Assembly (NCBI GenBank): GCA_944320195.1
Contig: CALUGP010000003.1
Span: forward strand, 96,934-160,933
DNA from: an uncultured Prevotella sp.
Lineage (GTDB): Bacteria > Bacteroidota > Bacteroidia > Bacteroidales > Bacteroidaceae
DNA: 64,000 bases
Reading direction: 5' to 3'
Part shown: positions 1 to 64,000 of the stretch, piece by piece
Position numbering within the stretch: the stretch's first letter is position 1
Layout: every line of letters begins with the position of its first letter
The notes under the pieces: generated by a model
Told to the model about the DNA's origin: nothing
Seen by the model: only the letters and a program-made list of their open reading frames with translations
Databases searched by the model: none
Position numbers and translations under genes: made by a program

Positions 1-288
1 AGATACGGCAAGAGCACCGGCGGATGGGTTGACGGCGCCACCTACGAGATACTCTACGGCGACATCCGCAACAATCCGCACTACGACGCCTCGACCATGG
101 GGCTGCGCACGACGGACTACGCACGCAACAGCAAAGGCAAGAGTGTGCCGGTAAAGGAGACCGGATGGGCCTCGGCACACGACACGCCCACGCACCTCAT
201 GCTGCAGTTCTCGTCGAGCCACGGAGGGGCTTACATTGGCTCGCCGGGCAACACCCTATGGGTTGACAACGTGCGCCTGGTTTACTGA
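1..288 (+). CDS. C-terminal fragment, PCMD-like (putative carbohydrate metabolism domain) protein
   Basis: The reading frame is open from the first base of the window to the stop at 286-288, so only the last 95 residues are present and the start lies outside. The tail is beta-rich and ends with GSPGNTLWVDNVRLVY. This closely resembles the end of the PCMD domain of Bacteroidota surface lipoproteins, where a Gly-rich turn precedes an 'LYVDDVRL'-type final strand. Such proteins are usually exported and are thought to bind or process glycans, but the function is not established. The next gene follows after only 20 bp and may be co-transcribed. The family assignment rests on the C-terminal motif only. 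Confidence 0.6.
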   Translation, partial: RYGKSTGGWVDGATYEILYGDIRNNPHYDASTMGLRTTDYARNSKGKSVPVKETGWASAHDTPTHLMLQFSSSHGGAYIGSPGNTLWVDNVRLVY

Positions 289-308
289 CAGACATAAAAC
301 AACATACA

Positions 309-1493
309 ATGACAAGACTGCTACTCGCCGCCTTACTGATGCTTTGCACCGCCAAGGCAGGAGCTGTCGCGCCCGTCGACGAACTGCAAGACACGACAAC
401 CATACGTACCGAGCAACAGCCGGACACCGTGAAGAAGAAAAAAGGACTGATAAACTGGGTGCTCGACTATCTGAACAACACCAACAAGAACAAGAACCAC
501 AAGAAGTTCGACTTCAGCGTGCTGCCCGGTCCGCACTTCAGCTCTGACACGGGGCTTGGCCTCGGCATCATAGGCATGGGCCTTTACCGCCAAGACCGGC
601 GCGACACCATCTCGCAGCCGTCCAACGTCTCGATATTCGGCGACATAACAACCAAGAGCTCATACACCGTCGGCATATTCGGCACACACGTGTTCCCGTA
701 TGACAAGGGACGCATAGACTACGAGATAGCGGCCAACTACTTCAAGGAGAAATTCTGGGGAATAGGCTACGAGATGGGCAACAACGACGCCAACGAAGGC
801 CTGATGAAGAGGTGGAAAATCGGCGCGAAGGCCAACTTCCTGTGGGAAGTGGCGCGCAATGTGTTCATCGGCCCGTCGCTCACTTACGACTTCGCCGACA
901 TCCTCGAGATAGACCGTCCCGAGCTGCTGGGCGGACAAGACAGGCACGTGTGGAACATCGGCGTGGGCTTCTCGCTGGCATACGACTCGCGCGACATCAT
1001 GACACGCCCCACGCGCGGAGTCTACCTGAACGTCACTCAGCTGTTCCGTCCCAAGTTCCTGGGCAGCGGCTACGCATACGCTACTACCGACTTCCGCTTC
1101 AACACATACGCCCGGCTGTGGGAAGGGGCCGTCATCGGCGGCGACCTTCGCGGCACGCTGAACTTCGGCAACCCGTCTTGGGCCACCATGTCGCTGCTGG
1201 GCAATTCGTCGACAATGCGCGGATATTACAAGGGAAGATACCGCGACAAGCACATATTGCAGACCCAGGTGGAGCTGCGACAGCACATATGGCACCGCAA
1301 CGGAGTCGTAATCTGGGGCGGACTTGGCACCGTCTTCCACAAGTTCAGCGCCATACACGCCGAACGCCTGCTGCCAAACTGGGGCATAGGATACCGCTGG
1401 GAGTTCAAGAAAAACGGCAACGTGCGCCTTGACTACGGCTTCGGCAAGCGCGGAATGCAGGGCTTCGTGTTCAACATCAACGAGGCCTTCTAA
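309..1493 (+). CDS. Outer-membrane beta-barrel protein, bacterial surface antigen (Omp85-like barrel) family
   Basis: 394 residues starting at an ATG with a cleavable signal peptide (hydrophobic residues 4-20, cleavage near AGAVA). A short charged linker (KKKKG near 45) leads into a barrel domain from about residue 70 to the end. The barrel shows alternating aromatic and glycine strands such as GPHFSSDTGLGLGIIGMG, a late segment FGNPSWATMSLLGNSSTMRGYY with the RGY(Y/F) turn typical of surface-antigen/Omp85 barrels, and a C-terminal aromatic residue (NEAF) as expected for BAM-dependent insertion. No POTRA domains precede the barrel, so this is a barrel-only paralogue, not BamA. It sits between a PCMD-like protein and a PEtN-transferase-like enzyme. 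Substrate unknown. Confidence 0.8.
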   Translation: MTRLLLAALLMLCTAKAGAVAPVDELQDTTTIRTEQQPDTVKKKKGLINWVLDYLNNTNKNKNHKKFDFSVLPGPHFSSDTGLGLGIIGMGLYRQDRRDTISQPSNVSIFGDITTKSSYTVGIFGTHVFPYDKGRIDYEIAANYFKEKFWGIGYEMGNNDANEGLMKRWKIGAKANFLWEVARNVFIGPSLTYDFADILEIDRPELLGGQDRHVWNIGVGFSLAYDSRDIMTRPTRGVYLNVTQLFRPKFLGSGYAYATTDFRFNTYARLWEGAVIGGDLRGTLNFGNPSWATMSLLGNSSTMRGYYKGRYRDKHILQTQVELRQHIWHRNGVVIWGGLGTVFHKFSAIHAERLLPNWGIGYRWEFKKNGNVRLDYGFGKRGMQGFVFNINEAF

Positions 1494-1543
1494 GCCAGTC
1501 CCTGTCCTCCCTGTTCTCCCAGACTTCCCAATATCAGCTTGAA

Positions 1544-3244
1544 ATGAAAGCAATAAAGACAATACTACGCGGCTGCGCCTCTGCGCGCAGCCTCTTTTTT
1601 ATCACCATCGTGGTGCTGGCGCTGCCCAACGTGGCGCTCTGCATCACCGAGCGCATGGGCGTGATGGGCAACGTGGCCAACCTTTTGCTGCCCGTGGCAA
1701 CCGTCTGGCTGCTGATGACTCTCGGCCGGTGTCCGGGCAAGATGGTGTGGGCGCTGTTCCTGCTGGTGTTCTTCGCCGCCTTCCAGCTGGTGCTGCTTTA
1801 TCTTTTCGGACACTCCATCATAGCCGTGGACATGTTCCTCAATCTGGTGACAACCAACCCGGGCGAGGCTTTCGAACTGCTTGACAACCTCATTCCGGCC
1901 GTCTTCGGCGTGGTGATAGTCTACGTGCCGGTGCTCGTTATAGCCGTAGTTTCCATACGCAGGAAAGACCGCCTGGAGCGCGGTTTCATACTAAGGCAGC
2001 GGCGGTATGCCGCCATCGCGTTCGCCGCAGGCCTCGTTTCCATGGGCGCGGCGTATGCAACCGACCGCGACTATCGCGCCGAGCTGAACCTGTATCCCGT
2101 CAACGTGTTCTACAACCTGGGGCTTGCCGTTGAGCGCACGGCCGACACCAACGCCTACGCCGAGACTTCAGCCCACTTCCGCTTCAACGCCAAGGCCACC
2201 CATGCGGCGGCTGACCGCGAGGTATATGTGCTCGTGATAGGCGAAACTGCGCGTGCGTGCAGCTTCGGCCTGTACGGCTACGGCCGCGAGACAACGCCGT
2301 TGTTGCAGAAAGAACAGGGGCTGGTGGCTTTCCCGAAGGCCGTCACCCAGTCTAACACCACGCACAAGAGCGTGCCCATGCTGCTCTCGGCCGTATCGGC
2401 AAGCGACTTTGACGACATATACACTCAGAAGGGAATAATCACCGCGTTCAAGGAAGCCGGCTTTCATACGGCGTTCATCTCCAACCAGAGACCTAACCGT
2501 TCGTTCATCGACTTTTTCGGCGAAGAGGCCGACGAGTGGACTTTCATAAAGGAGCGCGACCCCGAGGCGGTGGCCTTGGGCGACGAAGCCATGCTGCCCG
2601 AGGTGGCCGGGATTCTGGCCGAGGGGCGGCGAAAGGAGTTCATCGTGCTCCACATGTACGGTTCCCACTTCAACTACCGCGAGCGTTATCCGCGCCGGGC
2701 GGCCTTCTTCAGGCCCGACGACGCTACTGAGGCTAAGCCAAAGAACAGGGCGCAGCTGGTCAACGCGTATGACAACACGATACGCTTCACGGACCGCTTC
2801 CTCACAGAACTGACGGCCATGCTCGGCAAGACGGGGGCGCAGTCGGCTCTTCTGTACACGTCAGACCACGGCGAAAACATCTTCGACGACAGCCGCCGGC
2901 TCTTCCTCCACGCCTCGCCCGTGCCGTCATACTATGAGCTTCACGTGCCGCTCATGGTGTGGATGTCGCCCGCTTACCGCAAGGCATACGCCCCGGTTGA
3001 GGCCGCGCTGAGGGCCAACAGCCAGAAGCGTGTGGCCACGAGCGAGTCGGTGTTCCACACGACGCTGGCCATCGCTGGCATCGATACTCCTTTGCGCCGC
3101 GACAGCCTGTCGCTGGCTGGCACGCGGTTCGCCGTCACCCCGTGCATATATCTTGACGACCACAACCGCGCTGTGCCCGTGAAAAAGCTGCTGAGGAGCG
3201 AAAAAGACTTCGAGATGTTCGAAAAAATGGGGATAGGACTGTAA
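1544..3244 (+). CDS. Phosphoethanolamine transferase-like inner-membrane enzyme (EptA/alkaline phosphatase superfamily)
   Basis: 566 residues. The N-terminal 170 residues contain five hydrophobic segments (about 17-35, 43-60, 67-90, 117-138, 156-172). The periplasmic hydrolase domain follows. The nucleophile motif VIGETARACSFGLYGYGRET places E233 and T235 as in EptA/OpgE-type enzymes. Further metal-site motifs are SVPMLLSA, HMYGSH and TSDHGENIFD. Length and architecture match the family, which moves phosphoethanolamine from phosphatidylethanolamine to lipid A or another envelope glycolipid. The acceptor cannot be told from sequence. It starts 50 bp after the barrel gene and ends in a strong bidirectional terminator shared with ferritin. 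Confidence 0.88.
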   Translation: MKAIKTILRGCASARSLFFITIVVLALPNVALCITERMGVMGNVANLLLPVATVWLLMTLGRCPGKMVWALFLLVFFAAFQLVLLYLFGHSIIAVDMFLNLVTTNPGEAFELLDNLIPAVFGVVIVYVPVLVIAVVSIRRKDRLERGFILRQRRYAAIAFAAGLVSMGAAYATDRDYRAELNLYPVNVFYNLGLAVERTADTNAYAETSAHFRFNAKATHAAADREVYVLVIGETARACSFGLYGYGRETTPLLQKEQGLVAFPKAVTQSNTTHKSVPMLLSAVSASDFDDIYTQKGIITAFKEAGFHTAFISNQRPNRSFIDFFGEEADEWTFIKERDPEAVALGDEAMLPEVAGILAEGRRKEFIVLHMYGSHFNYRERYPRRAAFFRPDDATEAKPKNRAQLVNAYDNTIRFTDRFLTELTAMLGKTGAQSALLYTSDHGENIFDDSRRLFLHASPVPSYYELHVPLMVWMSPAYRKAYAPVEAALRANSQKRVATSESVFHTTLAIAGIDTPLRRDSLSLAGTRFAVTPCIYLDDHNRAVPVKKLLRSEKDFEMFEKMGIGL

Positions 3245-3250
3245 CCCGAC

Positions 3251-3451
3251 ACCCAACTGACACCCACCCCAACCCTCACGAAGGGAGGGAGCCTGGAATG
3301 CTTTTGAGGGTGATATAAACTATTTTCAATTCATATCTTAAAATGAAAAATCCGTCAAAACACTGCGTTTTGACGGATTTTTCATACTTATCCCAACGAT
3401 GGTAATCAGGCTCCCTCCCTTCGGGAGGGTTGGGGTGGGTGTCAGTTGGGT
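3251..3451. repeat. Paired inverted CCCACCCC element (copy A) enclosing a terminator
   Basis: Two arms of about 45 nt in inverted orientation (3251-3295 and 3407-3451) differ at very few positions. Each contains the core CACCCACCCCAACCCTC followed by a small GAAGGGAGGGAGC palindromic part. Between them lies a perfect 18-bp hairpin (3344-3384). The left arm begins 6 bp after the stop of the PEtN-transferase-like gene and the right arm ends 10 bp before the ferritin stop, so the element fills the convergent intergenic space. Related inverted pairs occur at 28202-28341 and 43510-43695, and a single arm at 27281-27314. Confidence 0.8.
3344..3384. terminator. Bidirectional intrinsic terminator
   Basis: A perfect 18-bp stem (3344-3361 with 3367-3384) closes a 5-nt loop. 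The stem carries A-runs on the left and T-runs on the right, so it gives a U-tract in both directions. It lies between two convergent genes, the PEtN-transferase-like gene and ferritin. Confidence 0.85.
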
Positions 3452-3460
3452 ATGCCTTCC

Positions 3461-3985
3461 CTATTCTGCACTGCTGCTCAGAGGGCTTGCCTGCGTGTAT
3501 GTGCGCGCCCCAAGCTCCTTGTCGAGCATGTAGATGCCGTAGCCGTTGTCCTTGATCATCTTGATGTTGTCAATGATGGTCTTGGCGTTTTCCTCCTCTT
3601 CCACCTGCTCGTCGATAAACCACTTCAGCATGCTCTGCGTCGCGAAGTCGTTGTGCTCGTGGGTGAGGGCGTACAGGTTGTTGATGAGTTCGGTCACTTT
3701 CTGCTCGTGTTTCAGCGTACTCTTGAACACGTCCAGGATGCCGTCCCACTCCGTCGGCACCTCGTCAATCTTCTTAAGGGTGACGCGTCCGTCGCGCGAG
3801 TTCACGTAGTTGAACAGTATCTTGGCGTGGTCCTGCTCCTCCTGGAACTGCACTTCAAACCAGCTGGCCATGCCCGGCTGGCCTATGGAATGGCAGTAGG
3901 CGGCCATTGAAAGATACAGGTAGGCCGACCACATCTCGGCGTTGATTTGCTCGTTGAGAGCCTCTTCAATCTTCTTGTTTAACAT
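3461..3985 (-). CDS. ftnA: Ferritin (iron storage, bacterial non-haem type)
   Basis: 174 residues from the ATG at 3983-3985. An in-frame upstream extension exists but lacks family similarity. The protein aligns in register with bacterial ferritin FtnA. The ferroxidase ligands E17, E50, H53, E94, Q127 and E130 fall at exactly the numbers known for E. coli FtnA (seen in AEMWSAYLYL, FQEEQDHAK, LKHEQKVTEL and DEQVEEEENA). Ferritins form 24-subunit cages that oxidise Fe(II) and store it as mineral in the cytoplasm. The leader has a Bacteroidota -7 box at 4094-4101 and a 7-bp hairpin at 4032-4049. The gene is monocistronic and ends in the shared terminator. Confidence 0.95.
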   Translation of the reverse strand: MLNKKIEEALNEQINAEMWSAYLYLSMAAYCHSIGQPGMASWFEVQFQEEQDHAKILFNYVNSRDGRVTLKKIDEVPTEWDGILDVFKSTLKHEQKVTELINNLYALTHEHNDFATQSMLKWFIDEQVEEEENAKTIIDNIKMIKDNGYGIYMLDKELGARTYTQASPLSSSAE

Positions 3986-4031
3986 AATCGTATCGTTTTT
4001 AAATGAATAGTCTGCTGACAGAGTACCAAAA

Positions 4032-4101
4032 AGTGTGCCAAAGCACACTGTGATGCCACTTGTGACACATTTGGCAGAGCCTTGCGCCATGTGCAAAATT
4101 A
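4032..4101 (-). promoter_or_regulatory. Ferritin promoter -7 box and leader hairpin
   Basis: On the minus strand TAATTTTG (4094-4101) fits the Bacteroidota -7 consensus TAnnTTTG. No clear -33 TTTG is visible. The leader of about 100 nt contains a perfect 7-bp stem AGTGTGC / GCACACT with a CAAA loop (4032-4049). A role in iron or redox control is only a guess. Confidence 0.4.
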
Positions 4102-4221
4102 CGGAAAAAAGCGATACGCCGCCCCTTTCCGCCCCATAATTATCATTTATTAGCAGTCGCTGTTCCGTCCTTCTGCGGAACGACTCGTCGCAGCCGCGTA
4201 ACCCATTGAGAATCAGCGGCG

Positions 4222-4307
4222 TTGCAAAAGGCCGTCTTTTGGCTTGTAAAAGACGGCCTTTCAGCCCGCGATTGACGGCCTTTTGTGCTGCAAAAGGCCG
4301 TCTTTTT
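4222..4307. repeat. GGCCGTC palindromic element, locus 1
   Basis: A perfect hairpin with stem AAAAGGCCGTCTTTT (left) and its complement (right, about 4226-4260) is followed by a second GACGGCC...GGCCGTC unit. It abuts the left end of the terminal-inverted-repeat element at 4308. The same order, about 100 bp of GGCCGTC element then the 277-bp element, occurs at 21026-21385. It lies downstream of the Na/Pi cotransporter (minus strand). Confidence 0.8.
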
Positions 4308-4585
4308 GGTTCATCCGCAAACCTTTTGGATGGACATATGGCTCTCTTAAATGTGACACATTATTTCATTTACAAAAACATCCTGCCATAATCCAAGCTG
4401 TCGGTAACTGTCATTCCGCGCTCCGACGCGGAATCCAGTAAATGCCGCATATGCTGTTTGATGTATAGGATGTTCTCTGGATTCCGCGTCGGAGCGCGGA
4501 ATGACAGTTACCGACAGCCTGGATTAAGGTTGGGTGGTGTTATTAGTAGAACTTATATTTAATCCAAAAGGTTTGCGGATGAACC
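4308..4585. mobile_element. MITE-like element, copy 1 (24-bp terminal inverted repeats, no coding capacity)
   Basis: A 278-bp element is bounded by perfect 24-bp inverted repeats (4308-4331 and 4562-4585; outer end GGTTCATCCGCAAACC). Inside are two 48-nt arms (4391-4438 and 4477-4524) around a 38-nt loop, forming a very stable hairpin built from smaller palindromes such as ATTCCGCGTCGGAGCGCGGAAT. A second copy at 21110-21385 differs by about eleven substitutions and no indels by my reading. No open frame in it resembles a protein. It resembles a non-autonomous element mobilised in trans, but there is no clear target-site duplication and no transposase in the window. Confidence 0.75.
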
Positions 4586-4645
4586 CGTCAATCGGATTGA
4601 AGCGGCGCATGAGTGTTTGGCTGATGACAGTCCATGCGGCATGCG

Positions 4646-4678
4646 AAAACGGCGTTCCGCTTGGCGGAACGCCGTTTT
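4646..4678 (-). terminator. Intrinsic terminator downstream of the Na/Pi cotransporter
   Basis: A perfect 15-bp stem AAAACGGCGTTCCGC / GCGGAACGCCGTTTT has a 3-nt loop. It lies 45 bp past the stop of the minus-strand transporter gene and gives a short U-tract in that direction. Confidence 0.75.
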
Positions 4679-4722
4679 TCCATGTCTGCCACATGCCTTC
4701 GGGGCGTGTGGGGGACAGGGGC

Positions 4723-6417
4723 TTACGCGTCTTTCTGCCTGGTGCCCATGCGCGCCTCGACCACGTTGATCACGTAGTCGCCCAGCTTCTCGCACTCTGA
4801 TATTATGTCCATGTACATCGTTCCGATGGCGTAGGTGTACTCGTTGGCGCTCACGTCGTTGATGTTCTGGCTGCGCAGCTGGTTTCGGTAGTTGTTTATC
4901 TCGTTCTCGATGTTGAACGAGCGGTTCACGTCCAGCTTGTCCTTGCGCCCGGCCAGCATGACGTTCATCTGGGTTAGGCTGTCGTCAGTAAGCTCGAACA
5001 TCTGGTGCAGGTGCTCGTACTGGCTGTCGGTGAAGTCTTCCTTCCCCCTTTCCTTGCGGCTCAGCGTGCGCGCAATGTTGTAGCAGCTGTCGCCGATGCT
5101 CTCAATCTCGGATATCTCGCGCAGCATGGCGCGTATCTTCGCCTTGGTCTCGTCGCTGAGGTGCGCGTTGCTTACGCGGTCGAGGTATTTTGCAATCTCA
5201 ATCTCCATGTTGTCGCTGATGCCCTCATACTTCTCTATTCGGCTGAACAGTTTGTTGAAGTCGGCGTCGTTCTTGGTGTTGAGCAGTTCGCGGACGAAGC
5301 CGAACATCCTCTGCGTCCGCTCGGCGAAGAGCTGTATCTCCTTCTGCGCCTCGAGCACCGACAGCTCGGGAGTCTTCATTATCGTGTCGCCGCCGATGTA
5401 GCGCAGGCGGAATTCGTCGTCGTTCTCTTTTGCCTTGGGTTTGATCATCCAGCACACGGTTTTCTCTATCTGTGGTATCAGCCATATCAGGATGGCGGTA
5501 TTGCAGACGTTGAACGCCGTGTGGAAGGCGGCCAGCACCACCGACAGGCGTGCCGCGTCGAGCACTTGCGTGGACGGGTCGTAGCCCACGATGGAGCACA
5601 CCGTGTTGACGAAAGGATAGAACAGGCACAGCACCCAGAGCACTCCGAACACGTTGAACACCAGGTGTGCCAGCGCGGCGCGGCGCGCCTGGGTGTTTGC
5701 TCCGAGTGCGGCCAGGTTGGCGGTGGCCGTCGTTCCGATGTTCTCTCCCATCACGAGGGCTATTCCGAGGTATATCGGCAGCACCCCGCTCGAGCACAGC
5801 ATCATCGTTATTGCCATCAGCGCGGCCGACGACTGGAGGATGCACGTAAGCACGGTGCCTATCAGCAGGAACACGATTATCGTGGCGTAGCTGCCCGTGT
5901 CGAACGAGCTGAAGAAGCTTATCAGGTCCTGGTTGTGGCCAAGATCCATCTCGTTGCCCGTCTGGCTGAGCAAAGCCAGCGAGAAGAACATGAACGCTAT
6001 GCCGAAAAGAAAGTCGCCGATGTATTTGTGCCGCCGTGTGTAGATGAGCAGTATTCCGACGATGAAGGCGGGAAAGACGGCGTTCATGAAGTTGAACGAG
6101 AAGCCGAGGCTCATTATCCAGGCCGTTAGCGTGGTGCCGATGTTGGCTCCCATTATGACGGAAATGGCCTGGGCAAGGGTCAGGAGGCCGGCGTTTACGA
6201 ACGAGACGGTCATCACCGTGGTGGCCGACGACGACTGCACGGCCGATGTTACGAACATGCCGGTGAACATACCGGTGAACCTGTTTTTGGTCATTGTGCC
6301 CAAGATGTGGCGCAACTGCGAGCCGGCCATCTTCTGCAAGGCCTCGCTCATCACCTTCATTCCGTAGATGAGGAGGGCCAATGACCCGATAATCTTAAAA
6401 AAAATCCAAATCGACAT
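4723..6417 (-). CDS. Na+/phosphate cotransporter with C-terminal PhoU-like domain
   Basis: 564 residues. The N-terminal ~310 residues hold two Na/Pi-cotransporter repeats with the QSS signature twice, in TSAVQSSSATTVMTVSFVNA and in ILQSSAALMAITMML. Each is followed by a GANIGTT- or GENIGTT-type loop, with about eight to nine hydrophobic segments in all. After about residue 330 the protein is helical and charged, with PhoU-like helices (E-I-E-K-Y stretches to residue 550). This transporter-plus-PhoU layout is common in bacteria (NptA/YjbB type). It imports or exports phosphate across the inner membrane. No pst or pho genes flank it. The start is ATG at 6417, and the gene is divergent from the nucleoside kinase. 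Confidence 0.92.
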   Translation of the reverse strand: MSIWIFFKIIGSLALLIYGMKVMSEALQKMAGSQLRHILGTMTKNRFTGMFTGMFVTSAVQSSSATTVMTVSFVNAGLLTLAQAISVIMGANIGTTLTAWIMSLGFSFNFMNAVFPAFIVGILLIYTRRHKYIGDFLFGIAFMFFSLALLSQTGNEMDLGHNQDLISFFSSFDTGSYATIIVFLLIGTVLTCILQSSAALMAITMMLCSSGVLPIYLGIALVMGENIGTTATANLAALGANTQARRAALAHLVFNVFGVLWVLCLFYPFVNTVCSIVGYDPSTQVLDAARLSVVLAAFHTAFNVCNTAILIWLIPQIEKTVCWMIKPKAKENDDEFRLRYIGGDTIMKTPELSVLEAQKEIQLFAERTQRMFGFVRELLNTKNDADFNKLFSRIEKYEGISDNMEIEIAKYLDRVSNAHLSDETKAKIRAMLREISEIESIGDSCYNIARTLSRKERGKEDFTDSQYEHLHQMFELTDDSLTQMNVMLAGRKDKLDVNRSFNIENEINNYRNQLRSQNINDVSANEYTYAIGTMYMDIISECEKLGDYVINVVEARMGTRQKDA

Positions 6418-6442
6418 ATTTTAAATTAATTTGTTGTCGAAC

Positions 6443-6475
6443 GTTGTGCGGTGTCGGGAAAACGGAGTATCTTTA
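6443..6475 (+). promoter_or_regulatory. Candidate promoter of the nucleoside kinase
   Basis: CGTTG (6442-6446) and TATCTTTA (6468-6475) are 21 nt apart. The last base of the -7 box departs from the TAnnTTTG consensus, so this is a moderate candidate. Confidence 0.4.
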
Positions 6476-6504
6476 CCAACGTTTAACCTAAAAGCACGTG
6501 AAAG

Positions 6505-8166
6505 ATGAAACAAATGATACAAATACGTTGCAAAAATAATAAAAAAACGCTAAACGTCCCAATTGGAAGCACTCTTTCTGAGGTTTTCCGTGAATTAAAT
6601 TTAAAGATGGACTATGGTCCCATCAGTGTGAAGGTTAACAACAAGGTGGAGGGCCTTCATTACCGTCTTTACCACAACAAGGATCTTGAGTATCTTGACA
6701 TCACGTCGCCGTCGGGCGCCCGCGCTTATACGCGGACGCTCTTTTTCGTGCTCTGCAAGGCCGTGCACGACCTGTGGCCGGGAGCCGACGTGGTGATAGA
6801 CATTCCCGTCTCGAACGGCTATTACTGCAACATCGACATAGGGCGGCCTGTCAACCAGTTTGACGCCGAGGCCGTGCGTGGGCGCATGAGGCGGATTATT
6901 GACGCGGCAATGCCCATCCGCCGGCATGAAAGCACCACCGAGGAGGTGATCAGCATGTTCTCGAAGGCCGGACTGGAGTCGAAGGTGAAGCTGCTCAAAA
7001 GCGTGGGCCGGCTTTACACTACGTATTATGAGATAGACGGATACAAGGACTATTATTACGGCACTTTGCTTACGAACACGCGCCAGTTGTATCTTTTCGG
7101 ACTTGAAAAGTATTATGACGGCCTGCTGTTGCGCATTCCGTCGCGCGACGATCCGTCGCGTCTGGGCGACCTGGTGAGGCAGGACAAGATGTTCGACATC
7201 TTCAAGGAACACCACCGCTGGCAGCATATCCTCGGCATGTCTACCGTGGGCGACTTCAACGAGGCTGTGATGCAGGGACGTTCCACCGACCTTATCAATG
7301 TGTCTGAGGCGCTGCAGGAGAAGAAGATATCACAGATTGCCGACATGATTTCGACGCGGCGCGGCGTGCGCATGGTGCTCATCTCGGGTCCGTCGTCAAG
7401 CGGAAAGACAACCTTCTGCAAGCGTCTTTCCATACAGTTGCTCACGTGCGGAGTGAAGCCCGTGCCCGTCTCGCTCGACGATTACTTCGTGGACCGCGAG
7501 CTTACGCCCAAGGACGGGCGCGGCGAATATGACTATGAGAGCCTCTATGCACTTAACCTTCCGCTTCTGAACAGCCAGCTCAGCGCCCTGTTCAGGGGCG
7601 ACGAGGTGGAGCTGCCGCGCTATAACTTCCAGACAGGGCGCAGCGAGAAGAGCGGACGCAGGCTGAAACTGGCCGACGACGAGATGCTGGTGGTGGAGGG
7701 AATACACGCTCTCAACCCCGAGCTTACGGCACAGATTCCGGAAGAACAGAAGTTCCGCGTCTATGCGTCGGCGCTCACCACCATCCTGCTTGACACCCAC
7801 AACTACATCCCTACGACCGACAACCGCCTGCTGCGCCGCATCATACGAGACTACAAGTACCGCGGAGTGAGCGCGCAGGAGACCATCAAGCGTTGGCCCA
7901 GCGTGCGCGCAGGGGAGAACAAGTGGATATTCCCTTACCAGGAGAATGCCGACGCGATGTTCAACACGGCGCTGCTCTTCGAGCTTGCCGTCATAAAAAG
8001 CCAGGCCGAGCCGCTGCTCGAACTTGTGCCCGAGAACGCCGAGGAGCATGCCGAGGCGTATCGCCTGCTGAAGTTCCTGAAGTACATCGCCCCGATACCC
8101 AACCGCCAGCTGCCGCCCACGTCGCTGCTGCGCGAGTTCCTTGGGGGCAGCTCCTTCAAGTACTGA
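6505..8166 (+). CDS. Nucleoside kinase, uridine kinase-like with N-terminal TGS/tRNA-synthetase-like domains
   Basis: 553 residues. Residues 4-65 look like a TGS (beta-grasp) domain, and residues 70-240 resemble the threonyl-tRNA synthetase editing/SAD-like region. The kinase domain begins at about 285 with the Walker A motif GPSSSGKT (295-302), followed by SLDDYFVDRELTPKD and VEGIHALNPEL, typical of the uridine kinase/phosphoribulokinase family. This fused form is well known in Bacteroidota and Firmicutes and is usually annotated as nucleoside kinase or uridine kinase. The exact substrate is not decided by sequence. It ends in a convergent GGCCGTC element shared with the rhamnosidase gene. 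Confidence 0.9.
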   Translation: MKQMIQIRCKNNKKTLNVPIGSTLSEVFRELNLKMDYGPISVKVNNKVEGLHYRLYHNKDLEYLDITSPSGARAYTRTLFFVLCKAVHDLWPGADVVIDIPVSNGYYCNIDIGRPVNQFDAEAVRGRMRRIIDAAMPIRRHESTTEEVISMFSKAGLESKVKLLKSVGRLYTTYYEIDGYKDYYYGTLLTNTRQLYLFGLEKYYDGLLLRIPSRDDPSRLGDLVRQDKMFDIFKEHHRWQHILGMSTVGDFNEAVMQGRSTDLINVSEALQEKKISQIADMISTRRGVRMVLISGPSSSGKTTFCKRLSIQLLTCGVKPVPVSLDDYFVDRELTPKDGRGEYDYESLYALNLPLLNSQLSALFRGDEVELPRYNFQTGRSEKSGRRLKLADDEMLVVEGIHALNPELTAQIPEEQKFRVYASALTTILLDTHNYIPTTDNRLLRRIIRDYKYRGVSAQETIKRWPSVRAGENKWIFPYQENADAMFNTALLFELAVIKSQAEPLLELVPENAEEHAEAYRLLKFLKYIAPIPNRQLPPTSLLREFLGGSSFKY

Positions 8167-8183
8167 GCACACCGGTTGCTTTC

Positions 8184-8270
8184 CGATTGACGGTCTTTTG
8201 CACTGCAAAAGGCCGTCAATGGCACGCTAAAAGGCCGTCTTTCGCACGATGAAAGACGGCCTTTTGCAAA
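8184..8270. repeat. GGCCGTC palindromic element, locus 2
   Basis: Units GATTGACGGTC, AAAAGGCCGTCAATGG and a perfect hairpin AAGGCCGTCTTTC...GAAAGACGGCCTTTT (about 8230-8264) fill the space between the convergent kinase and rhamnosidase genes. The hairpin with flanking A and T runs could terminate transcription both ways. Confidence 0.8.
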
Positions 8271-8336
8271 TCGTTGGATGTCAATGTGTTACGCAGCCAA
8301 GCCTTGGCCGCTCTTTTGGCGGCGGTAACCTATGGT

Positions 8337-11300
8337 TCAAGGCATTGTCGTCTCTATCAGATAAGTTCCCGACAGCACCTCCATCTCAATGCGTCCGTCG
8401 TCACGTCTGCAGTCGCGCGTATTCTTGAATTCCTCTCCGTTGACCGTCACCTTGTCGCCGTCAGGGCAAGGGATGATTACCGTGGCTGTGGTGTTCGCCG
8501 GTACGGTGAATGAGTATCTGGCTGACTTTGGCATGATTTCCCATCCGCTCTCAATCCTTCCGTACACCGAGTCGTAATGTCCGCGGGCGTAGGTCATCTT
8601 GCCTGTGGGGTCAGGCGTAGGCTTCAGAAAGAAATGCTTGAAGCCGGGGTGGTGCTCGTCGGGCTGTATTCCGAGCGAATAGTTGTACATCCACGAGCCC
8701 ACCGCGCCGAACGAGTAATGGTTAAAAGAGTTCATCCGGTTGTTCCCTCCGAATCCGTCTGTCTGCGTGTATGAGTTCAGCCGTTCCCATATCGTCGTGG
8801 CTCCCTGCTCCACCGGATACAGCCATGACGGATATTCAGTCTGCTGCAACAGGCGATAGGCCATGCCGTCGAGTCCGGCGTCAGACAGCGCCTTGCTTAT
8901 CCACGCGGTCCCTATGAAGCCTGTCATCAGCGAGTAAGGCGGACACGTCGTGCCGTTGTCGGCCTTGTTGGCGCGTGTCAGTGTGTTGGCCAGCCGCTCG
9001 GCCACCTTCTTCCTTAGGTCTCCGGCCGCAATGTCGAACACCAGCGGAAGCACGTATGACGTCTGTGTGTCCACCGTCCGTTTGCCGTCGGCAGATCGCG
9101 TCGCGCCCGTCTCCGGGTCAATGTACGTGCGGCAGAAGAACTCAGCCCTCTCATTACGCAGCCGGGCGTAATACGCCGAGTCTTCCTCATTCCCGAGCAC
9201 GGCCGCCATGCGGCTCATGAGCGACAGGTCGTATATGAAGTAAGCGTCCCACAGCAGCGTTCCGTCGTTGCGTCCGTCCTCGGGCCCGAGCCAGTCTCCA
9301 AGGTTGCCCCACCATGCCGGTCCCTGGTCAAGCACGTTAGTCTGCTTGTTCACGCACTTGTCAAGCAGGTAGCCGACATACCGTTTCATCGCCGGATAAT
9401 GCTCTTCCAGCAGCGCCCTGTCGCCGTATTGCACGTAGCATTCCCACGGAACGGTGACGCCCGCGCTTCCCCACAGCATGCCGCCGAAGCCTCCGCCTAT
9501 CGGGGCGATGTCCTCGAAGCGTCCGTCTTCACGCTGAAGGTCGCGCACGGCGAGCAGGTAGCGGCGGAGAAACTGGGGCGCGTCGGCAAGATAAGTGGCC
9601 GTGCGCGAGAACACGGATATGTCTCCCATCCATCCCATGCGCTCGTTGCGCTGAGGGCAGTCGGTGGGAATGGAGAGGAAATTGCCATACGTTGACCAGA
9701 CGATGTTTCGCCAAAGGCGGTTCACCTTGCCGTTTGACGTTTCATAAGAAGACATGAGGCTGTCCACAGAGCTTATCACCGTGCCCTTGACAGAGGCAAG
9801 AGGCAGGGCGCGGTCGATGCCCGTAATCTCGACGAAACGGTATCCGTGGCATGTGAAGCGCGGCGCGACGGTCTCCTTGCCGCCCCTTGCGATGTAGACG
9901 TCTTGCGCCATCGCGGCCCTTATGTTCTCAAGCATCAGCATGCCTTCAAGGCCGGCGTATTCAGGCATGTCCGGATATCTTACCTCGGCGTAGCGCATGC
10001 TTATGCGTTGCCCGGGCCTGCATCCGCTCAGCTCTATGCGCGGAACGCCCACCATGTTATGCCCCATGTCGTAAACGAACACCCCCGGGCGCACCTCTTC
10101 AACAGACTGGGCGGCAAGCTCTTTGACGGCCGTTGCGCCCTGTCCGGTCTGCCCGGTGAGCCTGTATTGCGAGTAGTCGCCAGGGTTCAGGTGGCTCCAG
10201 CCTCCGTCATGGCTGGCCGTTCCTTCCAGCGCCACTTCCTGCGCGGGTTTCCATGAGGTGTCGTCATATTCGGCCGTGCTCCATCCTTTTACTTCAAGTT
10301 CGCGCCGCGCGTCATACACTTCGCCCTGAAACAGGCTGCCGTAAGTCACCGGTCCGTCGCCGTAAAACTTCCATTTGCCGGGCGAGGTGACGATGTTCTC
10401 CGTCTCTCCGTCGTCATACGTTATCACGATTTGGGCCAGGACAGACTGCCTGTCGCCAAAGTAGTTCCAGTTCTCGCCCGTGAACGTGATGCCGCCGCTC
10501 CACCATCCTTCGGCCATTACGGCGCCGGCCGCGTTGCGCCCGTTGCGTATGTAGGGCGTTACGTCATACGTCTGGTACATGTGCGACTTGTTATATTGCG
10601 TCAGTCCGGGGTTGAAGTAGCCTTCATTCACGCGTCGGCCGTTTATGTAAAAGTCGTATATTCCGCGCGCAGTGACATACAGACGCGCCTTGGCTATCCG
10701 CTTGTCTTTGGTTGAAAAGGCCGTGCGCACCATCGGCGAGGCGTTTCTGCTCGGGTCGGTAAGCCGCATGCCGCTGCTGTCTGCGGCTCGTGTCTCTTGT
10801 GGGGCTACCGTTGCCAGGATGTTTCCAGGGCTGCGGTAGTTGCGTATTTCCAGCTTTATGGCCGTCTCGGCGTCGCCCCGGCGGCAGAAGCCTACATCCC
10901 CGACGACCGGAAAAGCGATGAAGTCGCCGCCTTGCCCTATGGGGTTAAGGCCGGCATAGCCTATCTCTTTTTCCTCGTTGTCGAGGTATAGGCATGTGTG
11001 TCCGAGATTGTTGGTGAGTCTCAGCGTGTGCTCGCCGTACATGTTGTCCTTGTTGAACAGGCCTGTGGGAACGTCGAATTCGGCGAGCGGCCTGTCCGGA
11101 TTGTCGTCAGGGCAATACCCGGCGCGGTATATCCTTACCTTCGCCGCTTGTCCGTGTCTTGTCGAGTCTGCGTCCAGTTCCACCTTTATATATGTTTCTC
11201 CGGGCTTGCTTGCCAGCCCGAATATGTTTTTGCCGGCGTTCATCAGGCGTTCGTCGTTGGCTCCGTAGGTAAACGCCGTCTTCACGGTTTGCGTCGCGCT

Positions 11301-11804
11301 GTCGAGCCTGAACACGTAGTCGAGCCTGAACACGGGCAGGTAATGCGAGTAAAGCACCATGTCGCCGCTTCCGCCGCCTATCCATTTCGCGCCGTTCCAT
11401 GCCTTATCCGCGTCGTTGCGGACCATCAGGCCTGTTTCAAACCGCGACGTGGCAGACAGTTTCGTTCCCTCGTTCGTCCATGCGTCAAGCTCCCATCGGT
11501 AGCATGTGCGTGGCTGCAGCGCGCTTCCGCCATACTCTATGTTCAACGAGCTGTCATCCTGCTTCGTTCCTGAATCCCATACGCGCGTGCCGTCTTCGGC
11601 GTAAACCTTCAGCCTGTACGCCTTTTGCATTATCCCGAATTCGCTTTTCCCGGCCTTTATCTGCCAGCTGAAGCGTGGCGTGCCGGTGTCGATGCCGATA
11701 GGACACGACGCGTATTCAACCTTCAGGTTCTTGAGTTCTGCGGCTTGGGTCAGCGTCAGGCTGGACAACATTGCAAGCCAGATAGATAATGGTCGTATCC
11801 TCAT
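8337..11804 (-). CDS. Alpha-L-rhamnosidase, GH78 family, secreted
   Basis: 1155 residues with a signal peptide (residues 1-22, cleavage after TQA). An Fn3-like N-terminal domain (about 23-125, LKVEYASCPIGIDTGTPRFS) is followed by an unusually long lectin-like insertion (about 135-335) before the classical Bac_rhamnosid N-terminal beta domain (IAKARLYVTARGIYDFYING). The catalytic (alpha/alpha)6 barrel carries the GH78 signature DCPQRNERMGWMGD, whose acidic residues are the catalytic ones in the family, and WECYVQYGD. A C-terminal beta domain closes the protein (SVYGRIESGWE...). It releases terminal alpha-L-rhamnose from plant glycans or glycosides, probably in the periplasm. No SusCD or other hydrolase gene is adjacent. 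A -7-like box TAACTTTG lies at 11836-11843 (minus). Confidence 0.93.
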   Translation of the reverse strand: MRIRPLSIWLAMLSSLTLTQAAELKNLKVEYASCPIGIDTGTPRFSWQIKAGKSEFGIMQKAYRLKVYAEDGTRVWDSGTKQDDSSLNIEYGGSALQPRTCYRWELDAWTNEGTKLSATSRFETGLMVRNDADKAWNGAKWIGGGSGDMVLYSHYLPVFRLDYVFRLDSATQTVKTAFTYGANDERLMNAGKNIFGLASKPGETYIKVELDADSTRHGQAAKVRIYRAGYCPDDNPDRPLAEFDVPTGLFNKDNMYGEHTLRLTNNLGHTCLYLDNEEKEIGYAGLNPIGQGGDFIAFPVVGDVGFCRRGDAETAIKLEIRNYRSPGNILATVAPQETRAADSSGMRLTDPSRNASPMVRTAFSTKDKRIAKARLYVTARGIYDFYINGRRVNEGYFNPGLTQYNKSHMYQTYDVTPYIRNGRNAAGAVMAEGWWSGGITFTGENWNYFGDRQSVLAQIVITYDDGETENIVTSPGKWKFYGDGPVTYGSLFQGEVYDARRELEVKGWSTAEYDDTSWKPAQEVALEGTASHDGGWSHLNPGDYSQYRLTGQTGQGATAVKELAAQSVEEVRPGVFVYDMGHNMVGVPRIELSGCRPGQRISMRYAEVRYPDMPEYAGLEGMLMLENIRAAMAQDVYIARGGKETVAPRFTCHGYRFVEITGIDRALPLASVKGTVISSVDSLMSSYETSNGKVNRLWRNIVWSTYGNFLSIPTDCPQRNERMGWMGDISVFSRTATYLADAPQFLRRYLLAVRDLQREDGRFEDIAPIGGGFGGMLWGSAGVTVPWECYVQYGDRALLEEHYPAMKRYVGYLLDKCVNKQTNVLDQGPAWWGNLGDWLGPEDGRNDGTLLWDAYFIYDLSLMSRMAAVLGNEEDSAYYARLRNERAEFFCRTYIDPETGATRSADGKRTVDTQTSYVLPLVFDIAAGDLRKKVAERLANTLTRANKADNGTTCPPYSLMTGFIGTAWISKALSDAGLDGMAYRLLQQTEYPSWLYPVEQGATTIWERLNSYTQTDGFGGNNRMNSFNHYSFGAVGSWMYNYSLGIQPDEHHPGFKHFFLKPTPDPTGKMTYARGHYDSVYGRIESGWEIMPKSARYSFTVPANTTATVIIPCPDGDKVTVNGEEFKNTRDCRRDDGRIEMEVLSGTYLIETTMP

Positions 11805-12014
11805 TGTTTATGGTATTAGTGTGTCCGTCTTGTTGCAAAGTTAACTGTTTTTTGCCGGATTATGCTTGTCAGTTCGTTTTTTTTCGTTTCCCCCGCCTGC
11901 ATTTTCCCGTTGCCCCATGTTTTGCGAGGAGGCCTGTCGGCCGGCTGTGCGGCATGCCTTTGCGGATGGCCTTGCGCACATGTGTGTCAGAGCCGTTGCC
12001 GGCCGTTTTCCGGT

Positions 12015-12095
12015 TTGCGGCCTTTTGCATTCCGAAAGGCCGTTAATTGCAAGCTAAAAGGCCGCCTTTTAAGAGCTAAAAGACGGCCTTTTGCA
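12015..12095. repeat. GGCCGTC palindromic element, locus 3
   Basis: Units TGCGGCCTTTTGCATTCCG, AAAGGCCGTTAATTGCAAG and a hairpin GGCCGCCTTTTAAGAGCTAA with AAAAGACGGCC (about 12055-12092). The rest of the ~320-bp gap between the rhamnosidase start and the dGTPase stop holds nothing else I can recognise. The element lies downstream of the minus-strand dGTPase gene. Confidence 0.75.
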
Positions 12096-12125
12096 TCGCG
12101 CCCTGAAACAAGGTGTTCCGCAAGG

Positions 12126-13469
12126 TCAGACTATCGGCAGGCTGATGCCGTTGATTTTCTGGTACACGTCGAGCGCGTACACGTCGGTCATGCCGCTGAT
12201 ATAGTCGATGACGGCCATCAGGCGGGTCTCCAGGTCGGGAGCGTCTATGTCGTACTGGCTGCTCACGCGGCTTATGAGCTGGCGCGAATAGAAGCGCGAC
12301 GGGTTGGCCGCCGCGTCGACCATGGCCTCCATCAGCGTGGCCATGATCTTGTAGCCGCTCAGCTCCACGTCGAGCACGGGCTTGCTCTTGTATATCTTTT
12401 CTTTCGATAAAATAGCGCATTTTTTATACGCACGGGCAAGCTTCGGCTCTATCTTGTCAACCAGTGCGCCCTCCATCGTGCCGTTCATTATCTCCTCCTC
12501 ATGGCGCATGAAGGCGTCCACGCATGCCCTTTCGAGCGCTCCTATTACGCATGCGCGCATGTAGACCACGCGCTCGTTCTCGTCGGTGATGCCCTCGTCG
12601 AGTATTCTTTGCCTGATGTGGTTTTGCGCCTTTTCATCGAAGAAGTCAAGGAAAAGACGCTCGGTTTCATCGAATGTCACTATCTTCAGCTTGTGCGCGT
12701 CCTCGATGTCCATTATCTCGTAGCAGATGTCGTCGGCGGCTTCTACCAGATATACCAGCGGATGGCGCGCGTATTCCATCGGAAGGCCGTCGGCCGACTT
12801 GCGGATTATGCCCAATTCATCGGCGATTTTACGGTAGATGCCGGCTTCTGGAATGAAGAAGCCGAACTTGCCGTGCCCCTTCTCTGCGACGGTTGATGCG
12901 AACGGATATTTCACTATGGACGCAAGCGTGGTGTAAGTCATGACAAAGCCGCCCTCGCGCCGCCCCTTGAAGCGGTGGGCCAAGAGGCGGAAGGCGTTGG
13001 CGTTGCCCTCGAAGTGGGTCACGTCGGCCCAGAACCCGGGGCTCACCTTGTCTTTCAACTCCCTGCCTTCGCCCTCGGTGAAGAATGTCTGTATGGCTTT
13101 CTCGCCCGAATGCCCGAACGGAGGGTTGCCCATGTCGTGCGCCAGGCAGGCCGTGCTCACCACCGTGCCTATCTGCGGAAATAGCGTGCCGGCCAGTTCG
13201 GGGCGCGTTCTCATGACGGCATGGGCCACGTCGTTGCCAAGCGAAAGCCCCACGCTGGCCACCTCGAGGCTGTGGGTAAGGCGGTTGTGCACGAACACGC
13301 TGCCAGGCAGGGGGAACACTTGGGTCTTGTTCTGCATGCGGCGGAACGGTGCCGAGAATATCAACCTGTCATAATCGCGCTTGAACTCTGAGCGGTCGTC
13401 GTGCCGCTCCGAGTGGCGTTGCTCCTGTCCGAGCCGCTTGTTTGATATAAGTCTTTCCCAATTCATCAT
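12126..13469 (-). CDS. dgt: Deoxyguanosinetriphosphate triphosphohydrolase (HD-domain dGTPase)
   Basis: 447 residues. The N-terminus reads RSEFKRDYDRLIFSAPFRRMQNKTQVFPL. The HD-domain metal motifs are NRLTHSLEVA and HDMGNPPFGHSGEKAI, and a later acidic EAADDICYEIMDIEDAHKL completes the site. This is the standard dGTPase layout. The enzyme hydrolyses dGTP (and possibly other dNTPs) to deoxynucleoside and tripolyphosphate, tuning nucleotide pools. Two adjacent ATG codons (13467 and 13464) could start it. On the minus strand TACTTTTG (13626-13633) is a plausible -7 box, giving a leader of ~150 nt that contains AT-rich inverted repeats. Confidence 0.95.
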   Translation of the reverse strand: MMNWERLISNKRLGQEQRHSERHDDRSEFKRDYDRLIFSAPFRRMQNKTQVFPLPGSVFVHNRLTHSLEVASVGLSLGNDVAHAVMRTRPELAGTLFPQIGTVVSTACLAHDMGNPPFGHSGEKAIQTFFTEGEGRELKDKVSPGFWADVTHFEGNANAFRLLAHRFKGRREGGFVMTYTTLASIVKYPFASTVAEKGHGKFGFFIPEAGIYRKIADELGIIRKSADGLPMEYARHPLVYLVEAADDICYEIMDIEDAHKLKIVTFDETERLFLDFFDEKAQNHIRQRILDEGITDENERVVYMRACVIGALERACVDAFMRHEEEIMNGTMEGALVDKIEPKLARAYKKCAILSKEKIYKSKPVLDVELSGYKIMATLMEAMVDAAANPSRFYSRQLISRVSSQYDIDAPDLETRLMAVIDYISGMTDVYALDVYQKINGISLPIV

Positions 13470-13470
13470 A

Positions 13471-13615
13471 TTTTAAATTCATGATTCATAATACATAATT
13501 CATAATAGGGCAATGCGTCAATCCACAATCCACAATGTCAAAAACACTCACCAGGCACGCCACGCCACAATATGCGCAGTCCAATTATGAATTGTGAATT
13601 GCGAATTATGAATTA
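13471..13615. repeat. AT-rich short direct and inverted repeats in the dgt leader
   Basis: Units of the type AATTCATAATTCAT recur at 13479-13508 and, inverted, at 13577-13615 (AATTATGAATTGTGAATTGC and onward). The two blocks could pair over ~70 nt. They lie within the predicted untranslated leader of dgt. Function unknown. Confidence 0.5.
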
Positions 13616-13697
13616 CCTTGCGCCGCAAAAGTAATCTAAAAATGGCTAAATTCTTTCTTTTTAGCCGTAAAACAACATCTATGTGAATATAATTCGT

Positions 13698-13705
13698 TAT
13701 TTTTG
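13698..13705 (+). promoter_or_regulatory. -7 box upstream of dut
   Basis: TATTTTTG fits the TAnnTTTG consensus 28 bp before the dut ATG. No convincing -33 TTTG is seen. It would drive the dut - TPR - DUF4292 - EnvC-like operon. Confidence 0.45.
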
Positions 13706-13733
13706 CACCTTATAAATAATGTAAGGAAACGCA

Positions 13734-14171
13734 ATGGTCAAAGTCAAGGTGATAAACAAAGGGCGCCAGCCCTTGCCCGCATACGCCACGCCGCAAAGCG
13801 CCGGCATGGACCTGAGAGCCAACATAGACAACCCCGTAACGCTGCGGCCGCTTGAGCGGAAACTCGTCCCCACGGGGCTTTACATGGCGCTGCCCGAGGG
13901 ATACGAGGCGCAGATACGCCCGCGCAGCGGCCTCGCCCTGAAGCATGGACTGACTGTGCTCAACTCTCCGGGAACGATAGATTCCGACTACAGGGGTGAG
14001 GTGATGGTGCTGCTTGTCAATCTGTCTGGCGAGGATTTCACCGTGAACGCAGGCGAGCGCATAGCCCAGATGGTCATAGCCCGGCATGAAACGGCGGAGC
14101 TTGAAGAGGCCGTACAACTGGACGACACCGAGCGCGGAGCCGGCGGATACGGACACACCGGAGTGAAATAA
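13734..14171 (+). CDS. dut: dUTP diphosphatase (dUTPase)
   Basis: 145 residues with all trimeric dUTPase motifs in order: AGMDLRA (about 23-29), RPRSGLA (about 63-69), [10 protein letters not shown] (about 80-90), ERIAQMV (about 110) and a C-terminal [10 protein letters not shown]. It hydrolyses dUTP to dUMP and pyrophosphate, preventing uracil incorporation and feeding dTMP synthesis. It is the first gene of a four-gene run in the same direction. Gene order dut - TPR - DUF4292 - peptidase M23 is familiar from other Bacteroidota. Confidence 0.97.
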
Positions 14172-14198
14172 GCAACATCCTTTCATCAAGGAACATAC

Positions 14199-15974
14199 AT
14201 GACACGTATTATTCTGCACATACTGACATGCCTTTCGGTAGCCATCCTCGCCGCAGGTTGCGGCGGAGCAAGGTATGCCGCAACCGCATATCTGCCGGCG
14301 GACACAGCCTCTGCCACCCTGCCAGCCGTCAGCCACAACGACAGCCTGCGCTTCAAGATTTATTATCTCGAGGCCGTGAAGCAGCAGATCGACGGCAACT
14401 TCGACGCAGCCTACGACCTGCTGCAACACAGCTTGGGCATCAATCCAAACGCCGCCGAGGCTTACTTCATGCTTTCTTTTTATGACGGCATACTCAAAAA
14501 CGACTCCGTTGCACTCGCCGATGTCAAGAAAGCGTCAGAGCTGAACCCTGGAAACAACGCCTATCTTGAACGCCTCGGTGGGGGATATATCAGCGTCAAT
14601 AACTTTGCCGAGGCAACTAAAGCCTATGAGAAGCTGGCGCACAACAGCCCGGAACGCTCTGATGTGCTCGACATCTTGGCGCAACTCTACGGACGGCAGA
14701 AGGACTACGACAAGATGCTCGGCGTACTCGAACGCATGGAAGCGCTTGAAGGCGCCAACGAAGACCTCACGCTTGCCAAGATGAGAGTGTACTCCCTGCA
14801 AGGCAAGAAGCATGAGGAATTCAACGAACTGAAGTCCATGGCCGCCAAATATCCAAACGACATGAACTACCGTGTGATGATGGGCAACTGGCTCTTGCAG
14901 AATGGCAAGAGCGAGGAAGCGCGCGAGCAGTACGCCGAAGTGCTGCGGGCCGAACCGGAAAACACCAACGCACGCATGTCGATGATTGACTATTACAGGA
15001 CAAAGGAGATGGTCAAAGAGGCCGACTCATTGCAAGAAGCGATGCTGTTGAGTGAGAAAACGCCGCTGGAAAGCAAGATTGTGCTGATAAGGCAGGCTGT
15101 AGCCGACAATGAAAGTCAAGGAGGTGACAGCACGCAGGTGCTCGGACTTTTCAAGAAAATACTTTCGCAGCCACAAGAAACCTCTGACATGGCCGAGCTT
15201 TACGCCGCCTACATGACGCTGAAAAAGATGCCGCAAGACTCCATCTCGAACGTTCTCGAGACGGTGCTCGCCATCTCTCCCGACAACGCCGCGGCCCGCC
15301 TGCAGCTCATACAGGCGGAATGGGGCAAGCAGGACTTTGACCGCGTGGCCGAGCTTTCACGTCAGGCACTCGACTATAACCCCGATGAAATGGCCTTTTA
15401 TTACTTCCTCGGCTTGGCTTACGTACAAAAAGACGATGACGACAAGGCGCTCGACGTGTTGCGCAAAGGCGTCAGTCAGATTGACGGACAAAGCAACAAG
15501 GATCTCGTTTCGGACTTCTACGCAATCATGGGCGACATCCTTCACGACAAAGGACAAGCCGAAGAAGCCTACGCCGCGTATGACAGCTGCCTGCAATGGA
15601 AGGACGACAACCTTGGCTGCCTTAACAATTATGCCTATTACCTGTCTGAAGAGAACCGCGAACTGGCCAAAGCCGAGCAGATGAGTTTTCGCACAGTGCA
15701 GGCCGAGCCGGACAATTCAACGTTTCTGGACACTTACGCCTGGATACTGTTCAAGCGCAAGAAGTATGCCGAAGCGCTGCAATACATAGACATGGCGATA
15801 GACAACGACACTACCGAAAGCGCCGTAATAATAGAGCATGCGGGCGACATACACGCCATGAACGGCGACATAGACGGCGCGATAGAGTATTGGAACAAGG
15901 CGCTGGAGGCAGGAGCGGAGAACGGCAAGGCGCTGAGGAAAAAGATAAAACTTAAGAAATATGTGGAAGAATAG
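14199..15974 (+). CDS. Tetratricopeptide-repeat lipoprotein
   Basis: 591 residues with a lipoprotein signal (AILAAGC, lipid-modified C21). From about residue 45 to the end it is a series of TPR helices, with recognisable repeats such as AAEAYFMLSFYDGILKNDS, AYLERLGGGYISVNNFAEA, MAFYYFLGLAYVQKDDDDKA and SAVIIEHAGDIHAMNGDIDG. It begins 27 bp after dut and its end overlaps the DUF4292 gene by 14 bp, indicating translational coupling. Exported TPR lipoproteins in this position are presumed scaffolds for envelope assembly. No specific partner can be named from sequence. Confidence 0.88.
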   Translation: MTRIILHILTCLSVAILAAGCGGARYAATAYLPADTASATLPAVSHNDSLRFKIYYLEAVKQQIDGNFDAAYDLLQHSLGINPNAAEAYFMLSFYDGILKNDSVALADVKKASELNPGNNAYLERLGGGYISVNNFAEATKAYEKLAHNSPERSDVLDILAQLYGRQKDYDKMLGVLERMEALEGANEDLTLAKMRVYSLQGKKHEEFNELKSMAAKYPNDMNYRVMMGNWLLQNGKSEEAREQYAEVLRAEPENTNARMSMIDYYRTKEMVKEADSLQEAMLLSEKTPLESKIVLIRQAVADNESQGGDSTQVLGLFKKILSQPQETSDMAELYAAYMTLKKMPQDSISNVLETVLAISPDNAAARLQLIQAEWGKQDFDRVAELSRQALDYNPDEMAFYYFLGLAYVQKDDDDKALDVLRKGVSQIDGQSNKDLVSDFYAIMGDILHDKGQAEEAYAAYDSCLQWKDDNLGCLNNYAYYLSEENRELAKAEQMSFRTVQAEPDNSTFLDTYAWILFKRKKYAEALQYIDMAIDNDTTESAVIIEHAGDIHAMNGDIDGAIEYWNKALEAGAENGKALRKKIKLKKYVEE

Positions 15975-16857
15975 CATCAAGTTGTTTTGCGGCTTCGCGT
16001 TGCTTGCGGCTTCGCTCGCGCTTGTTTCATGCGGCACGAAGAAGACCTTGGCCGAAGGAGGAATGTCAGCCGTTGCGACGACGGGCGCAATAACCGACAC
16101 GGAGGAGGGCAGGCTGGACTTCATGAGGAAAGTATATGACAACGAAGTCTATGCCAACTGCATTTCGTCAAAGATAAAGTTCACCATCAGCACCGGTTCC
16201 AAGGACATGTCTGTGTCAGGCTCTCTGAGCATGAAAAAGGACGAGGTGATACGCATACAGCTCACTCCTTTCGGCCTGATGGAGGTGGGAAGGCTTGAAT
16301 TCACCAAGGACTACGTGCTTCTTATGGACCGGATGAACAAGGAATACGTCAAGGCAAGCTATGCCGACGTTGGCTTTTTGCAGAAAAACGGACTTGACTT
16401 CTACACCCTGCAGGCTCTCTTCTGGAACAGGCTCTTCATCCCCGGCAGGCAGAAAATCACCGACTCTTCGCTCAAACAGTTTGACGTTGCTGTAAACGGA
16501 ACGGCCAAGGACGCGACGATATCGCTCAAACGGGGCGACATGTCATACAGATGGAGCGCCGACAAGACAAGCGGACTCATACAATCCGTTGCCGCGACAT
16601 ACGGAGGAAAGTCGCTTAAGGGCACGTCGGTGACCTGTGACTACGGCAAGTTCAAGACCCTGGGACGCAAGAAATTTCCCACGGACATCACGCTGACGCT
16701 GGACAGCCAGGCTCTGAAAGGCGGCAAAGGCGTGTCGCTCGGCATGTCGCTTGGCGGCATTGACACTGACGGCGACTGGGAGACTTACACCGCCGTGTCG
16801 TCAAAATACAAGCAAGTAAGCGTAGAAGACTTAATGAAACGACTCCTGAAACTGTAA
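15961..16857 (+). CDS. DUF4292-family lipoprotein
   Basis: 298 residues with a lipoprotein signal (SLALVSC, C24). The body matches the DUF4292 pattern: an amphipathic beta-sheet sequence with IKFTISTGSKDMSVSGSLSM, EVIRIQLTPFGLMEVGRLEF, a YVKASYADV strand and FWNRLFIPG near the middle. Members have been compared in fold to lipoprotein carriers of the LolA/LolB type, but this is inference and no activity is proven. The start overlaps the upstream TPR gene by 14 bp, and the next gene starts immediately after the stop, so the three products are probably made together. Confidence 0.85.
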   Translation: MWKNSIKLFCGFALLAASLALVSCGTKKTLAEGGMSAVATTGAITDTEEGRLDFMRKVYDNEVYANCISSKIKFTISTGSKDMSVSGSLSMKKDEVIRIQLTPFGLMEVGRLEFTKDYVLLMDRMNKEYVKASYADVGFLQKNGLDFYTLQALFWNRLFIPGRQKITDSSLKQFDVAVNGTAKDATISLKRGDMSYRWSADKTSGLIQSVAATYGGKSLKGTSVTCDYGKFKTLGRKKFPTDITLTLDSQALKGGKGVSLGMSLGGIDTDGDWETYTAVSSKYKQVSVEDLMKRLLKL

Positions 16858-18438
16858 ATGAAACGACTCCTCATACTTTTTTTCGCACTGGCAATAGGAT
16901 TCCCCTTCTCAGCGCAGACAAAGAAACAGACTACGCGGAAGAAGGCGAAGACCACGCGCGTAACCAAGAAACGCGCCACAACAAAGAAAAAGAAAACGGC
17001 CAAGTATCAAAGCAACTCCATCAAGGGGCTGCGCAACCAGCGTGCCGGAGTGCAGCGCAAGATAAAGGAACAGGAACAGTTGCTGCGTGCCAACAAGGCC
17101 GACGTGAAGAAACGCCTGGGCAACCTGGTGGCCATAGGCTCTGAGATTGACCGCCACAAAAAGGCCATCGACACCATACAAAACGAGATAAACCACATCG
17201 ACGGCAACATAAGCATGCTGGAAAGCCAGCTTGCCACGCTCGAGAAACAGCTTGAAGAGCGCAAGGCCAAGTATGTGAAGTCTATGCGTTACCTGGCCGC
17301 CAAGCGCACCGTGCAGGACAAGCTGATGTTCATTTTCAGCGCAAAGAACTTCGCCCAGATGTACCGCCGGCTGCGCTTCGTGCGCGAATACGCCGCCTTC
17401 CAGCGGTCGCAGGGCGAGATGGTGAAGGCCAAGCAGCAGCAGATTGAGGCCAAGCGCGAAGAGCTGCAACGGGTGCGCGGGCAGAAAAACACCCTCCTGG
17501 CCAAGGGACAACGCGAGCACGCAGCCCTGCAGGGCAAGCAGGACGAGCAGAAGAAAATGGTCAACACCCTGCAGCGCCAGCAGAAAACGATACAAAGGAT
17601 AATAGCCGACCAGCGAAAGAAAGACGCCGAGCTGAACGCGAAAATAGACCGGCTCGTGGCTGAAGAGATAGCCAAGGCAAAGGCACGCGCCGAAGCCGAG
17701 GCCCGGCGCAAGGCCCAGCTGGAGGCCGAGAAGAAGCGCAAGGCCGCCGAACTGGCGCGCAGGAAGGCCGAAGCCGAGGCCAGGGCGCGTGAGAACGCAC
17801 GGCGAATAGCCGAGGCGCGTGAACGCGAAGAGAAGCTGAAAGCCGAGGCACGGGAGGCCGCCAAACGCGACGAGGCGGCACGCGAGAAGGCCGAACGCAA
17901 GGCTCGCGAGGCCGAAGCCGACCGCATTGCGGCCGAACGCAAGGCGCGCGCCGACAAGGAACGCAGCGAGCGCGAGGTGGAAAGGGCCAAGAAACGGGCC
18001 ACGGCAGCATCAGAGATGGACACCAACGACCGCAAGCTGAGCGGCAGCTTCGAGCGCAACCGAGGCCGACTGCCCATGCCGCTGGCCGGGCAATGCCGCA
18101 TAGTGAGCCACTTCGGGCAGTACAACGTGCCCGGACTGCGCAACGTGACGCTCGACAACAAGGGCATAAACATACAGGGACAACGGGGCGCCACGGTGCG
18201 CTCGGTGTTCAACGGAGAGGTCAGCGCCGTGTTCAACTTCGACGGAAGCATAATCGTCATGGTGCGCCACGGCAACTACATCTCCGTCTACTGCAACCTC
18301 GGCTCGGTCAGCGTGAGCCGCGGCCAGCAGGTAAGCACGGGGCAGGCCATCGGCTCCGTCGGGGCTGACAACATCCTGCAGTTCCAGCTGCGGCGCGGCA
18401 CGGCCAAGCTGAATCCCGAGCCTTGGCTGAGGAGATAA
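16858..18438 (+). CDS. EnvC-like murein hydrolase activator (coiled coil plus degenerate M23/LytM domain)
   Basis: 526 residues with a signal peptide (cleavage near AQT, residue 20). A basic stretch (25-55) is followed by a long coiled coil (about 55-255), an Ala/Glu/Lys/Arg-rich helix (about 256-385) and a C-terminal LytM/M23 domain (about 400-526). Active M23 enzymes have an H-x(n)-D pair and an HxH motif. Here the equivalent stretches read LDNKGINIQ and ILQFQLRR, so the zinc ligands are missing. That is the hallmark of activators such as EnvC and NlpD, which switch on amidases at the division septum. The ATG follows the DUF4292 stop directly. Confidence 0.9.
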   Translation: MKRLLILFFALAIGFPFSAQTKKQTTRKKAKTTRVTKKRATTKKKKTAKYQSNSIKGLRNQRAGVQRKIKEQEQLLRANKADVKKRLGNLVAIGSEIDRHKKAIDTIQNEINHIDGNISMLESQLATLEKQLEERKAKYVKSMRYLAAKRTVQDKLMFIFSAKNFAQMYRRLRFVREYAAFQRSQGEMVKAKQQQIEAKREELQRVRGQKNTLLAKGQREHAALQGKQDEQKKMVNTLQRQQKTIQRIIADQRKKDAELNAKIDRLVAEEIAKAKARAEAEARRKAQLEAEKKRKAAELARRKAEAEARARENARRIAEAREREEKLKAEAREAAKRDEAAREKAERKAREAEADRIAAERKARADKERSEREVERAKKRATAASEMDTNDRKLSGSFERNRGRLPMPLAGQCRIVSHFGQYNVPGLRNVTLDNKGINIQGQRGATVRSVFNGEVSAVFNFDGSIIVMVRHGNYISVYCNLGSVSVSRGQQVSTGQAIGSVGADNILQFQLRRGTAKLNPEPWLRR

Positions 18439-18472
18439 ACCCAACCGCGGAACACGCTGATACCCAACAACT

Positions 18473-18562
18473 TGCAAAAGGCCGTCTTTCGTCATGCGAA
18501 AGACGGCCTTTTGCGTTGCGTTTTGCGGCCTTTTGGAAGGCGAAAGGCCGTCAATCGCAACA
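18473..18562. repeat. GGCCGTC palindromic element, locus 4
   Basis: A perfect hairpin AAAAGGCCGTCTTTCG / CGAAAGACGGCCTTTT (18477-18515) is followed by TGCGTTGCGTTTTGCGGCC and AAAGGCCGTCAATCGCAA. It lies between the convergent EnvC-like and barrel genes. It is nearly identical over ~80 bp to the element at 21026-21109. Confidence 0.85.
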
Positions 18563-18582
18563 GCGGCAATATCCATACGCCG

Positions 18583-19131
18583 TCAGAAACCTACGCCGAT
18601 GGTGCCGTAAAGGCCGTTGTACGTGCCGATGCCGGCCGTATGCGAAGTGATGTGACGGTATCCCAGGCCGACGTTCAGCTTAAGCCTGCCCGTGCCGCCG
18701 ATGCGGAACGCCACGCCGCCGTCATACACCGTGTGCTTCCAGTCGGCGTTGCCCACGCTGCCGCCGGCCGACGCGCGCAGGTCTACATCCACATTGCCGG
18801 CCTTGAACAAGGTGTAGCCCAGGCCTCCGGCCAGCGTCGCGCTCTTGGTGTAAACCCGTCCGTGGTCCTTGTCGTACATGCCGTAGAGGCAACCGCCGTG
18901 CGCGAAGGCGTACATGCGCGGCAGGAACCTATAACCCAGCGTGCCGCCTATCTCCAGCGGAGACATGCCGCTGTGCCCAGTGCCGGCACCCACATTAAAC
19001 TCTATCACCACATCCTTCCAGAACGAGGGGGCACCCCCTTGCGCCGCATCTCCACCCCGGGTGGAGGCCTGGGCGGACGCGCCGAGCGTGAACAACACGG
19101 CCGCAGCCGCAACGATAAACTTTTTGAACAT
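18583..19131 (-). CDS. Small outer-membrane beta-barrel protein
   Basis: 182 residues from the ATG at 19129-19131. An upstream in-frame extension is excluded because the signal peptide MFKKFIVAAAAVLFTLGASAQA starts here. The mature part has alternating glycine and aromatic strands (GGTLGYRFLPRMYAFAHGG, LGYTLFKAGNVDVDLRASAGG, LNVGLGYRHITSHTAG) and ends with a terminal phenylalanine, as expected for a porin-like 8-strand barrel. No named family is certain. A strong promoter, TTTG-N20-TATATTTG, lies at 19202-19233 on the same strand. Confidence 0.75.
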   Translation of the reverse strand: MFKKFIVAAAAVLFTLGASAQASTRGGDAAQGGAPSFWKDVVIEFNVGAGTGHSGMSPLEIGGTLGYRFLPRMYAFAHGGCLYGMYDKDHGRVYTKSATLAGGLGYTLFKAGNVDVDLRASAGGSVGNADWKHTVYDGGVAFRIGGTGRLKLNVGLGYRHITSHTAGIGTYNGLYGTIGVGF

Positions 19132-19201
19132 AAGCTTTAAATTTAGTTTAACCTTATATATTGCTTGCCTGTACGGTGCATAACAGTACAAAACGGCATT
19201 G

Positions 19202-19233
19202 CAAATATAATACAGGACAAACATATTCCCAAA
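19202..19233 (-). promoter_or_regulatory. Bacteroidota promoter of the small barrel gene
   Basis: On the minus strand TTTG (19230-19233), a 20-nt spacer and TATATTTG (19202-19209) match the consensus exactly. The leader would be about 65 nt. Confidence 0.75.
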
Positions 19234-19371
19234 CATCCGTGTCACGCATCACCGTAGGATGTTACACGTATCGGCAGATGCAATAGCTTGACTCTCAGGC
19301 GGTTACGGCGATAAAGATTCAATTTGACACGTAAAATTGTAACAAACAAATGTAAGTAAAAGCCCTCTGTG

Positions 19372-19403
19372 CTTGTCTGTTTGACAATAAAATCATACAT
19401 TTG
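19372..19403 (+). promoter_or_regulatory. Promoter of the TPR-TM-HTH regulator gene
   Basis: CTTG (19372-19375), a 20-nt spacer and TACATTTG (19396-19403). The predicted start is only about 12 nt before the ATG at 19422, so the leader is very short. Confidence 0.55.
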
Positions 19404-19421
19404 CACGACAAACATCAGATT

Positions 19422-21002
19422 ATGAGGAACGCTTTTACAGCAATAATAGTGATACTCTGCGTCACACTAAGTTGCAACGAAAAAGACAAAACGATAGATG
19501 TGCTTGCGCAAATAGACAGCCTCGTCGTCAACGGCGAAACCGACTCGGCATACCAGTGCATCACCAATATGGCACATGACGCACTGGACACAGATGAAGA
19601 AAGTGCATATTACAACTTGTTGTTAACCAAAATCATTTTCACAAGCGACAAGACACCAAGCAATGATTCGCTTATAGACATGAGCATAAAACATTACAAA
19701 AGTACGGGGAACAATGCCAAACTTGCCGAAGCTTACTATTATAAAGGTGGATGCCTTGTGAATCGCGGAAGCCTGGCAGACGGCCTGATGCTCATGAAAA
19801 TGGCTGAAAGCACGGCGAAGAAAACGGGCGACACGAAGCTCCTCATAATGGTATACACCAACATGGCATACATCAACGCCATGCTTGGGACGCCGCTGAC
19901 AGGACTTGAGTATGCAAGAAAAGGACTGGCCGAGGCCGAACGCGCCGACAACATAGACTGGAAATGCATGGCACAGAACAACATCGCCATGTGCCATTAC
20001 TACAGGAAAGACCTCGACAGCGCACTAATATACATGCAAAAAATAGAACCTTATTTAAACATTGTCAGTGAAGACGAACGTGCCCCGTTCATAAACAACA
20101 TCGGTTATCTGTATTCTGAAACTGGATTTTACGGCAAGGCCGAGCCGTTGCTGCGTACAGCGGTGTCACTGCTTCCATGCGCCGTGACTTACACAAGCCT
20201 CGCAAAAAACTGCTACCGGCAAGGGAAAGACCGCGAGGCGGACTCTCTCATGAGGTTGGCCGAACCCTATGCAGACTTTGAGACCAAGGCTGAGATGTGC
20301 CAGTTCCTGGCTGAACGTGCCGAGCGCAAGGGCGACTATGAGGCCGCTTCAAGGCTTTACCGGCAGGCGAAGGCCATGCAGGACAGCATGGAAGCTCAGC
20401 GGCCGACTGAGGAGACGGTGACGATGCAGCGCGAATATGAGCATAAGGAGTATGCCGAAGGCGTGAAGAGCAAGGAGACTGCGGGCATCGTCATGGCCGC
20501 GCTTGCCGTGGCCGTGCTGGCGGCTGCGGGCGTGTCGTTCCACCGGAAGACGCTTAACCGTGCCAAAAGAACCATCGCCGAGGCCGACCGCAAGATAAAG
20601 GAACACACCGAGAGGGTAGCCGCGCTGGAGCGGCAGGACAGCCGCCACGCCCGCGAGGCCAAGGAGCTGGAGCGAAAGATACGCCGCCTGAAGGACGAAC
20701 AGGCGGCCGTGATAAACAGCGGCAAGGCCCTTTATGACGGCATCATGGCCGGAGGCACCACGGCAACGTGGAAGAAGAAGGACTTTGACGAGTTCATAGA
20801 GTATTACCGCACGCGCCGCCCCGAGGCCGTGGCCGAGGCGGAAGAGGGATACAGCCGCCTCTCGTCGACAAACATTTTCTATCTGATGCTGGCCGACATG
20901 GGTGTGACGGGCGACGACATGCGCCGCATACTGTGCCTCACGGACGGTGCGCTGCGCACGATGAGGTCGCGGATAAAGTCACGGAAGAAGTCGGCTTCTT
21001 AA
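19422..21002 (+). CDS. Membrane-spanning TPR protein with C-terminal coiled coil and HTH-like domain
   Basis: 526 residues. Residues 1-18 form a lipobox-type signal (CVTLSC, C18). Residues 30-325 are TPR-like helices. A transmembrane segment lies at about 355-374, a coiled coil at about 378-435, and a C-terminal domain at 445-526 ends in LADMGVTGDDMRRILCLTDG and a basic tail. That end resembles the LuxR-type HTH found at the same place in many Bacteroidales TPR regulators. The likely topology is periplasmic TPR sensor, inner-membrane helix and cytoplasmic DNA-binding end. The start at 19422 is preferred over a TTG seven codons upstream. DNA binding is inferred, and the regulated genes are unknown. 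Confidence 0.75.
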   Translation: MRNAFTAIIVILCVTLSCNEKDKTIDVLAQIDSLVVNGETDSAYQCITNMAHDALDTDEESAYYNLLLTKIIFTSDKTPSNDSLIDMSIKHYKSTGNNAKLAEAYYYKGGCLVNRGSLADGLMLMKMAESTAKKTGDTKLLIMVYTNMAYINAMLGTPLTGLEYARKGLAEAERADNIDWKCMAQNNIAMCHYYRKDLDSALIYMQKIEPYLNIVSEDERAPFINNIGYLYSETGFYGKAEPLLRTAVSLLPCAVTYTSLAKNCYRQGKDREADSLMRLAEPYADFETKAEMCQFLAERAERKGDYEAASRLYRQAKAMQDSMEAQRPTEETVTMQREYEHKEYAEGVKSKETAGIVMAALAVAVLAAAGVSFHRKTLNRAKRTIAEADRKIKEHTERVAALERQDSRHAREAKELERKIRRLKDEQAAVINSGKALYDGIMAGGTTATWKKKDFDEFIEYYRTRRPEAVAEAEEGYSRLSSTNIFYLMLADMGVTGDDMRRILCLTDGALRTMRSRIKSRKKSAS

Positions 21003-21025
21003 GCCGTTGATAATCAGCGTGGTTG

Positions 21026-21109
21026 CAAAAGGCCGTCTTTCGTCGTGCGAAAGGCGGCCTTTTGCGTTGCGTTTTGCGGCCTTTTGCATTCCAAAAGGCC
21101 GTCAATCGT
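21026..21109. repeat. GGCCGTC palindromic element, locus 5
   Basis: A hairpin AAAAGGCCGTCTTTCG / CGAAAGGCGGCCTTTT is followed by TGCGTTGCGTTTTGCGGCC and CCAAAAGGCCGTCAATCG. It is joined directly to the second MITE-like copy. The preceding 20 bp (GTTGATAATCAGCG) also resemble those before locus 1. It lies between the convergent TPR/HTH and recO genes. Confidence 0.85.
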
Positions 21110-21385
21110 GTTCATCCGCAAATCTTTTGGATGGACATATGGCTCTATCAAATGTGACACATTATTTCATTTACAAATACATCCTGCCATAATCCAGGCA
21201 GTCGGTAACTGTCATTCCGCGCTCCGACGCGGAATCCAGTAAATACCGCATATGCTGTTTGATGTATAGGATGTTCTCTGGATTCCGCGTCGGAGCGCGG
21301 AATGACAGTTACCGACCGCCTGGATTAAGGTTGGATGGTGTTATTAATAGAACTTATTTTTAATCCAAAAGGTTTGCGGATGAAC
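21110..21385. mobile_element. MITE-like element, copy 2
   Basis: This is the second copy of the element at 4308-4585. The outer ends GTTCATCCGCAAATC and the inverted GTTTGCGGATGAAC form 23-bp terminal repeats with one mismatch. The internal 48-nt arms are at 21192-21239 and 21278-21325. It contains no protein-like frame. Together with element locus 5 it accounts for most of the 439-bp gap between the TPR/HTH gene and recO. Confidence 0.75.
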
Positions 21386-21441
21386 CGCCAATCAGGAATT
21401 GGTTTACGGGAGGGCGGTTGCCGGTCGGGCGAAAGGCCGTG

Positions 21442-22167
21442 TCAGTCGAACAGCTCCTTTAACACCGGCAGCGACTTCAGTTCGGGAAAATCGGGCACGT
21501 GTATCTGGTAATACCTTAATATGATGTCGGCCATGTGGCCCCGTTCCGTGCGCGACATCTTGTAGAGATGCATCGTGGCGTAGTTCATCCTGAGCAGCAG
21601 CTTTATCTTCTCGGCCTCTTCCGGGGGCAGGCAGTCGGCGTGCGTTGGCGCGTCCGTGCGGAAGCAGCTGGCGCGGAGGTCGAAGCGGCAGCCTGCGGTG
21701 TAGCCGTCGAGATTGGGGTAGAAGCCGAGGAACCTGGCCAGGCGCATCATGAAAACAAGGTGGAAGTTGGCGAAGTGCGAGGCGCATCCGTCGAGCCACA
21801 TCACGCTGTTCTCCACGTAGGCGAAGAGCGTCTCGTCGGCCAGCTCGCCCCTTGTCGCGCTGCGCAGGAACTCCGCCGTGAACATGGCTATTGCCAGTTT
21901 CGGCGGGCTGAAGGGTATCGACGTGAAGGGCACGGCCACCCGCGCCTCCTTGAGTCGCTGCAGGCGGGAGCGCTGGCGCAGGTCTATCACGGCCTCTATG
22001 ATGAAAAGCGGCTGGAAATATTGCTTCTTCAGCTTTGCCTTCGGCGACTTGGACAGCGTGGCGATGCATGCCACCCGGCCGTGGCCGGCTGTGAGCAGGT
22101 CTACTACGGTCTTCGTCTCGCCGTATCTGAATGAGTGCAGCACGATGGCCCTTGTGGTTACAAGCAT
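21442..22167 (-). CDS. recO: DNA repair protein RecO
   Basis: 241 residues from the ATG at 22165-22167. An in-frame TTG 14 codons upstream is less likely. The OB-fold N-terminus is typical (TTRAIVLHSFRYGETKTVVD...LLTAGHGRVACIA), followed by the helical domain (YVENSVMWLDGCASHFANF HLVFMMRLARFLGFYPN) and a cysteine-poor C-terminal part, as is usual in this phylum. RecO loads RecA onto SSB-coated single-stranded DNA with RecR. The gene is divergent from tRNA-Glu. Confidence 0.92.
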   Translation of the reverse strand: MLVTTRAIVLHSFRYGETKTVVDLLTAGHGRVACIATLSKSPKAKLKKQYFQPLFIIEAVIDLRQRSRLQRLKEARVAVPFTSIPFSPPKLAIAMFTAEFLRSATRGELADETLFAYVENSVMWLDGCASHFANFHLVFMMRLARFLGFYPNLDGYTAGCRFDLRASCFRTDAPTHADCLPPEEAEKIKLLLRMNYATMHLYKMSRTERGHMADIILRYYQIHVPDFPELKSLPVLKELFD

Positions 22168-22285
22168 GTCGTAAGTGTTGTAATGGTTGTGATTGTGAAG
22201 GTCGGCCAAAAGCCTTCCTTATGTGGTTTGAACCATGCAAAAATACACAAAAATAAGCTGTGTGCGAGAAAAAATGGCGAAAAAG

Positions 22286-22317
22286 TTTGGCGGATTGAAA
22301 TAAAACCCCTACCTTTG
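22286..22317 (+). promoter_or_regulatory. Promoter of tRNA-Glu and rpsT
   Basis: TTTG (22286-22289), a 20-nt spacer and TACCTTTG (22310-22317) match the Bacteroidota consensus exactly. The tRNA begins 20 nt further on and no second promoter is seen before rpsT. Confidence 0.85.
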
Positions 22318-22337
22318 CACCGCAAAATCGTAACGAT

Positions 22338-22409
22338 GGTCCCTTCGTCTATCGGTTAGGACGAGAGATTTTCATTCTCTAAAGAGGAGTTCGACTCTCC
22401 TAGGGACTA
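22338..22409 (+). tRNA. tRNA-Glu (anticodon TTC)
   Basis: A full cloverleaf can be folded. The acceptor stem is GGTCCCT / AGGGACT with a G-U end pair. The D-loop contains GGTTAGGAC. The anticodon stem AGAGA / TCTCT encloses the loop TTTTCAT, giving anticodon TTC. The T-arm is GGAGT TCGACTC TCC-like. CCA is not encoded. The sequence resembles Bacteroidota tRNA-Glu closely. Confidence 0.95.
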
Positions 22410-22443
22410 CAATAAAACAACAAGGAAAAGGAATAAAGCAAAG

Positions 22444-22698
22444 ATGGCAAATCACAAATCATCAGTTAAGAGAATCCGTCAGGACAAGAAACGTACATTG
22501 CACAATAAATATTATGCAAAAACCATGCGTAACGCCGTGCGCAAGTTGCGCGCCATGACTGACAGGGAAGAGGCTTTGAAGCTCTACCCCTCGGTGCAGA
22601 AGATGCTTGACAAGTTGGCAAAGACTAACATCATCCACAAGAACAAGGCTGCCAACCTGAAGTCGAGCCTCGCTTGCCATGTGAACAAGTTGGGATAA
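22444..22698 (+). CDS. rpsT: 30S ribosomal protein S20
   Basis: 84 residues, basic, beginning [18 protein letters not shown] and containing [16 protein letters not shown] and [17 protein letters not shown]. These are the classical S20 features (three-helix bundle binding 16S rRNA). It lies 34 bp after tRNA-Glu with no promoter between, so the tRNA and the mRNA probably come from one transcript. A hairpin terminator follows at 22732-22771. Confidence 0.98.
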
Positions 22699-22731
22699 AG
22701 CGAATTATAAATAAGAGATAAGTTGGTTTGC

Positions 22732-22771
22732 GGCTGTGATCTCCAAGAGTGGGGGTTGCAGCCATTTTTTT
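22732..22771 (+). terminator. Intrinsic terminator of rpsT
   Basis: A 13-bp stem with several G-U pairs (22732-22744 with 22751-22763) is followed by a run of seven T, 34 bp past the rpsT stop. Confidence 0.7.
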
Positions 22772-22906
22772 GTGCCGTCAGGCTTGCGTAAGGGCGCGGA
22801 TGGGGCAGTGGAAAACGTGCGTGCGGCCGGTTTCCCGGTCAGGTCGCCCCTTGTCTGCCGCCGGTCTGTTTCTCGTCGGTTAAGAAATAGTTTTTAAGAA
22901 TTAAAA

Positions 22907-22938
22907 TTTCGCCATGTTGTTTTTTTTGCGTACTTTTG
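22907..22938 (+). promoter_or_regulatory. gyrB promoter
   Basis: TTTC (22907-22910; one mismatch to TTTG), a 20-nt spacer and TACTTTTG (22931-22938). The leader is about 20 nt. Confidence 0.65.
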
Positions 22939-22963
22939 CAAGTCAATATACATTAACTTGAAA

Positions 22964-24937
22964 ATGGCAGAAATTCAGAACAACGAGAACAATTATTCGG
23001 CCAGTAACATCCAGGTGCTCGAGGGCCTGGAGGCGGTGCGCAAGCGCCCGGCGATGTACATAGGCGACATCAGCGAGAAAGGTCTGCACCACTTGGTCAA
23101 CGAGACCGTGGACAACTCCATCGACGAGGCCATGGCCGGATATTGTACCCATATAGAAGTTACAATCAACGAGGACAACTCTATCACCGTGCAGGACAAC
23201 GGCCGAGGAATCCCCGTAGACGAACACGAGAAGCTGCACAAGTCGGCGTTGGAAGTCGTAATGACCGTGCTCCACGCCGGAGGCAAGTTTGACAAAGGCT
23301 CTTACAAGGTGTCTGGCGGCTTGCACGGCGTGGGTGTTTCGTGTGTCAACGCCCTGTCGACGCACATGCTTTCGCAGGTGTTCCGCGACGGCAAGATATA
23401 CCAGCAGGAATATGAGAAGGGCAAGCCCCTGTACCCCGTGAAGGTGGTAGGCGAGACGGAGTTGCGCGGCACGCGCCAGCAGTTCTGGCCGGATCCCACG
23501 ATCTTCACTACCACTCTTTATAAATACGACATCATCGCCAAGCGCATGCGTGAGCTTGCTTACCTCAACGCCGGCATAAAAATCACGCTTACCGACCTTC
23601 GTCCGGATGAAGAGGGGCACACGAAGCAGGAGGTGTTCCACGCCGTTGACGGCCTCAAGGAGTTCGTCCGCTACATCGACCGCCACCGCACGCACCTCTT
23701 CGACGATGTGATATATCTCAAGACCGAGAAGCAGGGCATACCCATCGAGGTGGCCGTGATGTACAACACCGACTATTCGGAGAACATCCACTCTTACGTC
23801 AACAACATCAACACCATCGAGGGAGGCACACACCTCGTGGGATTCCGCATGGCCCTGACCTCGACTCTTAAGAAGTACGCCGACAACGACCCGGCAATCT
23901 CGAAGCAGATAGAGAAAGCCAAGATTGAAATAGCCGGCGAAGACTTCCGCGAAGGACTGACCGCCGTAATATCGATAAAGGTGGCCGAGCCGCAGTTCGA
24001 GGGCCAGACGAAGACCAAGCTGGGTAACAGCGAAGTGACGGGAGCCGTGCGCCAGGCCGTCTCTGAGGCCCTTTCATACTATCTGGAAGAGCACCCGAAG
24101 GAGGCGAAGATGATATGCGACAAGGTGATTCTCGCCGCCACGGCGCGCATCGCGGCGCGAAAGGCGCGTGAAAGCGTGCAGCGCAAGAATCCCATGAGTG
24201 GCGGAGGACTGCCTGGAAAACTGGCCGACTGCTCTAACAAAGACCCCAAGGAATGCGAGATTTTCCTTGTCGAGGGAGACTCTGCGGGCGGCTCCGCCAA
24301 GCAGGGACGCAACCGCTTCACGCAGGCCATACTGCCTTTGAGGGGTAAAATCCTGAACGTTGAGAAAGTGATGTGGCACAAGGTGTTCGAGAGCGAGTCG
24401 GTAATGAACATCATCCAGAGCATCGGCGTGCGCTTTGGCGTTGACGGCGAGGACGACAAGGAGGCAAACATCGACAAGTTGCGCTACGACAAAATCATCA
24501 TAATGACCGACGCCGATGTCGATGGTTCGCACATCGACACGCTGATAATGACGCTCTTCTACCGCTTCATGCCGAAAGTTATACAGGAAGGCCACTTGTA
24601 CATAGCCACGCCGCCGCTTTACCTCTGCACGTATAAGAACAAGGTCAAAGAGTACTGCTACACCGACCAGCAGCGCCAGGCGTTCCTCGACAAGTATGGA
24701 GAGGGTGTGGACGACGGCAAGAACATACACACACAACGCTACAAAGGTCTTGGTGAGATGAATCCCGAGCAGCTCTGGGAGACTACCATGAACCCTGAGA
24801 CGCGCCTTCTCAAACAGGTTACGATAGAGAATGCGGCCGAGGCCGACGAGATATTTTCCATGCTCATGGGCGACGATGTGGAGCCGCGCCGCCAGTTTAT
24901 TGAGCAGAACGCCACTTACGCCAACATCGACGCATGA
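22964..24937 (+). CDS. gyrB: DNA gyrase subunit B
   Basis: 657 residues. The GHKL ATPase domain has VLEGLEAVRKRPAMYIG, VNETVDNSIDEAMAGY, VQDNGRGIPVDEHEK and a glycine-rich lid (VSGGLHGVGVSCVNALS). A transducer domain is followed by the TOPRIM domain with FLVEGDSAGGSAKQGRN and IIMTDADVDGSHIDTL. The C-terminal RYKGLGEMNPEQLWETTM is typical. This is the short GyrB form without the enterobacterial insertion. With GyrA it introduces negative supercoils. The start at 22964 (MAEIQNN) is chosen over a TTG two codons upstream. dnaA and gyrA are not nearby. Confidence 0.98.
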   Translation: MAEIQNNENNYSASNIQVLEGLEAVRKRPAMYIGDISEKGLHHLVNETVDNSIDEAMAGYCTHIEVTINEDNSITVQDNGRGIPVDEHEKLHKSALEVVMTVLHAGGKFDKGSYKVSGGLHGVGVSCVNALSTHMLSQVFRDGKIYQQEYEKGKPLYPVKVVGETELRGTRQQFWPDPTIFTTTLYKYDIIAKRMRELAYLNAGIKITLTDLRPDEEGHTKQEVFHAVDGLKEFVRYIDRHRTHLFDDVIYLKTEKQGIPIEVAVMYNTDYSENIHSYVNNINTIEGGTHLVGFRMALTSTLKKYADNDPAISKQIEKAKIEIAGEDFREGLTAVISIKVAEPQFEGQTKTKLGNSEVTGAVRQAVSEALSYYLEEHPKEAKMICDKVILAATARIAARKARESVQRKNPMSGGGLPGKLADCSNKDPKECEIFLVEGDSAGGSAKQGRNRFTQAILPLRGKILNVEKVMWHKVFESESVMNIIQSIGVRFGVDGEDDKEANIDKLRYDKIIIMTDADVDGSHIDTLIMTLFYRFMPKVIQEGHLYIATPPLYLCTYKNKVKEYCYTDQQRQAFLDKYGEGVDDGKNIHTQRYKGLGEMNPEQLWETTMNPETRLLKQVTIENAAEADEIFSMLMGDDVEPRRQFIEQNATYANIDA

Positions 24938-24949
24938 TGTAAAGGTGGG

Positions 24950-25050
24950 AAGGTGAGAAAGTAAGAAGGTGAGAAAGAAGTGCTGAAATGCAGCAATCTT
25001 TCTCACCTTCTTACTTTATTTGTTTCTTACTTTCTCACCTTCTCACTTTC
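24950..25050. repeat. Repeated AGGTGAGAAAGTAAGAA units forming a long imperfect palindrome
   Basis: Units of the type AAGGTGAGAAAGTAAGAAGG occur about twice in direct orientation (24950-24978) and about four times inverted (24997-25050), separated by a CTGAAATGCAG stem-loop. The repeat touches the stop codon of the OPT gene. Its position between convergent gyrB and OPT genes suggests a transcriptional or decay barrier. Confidence 0.65.
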
Positions 25051-27036
25051 TCACCTTTTCTTTGTTGCCTTTATGAAGTAAGTAATCAGCAGCACATAAG
25101 CAACGAGCGCGCACACCTGTGACAGCGGATTGGCGAGCCATTCGGCGTTGACGAGGTTTATGTCGGCGAAGCGAAGCAGTGCGCTTACCACTCCCATGAG
25201 CGCTCCTCCGGCAATGAATCCGCTGGCGATGAGCGTGCCTTTCTCTCCGCGCGCCTTGTTTTCGTCGGCGTTCTTGGAGCGTGATGTGACGTACCAGTTG
25301 ATCGCTCCGCCCACGAGCAGCGGTATGTTAAGCTCTATCGGGATGAACATGCCGAGGGCGAAGGCCAGTGCCGGCACCTTGCAGAGCGTAAGGACGATGG
25401 CTATCAGTGCGCCAATGCCGTAGAGAATCCACGGCGCGCCCACGCCGTTCATCAGCGGATCTATTACCGCGGCCATGGCGTTGGCTTGCGGGGCGGCCAG
25501 CTGTCCGCTGGCGAATCCGTATGTCTTGTCGAGCAGAATCATCACTCCGCCTACGGTTGCGGCTGAAACCAGAGTGCCGAGGAACTTCCATGTCTCCTGT
25601 TTCTTTGGCGTTGTGCCGAGCCAGTAGCCAATCTTAAGGTCGGTGATGAACGCTCCCGACATTGACAGGGCGGTACAAACCACGCCGCCCATGATGAGCG
25701 CGGCGACCATGCCGCCGGTGCCTTTCAGGCCTACGGCCACCATTACCACCGAGGCGAGGATGAGCGTCATGAGCGTCATTCCCGACACGGGGTTGGTGCC
25801 TACGATGGCAATTGCGTTGGCGGCGACGGTGGTGAAGAGGAATGCTATCACCGCGACGAGCAATATGCCGACTGCGGCGAAAAGCAGGTTGCCCTTCATC
25901 ACGCCGAACCAGAAGAACAGGAACACTACCAGGAGCGTTGCTATCGCGCCTATGGCTATGATCTTGAACGGTATGTCGCGTTGTGTGCGGAGCGCCTGTT
26001 TGCCGTCTTTCTTGCCTCCTCGCATCTCGCGTGCGGCCAGGCCGACGGCGTTCTTTATTATTCCCCACGAGTTTATTATTCCTATCACGCCGGCCATGGC
26101 TATGCCGCCGATGCCGATGTATTTGCCGTAATAGGTGAATATGTCCTCGGGCGACATGTCACCTACGGCCGTTGTTATGGCCGGGTCCCACTGGTTGAGC
26201 ACCTGCCCGTCGAACAGCACGGCCATTACGGGCACGATGAGCCACCACACTGCCAGCGAGCCGAGGCAGATGATGAGGGCGTACTTCAGGCCGACGATGT
26301 AGCCGAGGCCGAGCACTGCCGCGCCGGTGTTGACCTTGAACACGAGCTTCGCCTTGTCTGCCAGCTGCTCGCCGAGGCCTATCACGCGCGTGGTGAAGTT
26401 CTCGTTCCACCAGCCGAAGGTGGCCACGATGAAGTCATACAGTCCGCCCACCAGTCCGGCCAGCAGCAGCGGCTTGGCCTGCTGTCCGCCCTTGGCTCCG
26501 CTTACGAGCACCTGCGTGGTGGCTGTAGCCTCGGGGAACGGGTACTTGCCGTGCATGTCGCTGACGAAATACTTGCGGAAGGGTATGAGGAACAGTATGC
26601 CCAGCACGCCTCCCAGGAGCGAGCTTAGGAATATCTCGAGGAACGACGCGCCCATGCCGGGGTACTTGTCTTCAAGGATGTAGATTGCCGGCAGGGTGAA
26701 TATCGCGCCGGCCACAACCGCTCCCGAGCATGCGCCGATGCTCTGGATGATGACGTTCTCGCCGAGCGGGTTGCGCCTTTTCGCGGCGGTTGACACTCCC
26801 ACGGCTATGATGGCGATGGGGATGGCGGCCTCGAACACCTGTCCCACGCGCAGGCCCAGGTATGCGGCGGCGGCCGAGAAGAGCATCGTCATGAGCACGC
26901 CCCACGTCACCGACCAGCCGTTCACTTCCGGGTAGGCCTTGCGCGGGTCCATCACGGGGCGGTACTCCTCGCCCTCTTTCAGTTCGCGGAATGCGTTGTC
27001 TGGCAGCCGCACTCCGTCTTTTTCCAAGTCTTCCAT
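25051..27036 (-). CDS. OPT family oligopeptide transporter
   Basis: 661 residues with about sixteen hydrophobic segments. Characteristic OPT features are NGWSVTWGVLMTMLFSAAAA, KYPFPEATATTQVLVSG, the NPVSGMTLMTLI stretch and the KVPALAFALGMFIPIELN motif. The family moves small peptides or metal chelates, coupled to protons. I chose the ATG at 27034-27036 (MEDLEKDG) because it follows an AT-rich, GAAAGA-containing leader. An in-frame start 17 codons further upstream is possible. The C-terminus (FIKATKKR) is basic and cytoplasmic. The substrate cannot be told from sequence. Confidence 0.93.
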   Translation of the reverse strand: MEDLEKDGVRLPDNAFRELKEGEEYRPVMDPRKAYPEVNGWSVTWGVLMTMLFSAAAAYLGLRVGQVFEAAIPIAIIAVGVSTAAKRRNPLGENVIIQSIGACSGAVVAGAIFTLPAIYILEDKYPGMGASFLEIFLSSLLGGVLGILFLIPFRKYFVSDMHGKYPFPEATATTQVLVSGAKGGQQAKPLLLAGLVGGLYDFIVATFGWWNENFTTRVIGLGEQLADKAKLVFKVNTGAAVLGLGYIVGLKYALIICLGSLAVWWLIVPVMAVLFDGQVLNQWDPAITTAVGDMSPEDIFTYYGKYIGIGGIAMAGVIGIINSWGIIKNAVGLAAREMRGGKKDGKQALRTQRDIPFKIIAIGAIATLLVVFLFFWFGVMKGNLLFAAVGILLVAVIAFLFTTVAANAIAIVGTNPVSGMTLMTLILASVVMVAVGLKGTGGMVAALIMGGVVCTALSMSGAFITDLKIGYWLGTTPKKQETWKFLGTLVSAATVGGVMILLDKTYGFASGQLAAPQANAMAAVIDPLMNGVGAPWILYGIGALIAIVLTLCKVPALAFALGMFIPIELNIPLLVGGAINWYVTSRSKNADENKARGEKGTLIASGFIAGGALMGVVSALLRFADINLVNAEWLANPLSQVCALVAYVLLITYFIKATKKR

Positions 27037-27280
27037 GTCTTTCAATATATTTGTTTGTTGTTTCCCTAAATTCGCATATTGGCGCAAAATTAAGAAAAAT
27101 ATCGCACACGGTGAAGAGAAACGTGATATTTTAAGTGTTAGAAGTTAGAGCGGATAAAGAAGTTGCCGCTCCATTCGGCCGCTAAGAAGTTAAAGACAAA
27201 TGCCTTGCACTTTGCTTGCCTTGCTTATCGGGCTAATGAGTCTGATAGGCCAAATGGGCCTGATACGGCAAGGCATGCCA

Positions 27281-27314
27281 AGCTCCCTCCCTTTGGGAGG
27301 GTTGGGGTGGGTGT
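27281..27314. repeat. Single CCCACCCC-type arm
   Basis: The sequence AGCTCCCTCCCTTTGGGAGG followed by GTTGGGGTGGGTG is one arm of the inverted element seen in pairs at 3251-3451, 28202-28341 and 43510-43695. No inverse partner is seen within 200 bp. The next inverse arm is at 28202, on the other side of the sirtuin gene. Confidence 0.75.
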
Positions 27315-27315
27315 T

Positions 27316-27424
27316 CAAAAGGCCGTCAATCGCAATGCGAAAGGCCGTCAATCGCAATGCGAAAGGCCGTCAATCGCAATGCAAAAGGCCGTCTTTCAGC
27401 GTGTAAAAGGCGGCCTTTTGCGGG
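27316..27424. repeat. GGCCGTC element, locus 6, with a 22-bp tandem repeat
   Basis: The 22-bp unit AAAGGCCGTCAATCGCAATG plus CG is repeated three times head to tail (about 27317-27384, the last unit diverging at its end). A hairpin AAAAGGCCGTCTTTC / AAAAGGCGGCCTTTT follows. This is the clearest case of unit amplification in the family. Upstream, 27037-27280 shows nothing I recognise. It lies downstream of the minus-strand sirtuin gene. Confidence 0.85.
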
Positions 27425-27479
27425 GCGGTTTGTAATATGCTGAATTTCAATCGGTTGCGGATGGTGCCATGCCATGCCG

Positions 27480-28184
27480 CTATTCGTCTCCGAGAAGGAT
27501 GGCCGACAGCTCGCGCATGCCCTCAGACGCGCCCTTCTGTATGTGGCGCACGTCGTGGTGTCCGGCGGCCATTACGGGCTTCGGGTCAATCAGGTATATC
27601 GGCGTTGACGGTCTGGCGTATTGCACGAGGCCCGCCGCCGGGTAGACGTTGAGCGACGTGCCGATGATTACGAACAGGTCGGCCTGCTGCGCGTAGCCGG
27701 CGGCCACGCTGATGTTGGGCACGGCCTCGCCGAAGAACACTATGTAGGGCCTTAGCGGCGAGCCGTCGCCGGCTTTTTCGCCGGGGTGCACGTCGAGGTC
27801 GCCGGGTGTCATCGTGCGCCAGTAGCGTGGGTCGTCAACGTCGCGGCTTGAGCACGTCTTCATCAGTTCCCCGTGCAGGTGAATCACCCGCGAGCTGCCC
27901 GCCATCTCGTGCAGGTTGTCCACGTTCTGCGTCACCACGGTCACGTCATACCTTTGTTCGAGCGCGGCCACCAGGCGGTGCCCCTCGTTCGGCCTGGCGT
28001 CGAGCAGCTTTCGGCGCAGCATGTTGTAAAAGTTGTTCACGTAGACAGGGTCTTCGAGCCACGCCTCGTGCGTGGCAACGCGCGCCACGGGGTAATTCTC
28101 CCACAGGCCGTCGGCGTCGCGGAAGGTGCTCAGTCCGCTCTCAACGGACATTCCGGCACCGGTAAGTACGAAAAGCTTTTTCAT
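27480..28184 (-). CDS. NAD-dependent protein deacylase, sirtuin (CobB/Sir2) family
   Basis: 234 residues. The NAD-binding motifs GAGMSVESGLSTFRD (about 9-23), TQNVDNLHE and the catalytic HLHGEL histidine are present, as are GTSLNVYPAAGL and a C-terminal NAD-contact region (YLIDPKP). The usual four-cysteine zinc module is largely lost: only a single cysteine is visible around TCSSRDVDD, which is common in short bacterial class III/U sirtuins. A tyrosine/arginine acyl pocket typical of desuccinylases is not obvious. It removes acyl groups from lysines using NAD. It is monocistronic on the minus strand. Confidence 0.93.
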   Translation of the reverse strand: MKKLFVLTGAGMSVESGLSTFRDADGLWENYPVARVATHEAWLEDPVYVNNFYNMLRRKLLDARPNEGHRLVAALEQRYDVTVVTQNVDNLHEMAGSSRVIHLHGELMKTCSSRDVDDPRYWRTMTPGDLDVHPGEKAGDGSPLRPYIVFFGEAVPNISVAAGYAQQADLFVIIGTSLNVYPAAGLVQYARPSTPIYLIDPKPVMAAGHHDVRHIQKGASEGMRELSAILLGDE

Positions 28185-28201
28185 TGTATCGCTGATTTTA
28201 T

Positions 28202-28341
28202 ACCCACCCCGGCCCTCCCAAAGTGATGGGGCTTGAATGCCTTTTATGCTGTTTGACTGATTGTGAAGGCCATATTTCCGGCTTTGTCAACCTTTGAAGC
28301 ATATCAAGCTCCCTCCCTTGTGGAGGGTTGGGGTGGGTGTT
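28202..28341. repeat. Paired inverted CCCACCCC element (copy B)
   Basis: The left arm (28202-28233, ACCCACCCCGGCCCTCCC) is more diverged. The right arm (28307-28341) ends GGTTGGGGTGGGTG. The centre is not conserved with the other pairs. It fills the divergent gap between the sirtuin and FKBP genes, upstream of both. Confidence 0.7.
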
Positions 28342-28399
28342 TTCCCCACAAAATTAGTGAAATTTCCATAATAATGCGGCTGTAATCCGATAAAAACAT

Positions 28400-28407
28400 T
28401 ACCTTTG
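28400..28407 (+). promoter_or_regulatory. -7 box of the FKBP cluster
   Basis: TACCTTTG matches the -7 consensus 44 bp before the first FKBP start. No -33 TTTG at the right distance is evident. Confidence 0.5.
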
Positions 28408-28451
28408 CAGGGTTTTTAATAAGGTATAAAAGAAAATCAAAGATTAGAAGA

Positions 28452-29057
28452 ATGGACAAGTTAAGTTACGCTTTGGGATTGGGCATCGGCCGCCAGTTGG
28501 CGCAGATGGGAGCCACGGGTTTGGACATAGACGACTTCGCCACGGCCATAAAGGACGTTTTGGCAGGCGGCGAAATCAAGGTGGCCGACCGCGAAGCGCA
28601 GACAATAGTGCAGGAATTCTTCCGCCGGCAGGAGGAAAAAGTCAACGCCGAAATGGCCGAGAAAGGCAAGAAGGCCAAGGCCGAGGGCGAGCAGTATCTC
28701 GTCGAGAACGCCTCAAAGGAAGGCGTGGTGACCCTGCCCAGCGGCCTGCAATACAAGGTGCTGAAGGAAGGCAACGGCCAGAAGCCGAAGGCGACGGACA
28801 AGGTGAAGTGCCATTACGAGGGCTTCCTCATCGACGGCACGGTGTTCGACAGCAGCGTTCAGCGCGGCGAACCGGCCGTGTTCCCCCTAAACCAGGTCAT
28901 CGCCGGATGGACCGAAGGCCTGCAACTGATGCAGGAAGGAGCCAAATACCGCTTCTTCATTCCTTACCAGCTCGGCTACGGCGAGCGCGGCGCGGGCGCG
29001 TCGATACCGCCGTTCGCAACCCTCGTGTTCGACGTGGAGCTGATAGAGGTAGTGTGA
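28452..29057 (+). CDS. FKBP-type peptidyl-prolyl isomerase, no export signal
   Basis: 201 residues. A helical FkpA-like dimerisation domain (1-85) begins KLSYALGLGIGRQLAQ. The FKBP domain (about 95-201) keeps the classical active-site residues in HYEGFLIDGTVFDSS, VIAGWTEGLQLM, YGERGAGASIPP and TLVFDVEL. No signal peptide precedes the domain, so the protein should be cytoplasmic, in contrast to its two downstream paralogues. It accelerates cis-trans isomerisation at proline and may act as a chaperone. It is the first of three tandem FKBP genes (29- and 16-bp gaps). Confidence 0.92.
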   Translation: MDKLSYALGLGIGRQLAQMGATGLDIDDFATAIKDVLAGGEIKVADREAQTIVQEFFRRQEEKVNAEMAEKGKKAKAEGEQYLVENASKEGVVTLPSGLQYKVLKEGNGQKPKATDKVKCHYEGFLIDGTVFDSSVQRGEPAVFPLNQVIAGWTEGLQLMQEGAKYRFFIPYQLGYGERGAGASIPPFATLVFDVELIEVV

Positions 29058-29086
29058 AAAATCAATATCAATAATATCAACAATCA

Positions 29087-29962
29087 ATGAAAAAACTTAC
29101 ATTTGCAGCCGTTGCGGTAGCCGCTACCGCAATGTTCATGTCTTGCGGCAATTCCACGCCCAAGGCAAACCTTAAGAGCGAGATCGACACCGTGAGCTAC
29201 GCCATGGGCGTGATGCAGGGACAGAGCCTCAAGGAGTACGTCACCAGGGGTATGGGCATCGACACAGCCTACATCGACGAGTTCATCAAAGGCATAAACG
29301 TCGGCGTAAACTCTGGCGACGACAAGAAGAAAGCGGCCTACTATGCCGGCATACAGATAGGCCAGCAGATATCCAACCAGATGGTGAAGGCCATCAACCA
29401 CGACCTCTTCGGCGACGACTCGACCAAGAGCATATCAATGAAGAACCTCATGGCCGCCCTCATCTGCGGCGTCAACGGCGAGAAGACCGTCATGACTCCC
29501 GAGCAGGCGCAGCAGATATGGCAGATAAAGTCTCAGGCTATCAAGGCCAAGTCAATGGAAGCGCAGTATGGCAAGAACAAGGAGGCCGGCGCCAAGTACA
29601 TGGCAGAATACGCCAAGAAGGCCGGCGTGAAGAAGCTTGACGGCGGCGTGCTCTACCGCGTCATCAAGGAAGGAAAGGGCGAAATGCCGAAGGATACGTC
29701 GCTCGTGCGCGTACATTATGAAGGAAAGACCATCGACGGCAAGGTGTTCGACAGCTCTTACGAGCGCAAGGAGCCTGTGTCGCTGCGCGCCAACCAGGTG
29801 ATACCGGGATGGACTGAGGCACTCACCCACATGCCCGTGGGCAGCACATGGGAGGTTGTCATACCTTACGACAAGGCCTACGGCGACCGCGAGACATCAC
29901 AGATAAAGCCCTTCTCTACTCTCGTGTTCAAGATAGAACTCATCGGCCTGGGCCGCAAGTAA
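29087..29962 (+). CDS. FKBP-type peptidyl-prolyl isomerase, lipoprotein
   Basis: 291 residues with a lipoprotein signal (ATAMFMSC, acylated Cys 19). The N-terminal helical domain (about 30-165) is FkpA-like (DTVSYAMGVMQGQSLKEY). The C-terminal FKBP domain (about 180-291) has VHYEGKTIDGKVFDSSYERK and VIPGWTEALTHM. The usual IPP loop reads SQIKPFSTL, so one ligand-contacting loop differs from the first paralogue. It is expected in the periplasm, tethered to a membrane. It lies 29 bp after the upstream paralogue. Confidence 0.92.
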   Translation: MKKLTFAAVAVAATAMFMSCGNSTPKANLKSEIDTVSYAMGVMQGQSLKEYVTRGMGIDTAYIDEFIKGINVGVNSGDDKKKAAYYAGIQIGQQISNQMVKAINHDLFGDDSTKSISMKNLMAALICGVNGEKTVMTPEQAQQIWQIKSQAIKAKSMEAQYGKNKEAGAKYMAEYAKKAGVKKLDGGVLYRVIKEGKGEMPKDTSLVRVHYEGKTIDGKVFDSSYERKEPVSLRANQVIPGWTEALTHMPVGSTWEVVIPYDKAYGDRETSQIKPFSTLVFKIELIGLGRK

Positions 29963-29978
29963 TAAAGTTTCCAAGCCA

Positions 29979-30977
29979 ATGAACATAAGATCAATATTTA
30001 CGCTCGCCGTCATGGCGGGCGTATTTTTCGATACGGCCTACGCCGCCGGGAGGGAGAAACCTGCCGCAAGGACAGCCGGCGTGGCCGCCGTTGACAAAGG
30101 GACGAAGCTCGAGACGGCCTCAGACTCTCTAAGCTACGCGGCGGGAGTGGTGCGCACCGACGGCCTGATGCTTTATCTGAAGCAGAGCCTCGGCGTGGAC
30201 ACGGCCTTCATGGCCGACTTCATCCGCGGTTACAGGGATGCCATGGCCAAGGGCTTTGGCGAGGACATAAAGGCCTATTACGCCGGAGAGCAGATCGCCA
30301 TGATGGTGAGTCAGCGCATGCTGCCCTTCCTCAAAGACGAGTTTGCCGGCCGTAACGACTCGATAGACGAGCGCGTGTTCAACGAAGGCTTCATCAGCGC
30401 GCTGCAAGGCAAGGGCGGCGTGATGACAGAAGCTGAGGCGCAGGCTTATTTCAACAAGGCTTTCGAACAGGCCGTTGAAGAGCGAAACGCCGCCACCCGC
30501 AAGGCCGGCGAGGACTTCCTGGCCGCCAACAGGCGGAAGCCCGGCGTGGTTTCCACGCCCAGCGGACTGCAATACAAGGTGCTTGTAAAGGGCGAGGGCG
30601 ACATTGCCGGCGCTGACGACGAGGTGTCAGTCAAGTATGAAGGCCGCCTTTTGGACGGCACGGTGTTCGACAGCAGTTATGAAAGGGATGACCAGGTGAC
30701 AAAGTTCCGCCCCAGTCAGGTAATCAAGGGATGGACCGAGGCGCTCACGATGATGCCCGCAGGCAGCAAGTGGGAACTGTACATACCCTACAAACTGGCT
30801 TACGGCGACCGCCCGATGGGCAAGATACGGCCTTACAGCACATTGGTGTTCACCGTTGAAGTGGTTGGAGTGAAGAAAGCGGATGCAACCAATGCGCAGC
30901 CCAAAACCACTACGGGAAAGTCAAGAGTAGGCGTGGCCAAACCTGAAAACACATCGAAGGCAAAGCCTGACAAATAA
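29979..30977 (+). CDS. FKBP-type peptidyl-prolyl isomerase, periplasmic, with basic tail
   Basis: 332 residues with a cleavable signal (cleavage near AYA-AG, residue 23). The FkpA-like N-terminal domain (about 45-185) and FKBP domain (about 195-305) are intact, with VKYEGRLLDGTVFDSSYERD, VIKGWTEALTMM and YGDRPMGKIRPYSTLVF. The IPP loop is again replaced (KIRPYS). The last ~30 residues are rich in Lys, Thr and Pro and likely unstructured. A hairpin terminator follows at 31002-31029. The three genes probably form one operon. Confidence 0.92.
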   Translation: MNIRSIFTLAVMAGVFFDTAYAAGREKPAARTAGVAAVDKGTKLETASDSLSYAAGVVRTDGLMLYLKQSLGVDTAFMADFIRGYRDAMAKGFGEDIKAYYAGEQIAMMVSQRMLPFLKDEFAGRNDSIDERVFNEGFISALQGKGGVMTEAEAQAYFNKAFEQAVEERNAATRKAGEDFLAANRRKPGVVSTPSGLQYKVLVKGEGDIAGADDEVSVKYEGRLLDGTVFDSSYERDDQVTKFRPSQVIKGWTEALTMMPAGSKWELYIPYKLAYGDRPMGKIRPYSTLVFTVEVVGVKKADATNAQPKTTTGKSRVGVAKPENTSKAKPDK

Positions 30978-31001
30978 CTCTCGTTTGTCAATAAACAAGG
31001 A

Positions 31002-31029
31002 GGGAAGCTGTTGGAGGCTTCCCTTTTTT
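31002..31029 (+). terminator. Intrinsic terminator of the FKBP operon
   Basis: Stem GGGAAGC / GCTTCCC closes a short loop and is followed by TTTTTT, 24 bp past the last FKBP stop. Confidence 0.85.
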
Positions 31030-31070
31030 ATTTCATAATGCCTTAAAACGGCGAAAAATAATGTCAAAAT

Positions 31071-31102
31071 GTTGCGCGTCTCATTTTTAATGACTATATT
31101 TG
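31071..31102 (+). promoter_or_regulatory. Promoter of the Lrp regulator and peptidase fusion
   Basis: GTTG (31071-31074), a 20-nt spacer and TATATTTG (31095-31102). The leader is about 60 nt and AT-rich. Confidence 0.65.
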
Positions 31103-31170
31103 CTCACTTGAATTAAAATGTCACAATAATCGGACATAGATAAGAAAAACAAAAACATAAACCTTGAGAA

Positions 31171-31641
31171 ATGGAAAAAATAGACAGTCTGGACAGGAAG
31201 ATTCTTAGCATATTGTCTAAGAACGCCCGCATCCCGTTTAAGGATGTGGCGGCAGAATGTGGCGTTTCGCGCGCGGCTATACACCAGCGCGTCCAACATC
31301 TTATAGAGAACGGGGTGATAACAGGCAGCGGATTCGACGTCAACGCGAAAAGCCTTGGCTATTCCACATGCACTTATGTCGGGATAACCCTTGAGCGCGG
31401 CAATATGTACAAGGCAGTTGTCGAGCGCCTGGAGCATATTCCGGAAATCGTGGAATGCCACTTCACAACCGGTCCTTACACCATGCTCGTGAAGCTGTAC
31501 GCCCGTGACAACGAGCAGCTTATGGACCTGCTGAACAACCAAATGCAAGGCATTCCAGGCGTAGTGGCCACAGAGACGCTCATATCTCTTGAACAAAGCA
31601 TCAAGAGGGAGGTGCCTGTTCCACAGGACTTGAGGAAATGA
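31171..31641 (+). CDS. Lrp/AsnC family transcriptional regulator
   Basis: 156 residues. The winged-HTH N-terminus (about 5-60, LDRKILSILSKNARIPFKDV then GVSRAAIHQRVQHL) is followed by the RAM/ligand-binding domain (about 68-145, YVGITLERGNMYKAVVERLE, ECHFTTGPYTMLVKLYARDN). Proteins of this family sense amino acids or related small molecules and often regulate the adjacent gene. Here the next gene, 16 bp downstream, encodes a gamma-glutamyl hydrolase/dipeptidase fusion, so an amino acid or peptide ligand is a reasonable inference. There is no gene between them and no separate promoter. Confidence 0.94.
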   Translation: MEKIDSLDRKILSILSKNARIPFKDVAAECGVSRAAIHQRVQHLIENGVITGSGFDVNAKSLGYSTCTYVGITLERGNMYKAVVERLEHIPEIVECHFTTGPYTMLVKLYARDNEQLMDLLNNQMQGIPGVVATETLISLEQSIKREVPVPQDLRK

Positions 31642-31657
31642 CAATGCGTTCCGTAAA

Positions 31658-33469
31658 ATGAAATCATTTGACCTTGACAGCTGTCTCGAGAGCGCTTATT
31701 CGCGTTTCCCCGAGACGGAGCGCAGGCCTGTGATAGGGCTTACGGGCAATTTCGCCGACGGCGAGGTGCGCCTGGCAGACCGTTATTACAAGTCTGTGGC
31801 CGCGGCCGGCGGCGTGCCGGTCGTTATTCCGCCGCTGGCTGACGAAGATTCTATAATCAACACGCTTGAGCGCATTGACGGACTGCTGCTTACAGGCGGC
31901 GGAGATGTCAATCCGTTATGGACCGGCGAAGAACCGTCGCCGCGTCTTCATTCAATCAACCGTGAGCGTGACAAGGCCGAACTGATGACCGTCCGCCTGG
32001 CATACAACCGCCAGTTGCCCATGCTTGGGATATGCCGCGGAATACAGGTGCTGGCCGCCGCGCTTGGCGGTGACGTTGAGCAGGACATTGCCGAGGGCTT
32101 TTCCACTGGGCGGTTAAGGCCGTTTGACGAGGCGGAAGGCTGTCGCCCGTTGTTGAAGCACAGCCAGGATGCCGACCGCGGCGAGCCTACGCACAGCGTG
32201 AGAATAATGAAAGGGTCGGTGCTTTCCTCCTTGTATGATACGGAGACACTGGCTGTCAATTCATTCCATCATCAGGCAGTGCGTGCCTGCGGACGGCGTT
32301 TCACGGTGTCTGCGGTCTCTCCCGACGGCGTGATAGAGGCCGTCGAGAGCAACGAATTCAGGCCGGTCATGGGTGTGCAGTGGCATCCCGAATGGCTCGG
32401 CGACGACGGTTTGCCCTTGTTCAAGTGGCTTGTCGGCGAGGCGCGGACGTTTGTTAAGGCAAAGAAAATCCATCGTAGGACGCTCGTTTTAGACACGCAT
32501 TGCGACACGCCGATGTTCTTCTCCCAAGGCATTCATTTCGACCGGCGCGACCCACGCATACTCGTTGACCTGCACAAGATGGCCGACGGGCGGCAGGACG
32601 CTGTCATCATGGCCGCCTATCTGCCACAACCCAAGCCGGGCGAGGCGTTCGCCGACAAGGTGGAGCCGCGGTTTGACAGCCCGAAAGCATACGCCGAGCA
32701 CATCTTTGACACGCTTGAGGGCATGATAAGTGACAATGCCGGCTTTGTCGACAAAGCCGTTTCGCCCGCCGAACTGTATGAAAACAAGCGCGCCGGGTTG
32801 CGTTCGATAATGTTCGGGATAGAGAACGGCCTGGCTCTTGAGCGCGACTTGGCCAACGTGGAGCACTTCGCAAGGCGCGGAGTTGTCTACATCACGCTGT
32901 GCCACAACGGCGACAACGACATCTGCGACAGTGCCCGCGGCTGCTCCACGCACGGCGGAGTGAGCCGTTTCGGCGAGCAGGTGATACGCGAGATGAACCG
33001 TCTTGGCATAATGGTTGACATGAGCCACGCCGGGGAGAAGAGCTTTTACGACGCGCTCGACATCAGCGCGCAGCCCATAGTGTGCAGCCACAGCAACTGC
33101 AAGGCGCTTTGCGACGTGCCGCGCAACCTCTCCGACGAGCAGCTCCGTGCGCTTGCTGCGAAGGGAGGGGTGGCCCATGTCACGCTGTATCACGGCTTCC
33201 TGCGCAACGACGGGGCTGAAGCCACCGTGATGGACGCCATTGCCCACCTTGAGCATGCCATCGGCATAATGGGCGTGGAGCATGTGGGACTGGGCACAGA
33301 CTTCGACGGTGACGGCGGCGTAAGGGGCTTTGCCGACTCTTCCGAGATGATAAACTTCACGCTGCATCTGCTCCGCCGCCGCTACAGCGAGCCCGACATC
33401 GCCCGAATCTTGGGCGGAAACTGGCTCAGGGTGATGGCCGAGGTGCAGCAAGCTGGCGTTAATAGATGA
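31658..33469 (+). CDS. Fusion of gamma-glutamyl hydrolase (peptidase C26) and membrane-dipeptidase-type (M19) enzyme
   Basis: 603 residues with two complete enzymes. Residues 22-265 are a class I glutamine amidotransferase-like peptidase C26 (PuuD type) with nucleophile C126 in LGICRGIQVL and the H243/E245 pair in VQWHPEW. Residues 275-600 are a renal-dipeptidase-like M19 domain with H281 and D283 (DTHCDTP), E389 (GIENG), H457 (DMSHAGE), H478 (CSHSN) and D548 (GTDFDGDGG). No catalytic residue is missing from either half. No signal peptide is seen, so it should be cytoplasmic. The pair of activities could cut gamma-glutamyl peptides and then dipeptides such as Cys-Gly, but the substrate is inferred. 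It follows the Lrp regulator by 16 bp. Confidence 0.9.
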   Translation: MKSFDLDSCLESAYSRFPETERRPVIGLTGNFADGEVRLADRYYKSVAAAGGVPVVIPPLADEDSIINTLERIDGLLLTGGGDVNPLWTGEEPSPRLHSINRERDKAELMTVRLAYNRQLPMLGICRGIQVLAAALGGDVEQDIAEGFSTGRLRPFDEAEGCRPLLKHSQDADRGEPTHSVRIMKGSVLSSLYDTETLAVNSFHHQAVRACGRRFTVSAVSPDGVIEAVESNEFRPVMGVQWHPEWLGDDGLPLFKWLVGEARTFVKAKKIHRRTLVLDTHCDTPMFFSQGIHFDRRDPRILVDLHKMADGRQDAVIMAAYLPQPKPGEAFADKVEPRFDSPKAYAEHIFDTLEGMISDNAGFVDKAVSPAELYENKRAGLRSIMFGIENGLALERDLANVEHFARRGVVYITLCHNGDNDICDSARGCSTHGGVSRFGEQVIREMNRLGIMVDMSHAGEKSFYDALDISAQPIVCSHSNCKALCDVPRNLSDEQLRALAAKGGVAHVTLYHGFLRNDGAEATVMDAIAHLEHAIGIMGVEHVGLGTDFDGDGGVRGFADSSEMINFTLHLLRRRYSEPDIARILGGNWLRVMAEVQQAGVNR

Positions 33470-33587
33470 AGTGCCATGCCAATTTTTCGTAGGGTTAACA
33501 ACTTGGAATATTGGTGTGTCGGCCTGCATTTCTAATTATAATCCCACGGTTATATAGGGCTGAAAACCGTAAAAAAAGAATTTTATT

Positions 33588-34067
33588 ATGAAGACTATTT
33601 TCAAGAAAGTTGCGTTTGTTTTTGTATTGATGTTCATGGCTGCTGCGCAAACAGCCAATGCGGAAAGTACGGTTTACTTTTTTGTGGACTTCAGATTCTG
33701 GAATAGTGAATACATATTCACGCTGAATGGGGAAAAAGCTTTTTCCCTTGTGCCGGAAGGGAAGGCTGTCAGCAGTGCCCCTTCGGCTCCTATAATGTAT
33801 AACATGGTTATGCGCAAGGTGATTTTCAAGAATCCAGACAGCTATGTTGTCGGTGTGGACTGTTCGTCGGCGCGTGGAACTTACCATGCTGAGCTTAATT
33901 TGAATCTCGAGGATGGCGAGACTTATTATGTCGTGGTGAACGCCTCGATGAAAAAGACCTTTTACATTGAGAACCTTGAAGAGAAGGCAGGTCTGAAATT
34001 GCTTAAGAAAGCTCAGAAGAGCAAGAAATATACGATTAACGAAGACTTTGTTTATGAAGGCAAGTAG
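33588..34067 (+). CDS. Secreted protein of unknown function
   Basis: 159 residues with a signal peptide (1-24, cleavage near ANA-ES). The mature part is beta-rich, beginning STVYFFVDFRFWNSEYIFTL and containing a Gly-poor strand pattern that recalls DUF2846-type envelope proteins, but I do not assign a family. The C-terminus is helical and lysine-rich (LEEKAGLKLLKKAQKSKKY). The end overlaps the MORN gene by 14 bp, so the two are translationally coupled. Confidence 0.75.
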   Translation: MKTIFKKVAFVFVLMFMAAAQTANAESTVYFFVDFRFWNSEYIFTLNGEKAFSLVPEGKAVSSAPSAPIMYNMVMRKVIFKNPDSYVVGVDCSSARGTYHAELNLNLEDGETYYVVVNASMKKTFYIENLEEKAGLKLLKKAQKSKKYTINEDFVYEGK

Positions 34068-35121
34068 GCTGGCGTGTGTCGCCGTCATGTTGTTGGCCGT
34101 GAATCTTGTTGCTTCGGCCCAGAATCTTTCAGACATTCTTTTCGGTGATGGCAACAAGAAGGATTACATGGGGCAATATAATTACAATGGTAAGCGCAAG
34201 AACGGTTTTGGCATTGAGCGCGGAAAGGGCGGCACGGTCTATATTGGCGACTTTGTCGAGGATGAAATCTCGGGGCGCGGAATGCTGATATCGCAGGAAA
34301 AAGGCATCAGCAACGTTGAAAACGCCGTTGTGTATGTGGGCAACTGGCGCGATGGAAAGAAGAGCGGGCGTGGTGTATGCTATGACTCTTCAGGCAACAT
34401 TGTCTTCAAAGGCAAGTTCGTGAACGACAAGCCGTCAGGCTCTTCGTCTGCAGCCGGCGACAATCATCGTTTCGCAATTGCCGAAATCGGCGAGTCTTTG
34501 TATTTTGGCGAGATGTCTGGCGGCAAGCAGGACGGTTTCGGACTGACGCTTCAAGAAGACGGAGGGATAGTGTATGGCACGATGAGAAACGGTGTGCGTA
34601 ATGGCATAGGCATGGTGTTCTATTCGCCGGACGTGTGGAAAGTGGGGAAATGGACTGACGGAAAGTTTGCTCCTTTCAAGAACTCCCTACAGGCTAATGC
34701 CGACATCTCGTCCTTCCGTGCGTCAAACAGGGAACAGAACAGAATCATGCGCGGCGAGCTGTTGAGCGCCGCTGGCAACTTCGTGCAGGCCGGTCTGACT
34801 GTCAACACCATGATAAATGACATTAAGGGAGGGTCGGCCGCGGCCGATGTTGACGGCGGTGTTGATGCAAGCGTGCCGTCAGGCAAGAGCCGGAGCTATT
34901 ACCAAAGCATGTATGACAAATGGGAGCTGAAGGCGAAAAACGCTTATGAGGACAGGGTCCGCCATAAGGTCAAGGCCAAGACCGCCGGTGACGGCAGGGT
35001 GGCTAATGCCGACGCCAAGCTGTTGAGGCAGTATCAGAAGGCGATGAGGCAGGTGAGGCTTCAGGCGAAGAAGGAAGGCTTTAATATTGCCCAGTCTGAG
35101 TATGAGACGGCTTCTTTCTGA
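34054..35121 (+). CDS. Secreted MORN-repeat protein
   Basis: 355 residues from the ATG at 34054, with a signal peptide (about 1-22, ending VASAQ). MORN-type repeats occupy about 35-205 (YMGQYNYNGKRKNGFG, VVYVGNWRDGKKSGRGVCYD, VFKGKFVNDKPSG, LYFGEMSGGKQDGFGL, VYGTMRNGVRNGIGMVFY). The C-terminal third is helical and charged with Lys and Arg. MORN repeats form beta-hairpin rods used for protein or lipid contacts. No catalytic domain is fused here, unlike the MORN-GH25 protein at 53642. The gene is coupled to the upstream secreted protein. Confidence 0.85.
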   Translation: MKASRLACVAVMLLAVNLVASAQNLSDILFGDGNKKDYMGQYNYNGKRKNGFGIERGKGGTVYIGDFVEDEISGRGMLISQEKGISNVENAVVYVGNWRDGKKSGRGVCYDSSGNIVFKGKFVNDKPSGSSSAAGDNHRFAIAEIGESLYFGEMSGGKQDGFGLTLQEDGGIVYGTMRNGVRNGIGMVFYSPDVWKVGKWTDGKFAPFKNSLQANADISSFRASNREQNRIMRGELLSAAGNFVQAGLTVNTMINDIKGGSAAADVDGGVDASVPSGKSRSYYQSMYDKWELKAKNAYEDRVRHKVKAKTAGDGRVANADAKLLRQYQKAMRQVRLQAKKEGFNIAQSEYETASF

Positions 35122-35152
35122 TTTACATGTTGCTTTTATAGATTGTAATACG

Positions 35153-36160
35153 ATGGTAAATGTTGTAAGATTCATATTTCTGTTGGCCGTCATGGCAGTG
35201 TCCGCGTCGTGCAACAGCAACAAGAAGGCCGCTTCAGGCGACGGCGAGGCTGTCGTGACGCAGCCGGCAGGCCCGGCGTTCAGCGCCGACAGCGCGTATG
35301 CCTTTTGTGCGGAGCAGTGCGGCTTCGGGCCGCGCACTATGAACAGCGAGGGGCACGAGCGGTGCGGCGAGTGGATCGCCGGCAAGTTCAAGGCCTATGG
35401 TATGGCCGTGACCGGGCAGCGTGTTACGCTCAACGGATATGACGGCACGCCGCTGAAGGCCACCAACATCATTGCAAGCTACCGCCCCGAGCTGGCCGAG
35501 CGCATATTGCTCTGCGCCCACTGGGACACCCGCCCGTGGGCCGACAACGACCCTGACAGCGCCAACTGGCGCAAGCCTGTGCTGGGGGCCAACGACGGCG
35601 CGAGCGGTGTCGCCGTGATGCTGGAGGTGGCCAGGCTGCTTCATGCCGACACTGCGAAGCTGGCCGTGGGCGTGGATTTCGTCTGCTTTGACGCCGAGGA
35701 CTGGGGCGTGCCGCGCTGGAGCGACGTTGCCGACACTGGCGACTCATGGGCTTTGGGCGCCCAGCACTGGTCGGCCAATCCCCATAAAGAGGGCTACAAG
35801 GCGCGTTTCGGCATCTTGCTCGACATGGTAGGCGGCCAGGGAGCCCAGTTCTGGCGTGAAGGCATGTCGATGCAGTACGCTCCCGACATAGTGAAGAAGG
35901 TATGGTCGGCCGCTGAGGTGGTTGGCTTCAGCAGCTATTTCGTCGACCGTGACGGCGGAATGGTCACCGACGACCATGTGCCGGTGAACGAGAAGGCCAA
36001 GATTCCTACCATAGACATCATCGCGTTTTACCCTGATTGCACCCAGAGCACGTTCGGGCCGACGTGGCACACCGTGTCAGACGACATGGAGCATATCGAC
36101 CGCGCCACGCTGGGAGCGGTGGGGCAGACAGTCATACAGGTGCTCTATTCAGAACGATGA
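35153..36160 (+). CDS. M28-family metallopeptidase or glutaminyl cyclase-like lipoprotein
   Basis: 335 residues from the ATG at 35153, with a lipobox (AVMAVSASC, C20). The M28/glutaminyl cyclase fold shows the zinc ligands H123 and D125 (CAHWDTRPWAD), D148 (GANDGASG), the E182-D183 pair (FDAEDWG) and a late histidine in TDDHVPVNEKAKIPTIDIIA. The PTIDII stretch and the tryptophan-rich ALGAQHWSANP recall bacterial glutaminyl-peptide cyclases, which form N-terminal pyroglutamate. Aminopeptidase activity cannot be excluded. It is expected in the periplasm, membrane-anchored. It ends upstream of element locus 7. Confidence 0.88.
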   Translation: MVNVVRFIFLLAVMAVSASCNSNKKAASGDGEAVVTQPAGPAFSADSAYAFCAEQCGFGPRTMNSEGHERCGEWIAGKFKAYGMAVTGQRVTLNGYDGTPLKATNIIASYRPELAERILLCAHWDTRPWADNDPDSANWRKPVLGANDGASGVAVMLEVARLLHADTAKLAVGVDFVCFDAEDWGVPRWSDVADTGDSWALGAQHWSANPHKEGYKARFGILLDMVGGQGAQFWREGMSMQYAPDIVKKVWSAAEVVGFSSYFVDRDGGMVTDDHVPVNEKAKIPTIDIIAFYPDCTQSTFGPTWHTVSDDMEHIDRATLGAVGQTVIQVLYSER

Positions 36161-36197
36161 AGCAGTGCCTGCTGGCACGCTGGTGGCCGGCTGTATT

Positions 36198-36284
36198 CCA
36201 AAAGGCCGTCTTTCGCATTGTGAAAGACGGCCTTTTGCATTGTAAAAGACCGTTAACGGCAAGGCGAAAGGCCGTCAATCGCAA
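36198..36284. repeat. GGCCGTC palindromic element, locus 7
   Basis: A perfect hairpin AAAAGGCCGTCTTTCGCA / TGAAAGACGGCCTTTT is followed by GTAAAAGACCGTTAACGGC and GCGAAAGGCCGTCAATCGC. It begins 38 bp after the M28 stop and could end that transcript before the susC promoter region. Confidence 0.85.
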
Positions 36285-36367
36285 GCCTATAGGGTGGCTT
36301 GCCACGTTTCATGTTGTTTCATGCCGCGGCGAAAGCCGTTGCATGCTAGTGGGTCGGTGCCCGTTAG

Positions 36368-36448
36368 GTTTGCGCTTGGAGGAGCGCAAACGGGGCGCAA
36401 CGTAAATCAAAATGCTTAAAATTCGGCTCAAAAGAGCCTGTTTTAAGC
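36368..36448. promoter_or_regulatory. Two stem-loops in the region upstream of susC
   Basis: Stem GTTTGCGCT / AGCGCAAAC (36368-36391) is followed by a compound hairpin GCTTAAAA-TTC-GGCTC / GAGCC-TG-TTTTAAGC (36414-36448). Neither has a clean U-tract. They could be operators, or terminators of upstream transcripts. The rest of the ~500-bp region up to susC is AT-rich, apart from a GC-rich stretch near 36630-36715, and I see no gene in it. Confidence 0.45.
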
Positions 36449-36764
36449 TTCTGCAACAATAAGAAACACAAATGAAACAATTGAGAATGCAGCGTTAATT
36501 CAAATACTTTAATTTTGTATTCCGAAAATAATCTTTACCAAAAATAACATTACCAACCTGTCCGTGTGACACCTAATCTGTTATTATGAAAACCTGCCCC
36601 AGATTGTCAATGTGTACAGTCAAGATGTGCCGACGAACGCGGCCGCTCCTTGCCGGGCCGTAGCGTGGCGTTTGTCTGCGGCCGTGGCGCATGTGCCTGC
36701 CTGCCGCGGAAATGTGCCGATACATATTATATAATTGACAAAAATTTTCTAATACTATATTGTT

Positions 36765-36772
36765 TAACTTTG
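36765..36772 (+). promoter_or_regulatory. Candidate -7 box of susC
   Basis: TAACTTTG fits the consensus just 16 bp before the ATG, implying a very short leader. An alternative TAATTTTG at 36510-36517 would give a leader of ~270 nt. Neither has a TTTG at the standard distance, so the start point is uncertain. Confidence 0.4.
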
Positions 36773-36787
36773 ATAACTCAAAAGACT

Positions 36788-39700
36788 ATGGATTATTCAA
36801 GATCTAAATCAAACTTGAAGGGCGTAGTGCTGGCTTTGGGAATGGCCTGCGCCGCTTCTAACGCTTTTGCAGTTTCACTTTCAGCTCCACCGGAGAATGC
36901 GGGCGCAAGCGCTCCCATGGCCGTGCAGCAGAAGGTGACGGTGACCGGTACAGTCAGCGACGCTGCCGGTCCGCTGATAGGAGCCACGATTAAAGTGAAA
37001 GGCTCGTCCACCGGCGTCATCGCCGACATGGACGGCAACTTCAAGATTCAGGCCAACCAGGGCGACGTGCTCGAAGTGTCTTACATCGGATACATAACCC
37101 AGGAAATAAAGGTAGGCACCAAGACAAGCCTCTCGATCACCCTTGAGGAAGAGAAGCACAACCTTAACGAAGTGGTTGTGATCGGTTACGGTACGCAGAG
37201 GCGCGAGGCCGTTACCGGTTCTGTGGCTAACATCAGCGGCTCTGAGCTGAACCAGATTGCGGCTACCAACGCAGCCCAGGCGCTCCAGGGCCGCGTCGCA
37301 GGTGTGCTCATGACGCAGACCTCTTCAAAGCCGGGCGCAGAGATGCAGATACGCATCCGCGGCCAGCGTTCGCTCAACGCCAGCAACGACCCGCTCATCG
37401 TGCTCGACGGAATACCCTTCATGGGCCAGCTCTCTGACATCAACCCGGGCGACATCAAGTCGATGGACATCCTGAAGGACGCGTCGGCAACCGCCATCTA
37501 CGGTAGCCGCGGTGCCAACGGTGTCATCCTCATCACCACGGTGAAGGGCATGCAGGGCTCGCCGGCCAAGGTAAGCTACAACGCTTACGTGGGCTTCAAG
37601 ACCGTGTTCCACAAGTACCCGATGATGAACGGAAAGAAGTATGCCGAGATGCGTGAGTACGCCGGCCTCTACGAGAACACACTCGACGAGAGCAACGACA
37701 CGGACACGGACTGGCAGGACCTGTTCTACCGCACGGGCATCAGCCACAGCCATGACGTCAGCATACAGGGCGGAACACAGGGCGGAAGCTACAGCTTCGG
37801 CGCGGGCTACTACCACGACGAGGCCGTCATCCCGACTCAGGGCTACGACCGTATCTCCATCCGAGGCAACTTCGACCAGAGCGTGGGCAAGTACTTCCGC
37901 TTCGGACTTTCTACAAATACCAACTACCACGAGACCAAGGGTGGCAACGTCGGCATCTACAACGTGCTGTCGATGAGCCCGCTGGCTTCTCCATACGACG
38001 AGGAAGGCAACCTCAAGCGCACCATCAAGATGCCTCTCGACGAGACTTGGGTGCTCACGAAGGACGTGGCCGAGAGCCTTCAGGACACATGGCTGAACGA
38101 GGAGCGCGGACTCGGTTCTTACAACACCATGTTCGCCGAGGTCAAGTGCCCGTGGATCGAGGGACTCAGCTATCGCGTGAACGTCGGCTTGAACTACCGT
38201 ACATCGAAGACGGGCGTGTTCACCGGAACCGGCGTGACCAGCACCAACCCCGATTCTCCCAACAGCGCGTCGGTACAGCAGGACGTTACGAGAAACTGGG
38301 TAGTTGAGAACCTTCTCACCTACGACCGCACATTCGCGGAGAAACACCACGTGAACTTCACCGGCCTTTACTCAGCCGAGCAGACAACGTTTGAGCGCAC
38401 GTACATGTCTGGCCGCGGCATCCCGGCCGATTACTTCCAGTATTACAACATCGGCGCAGCAGCCGACGAAGTTTCGGTCAACCCCAACAACCAGAGCTAC
38501 TGGCAGAGCGGACTCATGTCATGGATGGCGCGTATAATGTACACCTACGACAACAAGTACATGATCTCGGCGGCTGTCCGTTCAGACGGTTCTTCACGCC
38601 TTGCCAAGGGACACCAGTGGCATACATACCCCGCAGTCTCTGTAGGTTGGAACATCTCGCGCGAAAGCTTCCTGAAAGACGTAAAGTGGATTGACAACAT
38701 CAAGCTGCGCGTAGGCTATGGTGAGACGTCAAACCAGAGTATCGACCCGTATTCTACGCTCGGAGCGCTCAGCAGCCGTCCGTACAACTTCGGGCCGGCA
38801 AGCACAGGCTTCCTCCGCGGCTACTATGTTTCAACCCTTCCCAACTCTGAACTCGGATGGGAATATTCGTCAACATGGAACTTCGGTGTTGACTTCTCGT
38901 TCTTCAGCGGCAGGTTGAGCGGTACGATGGAATACTACGTCCAGAACACCAAGGACTTGCTTCTCAGCGTTTCGCTCCCGTCCACTTCAGGTGTGGGCAG
39001 CTATATGGCCAATGTCGGAAAGACACGCAACACCGGTTTCGAAATGAGCCTTAACGGCATCATCATCGACAACAAGAACGGATGGACATGGGATGCGGGA
39101 CTGAACTTCTACTTCAACCACAACGAACTCGTGGAACTTGCTTCAGGCGCACAGGAAGACAGGAACAACCGTTGGTTCGTAGGCCACCCGATAGACGTGA
39201 TCTACGACTATAAGAAAATCGGCCTCTGGCAGGAAGGCGACCCGTATCTCGACATCCTCGAGCCGGGCGGCAACGTTGGTATGATCAAGGTTGAGTACAC
39301 CGGTGAATATGACGAGAACGGCAAGCCCGTACGCGCCATCGGCGCCGACGACATGCAGGTGCAGGACATGGAGCTTGATCTCGTAGGAGGTTTCAACACC
39401 AACGTTTCATACAAAGGCTTCGACTTCTCTGTTATCGGAGCATTCCAGATTGGTGGTACGCTCATCAGTACCTTGCACTCTTCCAACGGTTACCTCAACA
39501 TGTTGTCAGGACGCCGCGGACAGATCGACGTTGACTACTGGACAGAGGACAACACCGACGCCAAGTATCCGAAGCCGGGCGGCATAATGTCAAGCGACAA
39601 CCCGAAGTATGGCAGCACCCTCGGTTACTTCGACGCAAGCTATCTGAAGATACGCGCCATCACCCTTGGCTATGACTTCGCACGCTTCAAGGCAGTCAAG

Positions 39701-39934
39701 GACTTCGGCATCAGCAAGCTTAGAGCTTACTTCACGGTGCAGAATCCGTTTGTCCTCTTCTCTCCGTTCACCAACGAGTGCGGTCTTGACCCCGAGACAA
39801 ACACCGTCAGCAACGACGGAAGCACAATGGCTGTGACGATGGAAGGCTACACGGGTGCGCACAAACTGCCGGTTGTGGGTTACAATACTCCGTCTACACG
39901 TAATTTCTTATTCGGTATAAATCTGACTTTCTAA
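36788..39934 (+). CDS. SusC/RagA-family TonB-dependent outer-membrane transporter
   Basis: 1048 residues from the ATG at 36788 (MDYSRSKSNLKG). Longer in-frame readings are excluded by the signal peptide, which ends near SNAFA. A carboxypeptidase-like beta domain (about 48-125, VTGTVSDAAGPLIGATIKVK) and the SusC-type plug (LNEVVVIGYGTQRREAVTG, QIRIRGQRSLNASNDPL, SGRGANGVILITT-like) precede a 22-strand barrel ending FGINLTF. SusC proteins pull glycans or peptides captured by SusD through the outer membrane with TonB energy. susD follows 12 bp later. No glycoside hydrolase, sulfatase or sigma/anti-sigma pair flanks the locus, so the substrate is not suggested by context. Confidence 0.96.
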   Translation: MDYSRSKSNLKGVVLALGMACAASNAFAVSLSAPPENAGASAPMAVQQKVTVTGTVSDAAGPLIGATIKVKGSSTGVIADMDGNFKIQANQGDVLEVSYIGYITQEIKVGTKTSLSITLEEEKHNLNEVVVIGYGTQRREAVTGSVANISGSELNQIAATNAAQALQGRVAGVLMTQTSSKPGAEMQIRIRGQRSLNASNDPLIVLDGIPFMGQLSDINPGDIKSMDILKDASATAIYGSRGANGVILITTVKGMQGSPAKVSYNAYVGFKTVFHKYPMMNGKKYAEMREYAGLYENTLDESNDTDTDWQDLFYRTGISHSHDVSIQGGTQGGSYSFGAGYYHDEAVIPTQGYDRISIRGNFDQSVGKYFRFGLSTNTNYHETKGGNVGIYNVLSMSPLASPYDEEGNLKRTIKMPLDETWVLTKDVAESLQDTWLNEERGLGSYNTMFAEVKCPWIEGLSYRVNVGLNYRTSKTGVFTGTGVTSTNPDSPNSASVQQDVTRNWVVENLLTYDRTFAEKHHVNFTGLYSAEQTTFERTYMSGRGIPADYFQYYNIGAAADEVSVNPNNQSYWQSGLMSWMARIMYTYDNKYMISAAVRSDGSSRLAKGHQWHTYPAVSVGWNISRESFLKDVKWIDNIKLRVGYGETSNQSIDPYSTLGALSSRPYNFGPASTGFLRGYYVSTLPNSELGWEYSSTWNFGVDFSFFSGRLSGTMEYYVQNTKDLLLSVSLPSTSGVGSYMANVGKTRNTGFEMSLNGIIIDNKNGWTWDAGLNFYFNHNELVELASGAQEDRNNRWFVGHPIDVIYDYKKIGLWQEGDPYLDILEPGGNVGMIKVEYTGEYDENGKPVRAIGADDMQVQDMELDLVGGFNTNVSYKGFDFSVIGAFQIGGTLISTLHSSNGYLNMLSGRRGQIDVDYWTEDNTDAKYPKPGGIMSSDNPKYGSTLGYFDASYLKIRAITLGYDFARFKAVKDFGISKLRAYFTVQNPFVLFSPFTNECGLDPETNTVSNDGSTMAVTMEGYTGAHKLPVVGYNTPSTRNFLFGINLTF

Positions 39935-39946
39935 AATCGACAAACC

Positions 39947-41917
39947 ATGAATACGTTTAAAATGAAAATAAGGAACTTAGGTATAGCTTCCGTAGGACTG
40001 CTTATGCTTGGTTCGTGCTCAGACATACTTGACGAGCAACCGCGTACCATCTATGAGCCTGGCTTCTTCGAAACGGAGTCTGGTATCGAGGGTGGATTGA
40101 CAGCACTTTATGCCCACCTTCGCGACACTTACGGTTACGCGTACTATTATTGTATCTGTGAAACCGGTACCGACGAGTACACATACGGCCATGACGCCGA
40201 CGGCAACTTCAAGGACGCCGACCTCTCGGGCGTAGGGCAGCTCAACGCGCAGACGAGCCGTTCTGACGCTCTTTGGGGCAATGTGTTCACTTATATCAAT
40301 ACCGCGAGCGGCATCATCGAGAACGGAGTTGCTGCCGGAATGGCTGAGTCGCTTATCAGCGAGGCCCGTTTCTTCCGTGCATACGACTTCTTCCGCCTCG
40401 TTCAGACGTTTGGAGGCGTGCCTCTTGACTTCGGTGCCGGCGAGCTGAAGTTCAACACTTCGCCAACGCGTTATTCCGTGCGCAACACCGTGCCTGAGGT
40501 TTATACGAAGGCAGTGTTCCCCGACCTGAAGCTGGCTGTTGAGAACCTGCCCGAGACGGGACGTCTCACCGGCGGACTGACTAAGAACGCCGCACGCCTT
40601 GTCCTTGCCAAGGCATACCTGGCTTACGGCTGGTGGCTCCAGAATCCGAAGAACATCCCGACTTATCCGGAATGTGCACGCCAAGACCCTGACGGGCACG
40701 ACGCGCAGTGGTACTTCCAGGCTGCTTACGACCTGGCCATTGAGGGTATAACTAATCCCGGCCCGTTCGCTCTCCAGCCTACATATTATGACGTTCACCT
40801 CGGCTCCAACGACCGCAACAACGAGGTTATGCTCTATGCCGACCATACTGAGAACAGCGAAGAGTTCAACGGCGGCTCTCTGAGCTACGGAAGCGGTGGC
40901 GCTCCGGACAACTTCGCCGTTTGGATGGTGACTTGGAACTATCCCAACATGACTGCCAAGCGTGCAGACACCGGCGCAAGCTTCACTCCGGTGCTCCGTG
41001 CGGCCACTCAGGATCTTGGCCGTCCTTGGACGCGTATGGCTCCGCCGCAGGAAGTGTTCTACAACACGTTCGCAAACAAGACGGAAGACTCACGCTACGA
41101 CGGCACTTTCACCACGGTGTTCCGCTCAAACTGGAATCTCGACGAGGCGAATTACGGCAGCTTGACCGCTGCCATCAACGCCAACGACATGGAAGTGCCC
41201 GTGGGCGGCGCCATACTGTCGTTCGTAGATGACGAAGTTGTGCCTGAGGGTACACCTGTCACAACAGAGAATGCCGTTGGCGGTTACGAGGTGCCGGGCC
41301 GTGCCGACTATGTTGTGCCCACGAGGGCAATCAGCCGCCTGAAGTACCCGATGCTGTGGAAGCTCGGCGTTTACCGCACAGACAACGCCGGAACAGTGGG
41401 CCAGCCCAATGCGGCCAGCACGCGTCCGTTCAACATCCTGTACTTCTCTGACTTCTACTTCGTGGCAGCCGAGGCTGCTGTAAAGGGCGCAACCACGCAA
41501 TCGGGCTACACCGCACGCGATTGCATCAACGTGATCCGCGCACGCGCCGGCAAGTGGCGTTACAGCAATGCGAACAACGAGGTTTACGAGGCTGACTTCA
41601 GCGAGCAGATGATGGCAGAGACTCCTGATCTTGACAACATTTCGGAAGACGAAGCCATTGACTATATCCTCGACGAGCTGAGCCGCGAGTACTTCGGCGA
41701 AGGCCGCCGCTGGGTTGACCTTGCACGTACCCAGACATGGCATGAGCGTGCGAAGACTTACACCATCTGCGGAATGGATGCAAACTCAGTGACTCCGGAG
41801 ACCGTCACGCGCGACATCCAGGACTACCTGTACCTGCGCCCGATTCCGCAAGGTCAGCTCGACGCGATGGAGATGACGGCTGAAGAGAGGGCTGCATTCC
41901 AGAATCCGGGATATTGA
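39947..41917 (+). CDS. SusD/RagB-family nutrient-binding lipoprotein
   Basis: 656 residues with a lipobox (GLLMLGSC, near residue 24) followed by SDILDEQPRTIYEPGFF, the usual SusD start. The TPR-like helical scaffold includes FFRAYDFFRLVQTFGGVPLD and AARLVLAKAYLAYGWWLQNP. The C-terminal half has the SusD_RagB helix pattern, with YILDELSREYFGEGRRWVDL and the closing YLRPIPQGQLDAM. It is at the long end of the family. It would sit on the cell surface and lid the SusC channel. It lies 12 bp after susC and ends before a terminator. Confidence 0.96.
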   Translation: MNTFKMKIRNLGIASVGLLMLGSCSDILDEQPRTIYEPGFFETESGIEGGLTALYAHLRDTYGYAYYYCICETGTDEYTYGHDADGNFKDADLSGVGQLNAQTSRSDALWGNVFTYINTASGIIENGVAAGMAESLISEARFFRAYDFFRLVQTFGGVPLDFGAGELKFNTSPTRYSVRNTVPEVYTKAVFPDLKLAVENLPETGRLTGGLTKNAARLVLAKAYLAYGWWLQNPKNIPTYPECARQDPDGHDAQWYFQAAYDLAIEGITNPGPFALQPTYYDVHLGSNDRNNEVMLYADHTENSEEFNGGSLSYGSGGAPDNFAVWMVTWNYPNMTAKRADTGASFTPVLRAATQDLGRPWTRMAPPQEVFYNTFANKTEDSRYDGTFTTVFRSNWNLDEANYGSLTAAINANDMEVPVGGAILSFVDDEVVPEGTPVTTENAVGGYEVPGRADYVVPTRAISRLKYPMLWKLGVYRTDNAGTVGQPNAASTRPFNILYFSDFYFVAAEAAVKGATTQSGYTARDCINVIRARAGKWRYSNANNEVYEADFSEQMMAETPDLDNISEDEAIDYILDELSREYFGEGRRWVDLARTQTWHERAKTYTICGMDANSVTPETVTRDIQDYLYLRPIPQGQLDAMEMTAEERAAFQNPGY

Positions 41918-42001
41918 CATTCATCAGAAATGAGGCTGACAGCGGTCAGCGCACGAAGGGACATTGAGTGTTCAGTTGTGTTATTTATGTAAAAGTTGGG
42001 A

Positions 42002-42031
42002 GGGCGGTCCGTTTTGCGGTCCGCCCTTTTT
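42002..42031 (+). terminator. Intrinsic terminator of susCD
   Basis: Stem GGGCGG-T-CCG / CGG-T-CCGCCC with one internal mismatch and loop TTTTG is followed by TTTTT, 85 bp past the susD stop. Confidence 0.8.
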
Positions 42032-42164
42032 CATATGCCTTGGTATGCTTCGTGCCTTCTGCTCATCCGTATCTTTGGACGGTTGCGGCGTGTGGAGACG
42101 TTTTTTTTAAGTTCGTAAGTTAGGCATAACAGGGATGCCACACCAACCAGCCTTGTCGCAAACA

Positions 42165-42195
42165 ATGGATTCCGCTTTTCAGCGGAATGACGACT
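42165..42195. repeat. Short REP-like palindrome related to the MITE arms
   Basis: Core ATTCCGCT-TTTC-AGCGGAAT, flanked by TGG on the left and GACG on the right. The flanks and core match the inner hairpin arms of the elements at 4308 and 21110 (TGGATTCCGC...GCGGAATGAC). It is the only recognisable feature in the ~350-bp gap 42032-42387 apart from the promoter box at 42341. Confidence 0.55.
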
Positions 42196-42340
42196 TGCCA
42201 CAGAAAGGCATGAACGCAAAGACACAAGATAATCTTTTGCTTGGAAGGACATTTCCTTATGCGAACTCACGTTTTTTCATGATTCGCTATGGCGAAGGCG
42301 CATGCCTTTATTTTTTCGGTATGTTTGCATGGCCGAGTCT

Positions 42341-42348
42341 TACGTTTG
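42341..42348 (+). promoter_or_regulatory. -7 box of the small membrane protein gene
   Basis: TACGTTTG fits the consensus 40 bp before the ATG at 42388. Upstream TTTC and TTTG tracts are present but not at the preferred spacing. Confidence 0.4.
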
Positions 42349-42387
42349 TACGGGCATGGCAGTTTGGATTAAAACAATAATCGTGTC

Positions 42388-42618
42388 ATGAAAACTGAAT
42401 CAAACAATGTTTTCCGGGTCACTAAGCCTAAGGCCGTCCGCGCTGCCACGGCGGCGACGTGGGTAATAGTGGCGGTGAGCTTTGCTGCCATTTTTGAGTA
42501 TGTTGGGCGTTATACGGACGCTTCCTGGTTGCGGCTCCGCGGCGGACGCACTTGTCTGTCGGGCTGCGACGGCGCGGCGCTGGCGGTGAGCCGCGTGCTC
42601 GATGTTGTCGGGAAGTGA
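42388..42618 (+). CDS. Small predicted membrane protein, unknown
   Basis: 76 residues. A basic N-terminus (KTESNNVFRVTKPKAVRAAT) is followed by one hydrophobic helix (about 21-40, ATAATWVIVAVSFAAIFEYV) and a cysteine-containing tail (GGRTCLSGCDGAALAVSRVL). I recognise no family. Support comes from a -7 box 40 bp upstream and a very strong hairpin terminator 30 bp downstream, which make it a self-contained unit between susD and radC. It could still be a spurious frame. Confidence 0.5.
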   Translation: MKTESNNVFRVTKPKAVRAATAATWVIVAVSFAAIFEYVGRYTDASWLRLRGGRTCLSGCDGAALAVSRVLDVVGK

Positions 42619-42648
42619 TGGCGCAGTGCTAAGCCCGGTTTGTAAGAG

Positions 42649-42719
42649 ACGGCAAAACGCAATGCGAAAGACGGCGAATCGCGCTGTGATTTGCCGTCTT
42701 TCGCATTGCGTTTTGCCGT
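42649..42719. terminator. Long perfect hairpin, variant GGCCGTC element (locus 8)
   Basis: Arms ACGGCAAAACGCAATGCG + AAAGACGGC and their exact complement form a stem of about 27 bp with a short interrupted loop. It lies between the convergent small-protein and radC genes. It lacks the GGCC core but shares the AATGCGAAAGACGGC phrase with the other elements. It is probably a bidirectional terminator. Confidence 0.75.
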
Positions 42720-42803
42720 GTTTTGGAAAGCCTGCTTTCCCCGTTGCGGTTCAGGTCAGGCGCGGAGCCGCTTCTTAAGCCTGTTTGTCCGTGTAACGGC
42801 CGT

Positions 42804-43496
42804 TTACAGCCGTCCCTCATCCGAGTAGCTGTAATACCGGCCGTCGGTTATAATGATATGGTCGAGCATGTGCAGGCGCATCAGTTCGCACGCCTTCTTC
42901 ATGCGCTGCGTCAGGCGGTCGTCGTCTCCGCTGGGGCGTGGGTTGCCGCTTGGGTGGTTGTGGCAGAGGGCTACGACGGTGGCGTTGCAAAGCAGTGCGG
43001 ACTTGACGGCGAGCCGTATGTCTACGGCCGTCTCGGTGATGCCGCCGTGAGACAGCATCACGCTTTTTATCAGCCTGAAGTTCTGGTTCATCAGCAGTAT
43101 CCATGCTTCCTCCACGTCCAGATCCTGCATTTTCGGCCGCATGTATTCGTATATGGCCGCGGCGGAGTCAAACCTGTCGCGCATTTCCGCCTTTTCCCCC
43201 TGCCGGCGCTTGCCCAGCTCGCAGGCGGCGATGATGGTTACGGCCTTTGCCGGGCCGAGGCCTTTGTAGCGGCCGCCGGCCAGCTCGTCAATGGTTCTTT
43301 TGCCGAGCGTGTTCAGGTTGTTGCCGCAGTCGGCGAGCACGCGTTTCATCAGGTCTACGGCGCTCTCGTCCTGAGAGCCCGAGCCTATGAGTATGGCCAG
43401 CAGCTCGGCGTTGGTCAGTGCCGCCGCGCCGTGCTTCATGAGCTTCTCGCGCGGCCTGTCTTCCTCGGCCCATTGGTTTATGGAAAGCTTGTTCAT
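42804..43496 (-). CDS. radC: RadC family JAB-domain protein
   Basis: 230 residues. An N-terminal helix-hairpin-helix part (DRPREKLMKHGAAALTNAEL LAILIGSG...YKGLGPAKAVTI) precedes an MPN/JAB domain with the metalloprotease-like motif LCHNHPSGNPRPSGDD (HxH-x7-S-x2-D). The annotation 'DNA repair protein RadC' is historical. Its real function is unclear, since a repair role in E. coli was not supported. Length and motif order are typical. It is on the minus strand, and the CCCACCCC pair lies just upstream of its start. Confidence 0.95.
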   Translation of the reverse strand: MNKLSINQWAEEDRPREKLMKHGAAALTNAELLAILIGSGSQDESAVDLMKRVLADCGNNLNTLGKRTIDELAGGRYKGLGPAKAVTIIAACELGKRRQGEKAEMRDRFDSAAAIYEYMRPKMQDLDVEEAWILLMNQNFRLIKSVMLSHGGITETAVDIRLAVKSALLCNATVVALCHNHPSGNPRPSGDDDRLTQRMKKACELMRLHMLDHIIITDGRYYSYSDEGRL

Positions 43497-43509
43497 GGAA
43501 GTTTAATAT

Positions 43510-43695
43510 ACCCACCCCAGCCCTCCCGAAGGGAGGGAGACTGATATGTGTTGTTTGCAAAGTGCAATACTTCTTGTATTGTCTTTACCATATTCATTTT
43601 AACCAAAATTGAATGGACTGTGTAAAAGGAATATGCTTGTAAACCGTTGCCATGGTCATATAAAGCTCCCTCCCTTGGGGAGGGCTGGGGTGGGT
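43510..43695. repeat. Paired inverted CCCACCCC element (copy C)
   Basis: The left arm (43510-43540, ACCCACCCCAGCCCTCCC and a GAAGGGAGGGAG end) and the right arm (43664-43695) are near-perfect inverses with an unrelated 120-bp centre. The right arm ends 2 bp before the stop of the glycosyltransferase gene and the left arm begins 13 bp before the radC start, so the pair fills the whole gap. Confidence 0.8.
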
Positions 43696-43697
43696 TG

Positions 43698-44735
43698 TTA
43701 CTTGTAAAACGTTTTCTCGAATGCATGGAACTCGTCCTGCCCCTTGACGCAGCGTTTCCACCATGCGGCGATGAATCCGCAGCCGTAGCCGAAGAGTTGG
43801 ATGAACGCCGCCGGGACGCTGAGCAGGCCAACCTTAAGGCTCTTGTTGGCTGCAGAGGAGTCGGCCATGATGACAAGGCAGTAAAGCAGTATGGGCAGCC
43901 ACGGCGCGGCGCAGAGCCAGTACCAGCGGTGTATGTCGTCGTAGGCCATGAGCACGCGCCCCACGGCCGACGTGAGCACCAGTGCGCAGACGCCGACGGT
44001 GAACACCGTGGGCAGCATGTGGACCAGCTTGAGCGACTCGGGATATTTCTTGTAAAGGTTGATGCGCGCTATGCCGCTGTTGTACACCTGGCGGAAGAAC
44101 TTGCGGAAGTCGGTGCGCCGCTTGTGCCACACCCATGCCTCGGGCATCAGGCGGCATCGGCATCCGGCCTTGAATATGCGTATGCTGAAGTCGATGTCCT
44201 CGCCGAAGCGCATCTTCGAGAAGCCTCCGAGGCGCAGGTACACGTCGCGGCGCACGCCCATGTTGTAAGAGCGGGGGTAAAACTTGTCGAGCTTTTTCTT
44301 GCCTCCGCGTATCCCACCCGTGGTGAAGAAGCTCGTCATGGAGTAGCTTATGGCCTTCTGCGTGTCGGTGAACGAGTCATGGGCGCGGTCGGGGCCGCCG
44401 AAGGCGTCGGCCGGCTCGCGTTCCAATTCGGCTTCTACGGCCTCGAGATATCCTTTTGGCACGACCACGTCAGAGTCGAGTACTATGAGATATTCGCCCT
44501 TCGAGCGCTCCGCGCCGTAGTTGCGGCTTTGCCCCGGGCCGCTGTTAGGCTTGGCGTAGTAGTGCAGGTTGAGCTTGCCGGCGTATTTTGCGCACACGTC
44601 CTTGCACGGCGTGGCGCTGCCGTCTTCTACGATTACAACCTCAAAGTCTTTGACGGTCTGGGCTGTGAGGCTTTCCAGAAGTTCGTCGACTTCGTCGGGG
44701 CGGTTGTACACGGGAACGATGAATGAGTATTTCAT
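43698..44735 (-). CDS. Glycosyltransferase family 2 protein
   Basis: 345 residues from the ATG at 44733-44735 (MKYSFIVPVYNRPDEVDELL). The longer frame upstream lacks similarity. The GT-A fold shows VVIVEDGS, the metal-binding DSD in LIVLDSDVVVPKGYLEAV, FGGPDRAHDSFTD and a GGFSKMRFGEDIDFSIRIF acceptor region. Two or three hydrophobic segments near the C-terminus (about 250-325) anchor it in the inner membrane. It probably builds a cell-surface glycan from nucleotide sugars; donor and acceptor are unknown. No other glycan genes are adjacent. Confidence 0.93.
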   Translation of the reverse strand: MKYSFIVPVYNRPDEVDELLESLTAQTVKDFEVVIVEDGSATPCKDVCAKYAGKLNLHYYAKPNSGPGQSRNYGAERSKGEYLIVLDSDVVVPKGYLEAVEAELEREPADAFGGPDRAHDSFTDTQKAISYSMTSFFTTGGIRGGKKKLDKFYPRSYNMGVRRDVYLRLGGFSKMRFGEDIDFSIRIFKAGCRCRLMPEAWVWHKRRTDFRKFFRQVYNSGIARINLYKKYPESLKLVHMLPTVFTVGVCALVLTSAVGRVLMAYDDIHRWYWLCAAPWLPILLYCLVIMADSSAANKSLKVGLLSVPAAFIQLFGYGCGFIAAWWKRCVKGQDEFHAFEKTFYK

Positions 44736-44843
44736 TGATGTCGGGATTTGAGTGATAGACGTGGGTTGATGAGTAAAGACGAGTGTCTGTAAATAGCCGG
44801 ACAGCCGTTTCCGGTGGCTTGCCGGCTTGGTTTTGAAAAACAT

Positions 44844-44940
44844 TAAAGGAGCAAAGACGTTAAGACAAATGGCTTGCTGCAGAAATATCGCATGCTTCTA
44901 AGCGTTTGCCTTAACTCCTTTGCTCCTTTATTCTCTAACT
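44844..44940. repeat. Imperfect long palindrome downstream of efp
   Basis: Arms TAAAGGAGCAAAG...GTTAAG (44844-44872) and the inverse CTTAAC...CTTTGCTCCTTTA (about 44910-44940) pair over ~28 nt with a few mismatches. The element is 13 bp past the efp stop (minus strand) and upstream of the glycosyltransferase. It resembles in style the palindromes at 24950 and 58583. Confidence 0.65.
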
Positions 44941-44953
44941 CCTTGAATTGGAG

Positions 44954-45520
44954 TTACTCCTTCACGCGGTTGAGGTAGCTTCCGTCGCGTGTGTCGATCT
45001 GGATGAGGTCGCCCTCGTTGATGAACAGCGGCACGCGCACCTCGACGCCTGTTTCAAGCGTGGCGGGCTTAGTCGCGTTGGTTGCTGTGTCGCCTTTCAC
45101 GCCCGGCTCGCTGTGGGTTACGCGCAGGTTGGTCTTCACCGGCATCTCGGCGTAGAGTATCGTGCCGTCTGTGGTGTCGGTGACAACCTCGACAACGTCG
45201 CCCTCCTTCATGTAGTCAACGCCGATGATGGAGTCGCGGTTGATTGGTATCTGCTCGAAAGTCTCCTGGTTCATGAAGATCAGGCCTGTGGGGTCTTCAT
45301 ACAGATACTGGTAAGGGCGGTGCTCTATGCGCACGTCCTCAAGCTTGAATCCTATCTGGAATGTGCGTTCAAGCACGCGTCCGTCGGTTACGTTCTTCAG
45401 CTTTGTGCGCATTACGGTGTTTCCCTTTCCAGGCTTGACGTGCTGGAAGTCGATGCAAATCCATACCTGGTTGTCCATGCGGATGCATGTACCTTTCTTT
45501 ATTTCCTGTGAGTTAATCAT
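44954..45520 (-). CDS. efp: Elongation factor P
   Basis: 188 residues from the ATG at 45518-45520 (MINSQEIKKGTCIRMD). Three OB-like domains are recognisable: the N-terminal KOW-like domain with the tip loop HVKPGKGN (lysine K32), the middle domain with LKNVTDGRVLERTFQIG, and the C-terminal domain with VKGDTATNATKPATLETG and the closing EGDLIQIDTRDGSYLNRV. EF-P relieves ribosome stalling at polyproline stretches. The tip residue is lysine, but no modification enzyme gene is adjacent. It is divergent from rpmH. Confidence 0.97.
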   Translation of the reverse strand: MINSQEIKKGTCIRMDNQVWICIDFQHVKPGKGNTVMRTKLKNVTDGRVLERTFQIGFKLEDVRIEHRPYQYLYEDPTGLIFMNQETFEQIPINRDSIIGVDYMKEGDVVEVVTDTTDGTILYAEMPVKTNLRVTHSEPGVKGDTATNATKPATLETGVEVRVPLFINEGDLIQIDTRDGSYLNRVKE

Positions 45521-45700
45521 TTTGTATATGTAATTTAGAATGTTGTCGCCTGTCCGTAAATCATGATAAGGCGGCACTTTGAGGCCCGGCGCTTCATCCG
45601 TTAGTCCCGTTATGTCCGCCTAAAAAGTTGACTTTCAGGCTGCAAAGTTACTATTTTTTTAGAAAAAAGCATAAAACAAATGCCTAAAAAACATATTATC

Positions 45701-45732
45701 CTTGGTTGTTTGAAAAGAAATGTGTACTTTTG
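45701..45732 (+). promoter_or_regulatory. rpmH promoter
   Basis: CTTG (45701-45704), a 20-nt spacer and TACTTTTG (45725-45732). The leader is about 40 nt and A-rich. Confidence 0.65.
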
Positions 45733-45777
45733 CAGCCCAAAGCGTGGAACGAATAACAACAAAAATAAAATAAGAAT

Positions 45778-45933
45778 ATGAAAAGAACATTTCAGCCGCA
45801 CAACAGGCGTAGGGTGAACAAGCACGGTTTCCGTGAGAGAATGGCAACAAAGAACGGCCGCCGCGTGCTTGCGTCACGCCGTGCAAAGGGTCGCAAGAAG
45901 CTTACTGTTTCAGACGAGCATCACGGAAAGTAA
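45778..45933 (+). CDS. rpmH: 50S ribosomal protein L34
   Basis: 51 residues, very basic: [20 protein letters not shown] continuing with [20 protein letters not shown]. This is the L34 signature. The usual length is about 45-52 residues. A short acidic/His tail (SDEHHGK) is typical for Bacteroidota. The gene has its own promoter and is divergent from efp. No rnpA or dnaA follows, as is common in this phylum. Confidence 0.97.
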
Positions 45934-45986
45934 ACCGCAGCCCGTAAGAAATTGAACCGGAAAAAGGAAAGAAGTAAAGCGATGTC

Positions 45987-46017
45987 TTTGCTTCTTTCTG
46001 TTTTTTTCATACCTTTG
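45987..46017 (+). promoter_or_regulatory. Promoter of the PASTA - RluD - ddl run
   Basis: TTTG (45987-45990), a 19-nt spacer and TACCTTTG (46010-46017) match the consensus exactly. The ATG is 20 bp further on. Confidence 0.8.
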
Positions 46018-46036
46018 CAGGAAACATACGACAAGG

Positions 46037-46750
46037 ATGAAGACAAGGGATTTCTTTAGAAAAATCTTCAGCTTGAGGCTTTGGCTCAACCTGGCCTTGA
46101 TGCTGGTTGTCGTCGTCTTGTTGTGTCTGGGAGTGAAAGTCGGGCTCGACATATACACGCACCACGGCGAGGAGATATCCGTGCCGGACGTTAGGCGCAA
46201 GGCTTTCGCCGATGCCGAGCACATATTGACGGGAAACGGGCTTGGAGTTGTGGTGAGCGACACAGGATATGTAAAGACCCTTCCGCCTGACTGCATACTC
46301 GAACAGTCGCCGGAGCCGGGCAAGAAAGTCAAGTCCGGAAGAGTGGTTTATGTCGTGATAAACTCCTCGCATTCTCCGATGCTGGCCATTCCCGACATAA
46401 TAGACAACTGCTCTTACCGTGAGGCGCGCGCAAAGCTGATAGCCATGGGCTTCAAGGTGGGCACCACCGAGTACATCTCCGGCGAGAAGGAATGGCTGTA
46501 TGGCTTGAAGTCGAATGGCAAGATGCTGCGCAACGGGCAGAAAGTGTCGGTCAATGACATTATAATAATGCAGGTTGGCGACGGTATGCGTGACATGAAC
46601 GATTCGATAGTCTATGCCGAACCGGAGGATTTTTACGGTGAATATGGAGACTCCGTGCTTGAGCCGGTGCCGTCGGACGGCGTGTTATATACAGCGCCGG
46701 AACAGGAGGGCGATGTGGACGAGTTCGAGGTCGTTACCGGACCGGAATAG
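46037..46750 (+). CDS. PASTA-domain membrane protein
   Basis: 237 residues. A short cytoplasmic N-terminus is followed by one transmembrane helix (about 16-36, LWLNLALMLVVVVLLCLGVK). Two PASTA domains come next: about 46-110 (ISVPDVRRKAFADAEHILTG...LEQSPEPGKKVKSGRVVYVV) and about 115-180 (LAIPDIIDNCSYREARAKLI). An acidic tail ends the protein. PASTA domains bind muropeptides or other envelope ligands, usually as the sensory part of a Ser/Thr kinase or a PBP. Here there is no kinase domain and none is adjacent. The gene precedes an RluD-type synthase and ddl, an order I recognise from other Bacteroidota. Confidence 0.9.
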   Translation: MKTRDFFRKIFSLRLWLNLALMLVVVVLLCLGVKVGLDIYTHHGEEISVPDVRRKAFADAEHILTGNGLGVVVSDTGYVKTLPPDCILEQSPEPGKKVKSGRVVYVVINSSHSPMLAIPDIIDNCSYREARAKLIAMGFKVGTTEYISGEKEWLYGLKSNGKMLRNGQKVSVNDIIIMQVGDGMRDMNDSIVYAEPEDFYGEYGDSVLEPVPSDGVLYTAPEQEGDVDEFEVVTGPE

Positions 46751-46756
46751 GCATGC

Positions 46757-47842
46757 ATGCCCGAACAGCTTGCAAAAAAAGACCTTATGACAGAAGATTA
46801 TATCGACGACATAGAGTTTGACGATGACGACGGGCGGCAGCTGTATGAACATCTGCGCGTGGTTGTGGACAAGGGACAGGAACCGTTGCGCATTGACAAG
46901 TTCATGCTGAAGAAGCTGCAGCATACAAGCCGTAACCGCATACAGCGTGCGGCTGATGCCGGCTTCGTGCAAGTCAACGGGGCGCCGGTCAAGAGCAACT
47001 ACCGTGTGCGTCCTTTGGATGTGATCACGCTGATGCTCGACAGGCCGCAATACGACAACACCATTGAGCCTGAGGACATCCCGTTGGACATTGTCTACGA
47101 AGACACAGAGCTGATGGTGATCAACAAACCGGCTGGTCTTGTTGTGCATCCGGGATGTGGAAATTGGCACGGCACACTCGTGAATGCCGTGGCTTGGCAT
47201 CTGAAAGACGTGCCAACGTATGACCCGAATGATCCGGAAGTAGGCCTGGTGCACCGTATAGACAAGGATACGAGCGGCCTGCTGGTTATTGCAAAGACCC
47301 CAAACGCAAAGACAAAGCTCGGCTTGCAGTTCTTCAACAAGACCACACACCGCAGTTATAATGCGCTCGTTTGGGGCAATTTCACCGAAGACGAAGGCCG
47401 CATAGAGGGCAACATAGGGCGCGATCCGAAGGAACGTATGCGAATGGCGGTGTTTCCACCTGGTTCGGAGACAGGCAAACACGCCGTCACCCATTACCGT
47501 GTGATTGAACGCTTCGGATATGTGACACTGGTTGAATGCATACTTGAGACGGGACGCACCCATCAGATAAGGGCTCACATGCGGCATATAGGCCATCCGC
47601 TTTTCGCCGACGAACGTTACGGAGGCACCGAGATACTGCGCGGCAACCGCACGGGCGGCTACCGCCAGTTCGTTGAGAACTGCTTTAAGACTTGCCCACG
47701 GCAGGCGCTTCACGCCAAAACGTTGGGTTTCGTGCATCCTGTCACAGGCAAACAGATAGACTTCACCTCTCCGCTTCCTGACGACATGGTGCGTCTTCTC
47801 GACAAATGGAGGGTATATATAAAAGGAAATGAATTTAAATAA
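46757..47842 (+). CDS. RluA/RluD family 23S rRNA pseudouridine synthase
   Basis: 361 residues. The S4 RNA-binding domain (about 45-100, RIDKFMLKKLQHTSRNRIQR) is followed by the synthase domain with the catalytic aspartate D169 in HRIDKDTSG, and by ETGRTHQIRAHMRHIGHPLF. This matches RluD-type enzymes that convert uridines in 23S rRNA helix 69, but the exact target is inferred. The ATG at 46757 lies 6 bp after the PASTA stop. A second in-frame ATG ten codons downstream (46787) could be the real start, as it skips a short, non-conserved N-terminus. Confidence 0.93.
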   Translation: MPEQLAKKDLMTEDYIDDIEFDDDDGRQLYEHLRVVVDKGQEPLRIDKFMLKKLQHTSRNRIQRAADAGFVQVNGAPVKSNYRVRPLDVITLMLDRPQYDNTIEPEDIPLDIVYEDTELMVINKPAGLVVHPGCGNWHGTLVNAVAWHLKDVPTYDPNDPEVGLVHRIDKDTSGLLVIAKTPNAKTKLGLQFFNKTTHRSYNALVWGNFTEDEGRIEGNIGRDPKERMRMAVFPPGSETGKHAVTHYRVIERFGYVTLVECILETGRTHQIRAHMRHIGHPLFADERYGGTEILRGNRTGGYRQFVENCFKTCPRQALHAKTLGFVHPVTGKQIDFTSPLPDDMVRLLDKWRVYIKGNEFK

Positions 47843-47851
47843 ATATACTTT

Positions 47852-48868
47852 ATGAAAAATCTCAAGAGAACAATAGCCATAGTGTGTGGAGGTGATTCTT
47901 CCGAATATGGTGTCTCTTTGCGCTCAGCCCAAGGGCTTTATTCTTTTTTTGACAAGGAAAGATACAATGTTTACATCGTTGTAGTGAGGGGGCTTGATTG
48001 GCACGTGGAATTGCCTGACGGGACAACCGTGCCTGTGGACCGCAACGACTTCTCGTTCATGGAGAACGGAAAACTCGTACAATTTGATTACGCTTATATC
48101 ACGATACATGGCACGCCGGGCGAAAACGGCATACTTCAGGGATATTTCGAGCTTGTGCATGTGCCTTATTCCACAAGCGGAGTGCTTGTCGAGGCGTTGA
48201 CTTTCAACAAGTTCGTGCTCAACCAATACCTGCGCGGATATGGTGTCCGTGTGGCTGACAGCCTGTTGATCCGCAAGGGATACGAGGAGATTGTCAGCGA
48301 CGACGAGATAGAAGAGCGTATCGGAATGCCGTGTTTCGTAAAGCCTGCGGCCGACGGCAGCAGCTTCGGAGTGTCAAAGGTGAAGAACAAGGATCAGCTT
48401 GCTCCTGCCATACGCAAGGCCATGATGGAAAGCGAAGATGTCATGGTTGAGCAGTTCATACAGGGAACTGAGATATCCATCGGCTGTTATAAGACGCGTG
48501 AAAAGAGTGTCGTGCTGCCTGCAACGGAAGTTGTTACACAGCATGAGTTCTTCGATTATGATGCGAAATACAACGGACAGGTGCAGGAGATAACGCCGGC
48601 CCGCCTCGCTCCCGAGACAACCAAGCGCGTGGAGGAGATAACAAGCCAGATCTATGACATTCTGCATTGCAACGGAATGATACGCATCGACTACATCATA
48701 AGCCGTGGCCAGGGCAGCGACGGACAGGAAGTGGACAAGGTGAACATGATTGAAATCAACACCACTCCGGGCATGACGGCCACGAGTTTCATTCCGCAGC
48801 AGGTCAAGGCGGCCGGTCTCAGCATGACCGACGTGCTTACCGACATTGTGGAAAACCAGTTCAGATGA
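47852..48868 (+). CDS. ddl: D-alanine--D-alanine ligase
   Basis: 338 residues of ATP-grasp ligase. Motifs are IVCGGDSSEYGVSLRSAQ (N-terminal), the THGTPGENG-like ITIHGTPGENGILQGYFEL, VKPAADGSSFGVSKVK for ATP and D-Ala binding, and the metal-binding NMIEINTTPGMTATSFIPQQ at the end. It joins two D-Ala to the dipeptide used by MurF, whose gene lies at 58711. It starts 9 bp after the synthase gene and ends with a strong terminator, so it closes a PASTA - synthase - ddl operon. Confidence 0.97.
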   Translation: MKNLKRTIAIVCGGDSSEYGVSLRSAQGLYSFFDKERYNVYIVVVRGLDWHVELPDGTTVPVDRNDFSFMENGKLVQFDYAYITIHGTPGENGILQGYFELVHVPYSTSGVLVEALTFNKFVLNQYLRGYGVRVADSLLIRKGYEEIVSDDEIEERIGMPCFVKPAADGSSFGVSKVKNKDQLAPAIRKAMMESEDVMVEQFIQGTEISIGCYKTREKSVVLPATEVVTQHEFFDYDAKYNGQVQEITPARLAPETTKRVEEITSQIYDILHCNGMIRIDYIISRGQGSDGQEVDKVNMIEINTTPGMTATSFIPQQVKAAGLSMTDVLTDIVENQFR

Positions 48869-48885
48869 TTTTTTTGAAGTTTAAG

Positions 48886-48928
48886 ACGTCAAGGGAATAA
48901 AGGTAACGATTATTCCCTTGGCGTTTTT
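48886..48928 (+). terminator. Intrinsic terminator of ddl
   Basis: Stem ACGTCAAGGGAATA / TATTCCCTTGGCGT with one mismatch and an 11-nt loop is followed by TTTTT. Confidence 0.85.
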
Positions 48929-48958
48929 AAATACCTGTAATATTAAATCTTGAAAGCT

Positions 48959-50113
48959 ATGAAAGTACCCGTTGAATTTGACAGCATCCGTCCTTTTGAG
49001 CCGGAAGAGTTGCCCCAGGTATTTGAACGGTTGTTTGCCGACCCCCAGTTCAGGAAGGTTCTGGCTTATGCTTTGCCCGGAATGCCGTTTGAGAAAGTGC
49101 GTGACAAGATTCTTTCATGCAAGACCAACCTGGAGTTCCAGATAAAGTTTTGTTATGGTTTCGTGCAGTCTTTGGTAGACAAGCTCACCACCGGGTGCGA
49201 CATGGATGTATCGTCGGTTGACGTGTCGGGGCGTTACACGTTCGTAAGCAACCACCGTGACATTGTGCTTGATTCCGGTTTCCTTGACAAGTTGCTGATA
49301 GACAACGGCTTCAAGACCACATGCGAGATTGCAATCGGCGATAACTTGTTGGCCCTGCCGTGGGTGAAAGACCTTGTGAGGGTGAACAAGTCGTTCATCG
49401 TAAGGCGCGGATTGTCGCCGCGCGAGACGCTCGTGGCCAGCCGCCTGATGTCCGATTACATGCATTTCGTCATAGAAGAAAAGCACGACAACATATGGAT
49501 CGCACAGCGCGAGGGGCGCGCCAAGGACTCCGACGACCGCACACAGCCTGCCATTCTGAAGATGATGGCAATGGGCGGAGGCCGCGGCAGCGTTGTTGAA
49601 AAGCTGCGCCGGCTGCACATCGTTCCGTTGTCAATCTCTTACGAATATGATCCCTGCGACTATCTGAAGGCGCGCGAGTTCCAGCTGAAGCGCGACAATG
49701 CCGGCTGGAAGAAGTCAGCCGAAGACGACATCGTGAGTATGCGCACCGGAATAACCGGCTACAAGGGGCGTGTCCACTACCAATGTGCGCCGTGTATAGA
49801 CGCCTGGCTTGACGCGCTCGACCCCTCGACTCCCAAGACTGAGGTGTTTGACGTAATAGCAAGGCACATCGACCAAGGCATACATAGCAACTACCGCCTT
49901 TATCCCTGCAACTATGCAGCTCTCGACATGCTGCGTGGCGACGGCACTTTCAGCGACAAGTACACGGCTGAAGAGAAGGCCGCTTTCGAGAAATACCTTG
50001 CCGGTCAGCTAGCCAAAATCGACATTCCGCACAAGGACGAGCCGTATCTTATGGAGCGTATGCTCACCATGTATGCCAACCCAGCCGTCAATTATCTTAA
50101 CGCCACGCGATGA
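48959..50113 (+). CDS. Glycerol-3-phosphate/lysophospholipid acyltransferase-like protein
   Basis: 384 residues from the ATG at 48959 (a TTG three codons upstream is less likely). The acyltransferase motif I is FVSNHRDIVLD (NHx4D), followed by the ALPWVKDLVRVNKSFIVRRG region and the motif IWIAQREGRAKDSDD, which correspond to blocks II and III of PlsC/GPAT-like enzymes. The C-terminal helical part (about 260-384) is characteristic of the larger Bacteroidota form. It may acylate a glycerol phosphate or another lipid precursor. The stop overlaps the NigD-like gene by 4 bp (ATGA), showing coupling. Confidence 0.88.
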   Translation: MKVPVEFDSIRPFEPEELPQVFERLFADPQFRKVLAYALPGMPFEKVRDKILSCKTNLEFQIKFCYGFVQSLVDKLTTGCDMDVSSVDVSGRYTFVSNHRDIVLDSGFLDKLLIDNGFKTTCEIAIGDNLLALPWVKDLVRVNKSFIVRRGLSPRETLVASRLMSDYMHFVIEEKHDNIWIAQREGRAKDSDDRTQPAILKMMAMGGGRGSVVEKLRRLHIVPLSISYEYDPCDYLKAREFQLKRDNAGWKKSAEDDIVSMRTGITGYKGRVHYQCAPCIDAWLDALDPSTPKTEVFDVIARHIDQGIHSNYRLYPCNYAALDMLRGDGTFSDKYTAEEKAAFEKYLAGQLAKIDIPHKDEPYLMERMLTMYANPAVNYLNATR

Positions 50114-50802
50114 GACATTGCCTGAAATACATCTTCCTGCCGCTTGTTTTCGCGCTTCTTGCGTGTGAGAACGAGGCGTATGACACCGGCGACGGCCCTC
50201 TCTCCGGCATGCGTGCCGACTTTGTCGAGGCGCTGACCGACGCCGACGCGCATATGGCAAGTGTCGAGACCGACGCCGGCGAGCGGCTTTTTCTTACCGA
50301 CAGGGTGACCGTAGGCTGGATGGAACGCCCCGACACGGTATACCGTGCGCTGCTGTATTATAATAAGGTGGAGGCCGACAGCGGCGCGTTTCTTGCCGAG
50401 CCGCTCGGCATCACGCAGGTGCTTGTGCCGCCGGTCACCGCCGTTGGCGACATGAATGATGACCTTAAGGCCGACCCTCTGGACTTTGTCAGCTCGTGGA
50501 AGAGCGCCAACGGCAAGTACCTGAACCTTGAACTCGGCGTTAAGACAGGCACCGTGGACGGCTCATACGGCACGCAGACGCTCGGCCTTGTGTGCCTCGG
50601 CGTGGACGAGCGGGCCGACGGCACGCGCCTTGTGCGCCTCGCCTTGTATCACGACCAGGCCGGAGTGCCTCAGTATTACACCGCCACCGTTTACCTCAGC
50701 ATCGCCGTTTCGCGCCTTCCCATAGAGCCGACAGAGGGCGACGAGGTGAGCGTCGACATCGAGACTTACGGAGGAACGCTTACACGAACGTTTACTTTTT
50801 AA
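50110..50802 (+). CDS. NigD-like lipoprotein
   Basis: 230 residues with a lipobox (VFALLAC, C19). The body shows the NigD-like N-terminal OB-type part (TDAGERLFLTDRVTVGWMER) and C-terminal beta part (DFVSSWKSANGKYLNLELGV, VCLGVDERADGTRLVRLALY). NigD-like proteins are common in Bacteroidales, named from a bacteriocin-related locus, but their role is not known. The start overlaps the acyltransferase stop, so the two products are linked. A terminator follows. Confidence 0.85.
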   Translation: MRHCLKYIFLPLVFALLACENEAYDTGDGPLSGMRADFVEALTDADAHMASVETDAGERLFLTDRVTVGWMERPDTVYRALLYYNKVEADSGAFLAEPLGITQVLVPPVTAVGDMNDDLKADPLDFVSSWKSANGKYLNLELGVKTGTVDGSYGTQTLGLVCLGVDERADGTRLVRLALYHDQAGVPQYYTATVYLSIAVSRLPIEPTEGDEVSVDIETYGGTLTRTFTF

Positions 50803-50818
50803 TATATAATTTTACAAA

Positions 50819-50857
50819 GAAGGCTGCCGCCCCGTCGCCGGGCGCGCAGCCTTTTAT
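50819..50857 (+). terminator. Intrinsic terminator after the NigD-like gene
   Basis: Stem AAGGCTGC / GCAGCCTT with an inner GC-rich loop is followed by TTATT, 17 bp past the stop. Confidence 0.75.
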
Positions 50858-50972
50858 TGTTCTTTGCCGTGTGTTTTTTTGCAAAAAACATGAAAAACAC
50901 GTCTCCTTGTGTCACAAAAGCGGCCTTCTTGCGTAATAAGGGTAAACGTATAACACATTAAAACGTAATATC

Positions 50973-52058
50973 ATGAACATCAAGACATTGGCAATCACCG
51001 CCTGCGCGGCGGTGTTCTCGCTGTCGGCTTGCGGCGGAACAGACAAGAACTTGTCGTCAACACCAAACGCGGAGCTTGCCCACGTGGCGTCTACAGGTAC
51101 GGTTGAGCGCTCCCTCAACCTGCGTAATTTCACAGGGATAACGGTCAACACGAGCGTGATTGTGAACTATACGTGCGGCGCGGACTATAAAGTGGTGGTG
51201 CGCGGAGACAAGGACGCGCTCGACAGGAGCGAATTTTTCGTCTCCAAGAACCGCCTTGTAGTAAAGCAGAAAGACGGGAGCAGGGTGAACACGAACATTG
51301 ATTTTCTCAACACCTTGACGCTTGACATCACCGCTCCGGAGCTGAACATCATCCAAAACAACGGCAGCACGGTGTTCAAGGCGGGGCAGTTTGCGCCCAA
51401 GAGTCTTGAAGTTGTCAACAACGGTGCGCTGTCTTTGGATGTTGACGGCATATCATGCAAAGGGCAGGATGCCACCGTTTCCATTTCTAACAACGGCCAG
51501 TGCTCCGTTAGGACACCGTCAATCTCCGCGCAGGAGTTGTCGGTCAGCAACAACGGGATGCTCCACATCGGCGATTGCAACGTCACTTCAAGCCGCACCC
51601 AAGTAGTCAACCACGGCAACATGGAGCTTGACGGCAACATCGAAGGCACATCGTTGAATTGTACCAACAGCGGAGTTCTCGGCATGAAGGGCGCAATCAA
51701 GCTCGACGGCGGCTTTGAATACAACAACTACGGGCAGTCGTCGCGAGCTGGCGACATCATCGCCGGCAGCATCGCCATGGAGAACACTGGCGTTGACAAG
51801 CTTGAGGGCAAGCTAAAGGCCGCCACCCTTGCGATGAATGTTGACGGCCAAAGCAACTATGACATAAGCTTTTCAGGCACGCAGGCCAAGCTGTCGTGCA
51901 GCGGCGTTGGCCGCTTCAAGCTCGCGTTAGACTGCCAAAGCATCAATATAGACACGAGCGGACAAATCGACATCTCGCTCTCCGGTACCGCCGACAAGAC
52001 CGAGTTTACAGGCACGGGCGTGTCGCATATCAACACGTCTGGCTTAAACAAGTTCTAA
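50973..52058 (+). CDS. DUF2807 (GIN-domain) lipoprotein
   Basis: 361 residues with a lipobox (VFSLSAC, C20). From about residue 45 the protein is a regular series of short beta strands typical of the GIN/putative autotransporter-head fold: LRNFTGITVNTSVIVNYTCG, VVVRGDKDALDRSEFFV, LTLDITAPELNIIQNNGSTV and many ...NNG... turns. It should form a right-handed beta-solenoid displayed at the cell surface or periplasm. Ligand unknown. It lies 36 bp upstream of the ECF sigma gene, in the same direction. Such neighbours are often targets of the sigma factor. Confidence 0.88.
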   Translation: MNIKTLAITACAAVFSLSACGGTDKNLSSTPNAELAHVASTGTVERSLNLRNFTGITVNTSVIVNYTCGADYKVVVRGDKDALDRSEFFVSKNRLVVKQKDGSRVNTNIDFLNTLTLDITAPELNIIQNNGSTVFKAGQFAPKSLEVVNNGALSLDVDGISCKGQDATVSISNNGQCSVRTPSISAQELSVSNNGMLHIGDCNVTSSRTQVVNHGNMELDGNIEGTSLNCTNSGVLGMKGAIKLDGGFEYNNYGQSSRAGDIIAGSIAMENTGVDKLEGKLKAATLAMNVDGQSNYDISFSGTQAKLSCSGVGRFKLALDCQSINIDTSGQIDISLSGTADKTEFTGTGVSHINTSGLNKF

Positions 52059-52094
52059 ATCCATCAGCCTTTTAACCGGCTGCAGACGCATTAC

Positions 52095-52577
52095 ATGACA
52101 GAAGAGGACTTTCAACGCGAGGCCGAGGCCATGCGCCCCATGCTGCTTCAGGCGGCCACCGCCCTGCTCGGCAATGCCGAGGATGGCGAGGACGCCGTGC
52201 AGGACGCGTTGCTGAAGCTGTGCCTTATGGCCGACACGCTGCGCCGCCCGGTGGCTCCGCTGGCCCGAGTCCTCGTGCGAAACCTCTGCGTCGACCGCCT
52301 GCGCCGCCGCAGGCAGACCGTGCCGCTTGAGCTTACGGCCATGCAGGCTGTGCCGCAGGAGGGCGTTGACGGCGACGCCTTCGCTCACGTAATGAAGGTA
52401 ATCGACACGCTGCCCGCCGCCCAGCAGGTGGTGTTGCGCCTGCGCCACATCGACGGTATGCCCATGGAAGACATAGCCCAACTTACCGGCGCGAGCGAGG
52501 CCGCCGTGCGCAAGCAGCTAAGCCGGGCGCGCATGGCCGTGAGGAAACATTATCTTGATACTTTTGAAGATGAATAA
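52095..52577 (+). CDS. ECF-type RNA polymerase sigma factor
   Basis: 160 residues. Region 2 is recognisable in LLGNAEDGEDAVQDALLKL and LARVLVRNLCVDRLRRRRQ. Region 4 is HIDGMPMEDIAQLTGASEAA followed by VRKQLSRARMAVRKHY, an HTH binding the -35 element. It directs RNA polymerase to a small stress or nutrient regulon. The end overlaps the next gene by 8 bp, typical for sigma/anti-sigma pairs. No sensor or receptor gene lies upstream, so this is not a SusCD-type ECF pair. Confidence 0.93.
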   Translation: MTEEDFQREAEAMRPMLLQAATALLGNAEDGEDAVQDALLKLCLMADTLRRPVAPLARVLVRNLCVDRLRRRRQTVPLELTAMQAVPQEGVDGDAFAHVMKVIDTLPAAQQVVLRLRHIDGMPMEDIAQLTGASEAAVRKQLSRARMAVRKHYLDTFEDE

Positions 52578-53079
52578 CAGGGAAATAAAAGACACCGAAA
52601 GGCTTGTGCGCCGCTTCTTCGACGGCGAGACGACGCTGGCCGAGGAACGCAGGCTCTACCGCCTGTTCAGCCGCAAGGGGCTGCCACGGGAGCTTGAGAA
52701 GTACCGCCCCGTGTTCGCCGCCTTCGGCTCGATGCAGGCCGACGAGGGGCGCAGGGCACGGCTCGTGCCAGTTTTCAGGCACGCCGTGTGCGGCGTTGCG
52801 GCGGCAGTTTTGTTGCTGCTTGGTGTTTGGACTTACATTGATTACCGCGAGGACAAGGCTTTGGCGCGCCTTTATGAAGGCAGTTATGTGATAGAGAACG
52901 GCGTGCGCACCGACGACCTCAGCCGCATACAGGATGACATACGCCAGGCTCTTGCTGACGCGGAGCGCGTGGAAGAAAGGGTGGGGCAAGGCTCTGTGGC
53001 CGACCGTGCCGAGGCCGACGTGCTGCGCAGCATCGATGACCCGGAGCTGCGCCGGCAGGTGGAAGACATGTTGAACTAA
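52570..53079 (+). CDS. Putative anti-sigma factor (single transmembrane helix)
   Basis: 169 residues from the ATG at 52570. A cytoplasmic N-terminal helical part (1-68, RFFDGETTLAEERRLYRLFS) resembles the anti-sigma domain of Bacteroidota. A transmembrane helix (about 71-90, HAVCGVAAAVLLLLGVWTYI) follows, then a periplasmic, charged C-terminus (91-169). No zinc-binding HxxxCxxC motif is visible. The assignment rests on topology and the 8-bp overlap with the sigma gene. I infer that it holds the sigma factor inactive at the membrane. Confidence 0.75.
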   Translation: MNNREIKDTERLVRRFFDGETTLAEERRLYRLFSRKGLPRELEKYRPVFAAFGSMQADEGRRARLVPVFRHAVCGVAAAVLLLLGVWTYIDYREDKALARLYEGSYVIENGVRTDDLSRIQDDIRQALADAERVEERVGQGSVADRAEADVLRSIDDPELRRQVEDMLN

Positions 53080-53091
53080 AAAGAAACCGCA

Positions 53092-53505
53092 ATGATTACA
53101 CGCAGGCTATTGATTATATTTGCGCTGCTGGCCGCCATGGTAGCATCGGCCTTCGGCCAGAACAGCATTGACCGGCTGGTTGAGAACCACTCATCGGTGG
53201 GGCAGAGCAAGTTCACCTCGGCTGTGGAGCGCGACCCCAAGACGCGCAAGATACAGCGTGTGGTGAAGGTTCTGGAGATGGGAAACGCCGACGTAAGCCG
53301 CTTTATCGCCGCCTTCAGGCGTGAGGCGGCCACGGGCGACCTTACAGAGCGGCGCACCGACACCGGTCTCACGATGGTGCTCACCGTGCCCGGCAAGGCC
53401 CAGAACCGCGTCTACATGATGAAGTGTGACGGCCCTTCGGGCTTAAGCCGGAAAGCGACGAGATACAACTTCACCAAGGTTACGGTGATAGTGAAGTACG
53501 GATGA
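53092..53505 (+). CDS. DUF5024 family secreted protein
   Basis: 137 residues with a signal peptide (1-22, ending ASAFGQ). The mature part (SIDRLVENHSSVGQSKFTSA...LVLTVPGKAQNRVYMMKCDG) fits the short DUF5024 proteins that accompany ECF sigma/anti-sigma pairs in Bacteroidales. It has two domains of short strands and one cysteine. Function unknown. The gene follows the anti-sigma gene by 12 bp, and the GGCCGTC element at 53508 ends the cluster. Confidence 0.85.
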   Translation: MITRRLLIIFALLAAMVASAFGQNSIDRLVENHSSVGQSKFTSAVERDPKTRKIQRVVKVLEMGNADVSRFIAAFRREAATGDLTERRTDTGLTMVLTVPGKAQNRVYMMKCDGPSGLSRKATRYNFTKVTVIVKYG

Positions 53506-53507
53506 TT

Positions 53508-53595
53508 TTGCAAGAGACGGCTTTCCGCCTTCCCAAAGGCCGTCTTTGGCATGCTAAAAGGCCGCCTATCGCAACGCGAAAGACGGCCTTTTGTA
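53508..53595. repeat. GGCCGTC palindromic element, locus 9
   Basis: AAGAGACGGCTTTCC, AAAGGCCGTCTTTGGC, TAAAAGGCCGCCTATCGCAA and GAAAGACGGCCTTTTG lie in succession. The outer units form a hairpin. It lies between the convergent DUF5024 and MORN/GH25 genes, starting 3 bp after the DUF5024 stop. Confidence 0.8.
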
Positions 53596-53641
53596 ATGGC
53601 AGACATAACTGCCTGGCTTACAAGGCATTCCGGCTTGTCTG

Positions 53642-54844
53642 CTAATGGGAAATCGTTTCTTCTTTCAGGAACTTCTTGAAGCGGTCGTGGTATCCGTTGA
53701 ACACGTTTATGTCCACCTCGCCGCGTATGCCGCTGACGCGTCCGTCGGGGCACAGCTGCCATATGGCCAGGCGCACGTCGGGGCGGTACTCGCCGTAACG
53801 GGCTATCCACACCATGTAGTCGCGCATCAGGTCGGGTGCTTCTGGCAGGTATTTGTTCACGAATTGCTGGCTCACGTAGAGTATGGGTCGCACCCCTGTG
53901 CGCCTCCGCACGATGTCGAGCCACGTGCGTATGCGGCTGAACATGGCCGCCGTTCCGCCCATCTTGCGTATCTGCGAGGCCGTTGGCTCTACGTCGAGAA
54001 CCGGCGGCAGGTCGCCTTTGGAGAAGCGCGAGTGGCGCAGGAAATAACGGGCCTGCTGCTTGGCGGTGGATTTTGTTGAGAAAAAGTGGTATGCTCCGAC
54101 GGGTATGCCGCGCCGTCTTGCCTGGCGGTAGTCGCTCAGGTAGTAAGGGTTGCGCACCGACGCGCCTTCGGTTGACTTTATGTAGACGAACGACACGGGG
54201 TAGTCCACCTCGCCGCTTACCTTCTTGCGGCTTATGTCTCCAAGGTGGGTGATGCGCAGTTTGTTCCAGTTTATGGCGTATTTCTTGCGCCCCTTGCCGT
54301 GTTGGTAGCGCGAGATGTCTATGCCGTAGATGCGCTCGGCGGTGTAGGTCATGCGTTCTCCGCGGTAGGCGCCGCCCTTCCATTCGCCCGTCTGCACCTT
54401 GCCCTGTGCCGTCAGTCCGCACCCGAAGCCGTTTCTCAGTCCGTCATGCCATTCGCCGTCATAGTAGCTGCCGTCGCGTCCGCGCCAGATGCCGTGCCCT
54501 GAGGGGCGGTACAGGCTGTCAAGTTCGCCCCGGTAGATGCCCAGGCTGTCGGTTATAGTGCCGCGCACGACGGTGTCCGCGCTGAACACTGCCTGCACCG
54601 TACGCCCCTGCCGGTCTGTCACGGTGGCGCGTCCGTGCCTCAGTCCGTTCTTCCATTGTCCGCTGTACAGGGTAGAGTCGCCGCGTGTCAGCACGCCGTA
54701 TCCGCTTGGCCGTCCGTCGGCCATGCCTCCGCGGTAGGTTTGCCGCCCGTCGGATACGATGGCGGTGCCTGTCGGCGTCTTTTTGACACACGCCGCCAGT
54801 AGCAGCAGAATGATGATGGAAAGTGTGATGGCAGGCTTCTTCAT
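53642..54844 (-). CDS. Lipoprotein with MORN repeats and C-terminal GH25 lysozyme domain
   Basis: 400 residues with a lipobox (LLLLAAC, C19). MORN-type repeats fill residues 35-165 (RQTYRGGMADGRPSGYGVLT, LYSGQWKNGLRHGRATVTD, IYRGELDSLYRPSGHGIWRG, SYYDGEWHDGLRNGFG). The GH25 domain (about 172-395) has GIDISRYQ (D176), YIKSTEGA, PVGAYHF and the catalytic DVE in PPVLDVEPT (D284, E286), with YVSQQFVNKYL and a final INVFNGY. It cleaves the MurNAc-GlcNAc backbone of peptidoglycan, anchored at a membrane. The start codon overlaps the stop of the upstream gene by 4 bp (ATGA). Confidence 0.92.
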   Translation of the reverse strand: MKKPAITLSIIILLLLAACVKKTPTGTAIVSDGRQTYRGGMADGRPSGYGVLTRGDSTLYSGQWKNGLRHGRATVTDRQGRTVQAVFSADTVVRGTITDSLGIYRGELDSLYRPSGHGIWRGRDGSYYDGEWHDGLRNGFGCGLTAQGKVQTGEWKGGAYRGERMTYTAERIYGIDISRYQHGKGRKKYAINWNKLRITHLGDISRKKVSGEVDYPVSFVYIKSTEGASVRNPYYLSDYRQARRRGIPVGAYHFFSTKSTAKQQARYFLRHSRFSKGDLPPVLDVEPTASQIRKMGGTAAMFSRIRTWLDIVRRRTGVRPILYVSQQFVNKYLPEAPDLMRDYMVWIARYGEYRPDVRLAIWQLCPDGRVSGIRGEVDINVFNGYHDRFKKFLKEETISH

Positions 54845-55851
54845 GGCAACAAATTCTTAAGTCCGAAGCCCATGTGGGTGGCCGGTACAGTCTTTCCGCC
54901 TATGCTGATGCCGATGAAAAGGCCGCGGGCGGTGAATACGGGTGAGCCGTCAGGAGCCAGCAGCGGCGGCACATCGTGCTCCCTTTTCCCTTTGCATGCT
55001 CCGCCGAAGGTCTGTGCCTTGGCTCCGTTCGGGCTGAAACCGTTGAGCCGGCAGCCGGGATATGACGCTATGACGAGGCTGTCTCCCGTGTCGGTCTGCG
55101 GCGCAAGCCATTGGTGCGGATATATTGCTTTTGCTCCGTCGGGCTTTTGCCGGTCTGCGGTTTGCAGCAGGCGGACTGGTTTTGTGTTGTCGGGCGTAAT
55201 GGCGTTGCATGCCGTCCGCAGAACCGTTCCGGCCGTGTCGGTGCATACGAGGGCGTGTTTCGTGACGAGCGTTATCGCAAGCCGTTTCTTTACAGACGCG
55301 CTTTCAAGCGCGTAAAGCAACTTTCCCACCTTTTTCTTCCGGGCTTCCAGGCTTGCGGAATACTCCGCCATGACGTTGTATCCGTCGTCGTTCACGTTGT
55401 GGGTTCTCATGTAATAGTCGGTCTCTTCGCCCATGCGGTCCAGTTGCGCCAGCCTTTCTTTCATCAGGTTTACGGTCTTTTCCAGCGTTTGCGGCAACAT
55501 CCTGTTGGCGGAAACAAGCCTTTTGGCGACGGTGCTGTCGCCGTTTGCCGTGAGAAGAAGTCCGGGACACGAAGGTATGAGCGGCCACCGGTTCACCCAG
55601 CAGGCGTTAGAGTAAGTCTTGGTGATGACGGTAGAGTCGGCAGAAAGCGACCAGTCTTCAGGTGAAAGACTGTCGCTCAGGGTTCTGAAATAAGCTATCG
55701 GCTTGCCGTCGGCCTGTAACTCATAGTGTGATATGCTCTCTATCAGCGCCACGCTCCTTTCCATTTTTCTTATGGATGAAGGCATGAAAGTGGCTCCGTA
55801 TATAATAAATACAATCGCCGCCAAGGCTATCGGCAGCGATTGTAAGGTCAT
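54841..55851 (-). CDS. Membrane-anchored protein of unknown function
   Basis: 336 residues from the ATG at 55849-55851, which follows an A-rich stretch (AAGAAAAAAG) after the ino1 stop. Two ATGs up to 15 codons earlier would overlap ino1. One hydrophobic N-terminal helix (SLPIALAAIVFIIYGATF) is followed by a helical, charged region (about 115-195) and a beta-rich C-terminal part ending DGSPVFTARGLFIGISIGG. That end loosely recalls a trypsin-like fold whose serine motif is absent. I do not assign a family. The gene is coupled to the MORN/GH25 gene. Confidence 0.7.
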   Translation of the reverse strand: MTLQSLPIALAAIVFIIYGATFMPSSIRKMERSVALIESISHYELQADGKPIAYFRTLSDSLSPEDWSLSADSTVITKTYSNACWVNRWPLIPSCPGLLLTANGDSTVAKRLVSANRMLPQTLEKTVNLMKERLAQLDRMGEETDYYMRTHNVNDDGYNVMAEYSASLEARKKKVGKLLYALESASVKKRLAITLVTKHALVCTDTAGTVLRTACNAITPDNTKPVRLLQTADRQKPDGAKAIYPHQWLAPQTDTGDSLVIASYPGCRLNGFSPNGAKAQTFGGACKGKREHDVPPLLAPDGSPVFTARGLFIGISIGGKTVPATHMGFGLKNLLP

Positions 55852-55870
55852 GTGTAGTGCTTTTTTCTTG

Positions 55871-57175
55871 TCAGTCAATCTCTTCATCGGCTTCATATCC
55901 GCCCATTTCGCGTATCGCGTTCTTCAGTATTGTGTACTGTTGGAACAGGTCGTGCACCGGTTCGTGGCTGTCATCGTGCATCGGACTCTTCAGGTAGAAC
56001 GACAACCATGTCTGGATTCCGCTTTTTCCCGCACGCAGGGCCAGGTCGCCGAGCAGGGCCAGGTCGAGCAGCAAGGGCGCGGCCAGTATCGAGTCCTTGC
56101 ACAGGAAGTCGACTTTCACCTGCATTGGGTAGCCCATCCAGCCGAAGATGTCTATGTTGTCCCATCCCTCCTTGTCGTCTCCGCGCGGCGGATAGTAGTT
56201 GATGCGCACTTTGTGGAATATGTCTCCGTAGAGGTCGGGGTATTCTTCTTTTTTCAATATGGTGTCGATGACGCCGAGCTTGCTCACCTCCTTGGTCTTG
56301 AAATTCTCCGGAACGTCGAGCACAAGGCCGTCCCTGTTGCCGAGAATGTTGGTTGAGAACCATCCGTTTACGCCCAGCATGCGTGTCTTGAAGGCGGTCG
56401 AGAGCACGGTTTTCATCATCGTTTGTCCTGTCTTGAAGTCTTTTCCTGCTATCGGGACGTGGTTTTTCTCGGCGTGCTGCCACATTGCCGGTATGTCGAT
56501 GCACGTGTTGGGAGCTCCCATTATGAACGGTGCGCCCTCGGCTATTGCCGCGTATGCGTAGCACATAGACGGCGCGATGTGCTCACGGTCGTCGGCTTTC
56601 ATGGCTTTTTCAAACGCTTCCAGACTGTCGTGTACGGCTTTGTGGCGCGGCACGTAAATCTCTGTTGAGGCGGCCCATACCACAACAACGCGGCTGCATC
56701 CATGCTCCTGCTTGAACCGGCGGATGTCTTCACGCACTTGCTCAGCCAGTTCCCAGCGTGTGAGGCGCGTGTCCTTGACCCATGTTCCGTCTATCGCCTT
56801 GACGTAGTCGGGGTCGTAAACGCCCCTCATAGGCTGTATTTTCTCAAGTTCCTGCTTTACGGGATAAATGTCTCTGTCCCTCAACACTTCCGCGTTCAGT
56901 GCGCTTTCGAAGGCGTTGTCGGGCAGTATGTCCCATGCTCCGAACACCAAGTCGTCCAATGTTGGCATCGGGACTATCTCTGAAACATGCTTATATTCTT
57001 TCCCGGTGTTTTTCCCCACGCGTATCTTTGCCATCTGCGTGATGGAGCCTACGGGCTTGCCCATGCCATTGCGTATCATCATTGTGCCGGCAATGAATGT
57101 CGAACTGACGGCTCCAAGGCCGACGCATAAGACACCCAACCTGCCTTCAGCAGGCTTAACGTTGTTCTGTTTCAT
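55871..57175 (-). CDS. ino1: Inositol-3-phosphate synthase
   Basis: 434 residues. The Rossmann NAD motif GVLCVGLGAVSSTFIAGTMM is at the N-terminus. Family motifs are VVWAASTEIYVPRH, APNTCIDIPAMWQHAEKN, the IAGKDFKTGQTMMKTVLS segment with catalytic lysines, and NILGNRDGLVLD. It converts glucose-6-phosphate to myo-inositol-3-phosphate. In Bacteroides this feeds phosphoinositol lipids and inositol sphingolipids. The phosphatidyl-inositol-phosphate synthase and phosphatase seen next to ino1 in B. thetaiotaomicron are not here. Instead the gene leads a run with an unknown membrane protein and a MORN/GH25 lipoprotein. Confidence 0.96.
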   Translation of the reverse strand: MKQNNVKPAEGRLGVLCVGLGAVSSTFIAGTMMIRNGMGKPVGSITQMAKIRVGKNTGKEYKHVSEIVPMPTLDDLVFGAWDILPDNAFESALNAEVLRDRDIYPVKQELEKIQPMRGVYDPDYVKAIDGTWVKDTRLTRWELAEQVREDIRRFKQEHGCSRVVVVWAASTEIYVPRHKAVHDSLEAFEKAMKADDREHIAPSMCYAYAAIAEGAPFIMGAPNTCIDIPAMWQHAEKNHVPIAGKDFKTGQTMMKTVLSTAFKTRMLGVNGWFSTNILGNRDGLVLDVPENFKTKEVSKLGVIDTILKKEEYPDLYGDIFHKVRINYYPPRGDDKEGWDNIDIFGWMGYPMQVKVDFLCKDSILAAPLLLDLALLGDLALRAGKSGIQTWLSFYLKSPMHDDSHEPVHDLFQQYTILKNAIREMGGYEADEEID

Positions 57176-57361
57176 TTCCGTATTGTAGTTTTTATGTTTT
57201 TTGGTCTTGCTTGATTTTAGTGTGTCTTGACGGACTTAATGTGCCGCGAAAGTACAAAAAAACATTCATAGACGTGCGTGTTTGTAGCAATTTATTCACT
57301 TTTCTGTGAAAATGTTGTGCCTTGAGGTAGAATGTTTACATGTTTTCAGGTTTTTCTTTAG

Positions 57362-57369
57362 TAACTTTG
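57362..57369 (+). promoter_or_regulatory. -7 box of the MalY-type lyase gene
   Basis: TAACTTTG fits the consensus, 34 bp before the chosen ATG. No clear -33 element. A minus-strand TACTTTCG (57247-57254) could serve ino1. Confidence 0.45.
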
Positions 57370-57402
57370 CGGCATGCAAGTGTAACTTATTATAATAATG
57401 TA

Positions 57403-58578
57403 ATGGCAAGATTTGATTTTGACGAGATTGTTGACCGCAGGGGCACTGATTGCCTGAAGTGGGACGGCGGAGAGGTGGACGGCGTGCTGCCGATGTGGGT
57501 TGCGGACATGGATTTCCGCACTGCGCCGTGTGTGACAGAGGCTTTGCGCAAGAGGGTTGACCACGGCGTGTTCGGTTATGAGCATGTGCCTGACTCGTAT
57601 TACGAGGCCGTAATCAACTGGTTCGGCCGCCGGCACGGATGGCGCATGCGGCGCGAGTGGATGATATATACCAGCGGAGTGGTGCCCGCCGTGTCGGCGG
57701 TGATAAAGGCGATGACCTCTCCCGGCGACAAGGTGCTTGTGCAGACACCGGTGTACAACTGCTTTTTTTCTTCGATAAGGAACAACGGATGTGTCATGGA
57801 AGACAACAAGCTGGTCTATGCCGACGGCACCTACACCATTGACTTTGAGGACTTCGAGCGGCGTGCTGCCGACCCACAGGTAAAGGTGTTCCTGCTCTGC
57901 AATCCTCACAATCCGGCCGGCCGGGCGTGGACTCCGGCCGAACTTGGGCGCATGGGCGACATCTGCATGCGGCACGGTGTGTTCGTCTTGTCTGACGAGA
58001 TACACTGCGACATCGTGATGCCGGGCTACAGGTACACTCCGTTCGCATCGCTTTCAGAAGAGTTCCTGATGCATTCGGCCACGTGTACCGCGCCGACAAA
58101 GACCTTCAACATTGCCGGTACGCAGATTGCAAACATAACGGCTGCAGACGAGGATGTGCGCAGCCGCATTGACAGGGCCATCAACATAAACGAGGTCTGC
58201 GATGTTAATCCGTTCGGGGTGACGGCTCTTCAGGCGGCGTACAACCACGGCGAGGAGTGGCTGGAGCAGCTGCTTGCATATCTGCACGGCAACTACGAGT
58301 GCCTGAAAAGGTATTTCGAGGAGAACATTCCGCAGATTCCGGTTACCAAGCTTGAGGCCACTTACCTTGTATGGCTTGACTGCTCGGCCATCGGCAAGCC
58401 GTCCAAGGTCATTACGGACGAACTGTTGCATGGGCATAAGCTATGGCTTAACGACGGTGAGATGTACGGGGAGCACGATCGCCCATTCGTCCGCGTGAAC
58501 ATAGCCTGTCCGCGTTCGCTGATGCTTGAGGGACTTAAACGGTTTGAACGGTATGCCAGGGAGGAACTGGGAAGATAA
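57403..58578 (+). CDS. MalY/PatB family PLP-dependent aminotransferase (cystathionine beta-lyase-like)
   Basis: 391 residues from the ATG at 57403 (MARFDFDEIVDRRGTDCLKW). Fold-type I PLP enzyme with the MalY/PatB N-terminus (GVLPMWVADMDFRTAPCV), VQTPVYNCFFSSIRNNG, LCNPHNPAGRAWTP, the SDEIHCDIV aspartate, and the PLP lysine in APTKTFNIAG. Family members cleave cystathionine or cysteine conjugates to a thiol, pyruvate and ammonia, and the E. coli member also represses maltose genes. The true substrate here is not known. It is monocistronic and ends in the palindrome at 58583. Confidence 0.92.
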   Translation: MARFDFDEIVDRRGTDCLKWDGGEVDGVLPMWVADMDFRTAPCVTEALRKRVDHGVFGYEHVPDSYYEAVINWFGRRHGWRMRREWMIYTSGVVPAVSAVIKAMTSPGDKVLVQTPVYNCFFSSIRNNGCVMEDNKLVYADGTYTIDFEDFERRAADPQVKVFLLCNPHNPAGRAWTPAELGRMGDICMRHGVFVLSDEIHCDIVMPGYRYTPFASLSEEFLMHSATCTAPTKTFNIAGTQIANITAADEDVRSRIDRAININEVCDVNPFGVTALQAAYNHGEEWLEQLLAYLHGNYECLKRYFEENIPQIPVTKLEATYLVWLDCSAIGKPSKVITDELLHGHKLWLNDGEMYGEHDRPFVRVNIACPRSLMLEGLKRFERYAREELGR

Positions 58579-58582
58579 GAAA

Positions 58583-58696
58583 TTAAAGAAGTTATAGGAG
58601 TCAAAGAAGCCAAAGCCGTATGTTTTGCCAGTTGAATGAATGCGCAACCGACAAAACATACGGATTTGGCTTCTTTGACTCCTATAACTTCTTTAA
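58583..58696. repeat. Long near-perfect palindrome between convergent genes
   Basis: Two 45-nt arms (58583-58627 and 58652-58696) are exact inverses except for one base, around a 24-nt loop. The left arm starts TTAAAGAAGTTATAGGAGTC and the inner end is CCGTATGTTTTG. It lies 4 bp after the MalY-type stop and 14 bp before the murF stop, thus in a convergent gap. The arms lack a canonical U-tract, but such a stem would block polymerase or protect both transcripts' ends. Confidence 0.85.
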
Positions 58697-58710
58697 AATC
58701 CTAAAAAAGC

Positions 58711-60009
58711 TTACAGCCACTCCTTCAGCTCTGACAGGTGTATGGAGTTGCTGCCTTTTATCAGTATGCAGAAGCCTTCGGGACGGTGGGCTTCAATGGC
58801 TTTCTTCACTTCGTCCACATTGTTGAACTTGCGGAACGTGCAGTTTGTCTTGCCGAACTCCGGCCCTACGAGCCACACTTTGTCAAATCCCGCACTTTTA
58901 AGGAAGTCCGCCGTGCGCTGATGTTCCTCCGCGCTGACGGCTCCCAGCTCGTTCATGTCGCCGAGGATGGCCATCTTCTTGCCTGCCTTCATGTCGCGGA
59001 AGTTTGCCAGGGCGGCCGCCATGCTTGTGGGGTTGGCGTTGTATGCGTCGATGATGAGGCTGTTGTGAGCGGTGCGTTCCAGCTCGGAGCGGTTGTTGCG
59101 GGGCACGTATGACGCGAGGGCGTGGTCCACCTGCCCGGGTGTCACCTCGAAATATAGTCCCACGCAGGCGGCGGCGAGCATGTTCATCAGGTTGTAGCTG
59201 CCTATGATGTGTGTGCCGATGTTGTGCCAAGGCCCGTCCTCCGCGCGCCAGCGGAAGTTGAGGTAGGGGTCGCATGCGGTCACTTCGCCGTTCACTTCGG
59301 TGTCGGCCACGCCGCTCATGCCGTATTTGATGCGTATCAGCGAGCCGGCAATGTCGCTGAGTATCGGGTCGCCGGCGTTGATGAACACCTTTTTGCCGTG
59401 GTCGCGCAGGTAGTCATACAGCTCGCCTTTGGTGCGCACCACGCCCTCGAACGAGCCGAAGCCCTGCAGGTGGGCGCGTCCCACGTTGGTTATCAGGCCG
59501 TAGTCTGGCTCTACGATGTCCACCAGAGTCTTGATGTCTCCGGGATGGCTTGCGCCCATTTCAATCACGGCTATCTCGTGTTCCTTCGTCAGCCGCAGCA
59601 GCGTTTTCGGCACGCCGATGTCGTTGTTGAAGTTTCCTTGGGTGTAGAGCACGTTGTACTTTTCGCCCAGCACGGCGGCGATAAGCTCCTTGGTGGTGGT
59701 CTTGCCGTTGGTGCCGGTTATCCCGATTATCCTTGTTCCGAGTGCGCGGCGGTGGTGATTGGCCAGGCGTTGCAGTGTCTTAAGGCAGTCGTCCGTCAGA
59801 ATGTAGCGGCCGTCGCCTTCTTCGGCGTACTGTTTCTCGTCAACTACTGCGTATGCGCAGCCCTGTTCCAAGGCCTTCTTCGCGAACGCGTTGCCGTTGA
59901 ACGACGCGCCTTTCAAAGCGAAGAACATGGAGCCTTCGGGGCAGTCGCGGCTGTCGGTTGTCACAACCGGGTGCTCCGTAAAGATTTTGTAAAGTTCAGA
60001 TATGTCCAT
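58711..60009 (-). CDS. murF: UDP-N-acetylmuramoyl-tripeptide--D-alanyl-D-alanine ligase
   Basis: 432 residues from the ATG at 60007-60009 (MDISELYKIFTEHP). The three Mur ligase domains are visible: the N-terminal UDP-binding domain (about 1-95, DSRDCPEGSMFFALKGASFN), the ATPase domain with GITGTNGKTTTKELI and the carbamylated-lysine region (ANVGRAHLQGFGS-like), and the C-terminal domain with IIDAYNANPTSMAAALANF and ILGDMNELG. It adds D-Ala-D-Ala from Ddl (gene at 47852) to the UDP-MurNAc tripeptide. It is alone, not in a dcw cluster, and is expressed from tandem repeat-borne promoters. Confidence 0.97.
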   Translation of the reverse strand: MDISELYKIFTEHPVVTTDSRDCPEGSMFFALKGASFNGNAFAKKALEQGCAYAVVDEKQYAEEGDGRYILTDDCLKTLQRLANHHRRALGTRIIGITGTNGKTTTKELIAAVLGEKYNVLYTQGNFNNDIGVPKTLLRLTKEHEIAVIEMGASHPGDIKTLVDIVEPDYGLITNVGRAHLQGFGSFEGVVRTKGELYDYLRDHGKKVFINAGDPILSDIAGSLIRIKYGMSGVADTEVNGEVTACDPYLNFRWRAEDGPWHNIGTHIIGSYNLMNMLAAACVGLYFEVTPGQVDHALASYVPRNNRSELERTAHNSLIIDAYNANPTSMAAALANFRDMKAGKKMAILGDMNELGAVSAEEHQRTADFLKSAGFDKVWLVGPEFGKTNCTFRKFNNVDEVKKAIEAHRPEGFCILIKGSNSIHLSELKEWL

Positions 60010-60030
60010 TTTTACATTCTTTATGCGGTG

Positions 60031-60198
60031 CAAAGATAGTGCAAGCCGAGTGGAATGCAAAATAAAACGGCGTGAAACGACGTTTTATTTTCGTTCCCGA
60101 GGCGCAGCCTATTTTATCCAAAGATAGTGCAAGCCGAGTGGAATGCAAAATAAAACGGCGCGAAACGACGTTTTATTTTCAATCCCGAGGCGCAGCCT
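60031..60198 (-). promoter_or_regulatory. Tandem 88-bp repeat carrying two complete promoters for murF
   Basis: An 80-bp unit (60031-60110 and 60119-60198, period 88) differs at only a few bases between copies. On the minus strand each unit contains TTTG, a 19-nt spacer and TATCTTTG (copy 1: 60058-60061 and 60031-60038; copy 2: 60146-60149 and 60119-60126), an exact consensus match. Each also contains the hairpin AAAATAAAACG / CGTTTTATTTT just upstream of and overlapping the -33 box, and the phrase GGCTGCGCCTCGGGA at its upstream end. The proximal promoter gives a leader of about 15 nt to the murF ATG. Confidence 0.8.
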
Positions 60199-60236
60199 TC
60201 AGTAACTTGCTTATTTACAGACGGTTACGGATGCGG

Positions 60237-60330
60237 TTGCAAAAGACCGTCTTTTGCCTCGTAAAAGGCCATCTTTTGCAAGGCGAAAGACGGCCTTTTG
60301 CAGCCCGTTTTGCCGTCTTTTGCAAAACAG
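60237..60330. repeat. GGCCGTC palindromic element, locus 10
   Basis: GCAAAAGACCGTCTTTTG, GTAAAAGGCCATCTTTTGC, GGCGAAAGACGGCCTTTTGC and TTTTGCCGTCTTTTGC occur in a row. Unlike the other loci this one lies between divergent genes (murF and folP), upstream of both. From 60331 to folP only AT-rich promoter-type sequence is seen. Confidence 0.8.
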
Positions 60331-60466
60331 GCAGTCTTGTCGTGCCGTCAGCTTGTTTGTTGCCGTCTTTGCTGTTGATTGAAACCGAGGCTTCACCTGT
60401 CAGGCATTTTTAGGCTGATACTTAGATAAAAAACGTCAAAACCGTCGCCGTGTCGATATTATTGAT

Positions 60467-60474
60467 TACCTTTG
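60467..60474 (+). promoter_or_regulatory. folP -7 box
   Basis: TACCTTTG fits the consensus and lies only 9 bp before the ATG at 60483 (18 bp before the second ATG at 60492), implying a nearly leaderless mRNA or use of the second start. Confidence 0.5.
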
Positions 60475-60482
60475 CCAATCAT

Positions 60483-61361
60483 ATGAAAGGCATGACACCA
60501 TATACAATCAACGTTGGCGGAAGGCTGATGGACCTGTCCGAGCCGAAGGTTATGGGCATACTCAACGCCACGCCAGACTCGTTCTACGCCGGCAGCCGCC
60601 GCCAGACGGAGGACGAGATTGCCGCGAGGGCCGACCAGATAGCGGCCGAGGGCGGCGACATTATAGACGTGGGAGCCTACTCCACGCGCCCTGGCGCGGC
60701 CAGGGTGACGGCAGCGGAGGAGATGGAGCGCATGCGCACGGCCCTGAAGGCGGTGCGCGCGGCGCAGCCAGATGCCGTGGTGTCGGTCGACACGTTCCGT
60801 CCCGAGGTGGCCCGCATGGCTGTCGAGGAGTATGGCGCGGCCATCATAAACGACGTGTCAGGCGGCAACGTTGACGGCGCCTTCGGCTGCGAGGAGATGA
60901 AGGAGGACGCCTATAAGGAATACTCTTGCGCCGACGTGCCTCCCATGTTCAGCGAAGCGGCCCGGCTCGGCGTGCCCTACATCCTGATGTCTTCGCGCCC
61001 CAACGTGGACAGCATCATGCAGGACTTCGCCCTGAAGGTGCGGTTGCTGCGCGGCATTGGGCAGAAAGACATAATCCTCGACCCCGGTTTCGGCTTCGGC
61101 AAGACGGTTTACGAGAACTACGCCGTGCTCGCCCGGCTGGGCCGCCTGCGCGAGATGGGCCTGCCCGTGCTCGTCGGCGCGTCGCGCAAGTCAATGATAT
61201 CGCGCCTGCTTGGCACAGATGCCGACGGCTCGCTTGTCGGCACGGTAGTGGTGAACACCATCGTCATGGCCATGGGCGGAGCCTCGATACTGCGTGTGCA
61301 CGACGTGAAGGAGTGTGCCGAGGCCGTGAAAACAGTAAAAGAAACGATGAGACATGTTTGA
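60483..61361 (+). CDS. folP: Dihydropteroate synthase
   Basis: 292 residues from the ATG at 60483; a second ATG at 60492 is possible. TIM-barrel motifs are present: KVMGILNATPDSFYAGSR, GGDIIDVGAYSTRPGA, VSVDTFRPEVAR, AAIINDVSGG, ILDPGFGFGKT and LVGASRKSMI. It condenses p-aminobenzoate with 6-hydroxymethyl-dihydropterin diphosphate to form dihydropteroate, the sulfonamide target step of folate synthesis. It overlaps cdaA by 8 bp. folP-cdaA coupling is conserved in Bacteroidota. Confidence 0.97.
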   Translation: MKGMTPYTINVGGRLMDLSEPKVMGILNATPDSFYAGSRRQTEDEIAARADQIAAEGGDIIDVGAYSTRPGAARVTAAEEMERMRTALKAVRAAQPDAVVSVDTFRPEVARMAVEEYGAAIINDVSGGNVDGAFGCEEMKEDAYKEYSCADVPPMFSEAARLGVPYILMSSRPNVDSIMQDFALKVRLLRGIGQKDIILDPGFGFGKTVYENYAVLARLGRLREMGLPVLVGASRKSMISRLLGTDADGSLVGTVVVNTIVMAMGGASILRVHDVKECAEAVKTVKETMRHV

Positions 61362-62124
61362 CTTCGGCATAAAAGACTTTATAGACATTTTCTGCGTCGC
61401 CCTGATGCTTTACTACATCTACCGCCTCATGAAGGAGTCGCGGTCGCTCAATGTGTTCATCGGCATCATGGTGTTCATCCTTATGTGGCTGTTCGTCAGC
61501 CAGGTGCTCGAGATGCGCTTGCTGGGCAGCATCATGGACAAGCTGGTAAGCGTCGGCGTGATAGCCATAATAATACTGTTCCAGGAAGAGATACGCAAGT
61601 TCCTCTACAACCTCGGTGCCCACCACAAAGTGAAGAGCATCGTGCGCCTGTTCTCGTCGGGCGAGAAGAAAGACAACGCCGACCTGGAAGCGATAATGCC
61701 CGTGGTGATGGCATGCATGAACATGAGCCGCGGCAAGGTGGGCGCGCTGATAGTCATCGAAAGGCTATCGCCCCTCGACGCGATTGTGGAGACCGGCGAC
61801 GTGATAGACGCAAACATCAACCAGAGGCTGATAGAAAACATCTTCTTCAAGAACTCACCCCTGCACGACGGAGCCATGATAATATCCAAGAAACGCATAC
61901 GTGCCGCCGGCTGCATACTGCCGGTAAGCCATAGTTTCGACATTCCGAAGGAACTGGGACTGCGCCATAGGGCCGCCATGGGCGTTTCGCAGGAGACCGA
62001 CGCGATAGCCATAGTGGTGTCAGAGGAGACCGGCCGCATATCCGTGGCATTGCGCGGACAGTTCCATTTGCGCCTCTCGGCCGAGCAGCTGGAAAGCATC
62101 CTGACGCGCGAGCTTGACATCTGA
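61354..62124 (+). CDS. cdaA: Diadenylate cyclase (DisA_N domain, CdaA type)
   Basis: 256 residues. Three hydrophobic helices (about 10-27, 33-52, 61-77) are followed by the DAC domain with the catalytic motifs D172-G173-A174 in SPLHDGAMII and R204-H205-R206 in LGLRHRAAMG, then VVSEETGRISVA. It makes the second messenger c-di-AMP from two ATP at the inner membrane, which in other bacteria controls osmotic balance and cell-wall state. The start lies inside the folP end. No CdaR-like gene follows. Confidence 0.95.
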   Translation: MFDFGIKDFIDIFCVALMLYYIYRLMKESRSLNVFIGIMVFILMWLFVSQVLEMRLLGSIMDKLVSVGVIAIIILFQEEIRKFLYNLGAHHKVKSIVRLFSSGEKKDNADLEAIMPVVMACMNMSRGKVGALIVIERLSPLDAIVETGDVIDANINQRLIENIFFKNSPLHDGAMIISKKRIRAAGCILPVSHSFDIPKELGLRHRAAMGVSQETDAIAIVVSEETGRISVALRGQFHLRLSAEQLESILTRELDI

Positions 62125-62158
62125 CGGCTTGCCGGGGCTTAATGGCCACTGCCGTTAT

Positions 62159-62226
62159 AATCCGTAAGAAATACGTGTTGCGACATTGCTGTTTGCAATC
62201 TGCATATGGCAATTGTGTTACGGATT
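62159..62226. other. Possible structured non-coding segment after cdaA
   Basis: AATCCGTAA (62159-62167) and TTACGGATT (62218-62226) are exact inverses around a 50-nt loop that itself contains TTGCGACATTGCTG and TTTGCAA stems. It lies in the gap between cdaA and the small-protein promoter. It could be the 3' end structure of the folP-cdaA mRNA. Weak. Confidence 0.35.
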
Positions 62227-62288
62227 GTTCGCGCGTGGAATAAAAAAGCTTAAAAACCTTGGAAAAGAATCTTTTTTGTCCGCAATAT

Positions 62289-62319
62289 TTTGATTTCTCA
62301 TAATAAAAATGTATATTTG
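62289..62319 (+). promoter_or_regulatory. Promoter of the 96-residue protein gene
   Basis: TTTG (62289-62292), a 19-nt spacer and TATATTTG (62312-62319) match the consensus exactly. The ATG is 30 bp further on. Confidence 0.8.
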
Positions 62320-62348
62320 TAGCGTCTCAATATAAAGCTTTTAGTGTC

Positions 62349-62639
62349 ATGGTAGATTTTAAGAATTTTTCGGCTATCCTTTCCTGCCTTGACGATTATA
62401 TGGTTGACAAGGGCAAGAAAGAGATTAACGACATGGAGGCCAACATGGAGTTGGCCCGTGCAGGTTTGTTGAAGGACTCTCAGCCCAATCCGGGTTCTCC
62501 TCTCAGGGATTTGCTTATGAAATTGAGTGATGCCAATCTCTTGCCGCAGAACATACGCCAGAAGTATGGCATGTGGACCATTAAGCTTTCCAAGACAATG
62601 GCCAAGTTCCCGCTGATCAATCAGTTCCAGTATTGCTGA
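62349..62639 (+). CDS. Small cytoplasmic protein of unknown function
   Basis: 96 residues, helical, no signal or membrane segment. It begins VDFKNFSAILSCLDDYMVDK and later has GSPLRDLLMKLSDANLLPQN and a lysine-rich IRQKYGMWTIKLSKTMAKF. I recognise no family. It is a complete transcription unit: exact consensus promoter 30 bp upstream and a strong terminator 22 bp downstream. This is good evidence that the gene is real and well expressed. No functional claim is made. Confidence 0.8.
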   Translation: MVDFKNFSAILSCLDDYMVDKGKKEINDMEANMELARAGLLKDSQPNPGSPLRDLLMKLSDANLLPQNIRQKYGMWTIKLSKTMAKFPLINQFQYC

Positions 62640-62661
62640 ATGTATGGCACGGCCGTGAAAT

Positions 62662-62709
62662 ATCCAATGCGCCTCAAGATGGATGGAGCGCATTGGATTT
62701 TTGTTTTGT
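62662..62709 (+). terminator. Intrinsic terminator of the small-protein gene
   Basis: A perfect 11-bp stem ATCCAATGCGC / GCGCATTGGAT is followed by TTTTTGTTTTG. Confidence 0.9.
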
Positions 62710-62788
62710 TTGCGCGCATGGCGCGTGTTTTTGCGGTTAAATTACGTTAACGGCTTTCGACATTGGCGCGACTTATCCGTCTTATGTG

Positions 62789-62796
62789 TAAATTTG
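62789..62796 (+). promoter_or_regulatory. -7 box of the OmpA-family gene
   Basis: TAAATTTG fits the consensus 35 bp before the ATG at 62832. A TTG at 62763-62765 is a little too far for the -33 element. Confidence 0.5.
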
Positions 62797-62831
62797 CGAC
62801 AAATATTAATTTAAACGTAAACAAATTAAGT

Positions 62832-63716
62832 ATGAAAAAGAATGTTTTGGCCATCTCGCTTATAGCGGGATGCTTGTTGGCCACAAGCTGTGTCAGCAAG
62901 AAAGACTTGGAGAACTGCCAGCTGGAGAACAAGGAACTGACAAGCAAATATCAGGATACGCAGGACAAGTTGGCTGACGCCAACACGAAACTGGCCGCAA
63001 GCCGCGTGCGCGTGGCAAGCCTCGAAGACCAGCTGGAGCAGTCGAAGAGCACGCTCGAGTCATTGCAAAACTCGCTCGACAAGAGCCTTACGGCAAGCAG
63101 CCAGACAACCGTGAACATCTCGAAACTTGTTGACCAGATCAACGAGTCGAACCAGTACATACGCCATTTGGTGGAAGTGAAGAGCAAGAGCGACTCGCTC
63201 AACCTCATACTTACCAACAACCTGACCCGCTCTCTCAGCAAGGAAGAGTTGAAAGAAGTCGATGTACAGGTGCTCAAGGGCGTGGTTTACATCTCTCTGG
63301 CAGACAACATGCTCTACAAGAGCGGTAGCTATGAGATAAACGAGCGCGCCGCCGAGACGCTTAGCAAGATAGCTAAGATAATCAAGGACTACAAGGACTA
63401 CGACGTCCTCATTGAGGGCAACACCGACAATGTGCCGGTGAACACATCCTCTGCGGCGATGAAGAACATCCGTAACAACTGGGATTTGTCTTGTCTTCGT
63501 GCGTCAAGCGTAGTGCAGTCTCTCATCAACGACTACGGAGTTGATCCTAAGCGTCTTACGGCAGGAGGCCGTGGCGAGTTCAATCCTGTGACATCCAACA
63601 ACACCGAGGTCGGCAAGCAGCGCAACCGCCGCACGCAGATAATCATCACCCCGAAGCTCGACCAGTTTATGGATCTCATCGACAAAGCTCCCGAGAGCGC
63701 AGACTCTGCAAACTGA
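62832..63716 (+). CDS. OmpA-family lipoprotein with coiled coil
   Basis: 294 residues from the ATG at 62832, with a lipobox (GCLLATSC, C20). A coiled coil (about 24-135, LENCQLENKELTSKYQDTQD) is followed by an OmpA/MotB peptidoglycan-binding domain (about 150-280), with VLIEGNTDNVPVN, LSCLRASSVVQSLINDYGVD and GRGEFNPVTSNNTEVGKQRN RRTQI. The Asp and Arg that hold diaminopimelate are present. It links a membrane to peptidoglycan, like Pal but with a long coil. A strong terminator follows. Confidence 0.93.
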   Translation: MKKNVLAISLIAGCLLATSCVSKKDLENCQLENKELTSKYQDTQDKLADANTKLAASRVRVASLEDQLEQSKSTLESLQNSLDKSLTASSQTTVNISKLVDQINESNQYIRHLVEVKSKSDSLNLILTNNLTRSLSKEELKEVDVQVLKGVVYISLADNMLYKSGSYEINERAAETLSKIAKIIKDYKDYDVLIEGNTDNVPVNTSSAAMKNIRNNWDLSCLRASSVVQSLINDYGVDPKRLTAGGRGEFNPVTSNNTEVGKQRNRRTQIIITPKLDQFMDLIDKAPESADSAN

Positions 63717-63742
63717 AATGTCTAATTTTGATTGCTAAACAA

Positions 63743-63783
63743 TGAAAAAAGCATTTGCCACATGCAGGCAAATGCTTTTTCAT
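63743..63783 (+). terminator. Intrinsic terminator of the OmpA-family gene
   Basis: TGAAAAA...GCATTTGCC pairs with GGCAAATGCTTTTTCA around a 7-nt loop. T-run on the right and A-run on the left, so it could work both ways. Confidence 0.85.
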
Positions 63784-64000
63784 TTGCCGTAAGCGTCCTT
63801 CTATTTTCATTTTATTTATTTCTCACTCTCTTTTTTCGCGACCTTTTCCCATCTTTAGACTTCATAGTGTTTGTCTGCCTGAAAAAATTTTTTCGCATTA
63901 TATAATTAATGTGTAATACTGCTGATTTCGCCCTTGTATTGTAATCAAATGTTAAAATGCGGATATATTTTTAATTTTTCCGTGTAAAAATTTGGTTGTT
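63784..64000. other. AT-rich non-coding end of window
   Basis: I see no gene, hairpin or repeat here. The sequence is AT-rich with several TTTT runs and may be the promoter region of a gene beyond the window. Confidence 0.6.

Follow-up and report, generated by a model that had tools for sequence, protein, structure and literature searches.

What are the GGCCGTC palindromes that recur between genes in an uncultured Prevotella sp. (GCA_944320195.1), and do they serve the genes that they adjoin or merely settle beside them? The stretch of DNA considered here, hereafter the window, comprises 64,000 nt of contig CALUGP010000003.1 (positions 96,934 to 160,933, forward strand). An initial annotation had pointed to ten related elements along the window, and all ten are present: nine arrays of GGCCGTC units and one variant. 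When folded, one strand each, 10/10 elements beat 200 shuffles (z -4.4 to -14.2). The features are listed below, with strand where one is assigned.

4198..4217, minus strand: dyad (GTAAC..TTGAGAATCAG on the plus strand) at the hairpin end of the 4222 array, read in the sequence and placed on that side by the dyad scan
4227..4305: 4222 array, four units, tandem gap, two hairpins (-50.0 kcal/mol, z -6.8)
4308..4585: MITE-like palindromic element of 278 bp with end repeat GGTTCATCCGCAAACC, beside or in the 4222 array; a separate family
4723-6417, minus strand: Na/Pi cotransporter gene (gene annotation), the 4222 array lying downstream of its end
8186..8264: 8184 array, four units, convergent gap, twin hairpins (-52.5 kcal/mol, z -8.0)
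8274..8292, plus strand: dyad TTGGATGTCAATGTGTTAC adjoining the 8184 array, read in the sequence and placed on that side by the dyad scan
12013..12091: 12015 array, four units, the first degenerate, tandem gap, two hairpins (z -4.6)
18477..18555: 18473 array, four units, the third degenerate, convergent gap, two hairpins (z -8.5)
21028..21106: 21026 array, four units, the third degenerate, two hairpins (z -8.9), dyad on its low-coordinate side; convergent gap flanked by the stop codons of 19422-21002 (+) and recO, 21442-22209 (-)
21110..21386: copy two of the MITE-like element, next to the 21026 array
27318..27418: 27316 array, five units (four direct and a final inverted one) in a tandem gap, with one strong hairpin (z -4.4)
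36201..36279: 36198 array, four units, the third degenerate, tandem gap, one strong hairpin (z -5.1)
42646..42722: 42649 variant, units on a 22-bp lattice, convergent gap, one long nested hairpin (-65.9 kcal/mol, z -14.2)
53513..53591: 53508 array, four units, convergent gap, two hairpins (z -4.7)
60242..60298: 60237 array, three units, divergent gap, one nested hairpin (z -10.2)

Abundance of the unit

With up to one mismatch allowed, the window contains the unit AAAGGCCGTC 47 times where 4.7 occurrences are expected (100 shuffles, the largest reaching 11), and the source genome holds 662 exact matches (339 + 323) compared with seven (4 + 3) for the reversed pattern, which bears out the proposed over-representation. 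The exact 35-bp hairpin is found 95 times genome-wide and its reversed control not once. The suggestion that the unit belongs to no named family agrees with Rfam, whose five covariance-model matches in the window at E up to 1 all lie clear of the arrays, and with a literature search that included neighbouring families. Plasmids and phages, queried with one array, gave no match, nor did viral contigs, for which the query was a single exact 35-bp dialect.

Beyond the window, a general array detector returned 148 arrays in seven genomes, and a 461-kb sample of the source genome served for an array census. For a few arrays (for example at window position 36200) its register is off by one base, and it fails to report the 42649 variant. 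When units were strictly required to be self-palindromic, with 8-bp arms, the scan recovered almost nothing and was dropped.

A 22-bp lattice with paired units

Most often, four near-palindromic units of about 13 bp sit on a 22-bp lattice and form two tandem hairpins, with stems of up to 15 bp and 5-nt loops. Exactly four units are present in 82 of the 148 arrays; most arrays contain inverted units, and spacing follows the lattice regardless of unit orientation. Taking only matches no more than one base off a multiple of 22, 155 of 195 spacings between neighbouring units in the source sample are exactly 22, with 21 and 23 seen once each; among the remainder, 21 are 0 (one site on both strands) and 17 are 44, 65, 66 or 67. 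The lattice does not depend on the core: a core-blind scan of periods 16-30 singles out 22, also with unrelated cores, and the pattern AAA-N7-TTT-N9-AAA-N7-TTT occurs 223 times as against 21 and 23 times at linkers of 8 and 10. Perfectly complementary cores account for 60 of these 223 lattice matches and come in 21 distinct versions. The initial annotation had described units joined by linkers, which calls for two corrections: the units keep to the lattice, and the AAT end of one unit (GTCAATCGC) pairs with the ATT start of its partner.

Pairing between units is supported by compensatory change. In an alignment of 44 of the 45 oriented arrays (a G069 array whose register is off by one base was omitted), 21 of 30 base pairs in the twin hairpins have changed on both sides, and both-side changes fill 106 cells compared with 46.8 after shuffling, a level that none of 500 shuffles reaches. 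The alternative middle pairing exhibits no compensatory change in these 44 arrays. Permutation within genomes gives z scores of 3.5 for u2-u1 and 2.6 for u4-u3, the other four pairings ranging from -1.2 to 0.9. By inspection, one unit plus half linkers could itself form a stem of about 8 bp closing a 5-nt loop, but covariation favours pairing between units. Four of the ten window elements depart from the twin-hairpin form, with one strong hairpin (27316, 36198) or a nested one (42649, 60237).

A regular lattice might also be expected of a chromosome element that acts as DNA, namely dimeric sites about two helical turns apart, to which a nucleoid protein, gyrase, or some replication or recombination factor binds, with a core that changes along with the protein. 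Persistence of the 22-bp period with unrelated cores fits this idea. A palindromic dyad lies at one end of about half of the arrays (69/148); its polarity bears no relation to the direction of transcription (18 versus 16), which also fits. Sense-strand G-U is not clearly in excess of A-C (105 versus 79, p=0.065; per element 22 versus 13, p=0.18), a count that leans firmly to neither RNA nor DNA, and outside tandem gaps G-T and A-C are about equal, at 20 and 20 in convergent and 43 and 42 in divergent gaps, again as a DNA-level element would have it. We nevertheless consider such an element quite unlikely, for reasons that emerge from gene context and from the cores themselves.

Gene context

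In the window, five elements lie in convergent gaps, four in tandem gaps and one in a divergent gap, so that nine of ten follow a stop codon by our in-house gene calls, as had been noted. The further claim that nearly all sit at gene 3' ends fails beyond the window because divergent gaps hold 32 of the 130 arrays that could be classified: across the seven genomes (n=148), 72 arrays are tandem, 32 divergent, 26 convergent, 18 at edges and none in coding sequence, these classes and all start distances carrying some error because the gene calls come from a simple in-house predictor (coding fraction 78%). In the 461-kb source sample, the 69 arrays comprise 37 tandem, 18 divergent and 7 convergent cases, 4 at stretch edges and 3 in genes, the last probably chance matches. 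Where the gap is tandem, the upstream stop is the nearer end for 62 of 72 arrays (p=2.7e-10); where it is divergent, the nearest predicted start is at least 95 bp away.

Hairpin quality varies with gene orientation. The best stem scores 14.1 out of 15 in convergent gaps (perfect in 11/26 arrays), 12.7 in tandem gaps (13/72) and 11.4 in divergent gaps (0/32; convergent versus divergent, p=2.8e-7). Within the source genome alone the contrast is weaker (8 convergent versus 17 divergent arrays, p=0.036; convergent versus tandem, p=0.33). A pure DNA site would not be expected to track gene orientation in this manner, although the divergent copies themselves sit comfortably with one.

Do the arrays stand in for terminators? 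At convergent ends another terminator is found in 7/45 cases with an array and 54/109 without (p=6e-5), whereas at tandem ends other terminators are not rarer beside arrays (13/61 versus 70/253, p=0.34). A strict hairpin-plus-T-run rule picks out a terminator within the array at only 17/45 convergent and 22/61 tandem ends (39/106 in total); the U-run that follows the stem, usually 3-4 long by eye, is short and mostly paired with the A-run. The suggested role as bidirectional terminator or 3'-end protector draws indirect support from the superior convergent hairpins, from proximity to upstream stops in tandem gaps and from the scarcity of other terminators at convergent ends, though no such scarcity is seen at tandem ends.

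Reading these patterns from sequence, we lean, if only slightly, towards the arrays being a clade-wide structured intergenic family that provides bidirectional terminators and/or 3'-end hairpins at gene ends. RNA hairpins at gene 3' ends would then act as two-way intrinsic terminators and/or exonuclease barriers, and selection would maintain good pairing there; copies in divergent gaps might be tolerated, or might block stray transcription.

Avoidance of genes and of the neighbourhood of starts is also what one would see if the arrays were selfish, REP- or MITE-like elements, moved by an enzyme and visible only where insertion does no harm, and the dyad would supply such an element with an end. 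We think this unlikely. Covariation and context-dependent hairpin quality speak against it, as do comparisons with related genomes.

Arrays in related genomes

Compared with the source genome, near relatives (labelled with G numbers) have a similar array density, at 111-182 per Mb, and differ in their prevailing cores. An expansion peculiar to the source genome was therefore rejected, and since general density is alike, the 662 exact units of the source versus 62 in G081 reflect the prevailing core. In the cultured relative Marseilla massiliensis An824 the identical hairpin is present, along with 337 exact units. Sites are shared as well: among orthologous gaps, 16 hold an array in both genomes, 8 in one only and 104 in neither. 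The gaps corresponding to the 18473 and 36198 arrays also hold an array in G415, and that of 27316 does so in G415, G004 and G081. For 53508, arrays are found in G415, G004 and, with another core, G069, and an ordinary terminator-like hairpin in G418; gaps corresponding to 60237 contain array-like units in G081 and G004 (a 2.9-kb gap). Two gaps (219 and 225) are occupied in the source and empty in G081, one of them in G004 too. These show that arrays are gained or lost, as a mobile element would require, the empty sites being too diverged for element ends to be read.

The 33 four-unit arrays in the 461-kb sample include no near-identical copies, the best paralogues matching at no more than 67/79 positions (median 63). 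With arrays recurring at orthologous gaps and no paralogue in this sample above 67/79, neither recent spread nor the suggested spreading element finds support. The arrays look instead like old, inherited two-way stop signals whose unit sequence varies by species.

Which core prevails is specific to the lineage. GGCCGTC makes up 48% of 235 source-genome units; G081, G418 and G069 each have a different prevailing core from that of the source. A single prevailing core per genome would suit a DNA-binding protein, but different cores occur inside one genome in G003 and G418. Dialects of this kind, together with hundreds of units and inverted pairs at gene ends, also recall short DUS-like uptake or recognition signals, and GCCGTCT presumably resembles the Neisseria uptake sequence. 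However, uptake sequences are also found in genes, whereas 0/148 arrays are in coding sequence, and they require neither a 22-bp lattice nor four units; we judge this explanation very improbable.

Samples of 20-40 kb per genome from more distant members of the genus give an uneven result: period-22 matches occur in G001, G003, G010, G012, G016 and G017 and not in G007, G009, G019 or G020. Samples of the same size from two genomes of other families, G026 and G038, likewise show none; with so little DNA per genome, these absences are weak. Some period-22 matches (for example L199 4151, L209 7612 and, in G081, L192 12428) resemble plain or A+T-rich tandem repeats more than hairpin arrays. The right-hand motif TTGATTATCA..TTA was considered as an independent Bacteroidales repeat and rejected: it is modestly frequent across the order, has no adjoining 22-bp array (by eye) at eight G033 sites, and in the source sample all seven strict matches fall within 21 bp of an array.

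A bolder proposal, possible though doubtful, is that architecture rather than sequence is conserved: the 22-bp ruler with its four units, the pair of covarying hairpins and the dyad would persist from species to species at unchanged gene borders, and the 7-bp core would be replaced throughout each genome by a lineage dialect. If true, either some protein or RNA must read the core in trans and co-evolve with it, or a mechanism must homogenise it. Should the interpretation offered here be right, a group of gut bacteria would form many of its gene ends from a single ancient, modular twin-hairpin element that changes its parts together. Such a system would let one study, as a natural experiment, how hundreds of scattered signals are rewritten in a genome while staying in place, and the arrays would be candidate bidirectional terminators for Bacteroidales engineering.

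Comparison with known systems

REPIN/RAYT systems consist of dispersed inverted palindrome pairs, and dispersed inverted pairs are common to both. RAYT/REPIN was rejected as the mover of the arrays: the source genome has no Y1_Tnp match, and the RAYT-type genes read in relatives, four in number, are directly followed by another palindrome, a GTAG-bearing GTAGGGACATAATTCATTATGTCC repeat, rather than by Prevotella arrays. Y1_Tnp is absent from 7 of 13 genomes searched (G000, G094, G414, G418, G003, G012, G017), a further point against a mobile element. At six of seven Y1_Tnp loci (that of G001 was left out), the detected arrays stay at least some 370 bp away from the ORF in three cases, and the other three have no detected array in a stretch of about 4 kb.

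GTAG- and CGTC-tagged REPs and BIMEs are described as high-copy palindromic intergenic repeats in inverted pairs, some species-specific, mostly near stops between convergent and tandem genes; CGTC REPs, with 8-9 bp stems, 4-5 nt loops and no dedicated transposase, are reported from five phyla including Bacteroidetes (Di Nocera 2013, PMC3733652). High copy number, intergenic palindromes and inverted pairs are thus common to both, but going by that description the Prevotella arrays differ in their four-unit 22-bp lattice, in the dyad that about half of them carry at one end, in the quarter that are divergent and in a core that shifts by lineage while sites stay. The unpaired GTAG tag of RAYT-associated REPs occurs in 0/296 six-base array flanks and the unpaired CGTC tag in 1/296; CGTC is present inside the source core, within the paired stem.

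The FopS sRNAs of Bacteroides, a family of 14 members with a conserved single-stranded 5' seed and one terminator hairpin (PMC11697453), resemble the arrays in being multicopy, mostly intergenic and from Bacteroidota; the portion of that account drawn on here mentions seed and single hairpin and no 22-bp lattice, whereas the arrays are lattice-based. Closer in form is the BrickBuilt MITE of Porphyromonas gingivalis, as outlined in PMC4596501: both are Bacteroidales intergenic arrays with 22-23 bp units and flanking modules. BrickBuilt has 23-nt direct repeats, a long leader and tail, terminal inverted repeats shared with IS elements and 19 copies in one strain, whereas the Prevotella arrays have a 22-bp unit, inverted units, twin hairpins and far more copies. 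No terminal inverted repeats were seen by eye in the aligned array flanks.

Bidirectional intrinsic terminators comprise an A-run, a G+C-rich stem, a small loop and a T-run in convergent gaps, and the arrays resemble them in these features, although the strict hairpin-plus-T-run rule recognises only 39 of 106 ends. The arrays part company with them in that each element has two hairpins set on a fixed lattice, one core prevails genome-wide, and divergent gaps hold copies too.

Organisation and abundance of the arrays

The 64-kb window has 47 copies of the unit AAAGGCCGTC when a single mismatch is tolerated, where 4.7 are expected (highest shuffle 11), and genome-wide (2.84 Mb in 61 contigs) there are 662 exact copies against 7 of the reversed pattern. 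The ten elements that the initial annotation had described (at 4222, 8184, 12015, 18473, 21026, 27316, 36198, 42649, 53508 and 60237) match its description when read at each site. A focal-genome sample comprising the window and 20 further stretches (461 kb, 16% of the genome) contains 69 arrays. Among 195 neighbour spacings in this sample, measured from the first base of the 13-bp core regardless of unit orientation and requiring a match at most one base off a multiple of 22 from another match, 155 are exactly 22, with 21 and 23 found once each. The commonest orientation string is <>>< (16/69 arrays), followed by ><< (11/69).

A survey of seven genomes (the focal genome and relatives G415, G081, G004, G069, G418 and G419) gave 148 arrays, of which 82 consist of exactly four units. 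One array end often reads TTTTGCAA, a few bases, then approximately YTGRYTRTCAR-N3-GTTAC; fuller copies form a dyad, GTAAC..CTG-N5-CAG..GTTAC. The dyad pattern flanks 69/148 arrays on one or both sides, against a background of 0.4% of consecutive 60-bp windows on a single strand, two such windows being read per array.

Two local peculiarities may be recorded: an unusually long row of AAAGGCCGTGAATCGCACACCG-like 22-bp direct units in one tandem gap (L105 10663-11688, focal genome C1), and, at window 60061-60190, a two-copy AATAAAACGGCGTGAAACGACGTTTTATTTTCGTTCCCGAGGCGCAGCC-like direct repeat adjoining the divergent array, with a matching pair in G004.

Distribution among relatives

Exact GGCCGTC units differ greatly in number (G415 479, Marseilla massiliensis 337, G081 62), and only 7 of the 398 genomes of the genus have the exact 35-bp hairpin. 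Near relatives are similar in array density under a general detector; the density of the focal genome would extrapolate to about 380 arrays genome-wide. For the focal genome this detector gives 62 at period 22, 0-4 at periods 18, 19, 21, 23, 25 and 26, and 21 and 36 at control periods 20 and 24, a signal we put down to A/T-run slippage. A core-blind scan of periods 16-30 gives at most 3 per genome at periods other than 22.

Arrays per Mb (general detector); core-blind period-22 signal; orthologous gaps with an array in both genomes/focal only/relative only/neither
Focal genome: 135; 56
G415: 174; 17; 7/1/1/26 (p = 9e-6)
G081: 128; 14; 5/2/0/26 (p = 9e-5)
G004: 111; 11; 3/2/0/27 (p = 0.002)
G069: 129; 8; 1/0/0/9 (p = 0.1)
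G418: 182 (8 arrays in 44 kb); 7; 0/1/1/8 (p = 1)
G419: 182 (4 arrays in 21 kb); 1; 0/0/0/8

In more distant genus members the core-blind scan yields 4 (G001), 6 (G003), 1 (G010), 2 (G012), 1 (G016) and 2 (G017) at period 22, some being plain repeats by eye, and zero in the stretches of G007, G009, G019 and G020, as well as of G026 and G038 from other families. Counting cores in either orientation, GGCCGTC prevails in the focal genome (48% of 235 units) and G415 (38%), GGCCGCC in G081 (32%), GGTTACC in G418 (31%) and GGGCATC in G069 (14%). Stretches of G003 (L200, L201) and G001 (L198, L199) carry 22-bp arrays of wholly different palindromic units, CACCATGGTG, CTAAGTATCATACTTAG and TAATCAGGTGCTGATTA; a single genome can hold several kinds.

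Inheritance at orthologous gaps

Between conserved neighbour pairs separated by 60-3000 bp, an array is present in both genomes in 16 comparisons, in the focal genome only in 6, in the relative only in 2 and in neither in 104 (p = 1e-13). Because comparisons share gaps, the per-relative figures are safer than this pooled one. At least one case scored as relative-only (gap 242) was missed by the detector, since array units can be seen by eye in the focal gap. In the gap of element 53508, G069 has four units with the facing pair last, a different core and the first unit turned the opposite way; G418 has an ordinary hairpin.

Orthologous units are more alike than random same-genome units for G415 (5.73/7 versus 5.13 and 5.55; 22 unit pairs) and G004 (5.50 versus 5.12 and 4.69; 8 pairs), about equally alike for G081 (5.24 versus 5.29 and 5.31, with 4.73 across genomes; 17 pairs) and less alike for G069 (3.75 versus 5.38 and 4.54; 4 pairs), all small numbers. 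Tentatively, within-genome homogenisation may override descent of units at longer distances. As for the spreading element proposed in the initial annotation, we see no recent whole-element copying among 33 four-unit arrays of the 461-kb sample, since the closest paralogue matches at no more than 67 of 79 bases (median 63).

Twin hairpins

A test that fixes the A/T frame only, run over stretches from 19 genomes, finds the pattern AAA-N7-TTT-N9-AAA-N7-TTT 223 times; a linker of 8 gives 21 cases, one of 10 gives 23, and no other exceeds 7. Cores are perfectly complementary in 60 of the 223, with 21 distinct cores among them. Numbering the units of four-unit arrays u1 to u4, within-genome permutation reveals excess pairing for u2-u1 (z 3.5; 25 perfect versus 14) and u4-u3 (z 2.6; 9 versus 4.8), and none for u3-u2 (z -1.2), u3-u1 (0.9), u4-u2 (0.2) or u4-u1 (-0.1).

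Covariation was assessed by aligning 44 of the 45 oriented arrays with at least four units. Under the twin-hairpin structure, 21/30 pairs show changes on both sides, in 106 cells versus 46.8 when shuffled (0/500 shuffles), although cells are not independent because rows may include orthologues. The covariation is lost on sliding the structure. The alternative pairing of the middle units scores no better than shuffles. In the twin-hairpin structure, the AAT unit ending noted initially finds its partner in an ATT of u4.

All ten window elements beat 200 shuffles in folding (z -4.4 to -14.2). Six (4222, 8184, 12015, 18473, 21026 and 53508) give the two-hairpin fold, 27316 and 36198 fold mainly as a single hairpin, and 42649 and 60237 as nested hairpins. 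For tandem arrays read on the sense strand, a test of RNA versus DNA finds no clear excess of G-U (105) over A-C (79; p = 0.065).

A probable role at gene ends

None of the 148 arrays lies inside a predicted gene. Among gaps of at least 100 bp in the seven genomes, arrays occupy 26/69 convergent, 32/91 divergent and 69/282 tandem ones. Tandem arrays lie closer to the upstream stop in 62/72 cases (median 57 versus 218 bp), and in divergent gaps the closest predicted start is at least 95 bp away. Hairpin quality varies with gene orientation: 14.1 of 15 in convergent, 12.7 in tandem and 11.4 in divergent gaps. The corresponding values are 13.4, 12.3 and 11.7 in the focal genome alone (convergent versus divergent p = 0.036, versus tandem p = 0.33) and 14.4, 13.1 and 11.1 in the relatives alone (p = 4.6e-6 and 1e-3).

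Terminator-like hairpins occur at 54/109 array-free convergent ends, and an additional one at 7/45 array-bearing ends (p = 6e-5), a contrast slightly favoured by the somewhat smaller area searched outside an array. Tandem gaps show no such difference (70/253 without and 13/61 with an array, p = 0.34). On the strength of placement, orientation-dependent hairpin quality and the convergent-end contrast, gene-end arrays are probably bidirectional terminators or 3'-end protectors, as initially proposed, and we conclude that array architecture appears to be under selection.

Neighbouring repeats

A MITE-like palindromic element of 147-322 bp with ends GGTTCATCCGCA was found at these sites:

Window 4308-4585
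Window 21110-21386
L112 10568-10867, focal genome
L113 5504-5650, focal genome
L116 2048-2369, focal genome
L120 15762-16061, focal genome
L182 2199-2453, G415

Array-like sequence can be seen by eye at an end of each of the seven copies whose two ends were located, and two of them are associated with 8-bp direct repeats (TCGATTGC, CCTTTCGC); further copies are distant from any detected array (for example L116 13621-13870). Within the element lies an inner palindrome, TGTCATTCCGCGCTCCGACGCGGAATCCAG (for example at about 4390-4520 of the window), which we take to resemble a dRS3-type repeat; the G415 copy has a different version. Separately, a long purine-rich inverted repeat (AAGGTGAGAAAGTAAGAAGG...) lies 3' of gyrB at window 24937-25055, its arms matching many sites in the relatives searched, often as plus/minus pairs.

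Comparison with known repeats

No Rfam match overlaps the window elements, and searches of the open-licence literature, some of them directed at neighbouring families, gave no published description of the array family. GTAG and CGTC REPs carry defining tags (PMC3733652); compared on these tags, the arrays match neither kind. RAYT-type Y1 transposase genes (about 175-183 aa) are present in G081 (L218), G419 (L219), G069 (L220) and G415 (L222), each followed by its own GTAG-tagged palindrome GTAGGGACATAATTCATTATGTCC, with similar neighbours at all four loci by eye. The focal genome has zero Y1_Tnp matches, and its 461-kb sample lacks GTAGGGACATAATTCATTATGTCC. The RAYT loci of the four relatives are a useful control, showing that a GTAG system exists alongside the arrays. 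BrickBuilt (PMC4596501) consists of 23-nt direct repeats within a MITE, whereas the arrays follow a 22-bp lattice.
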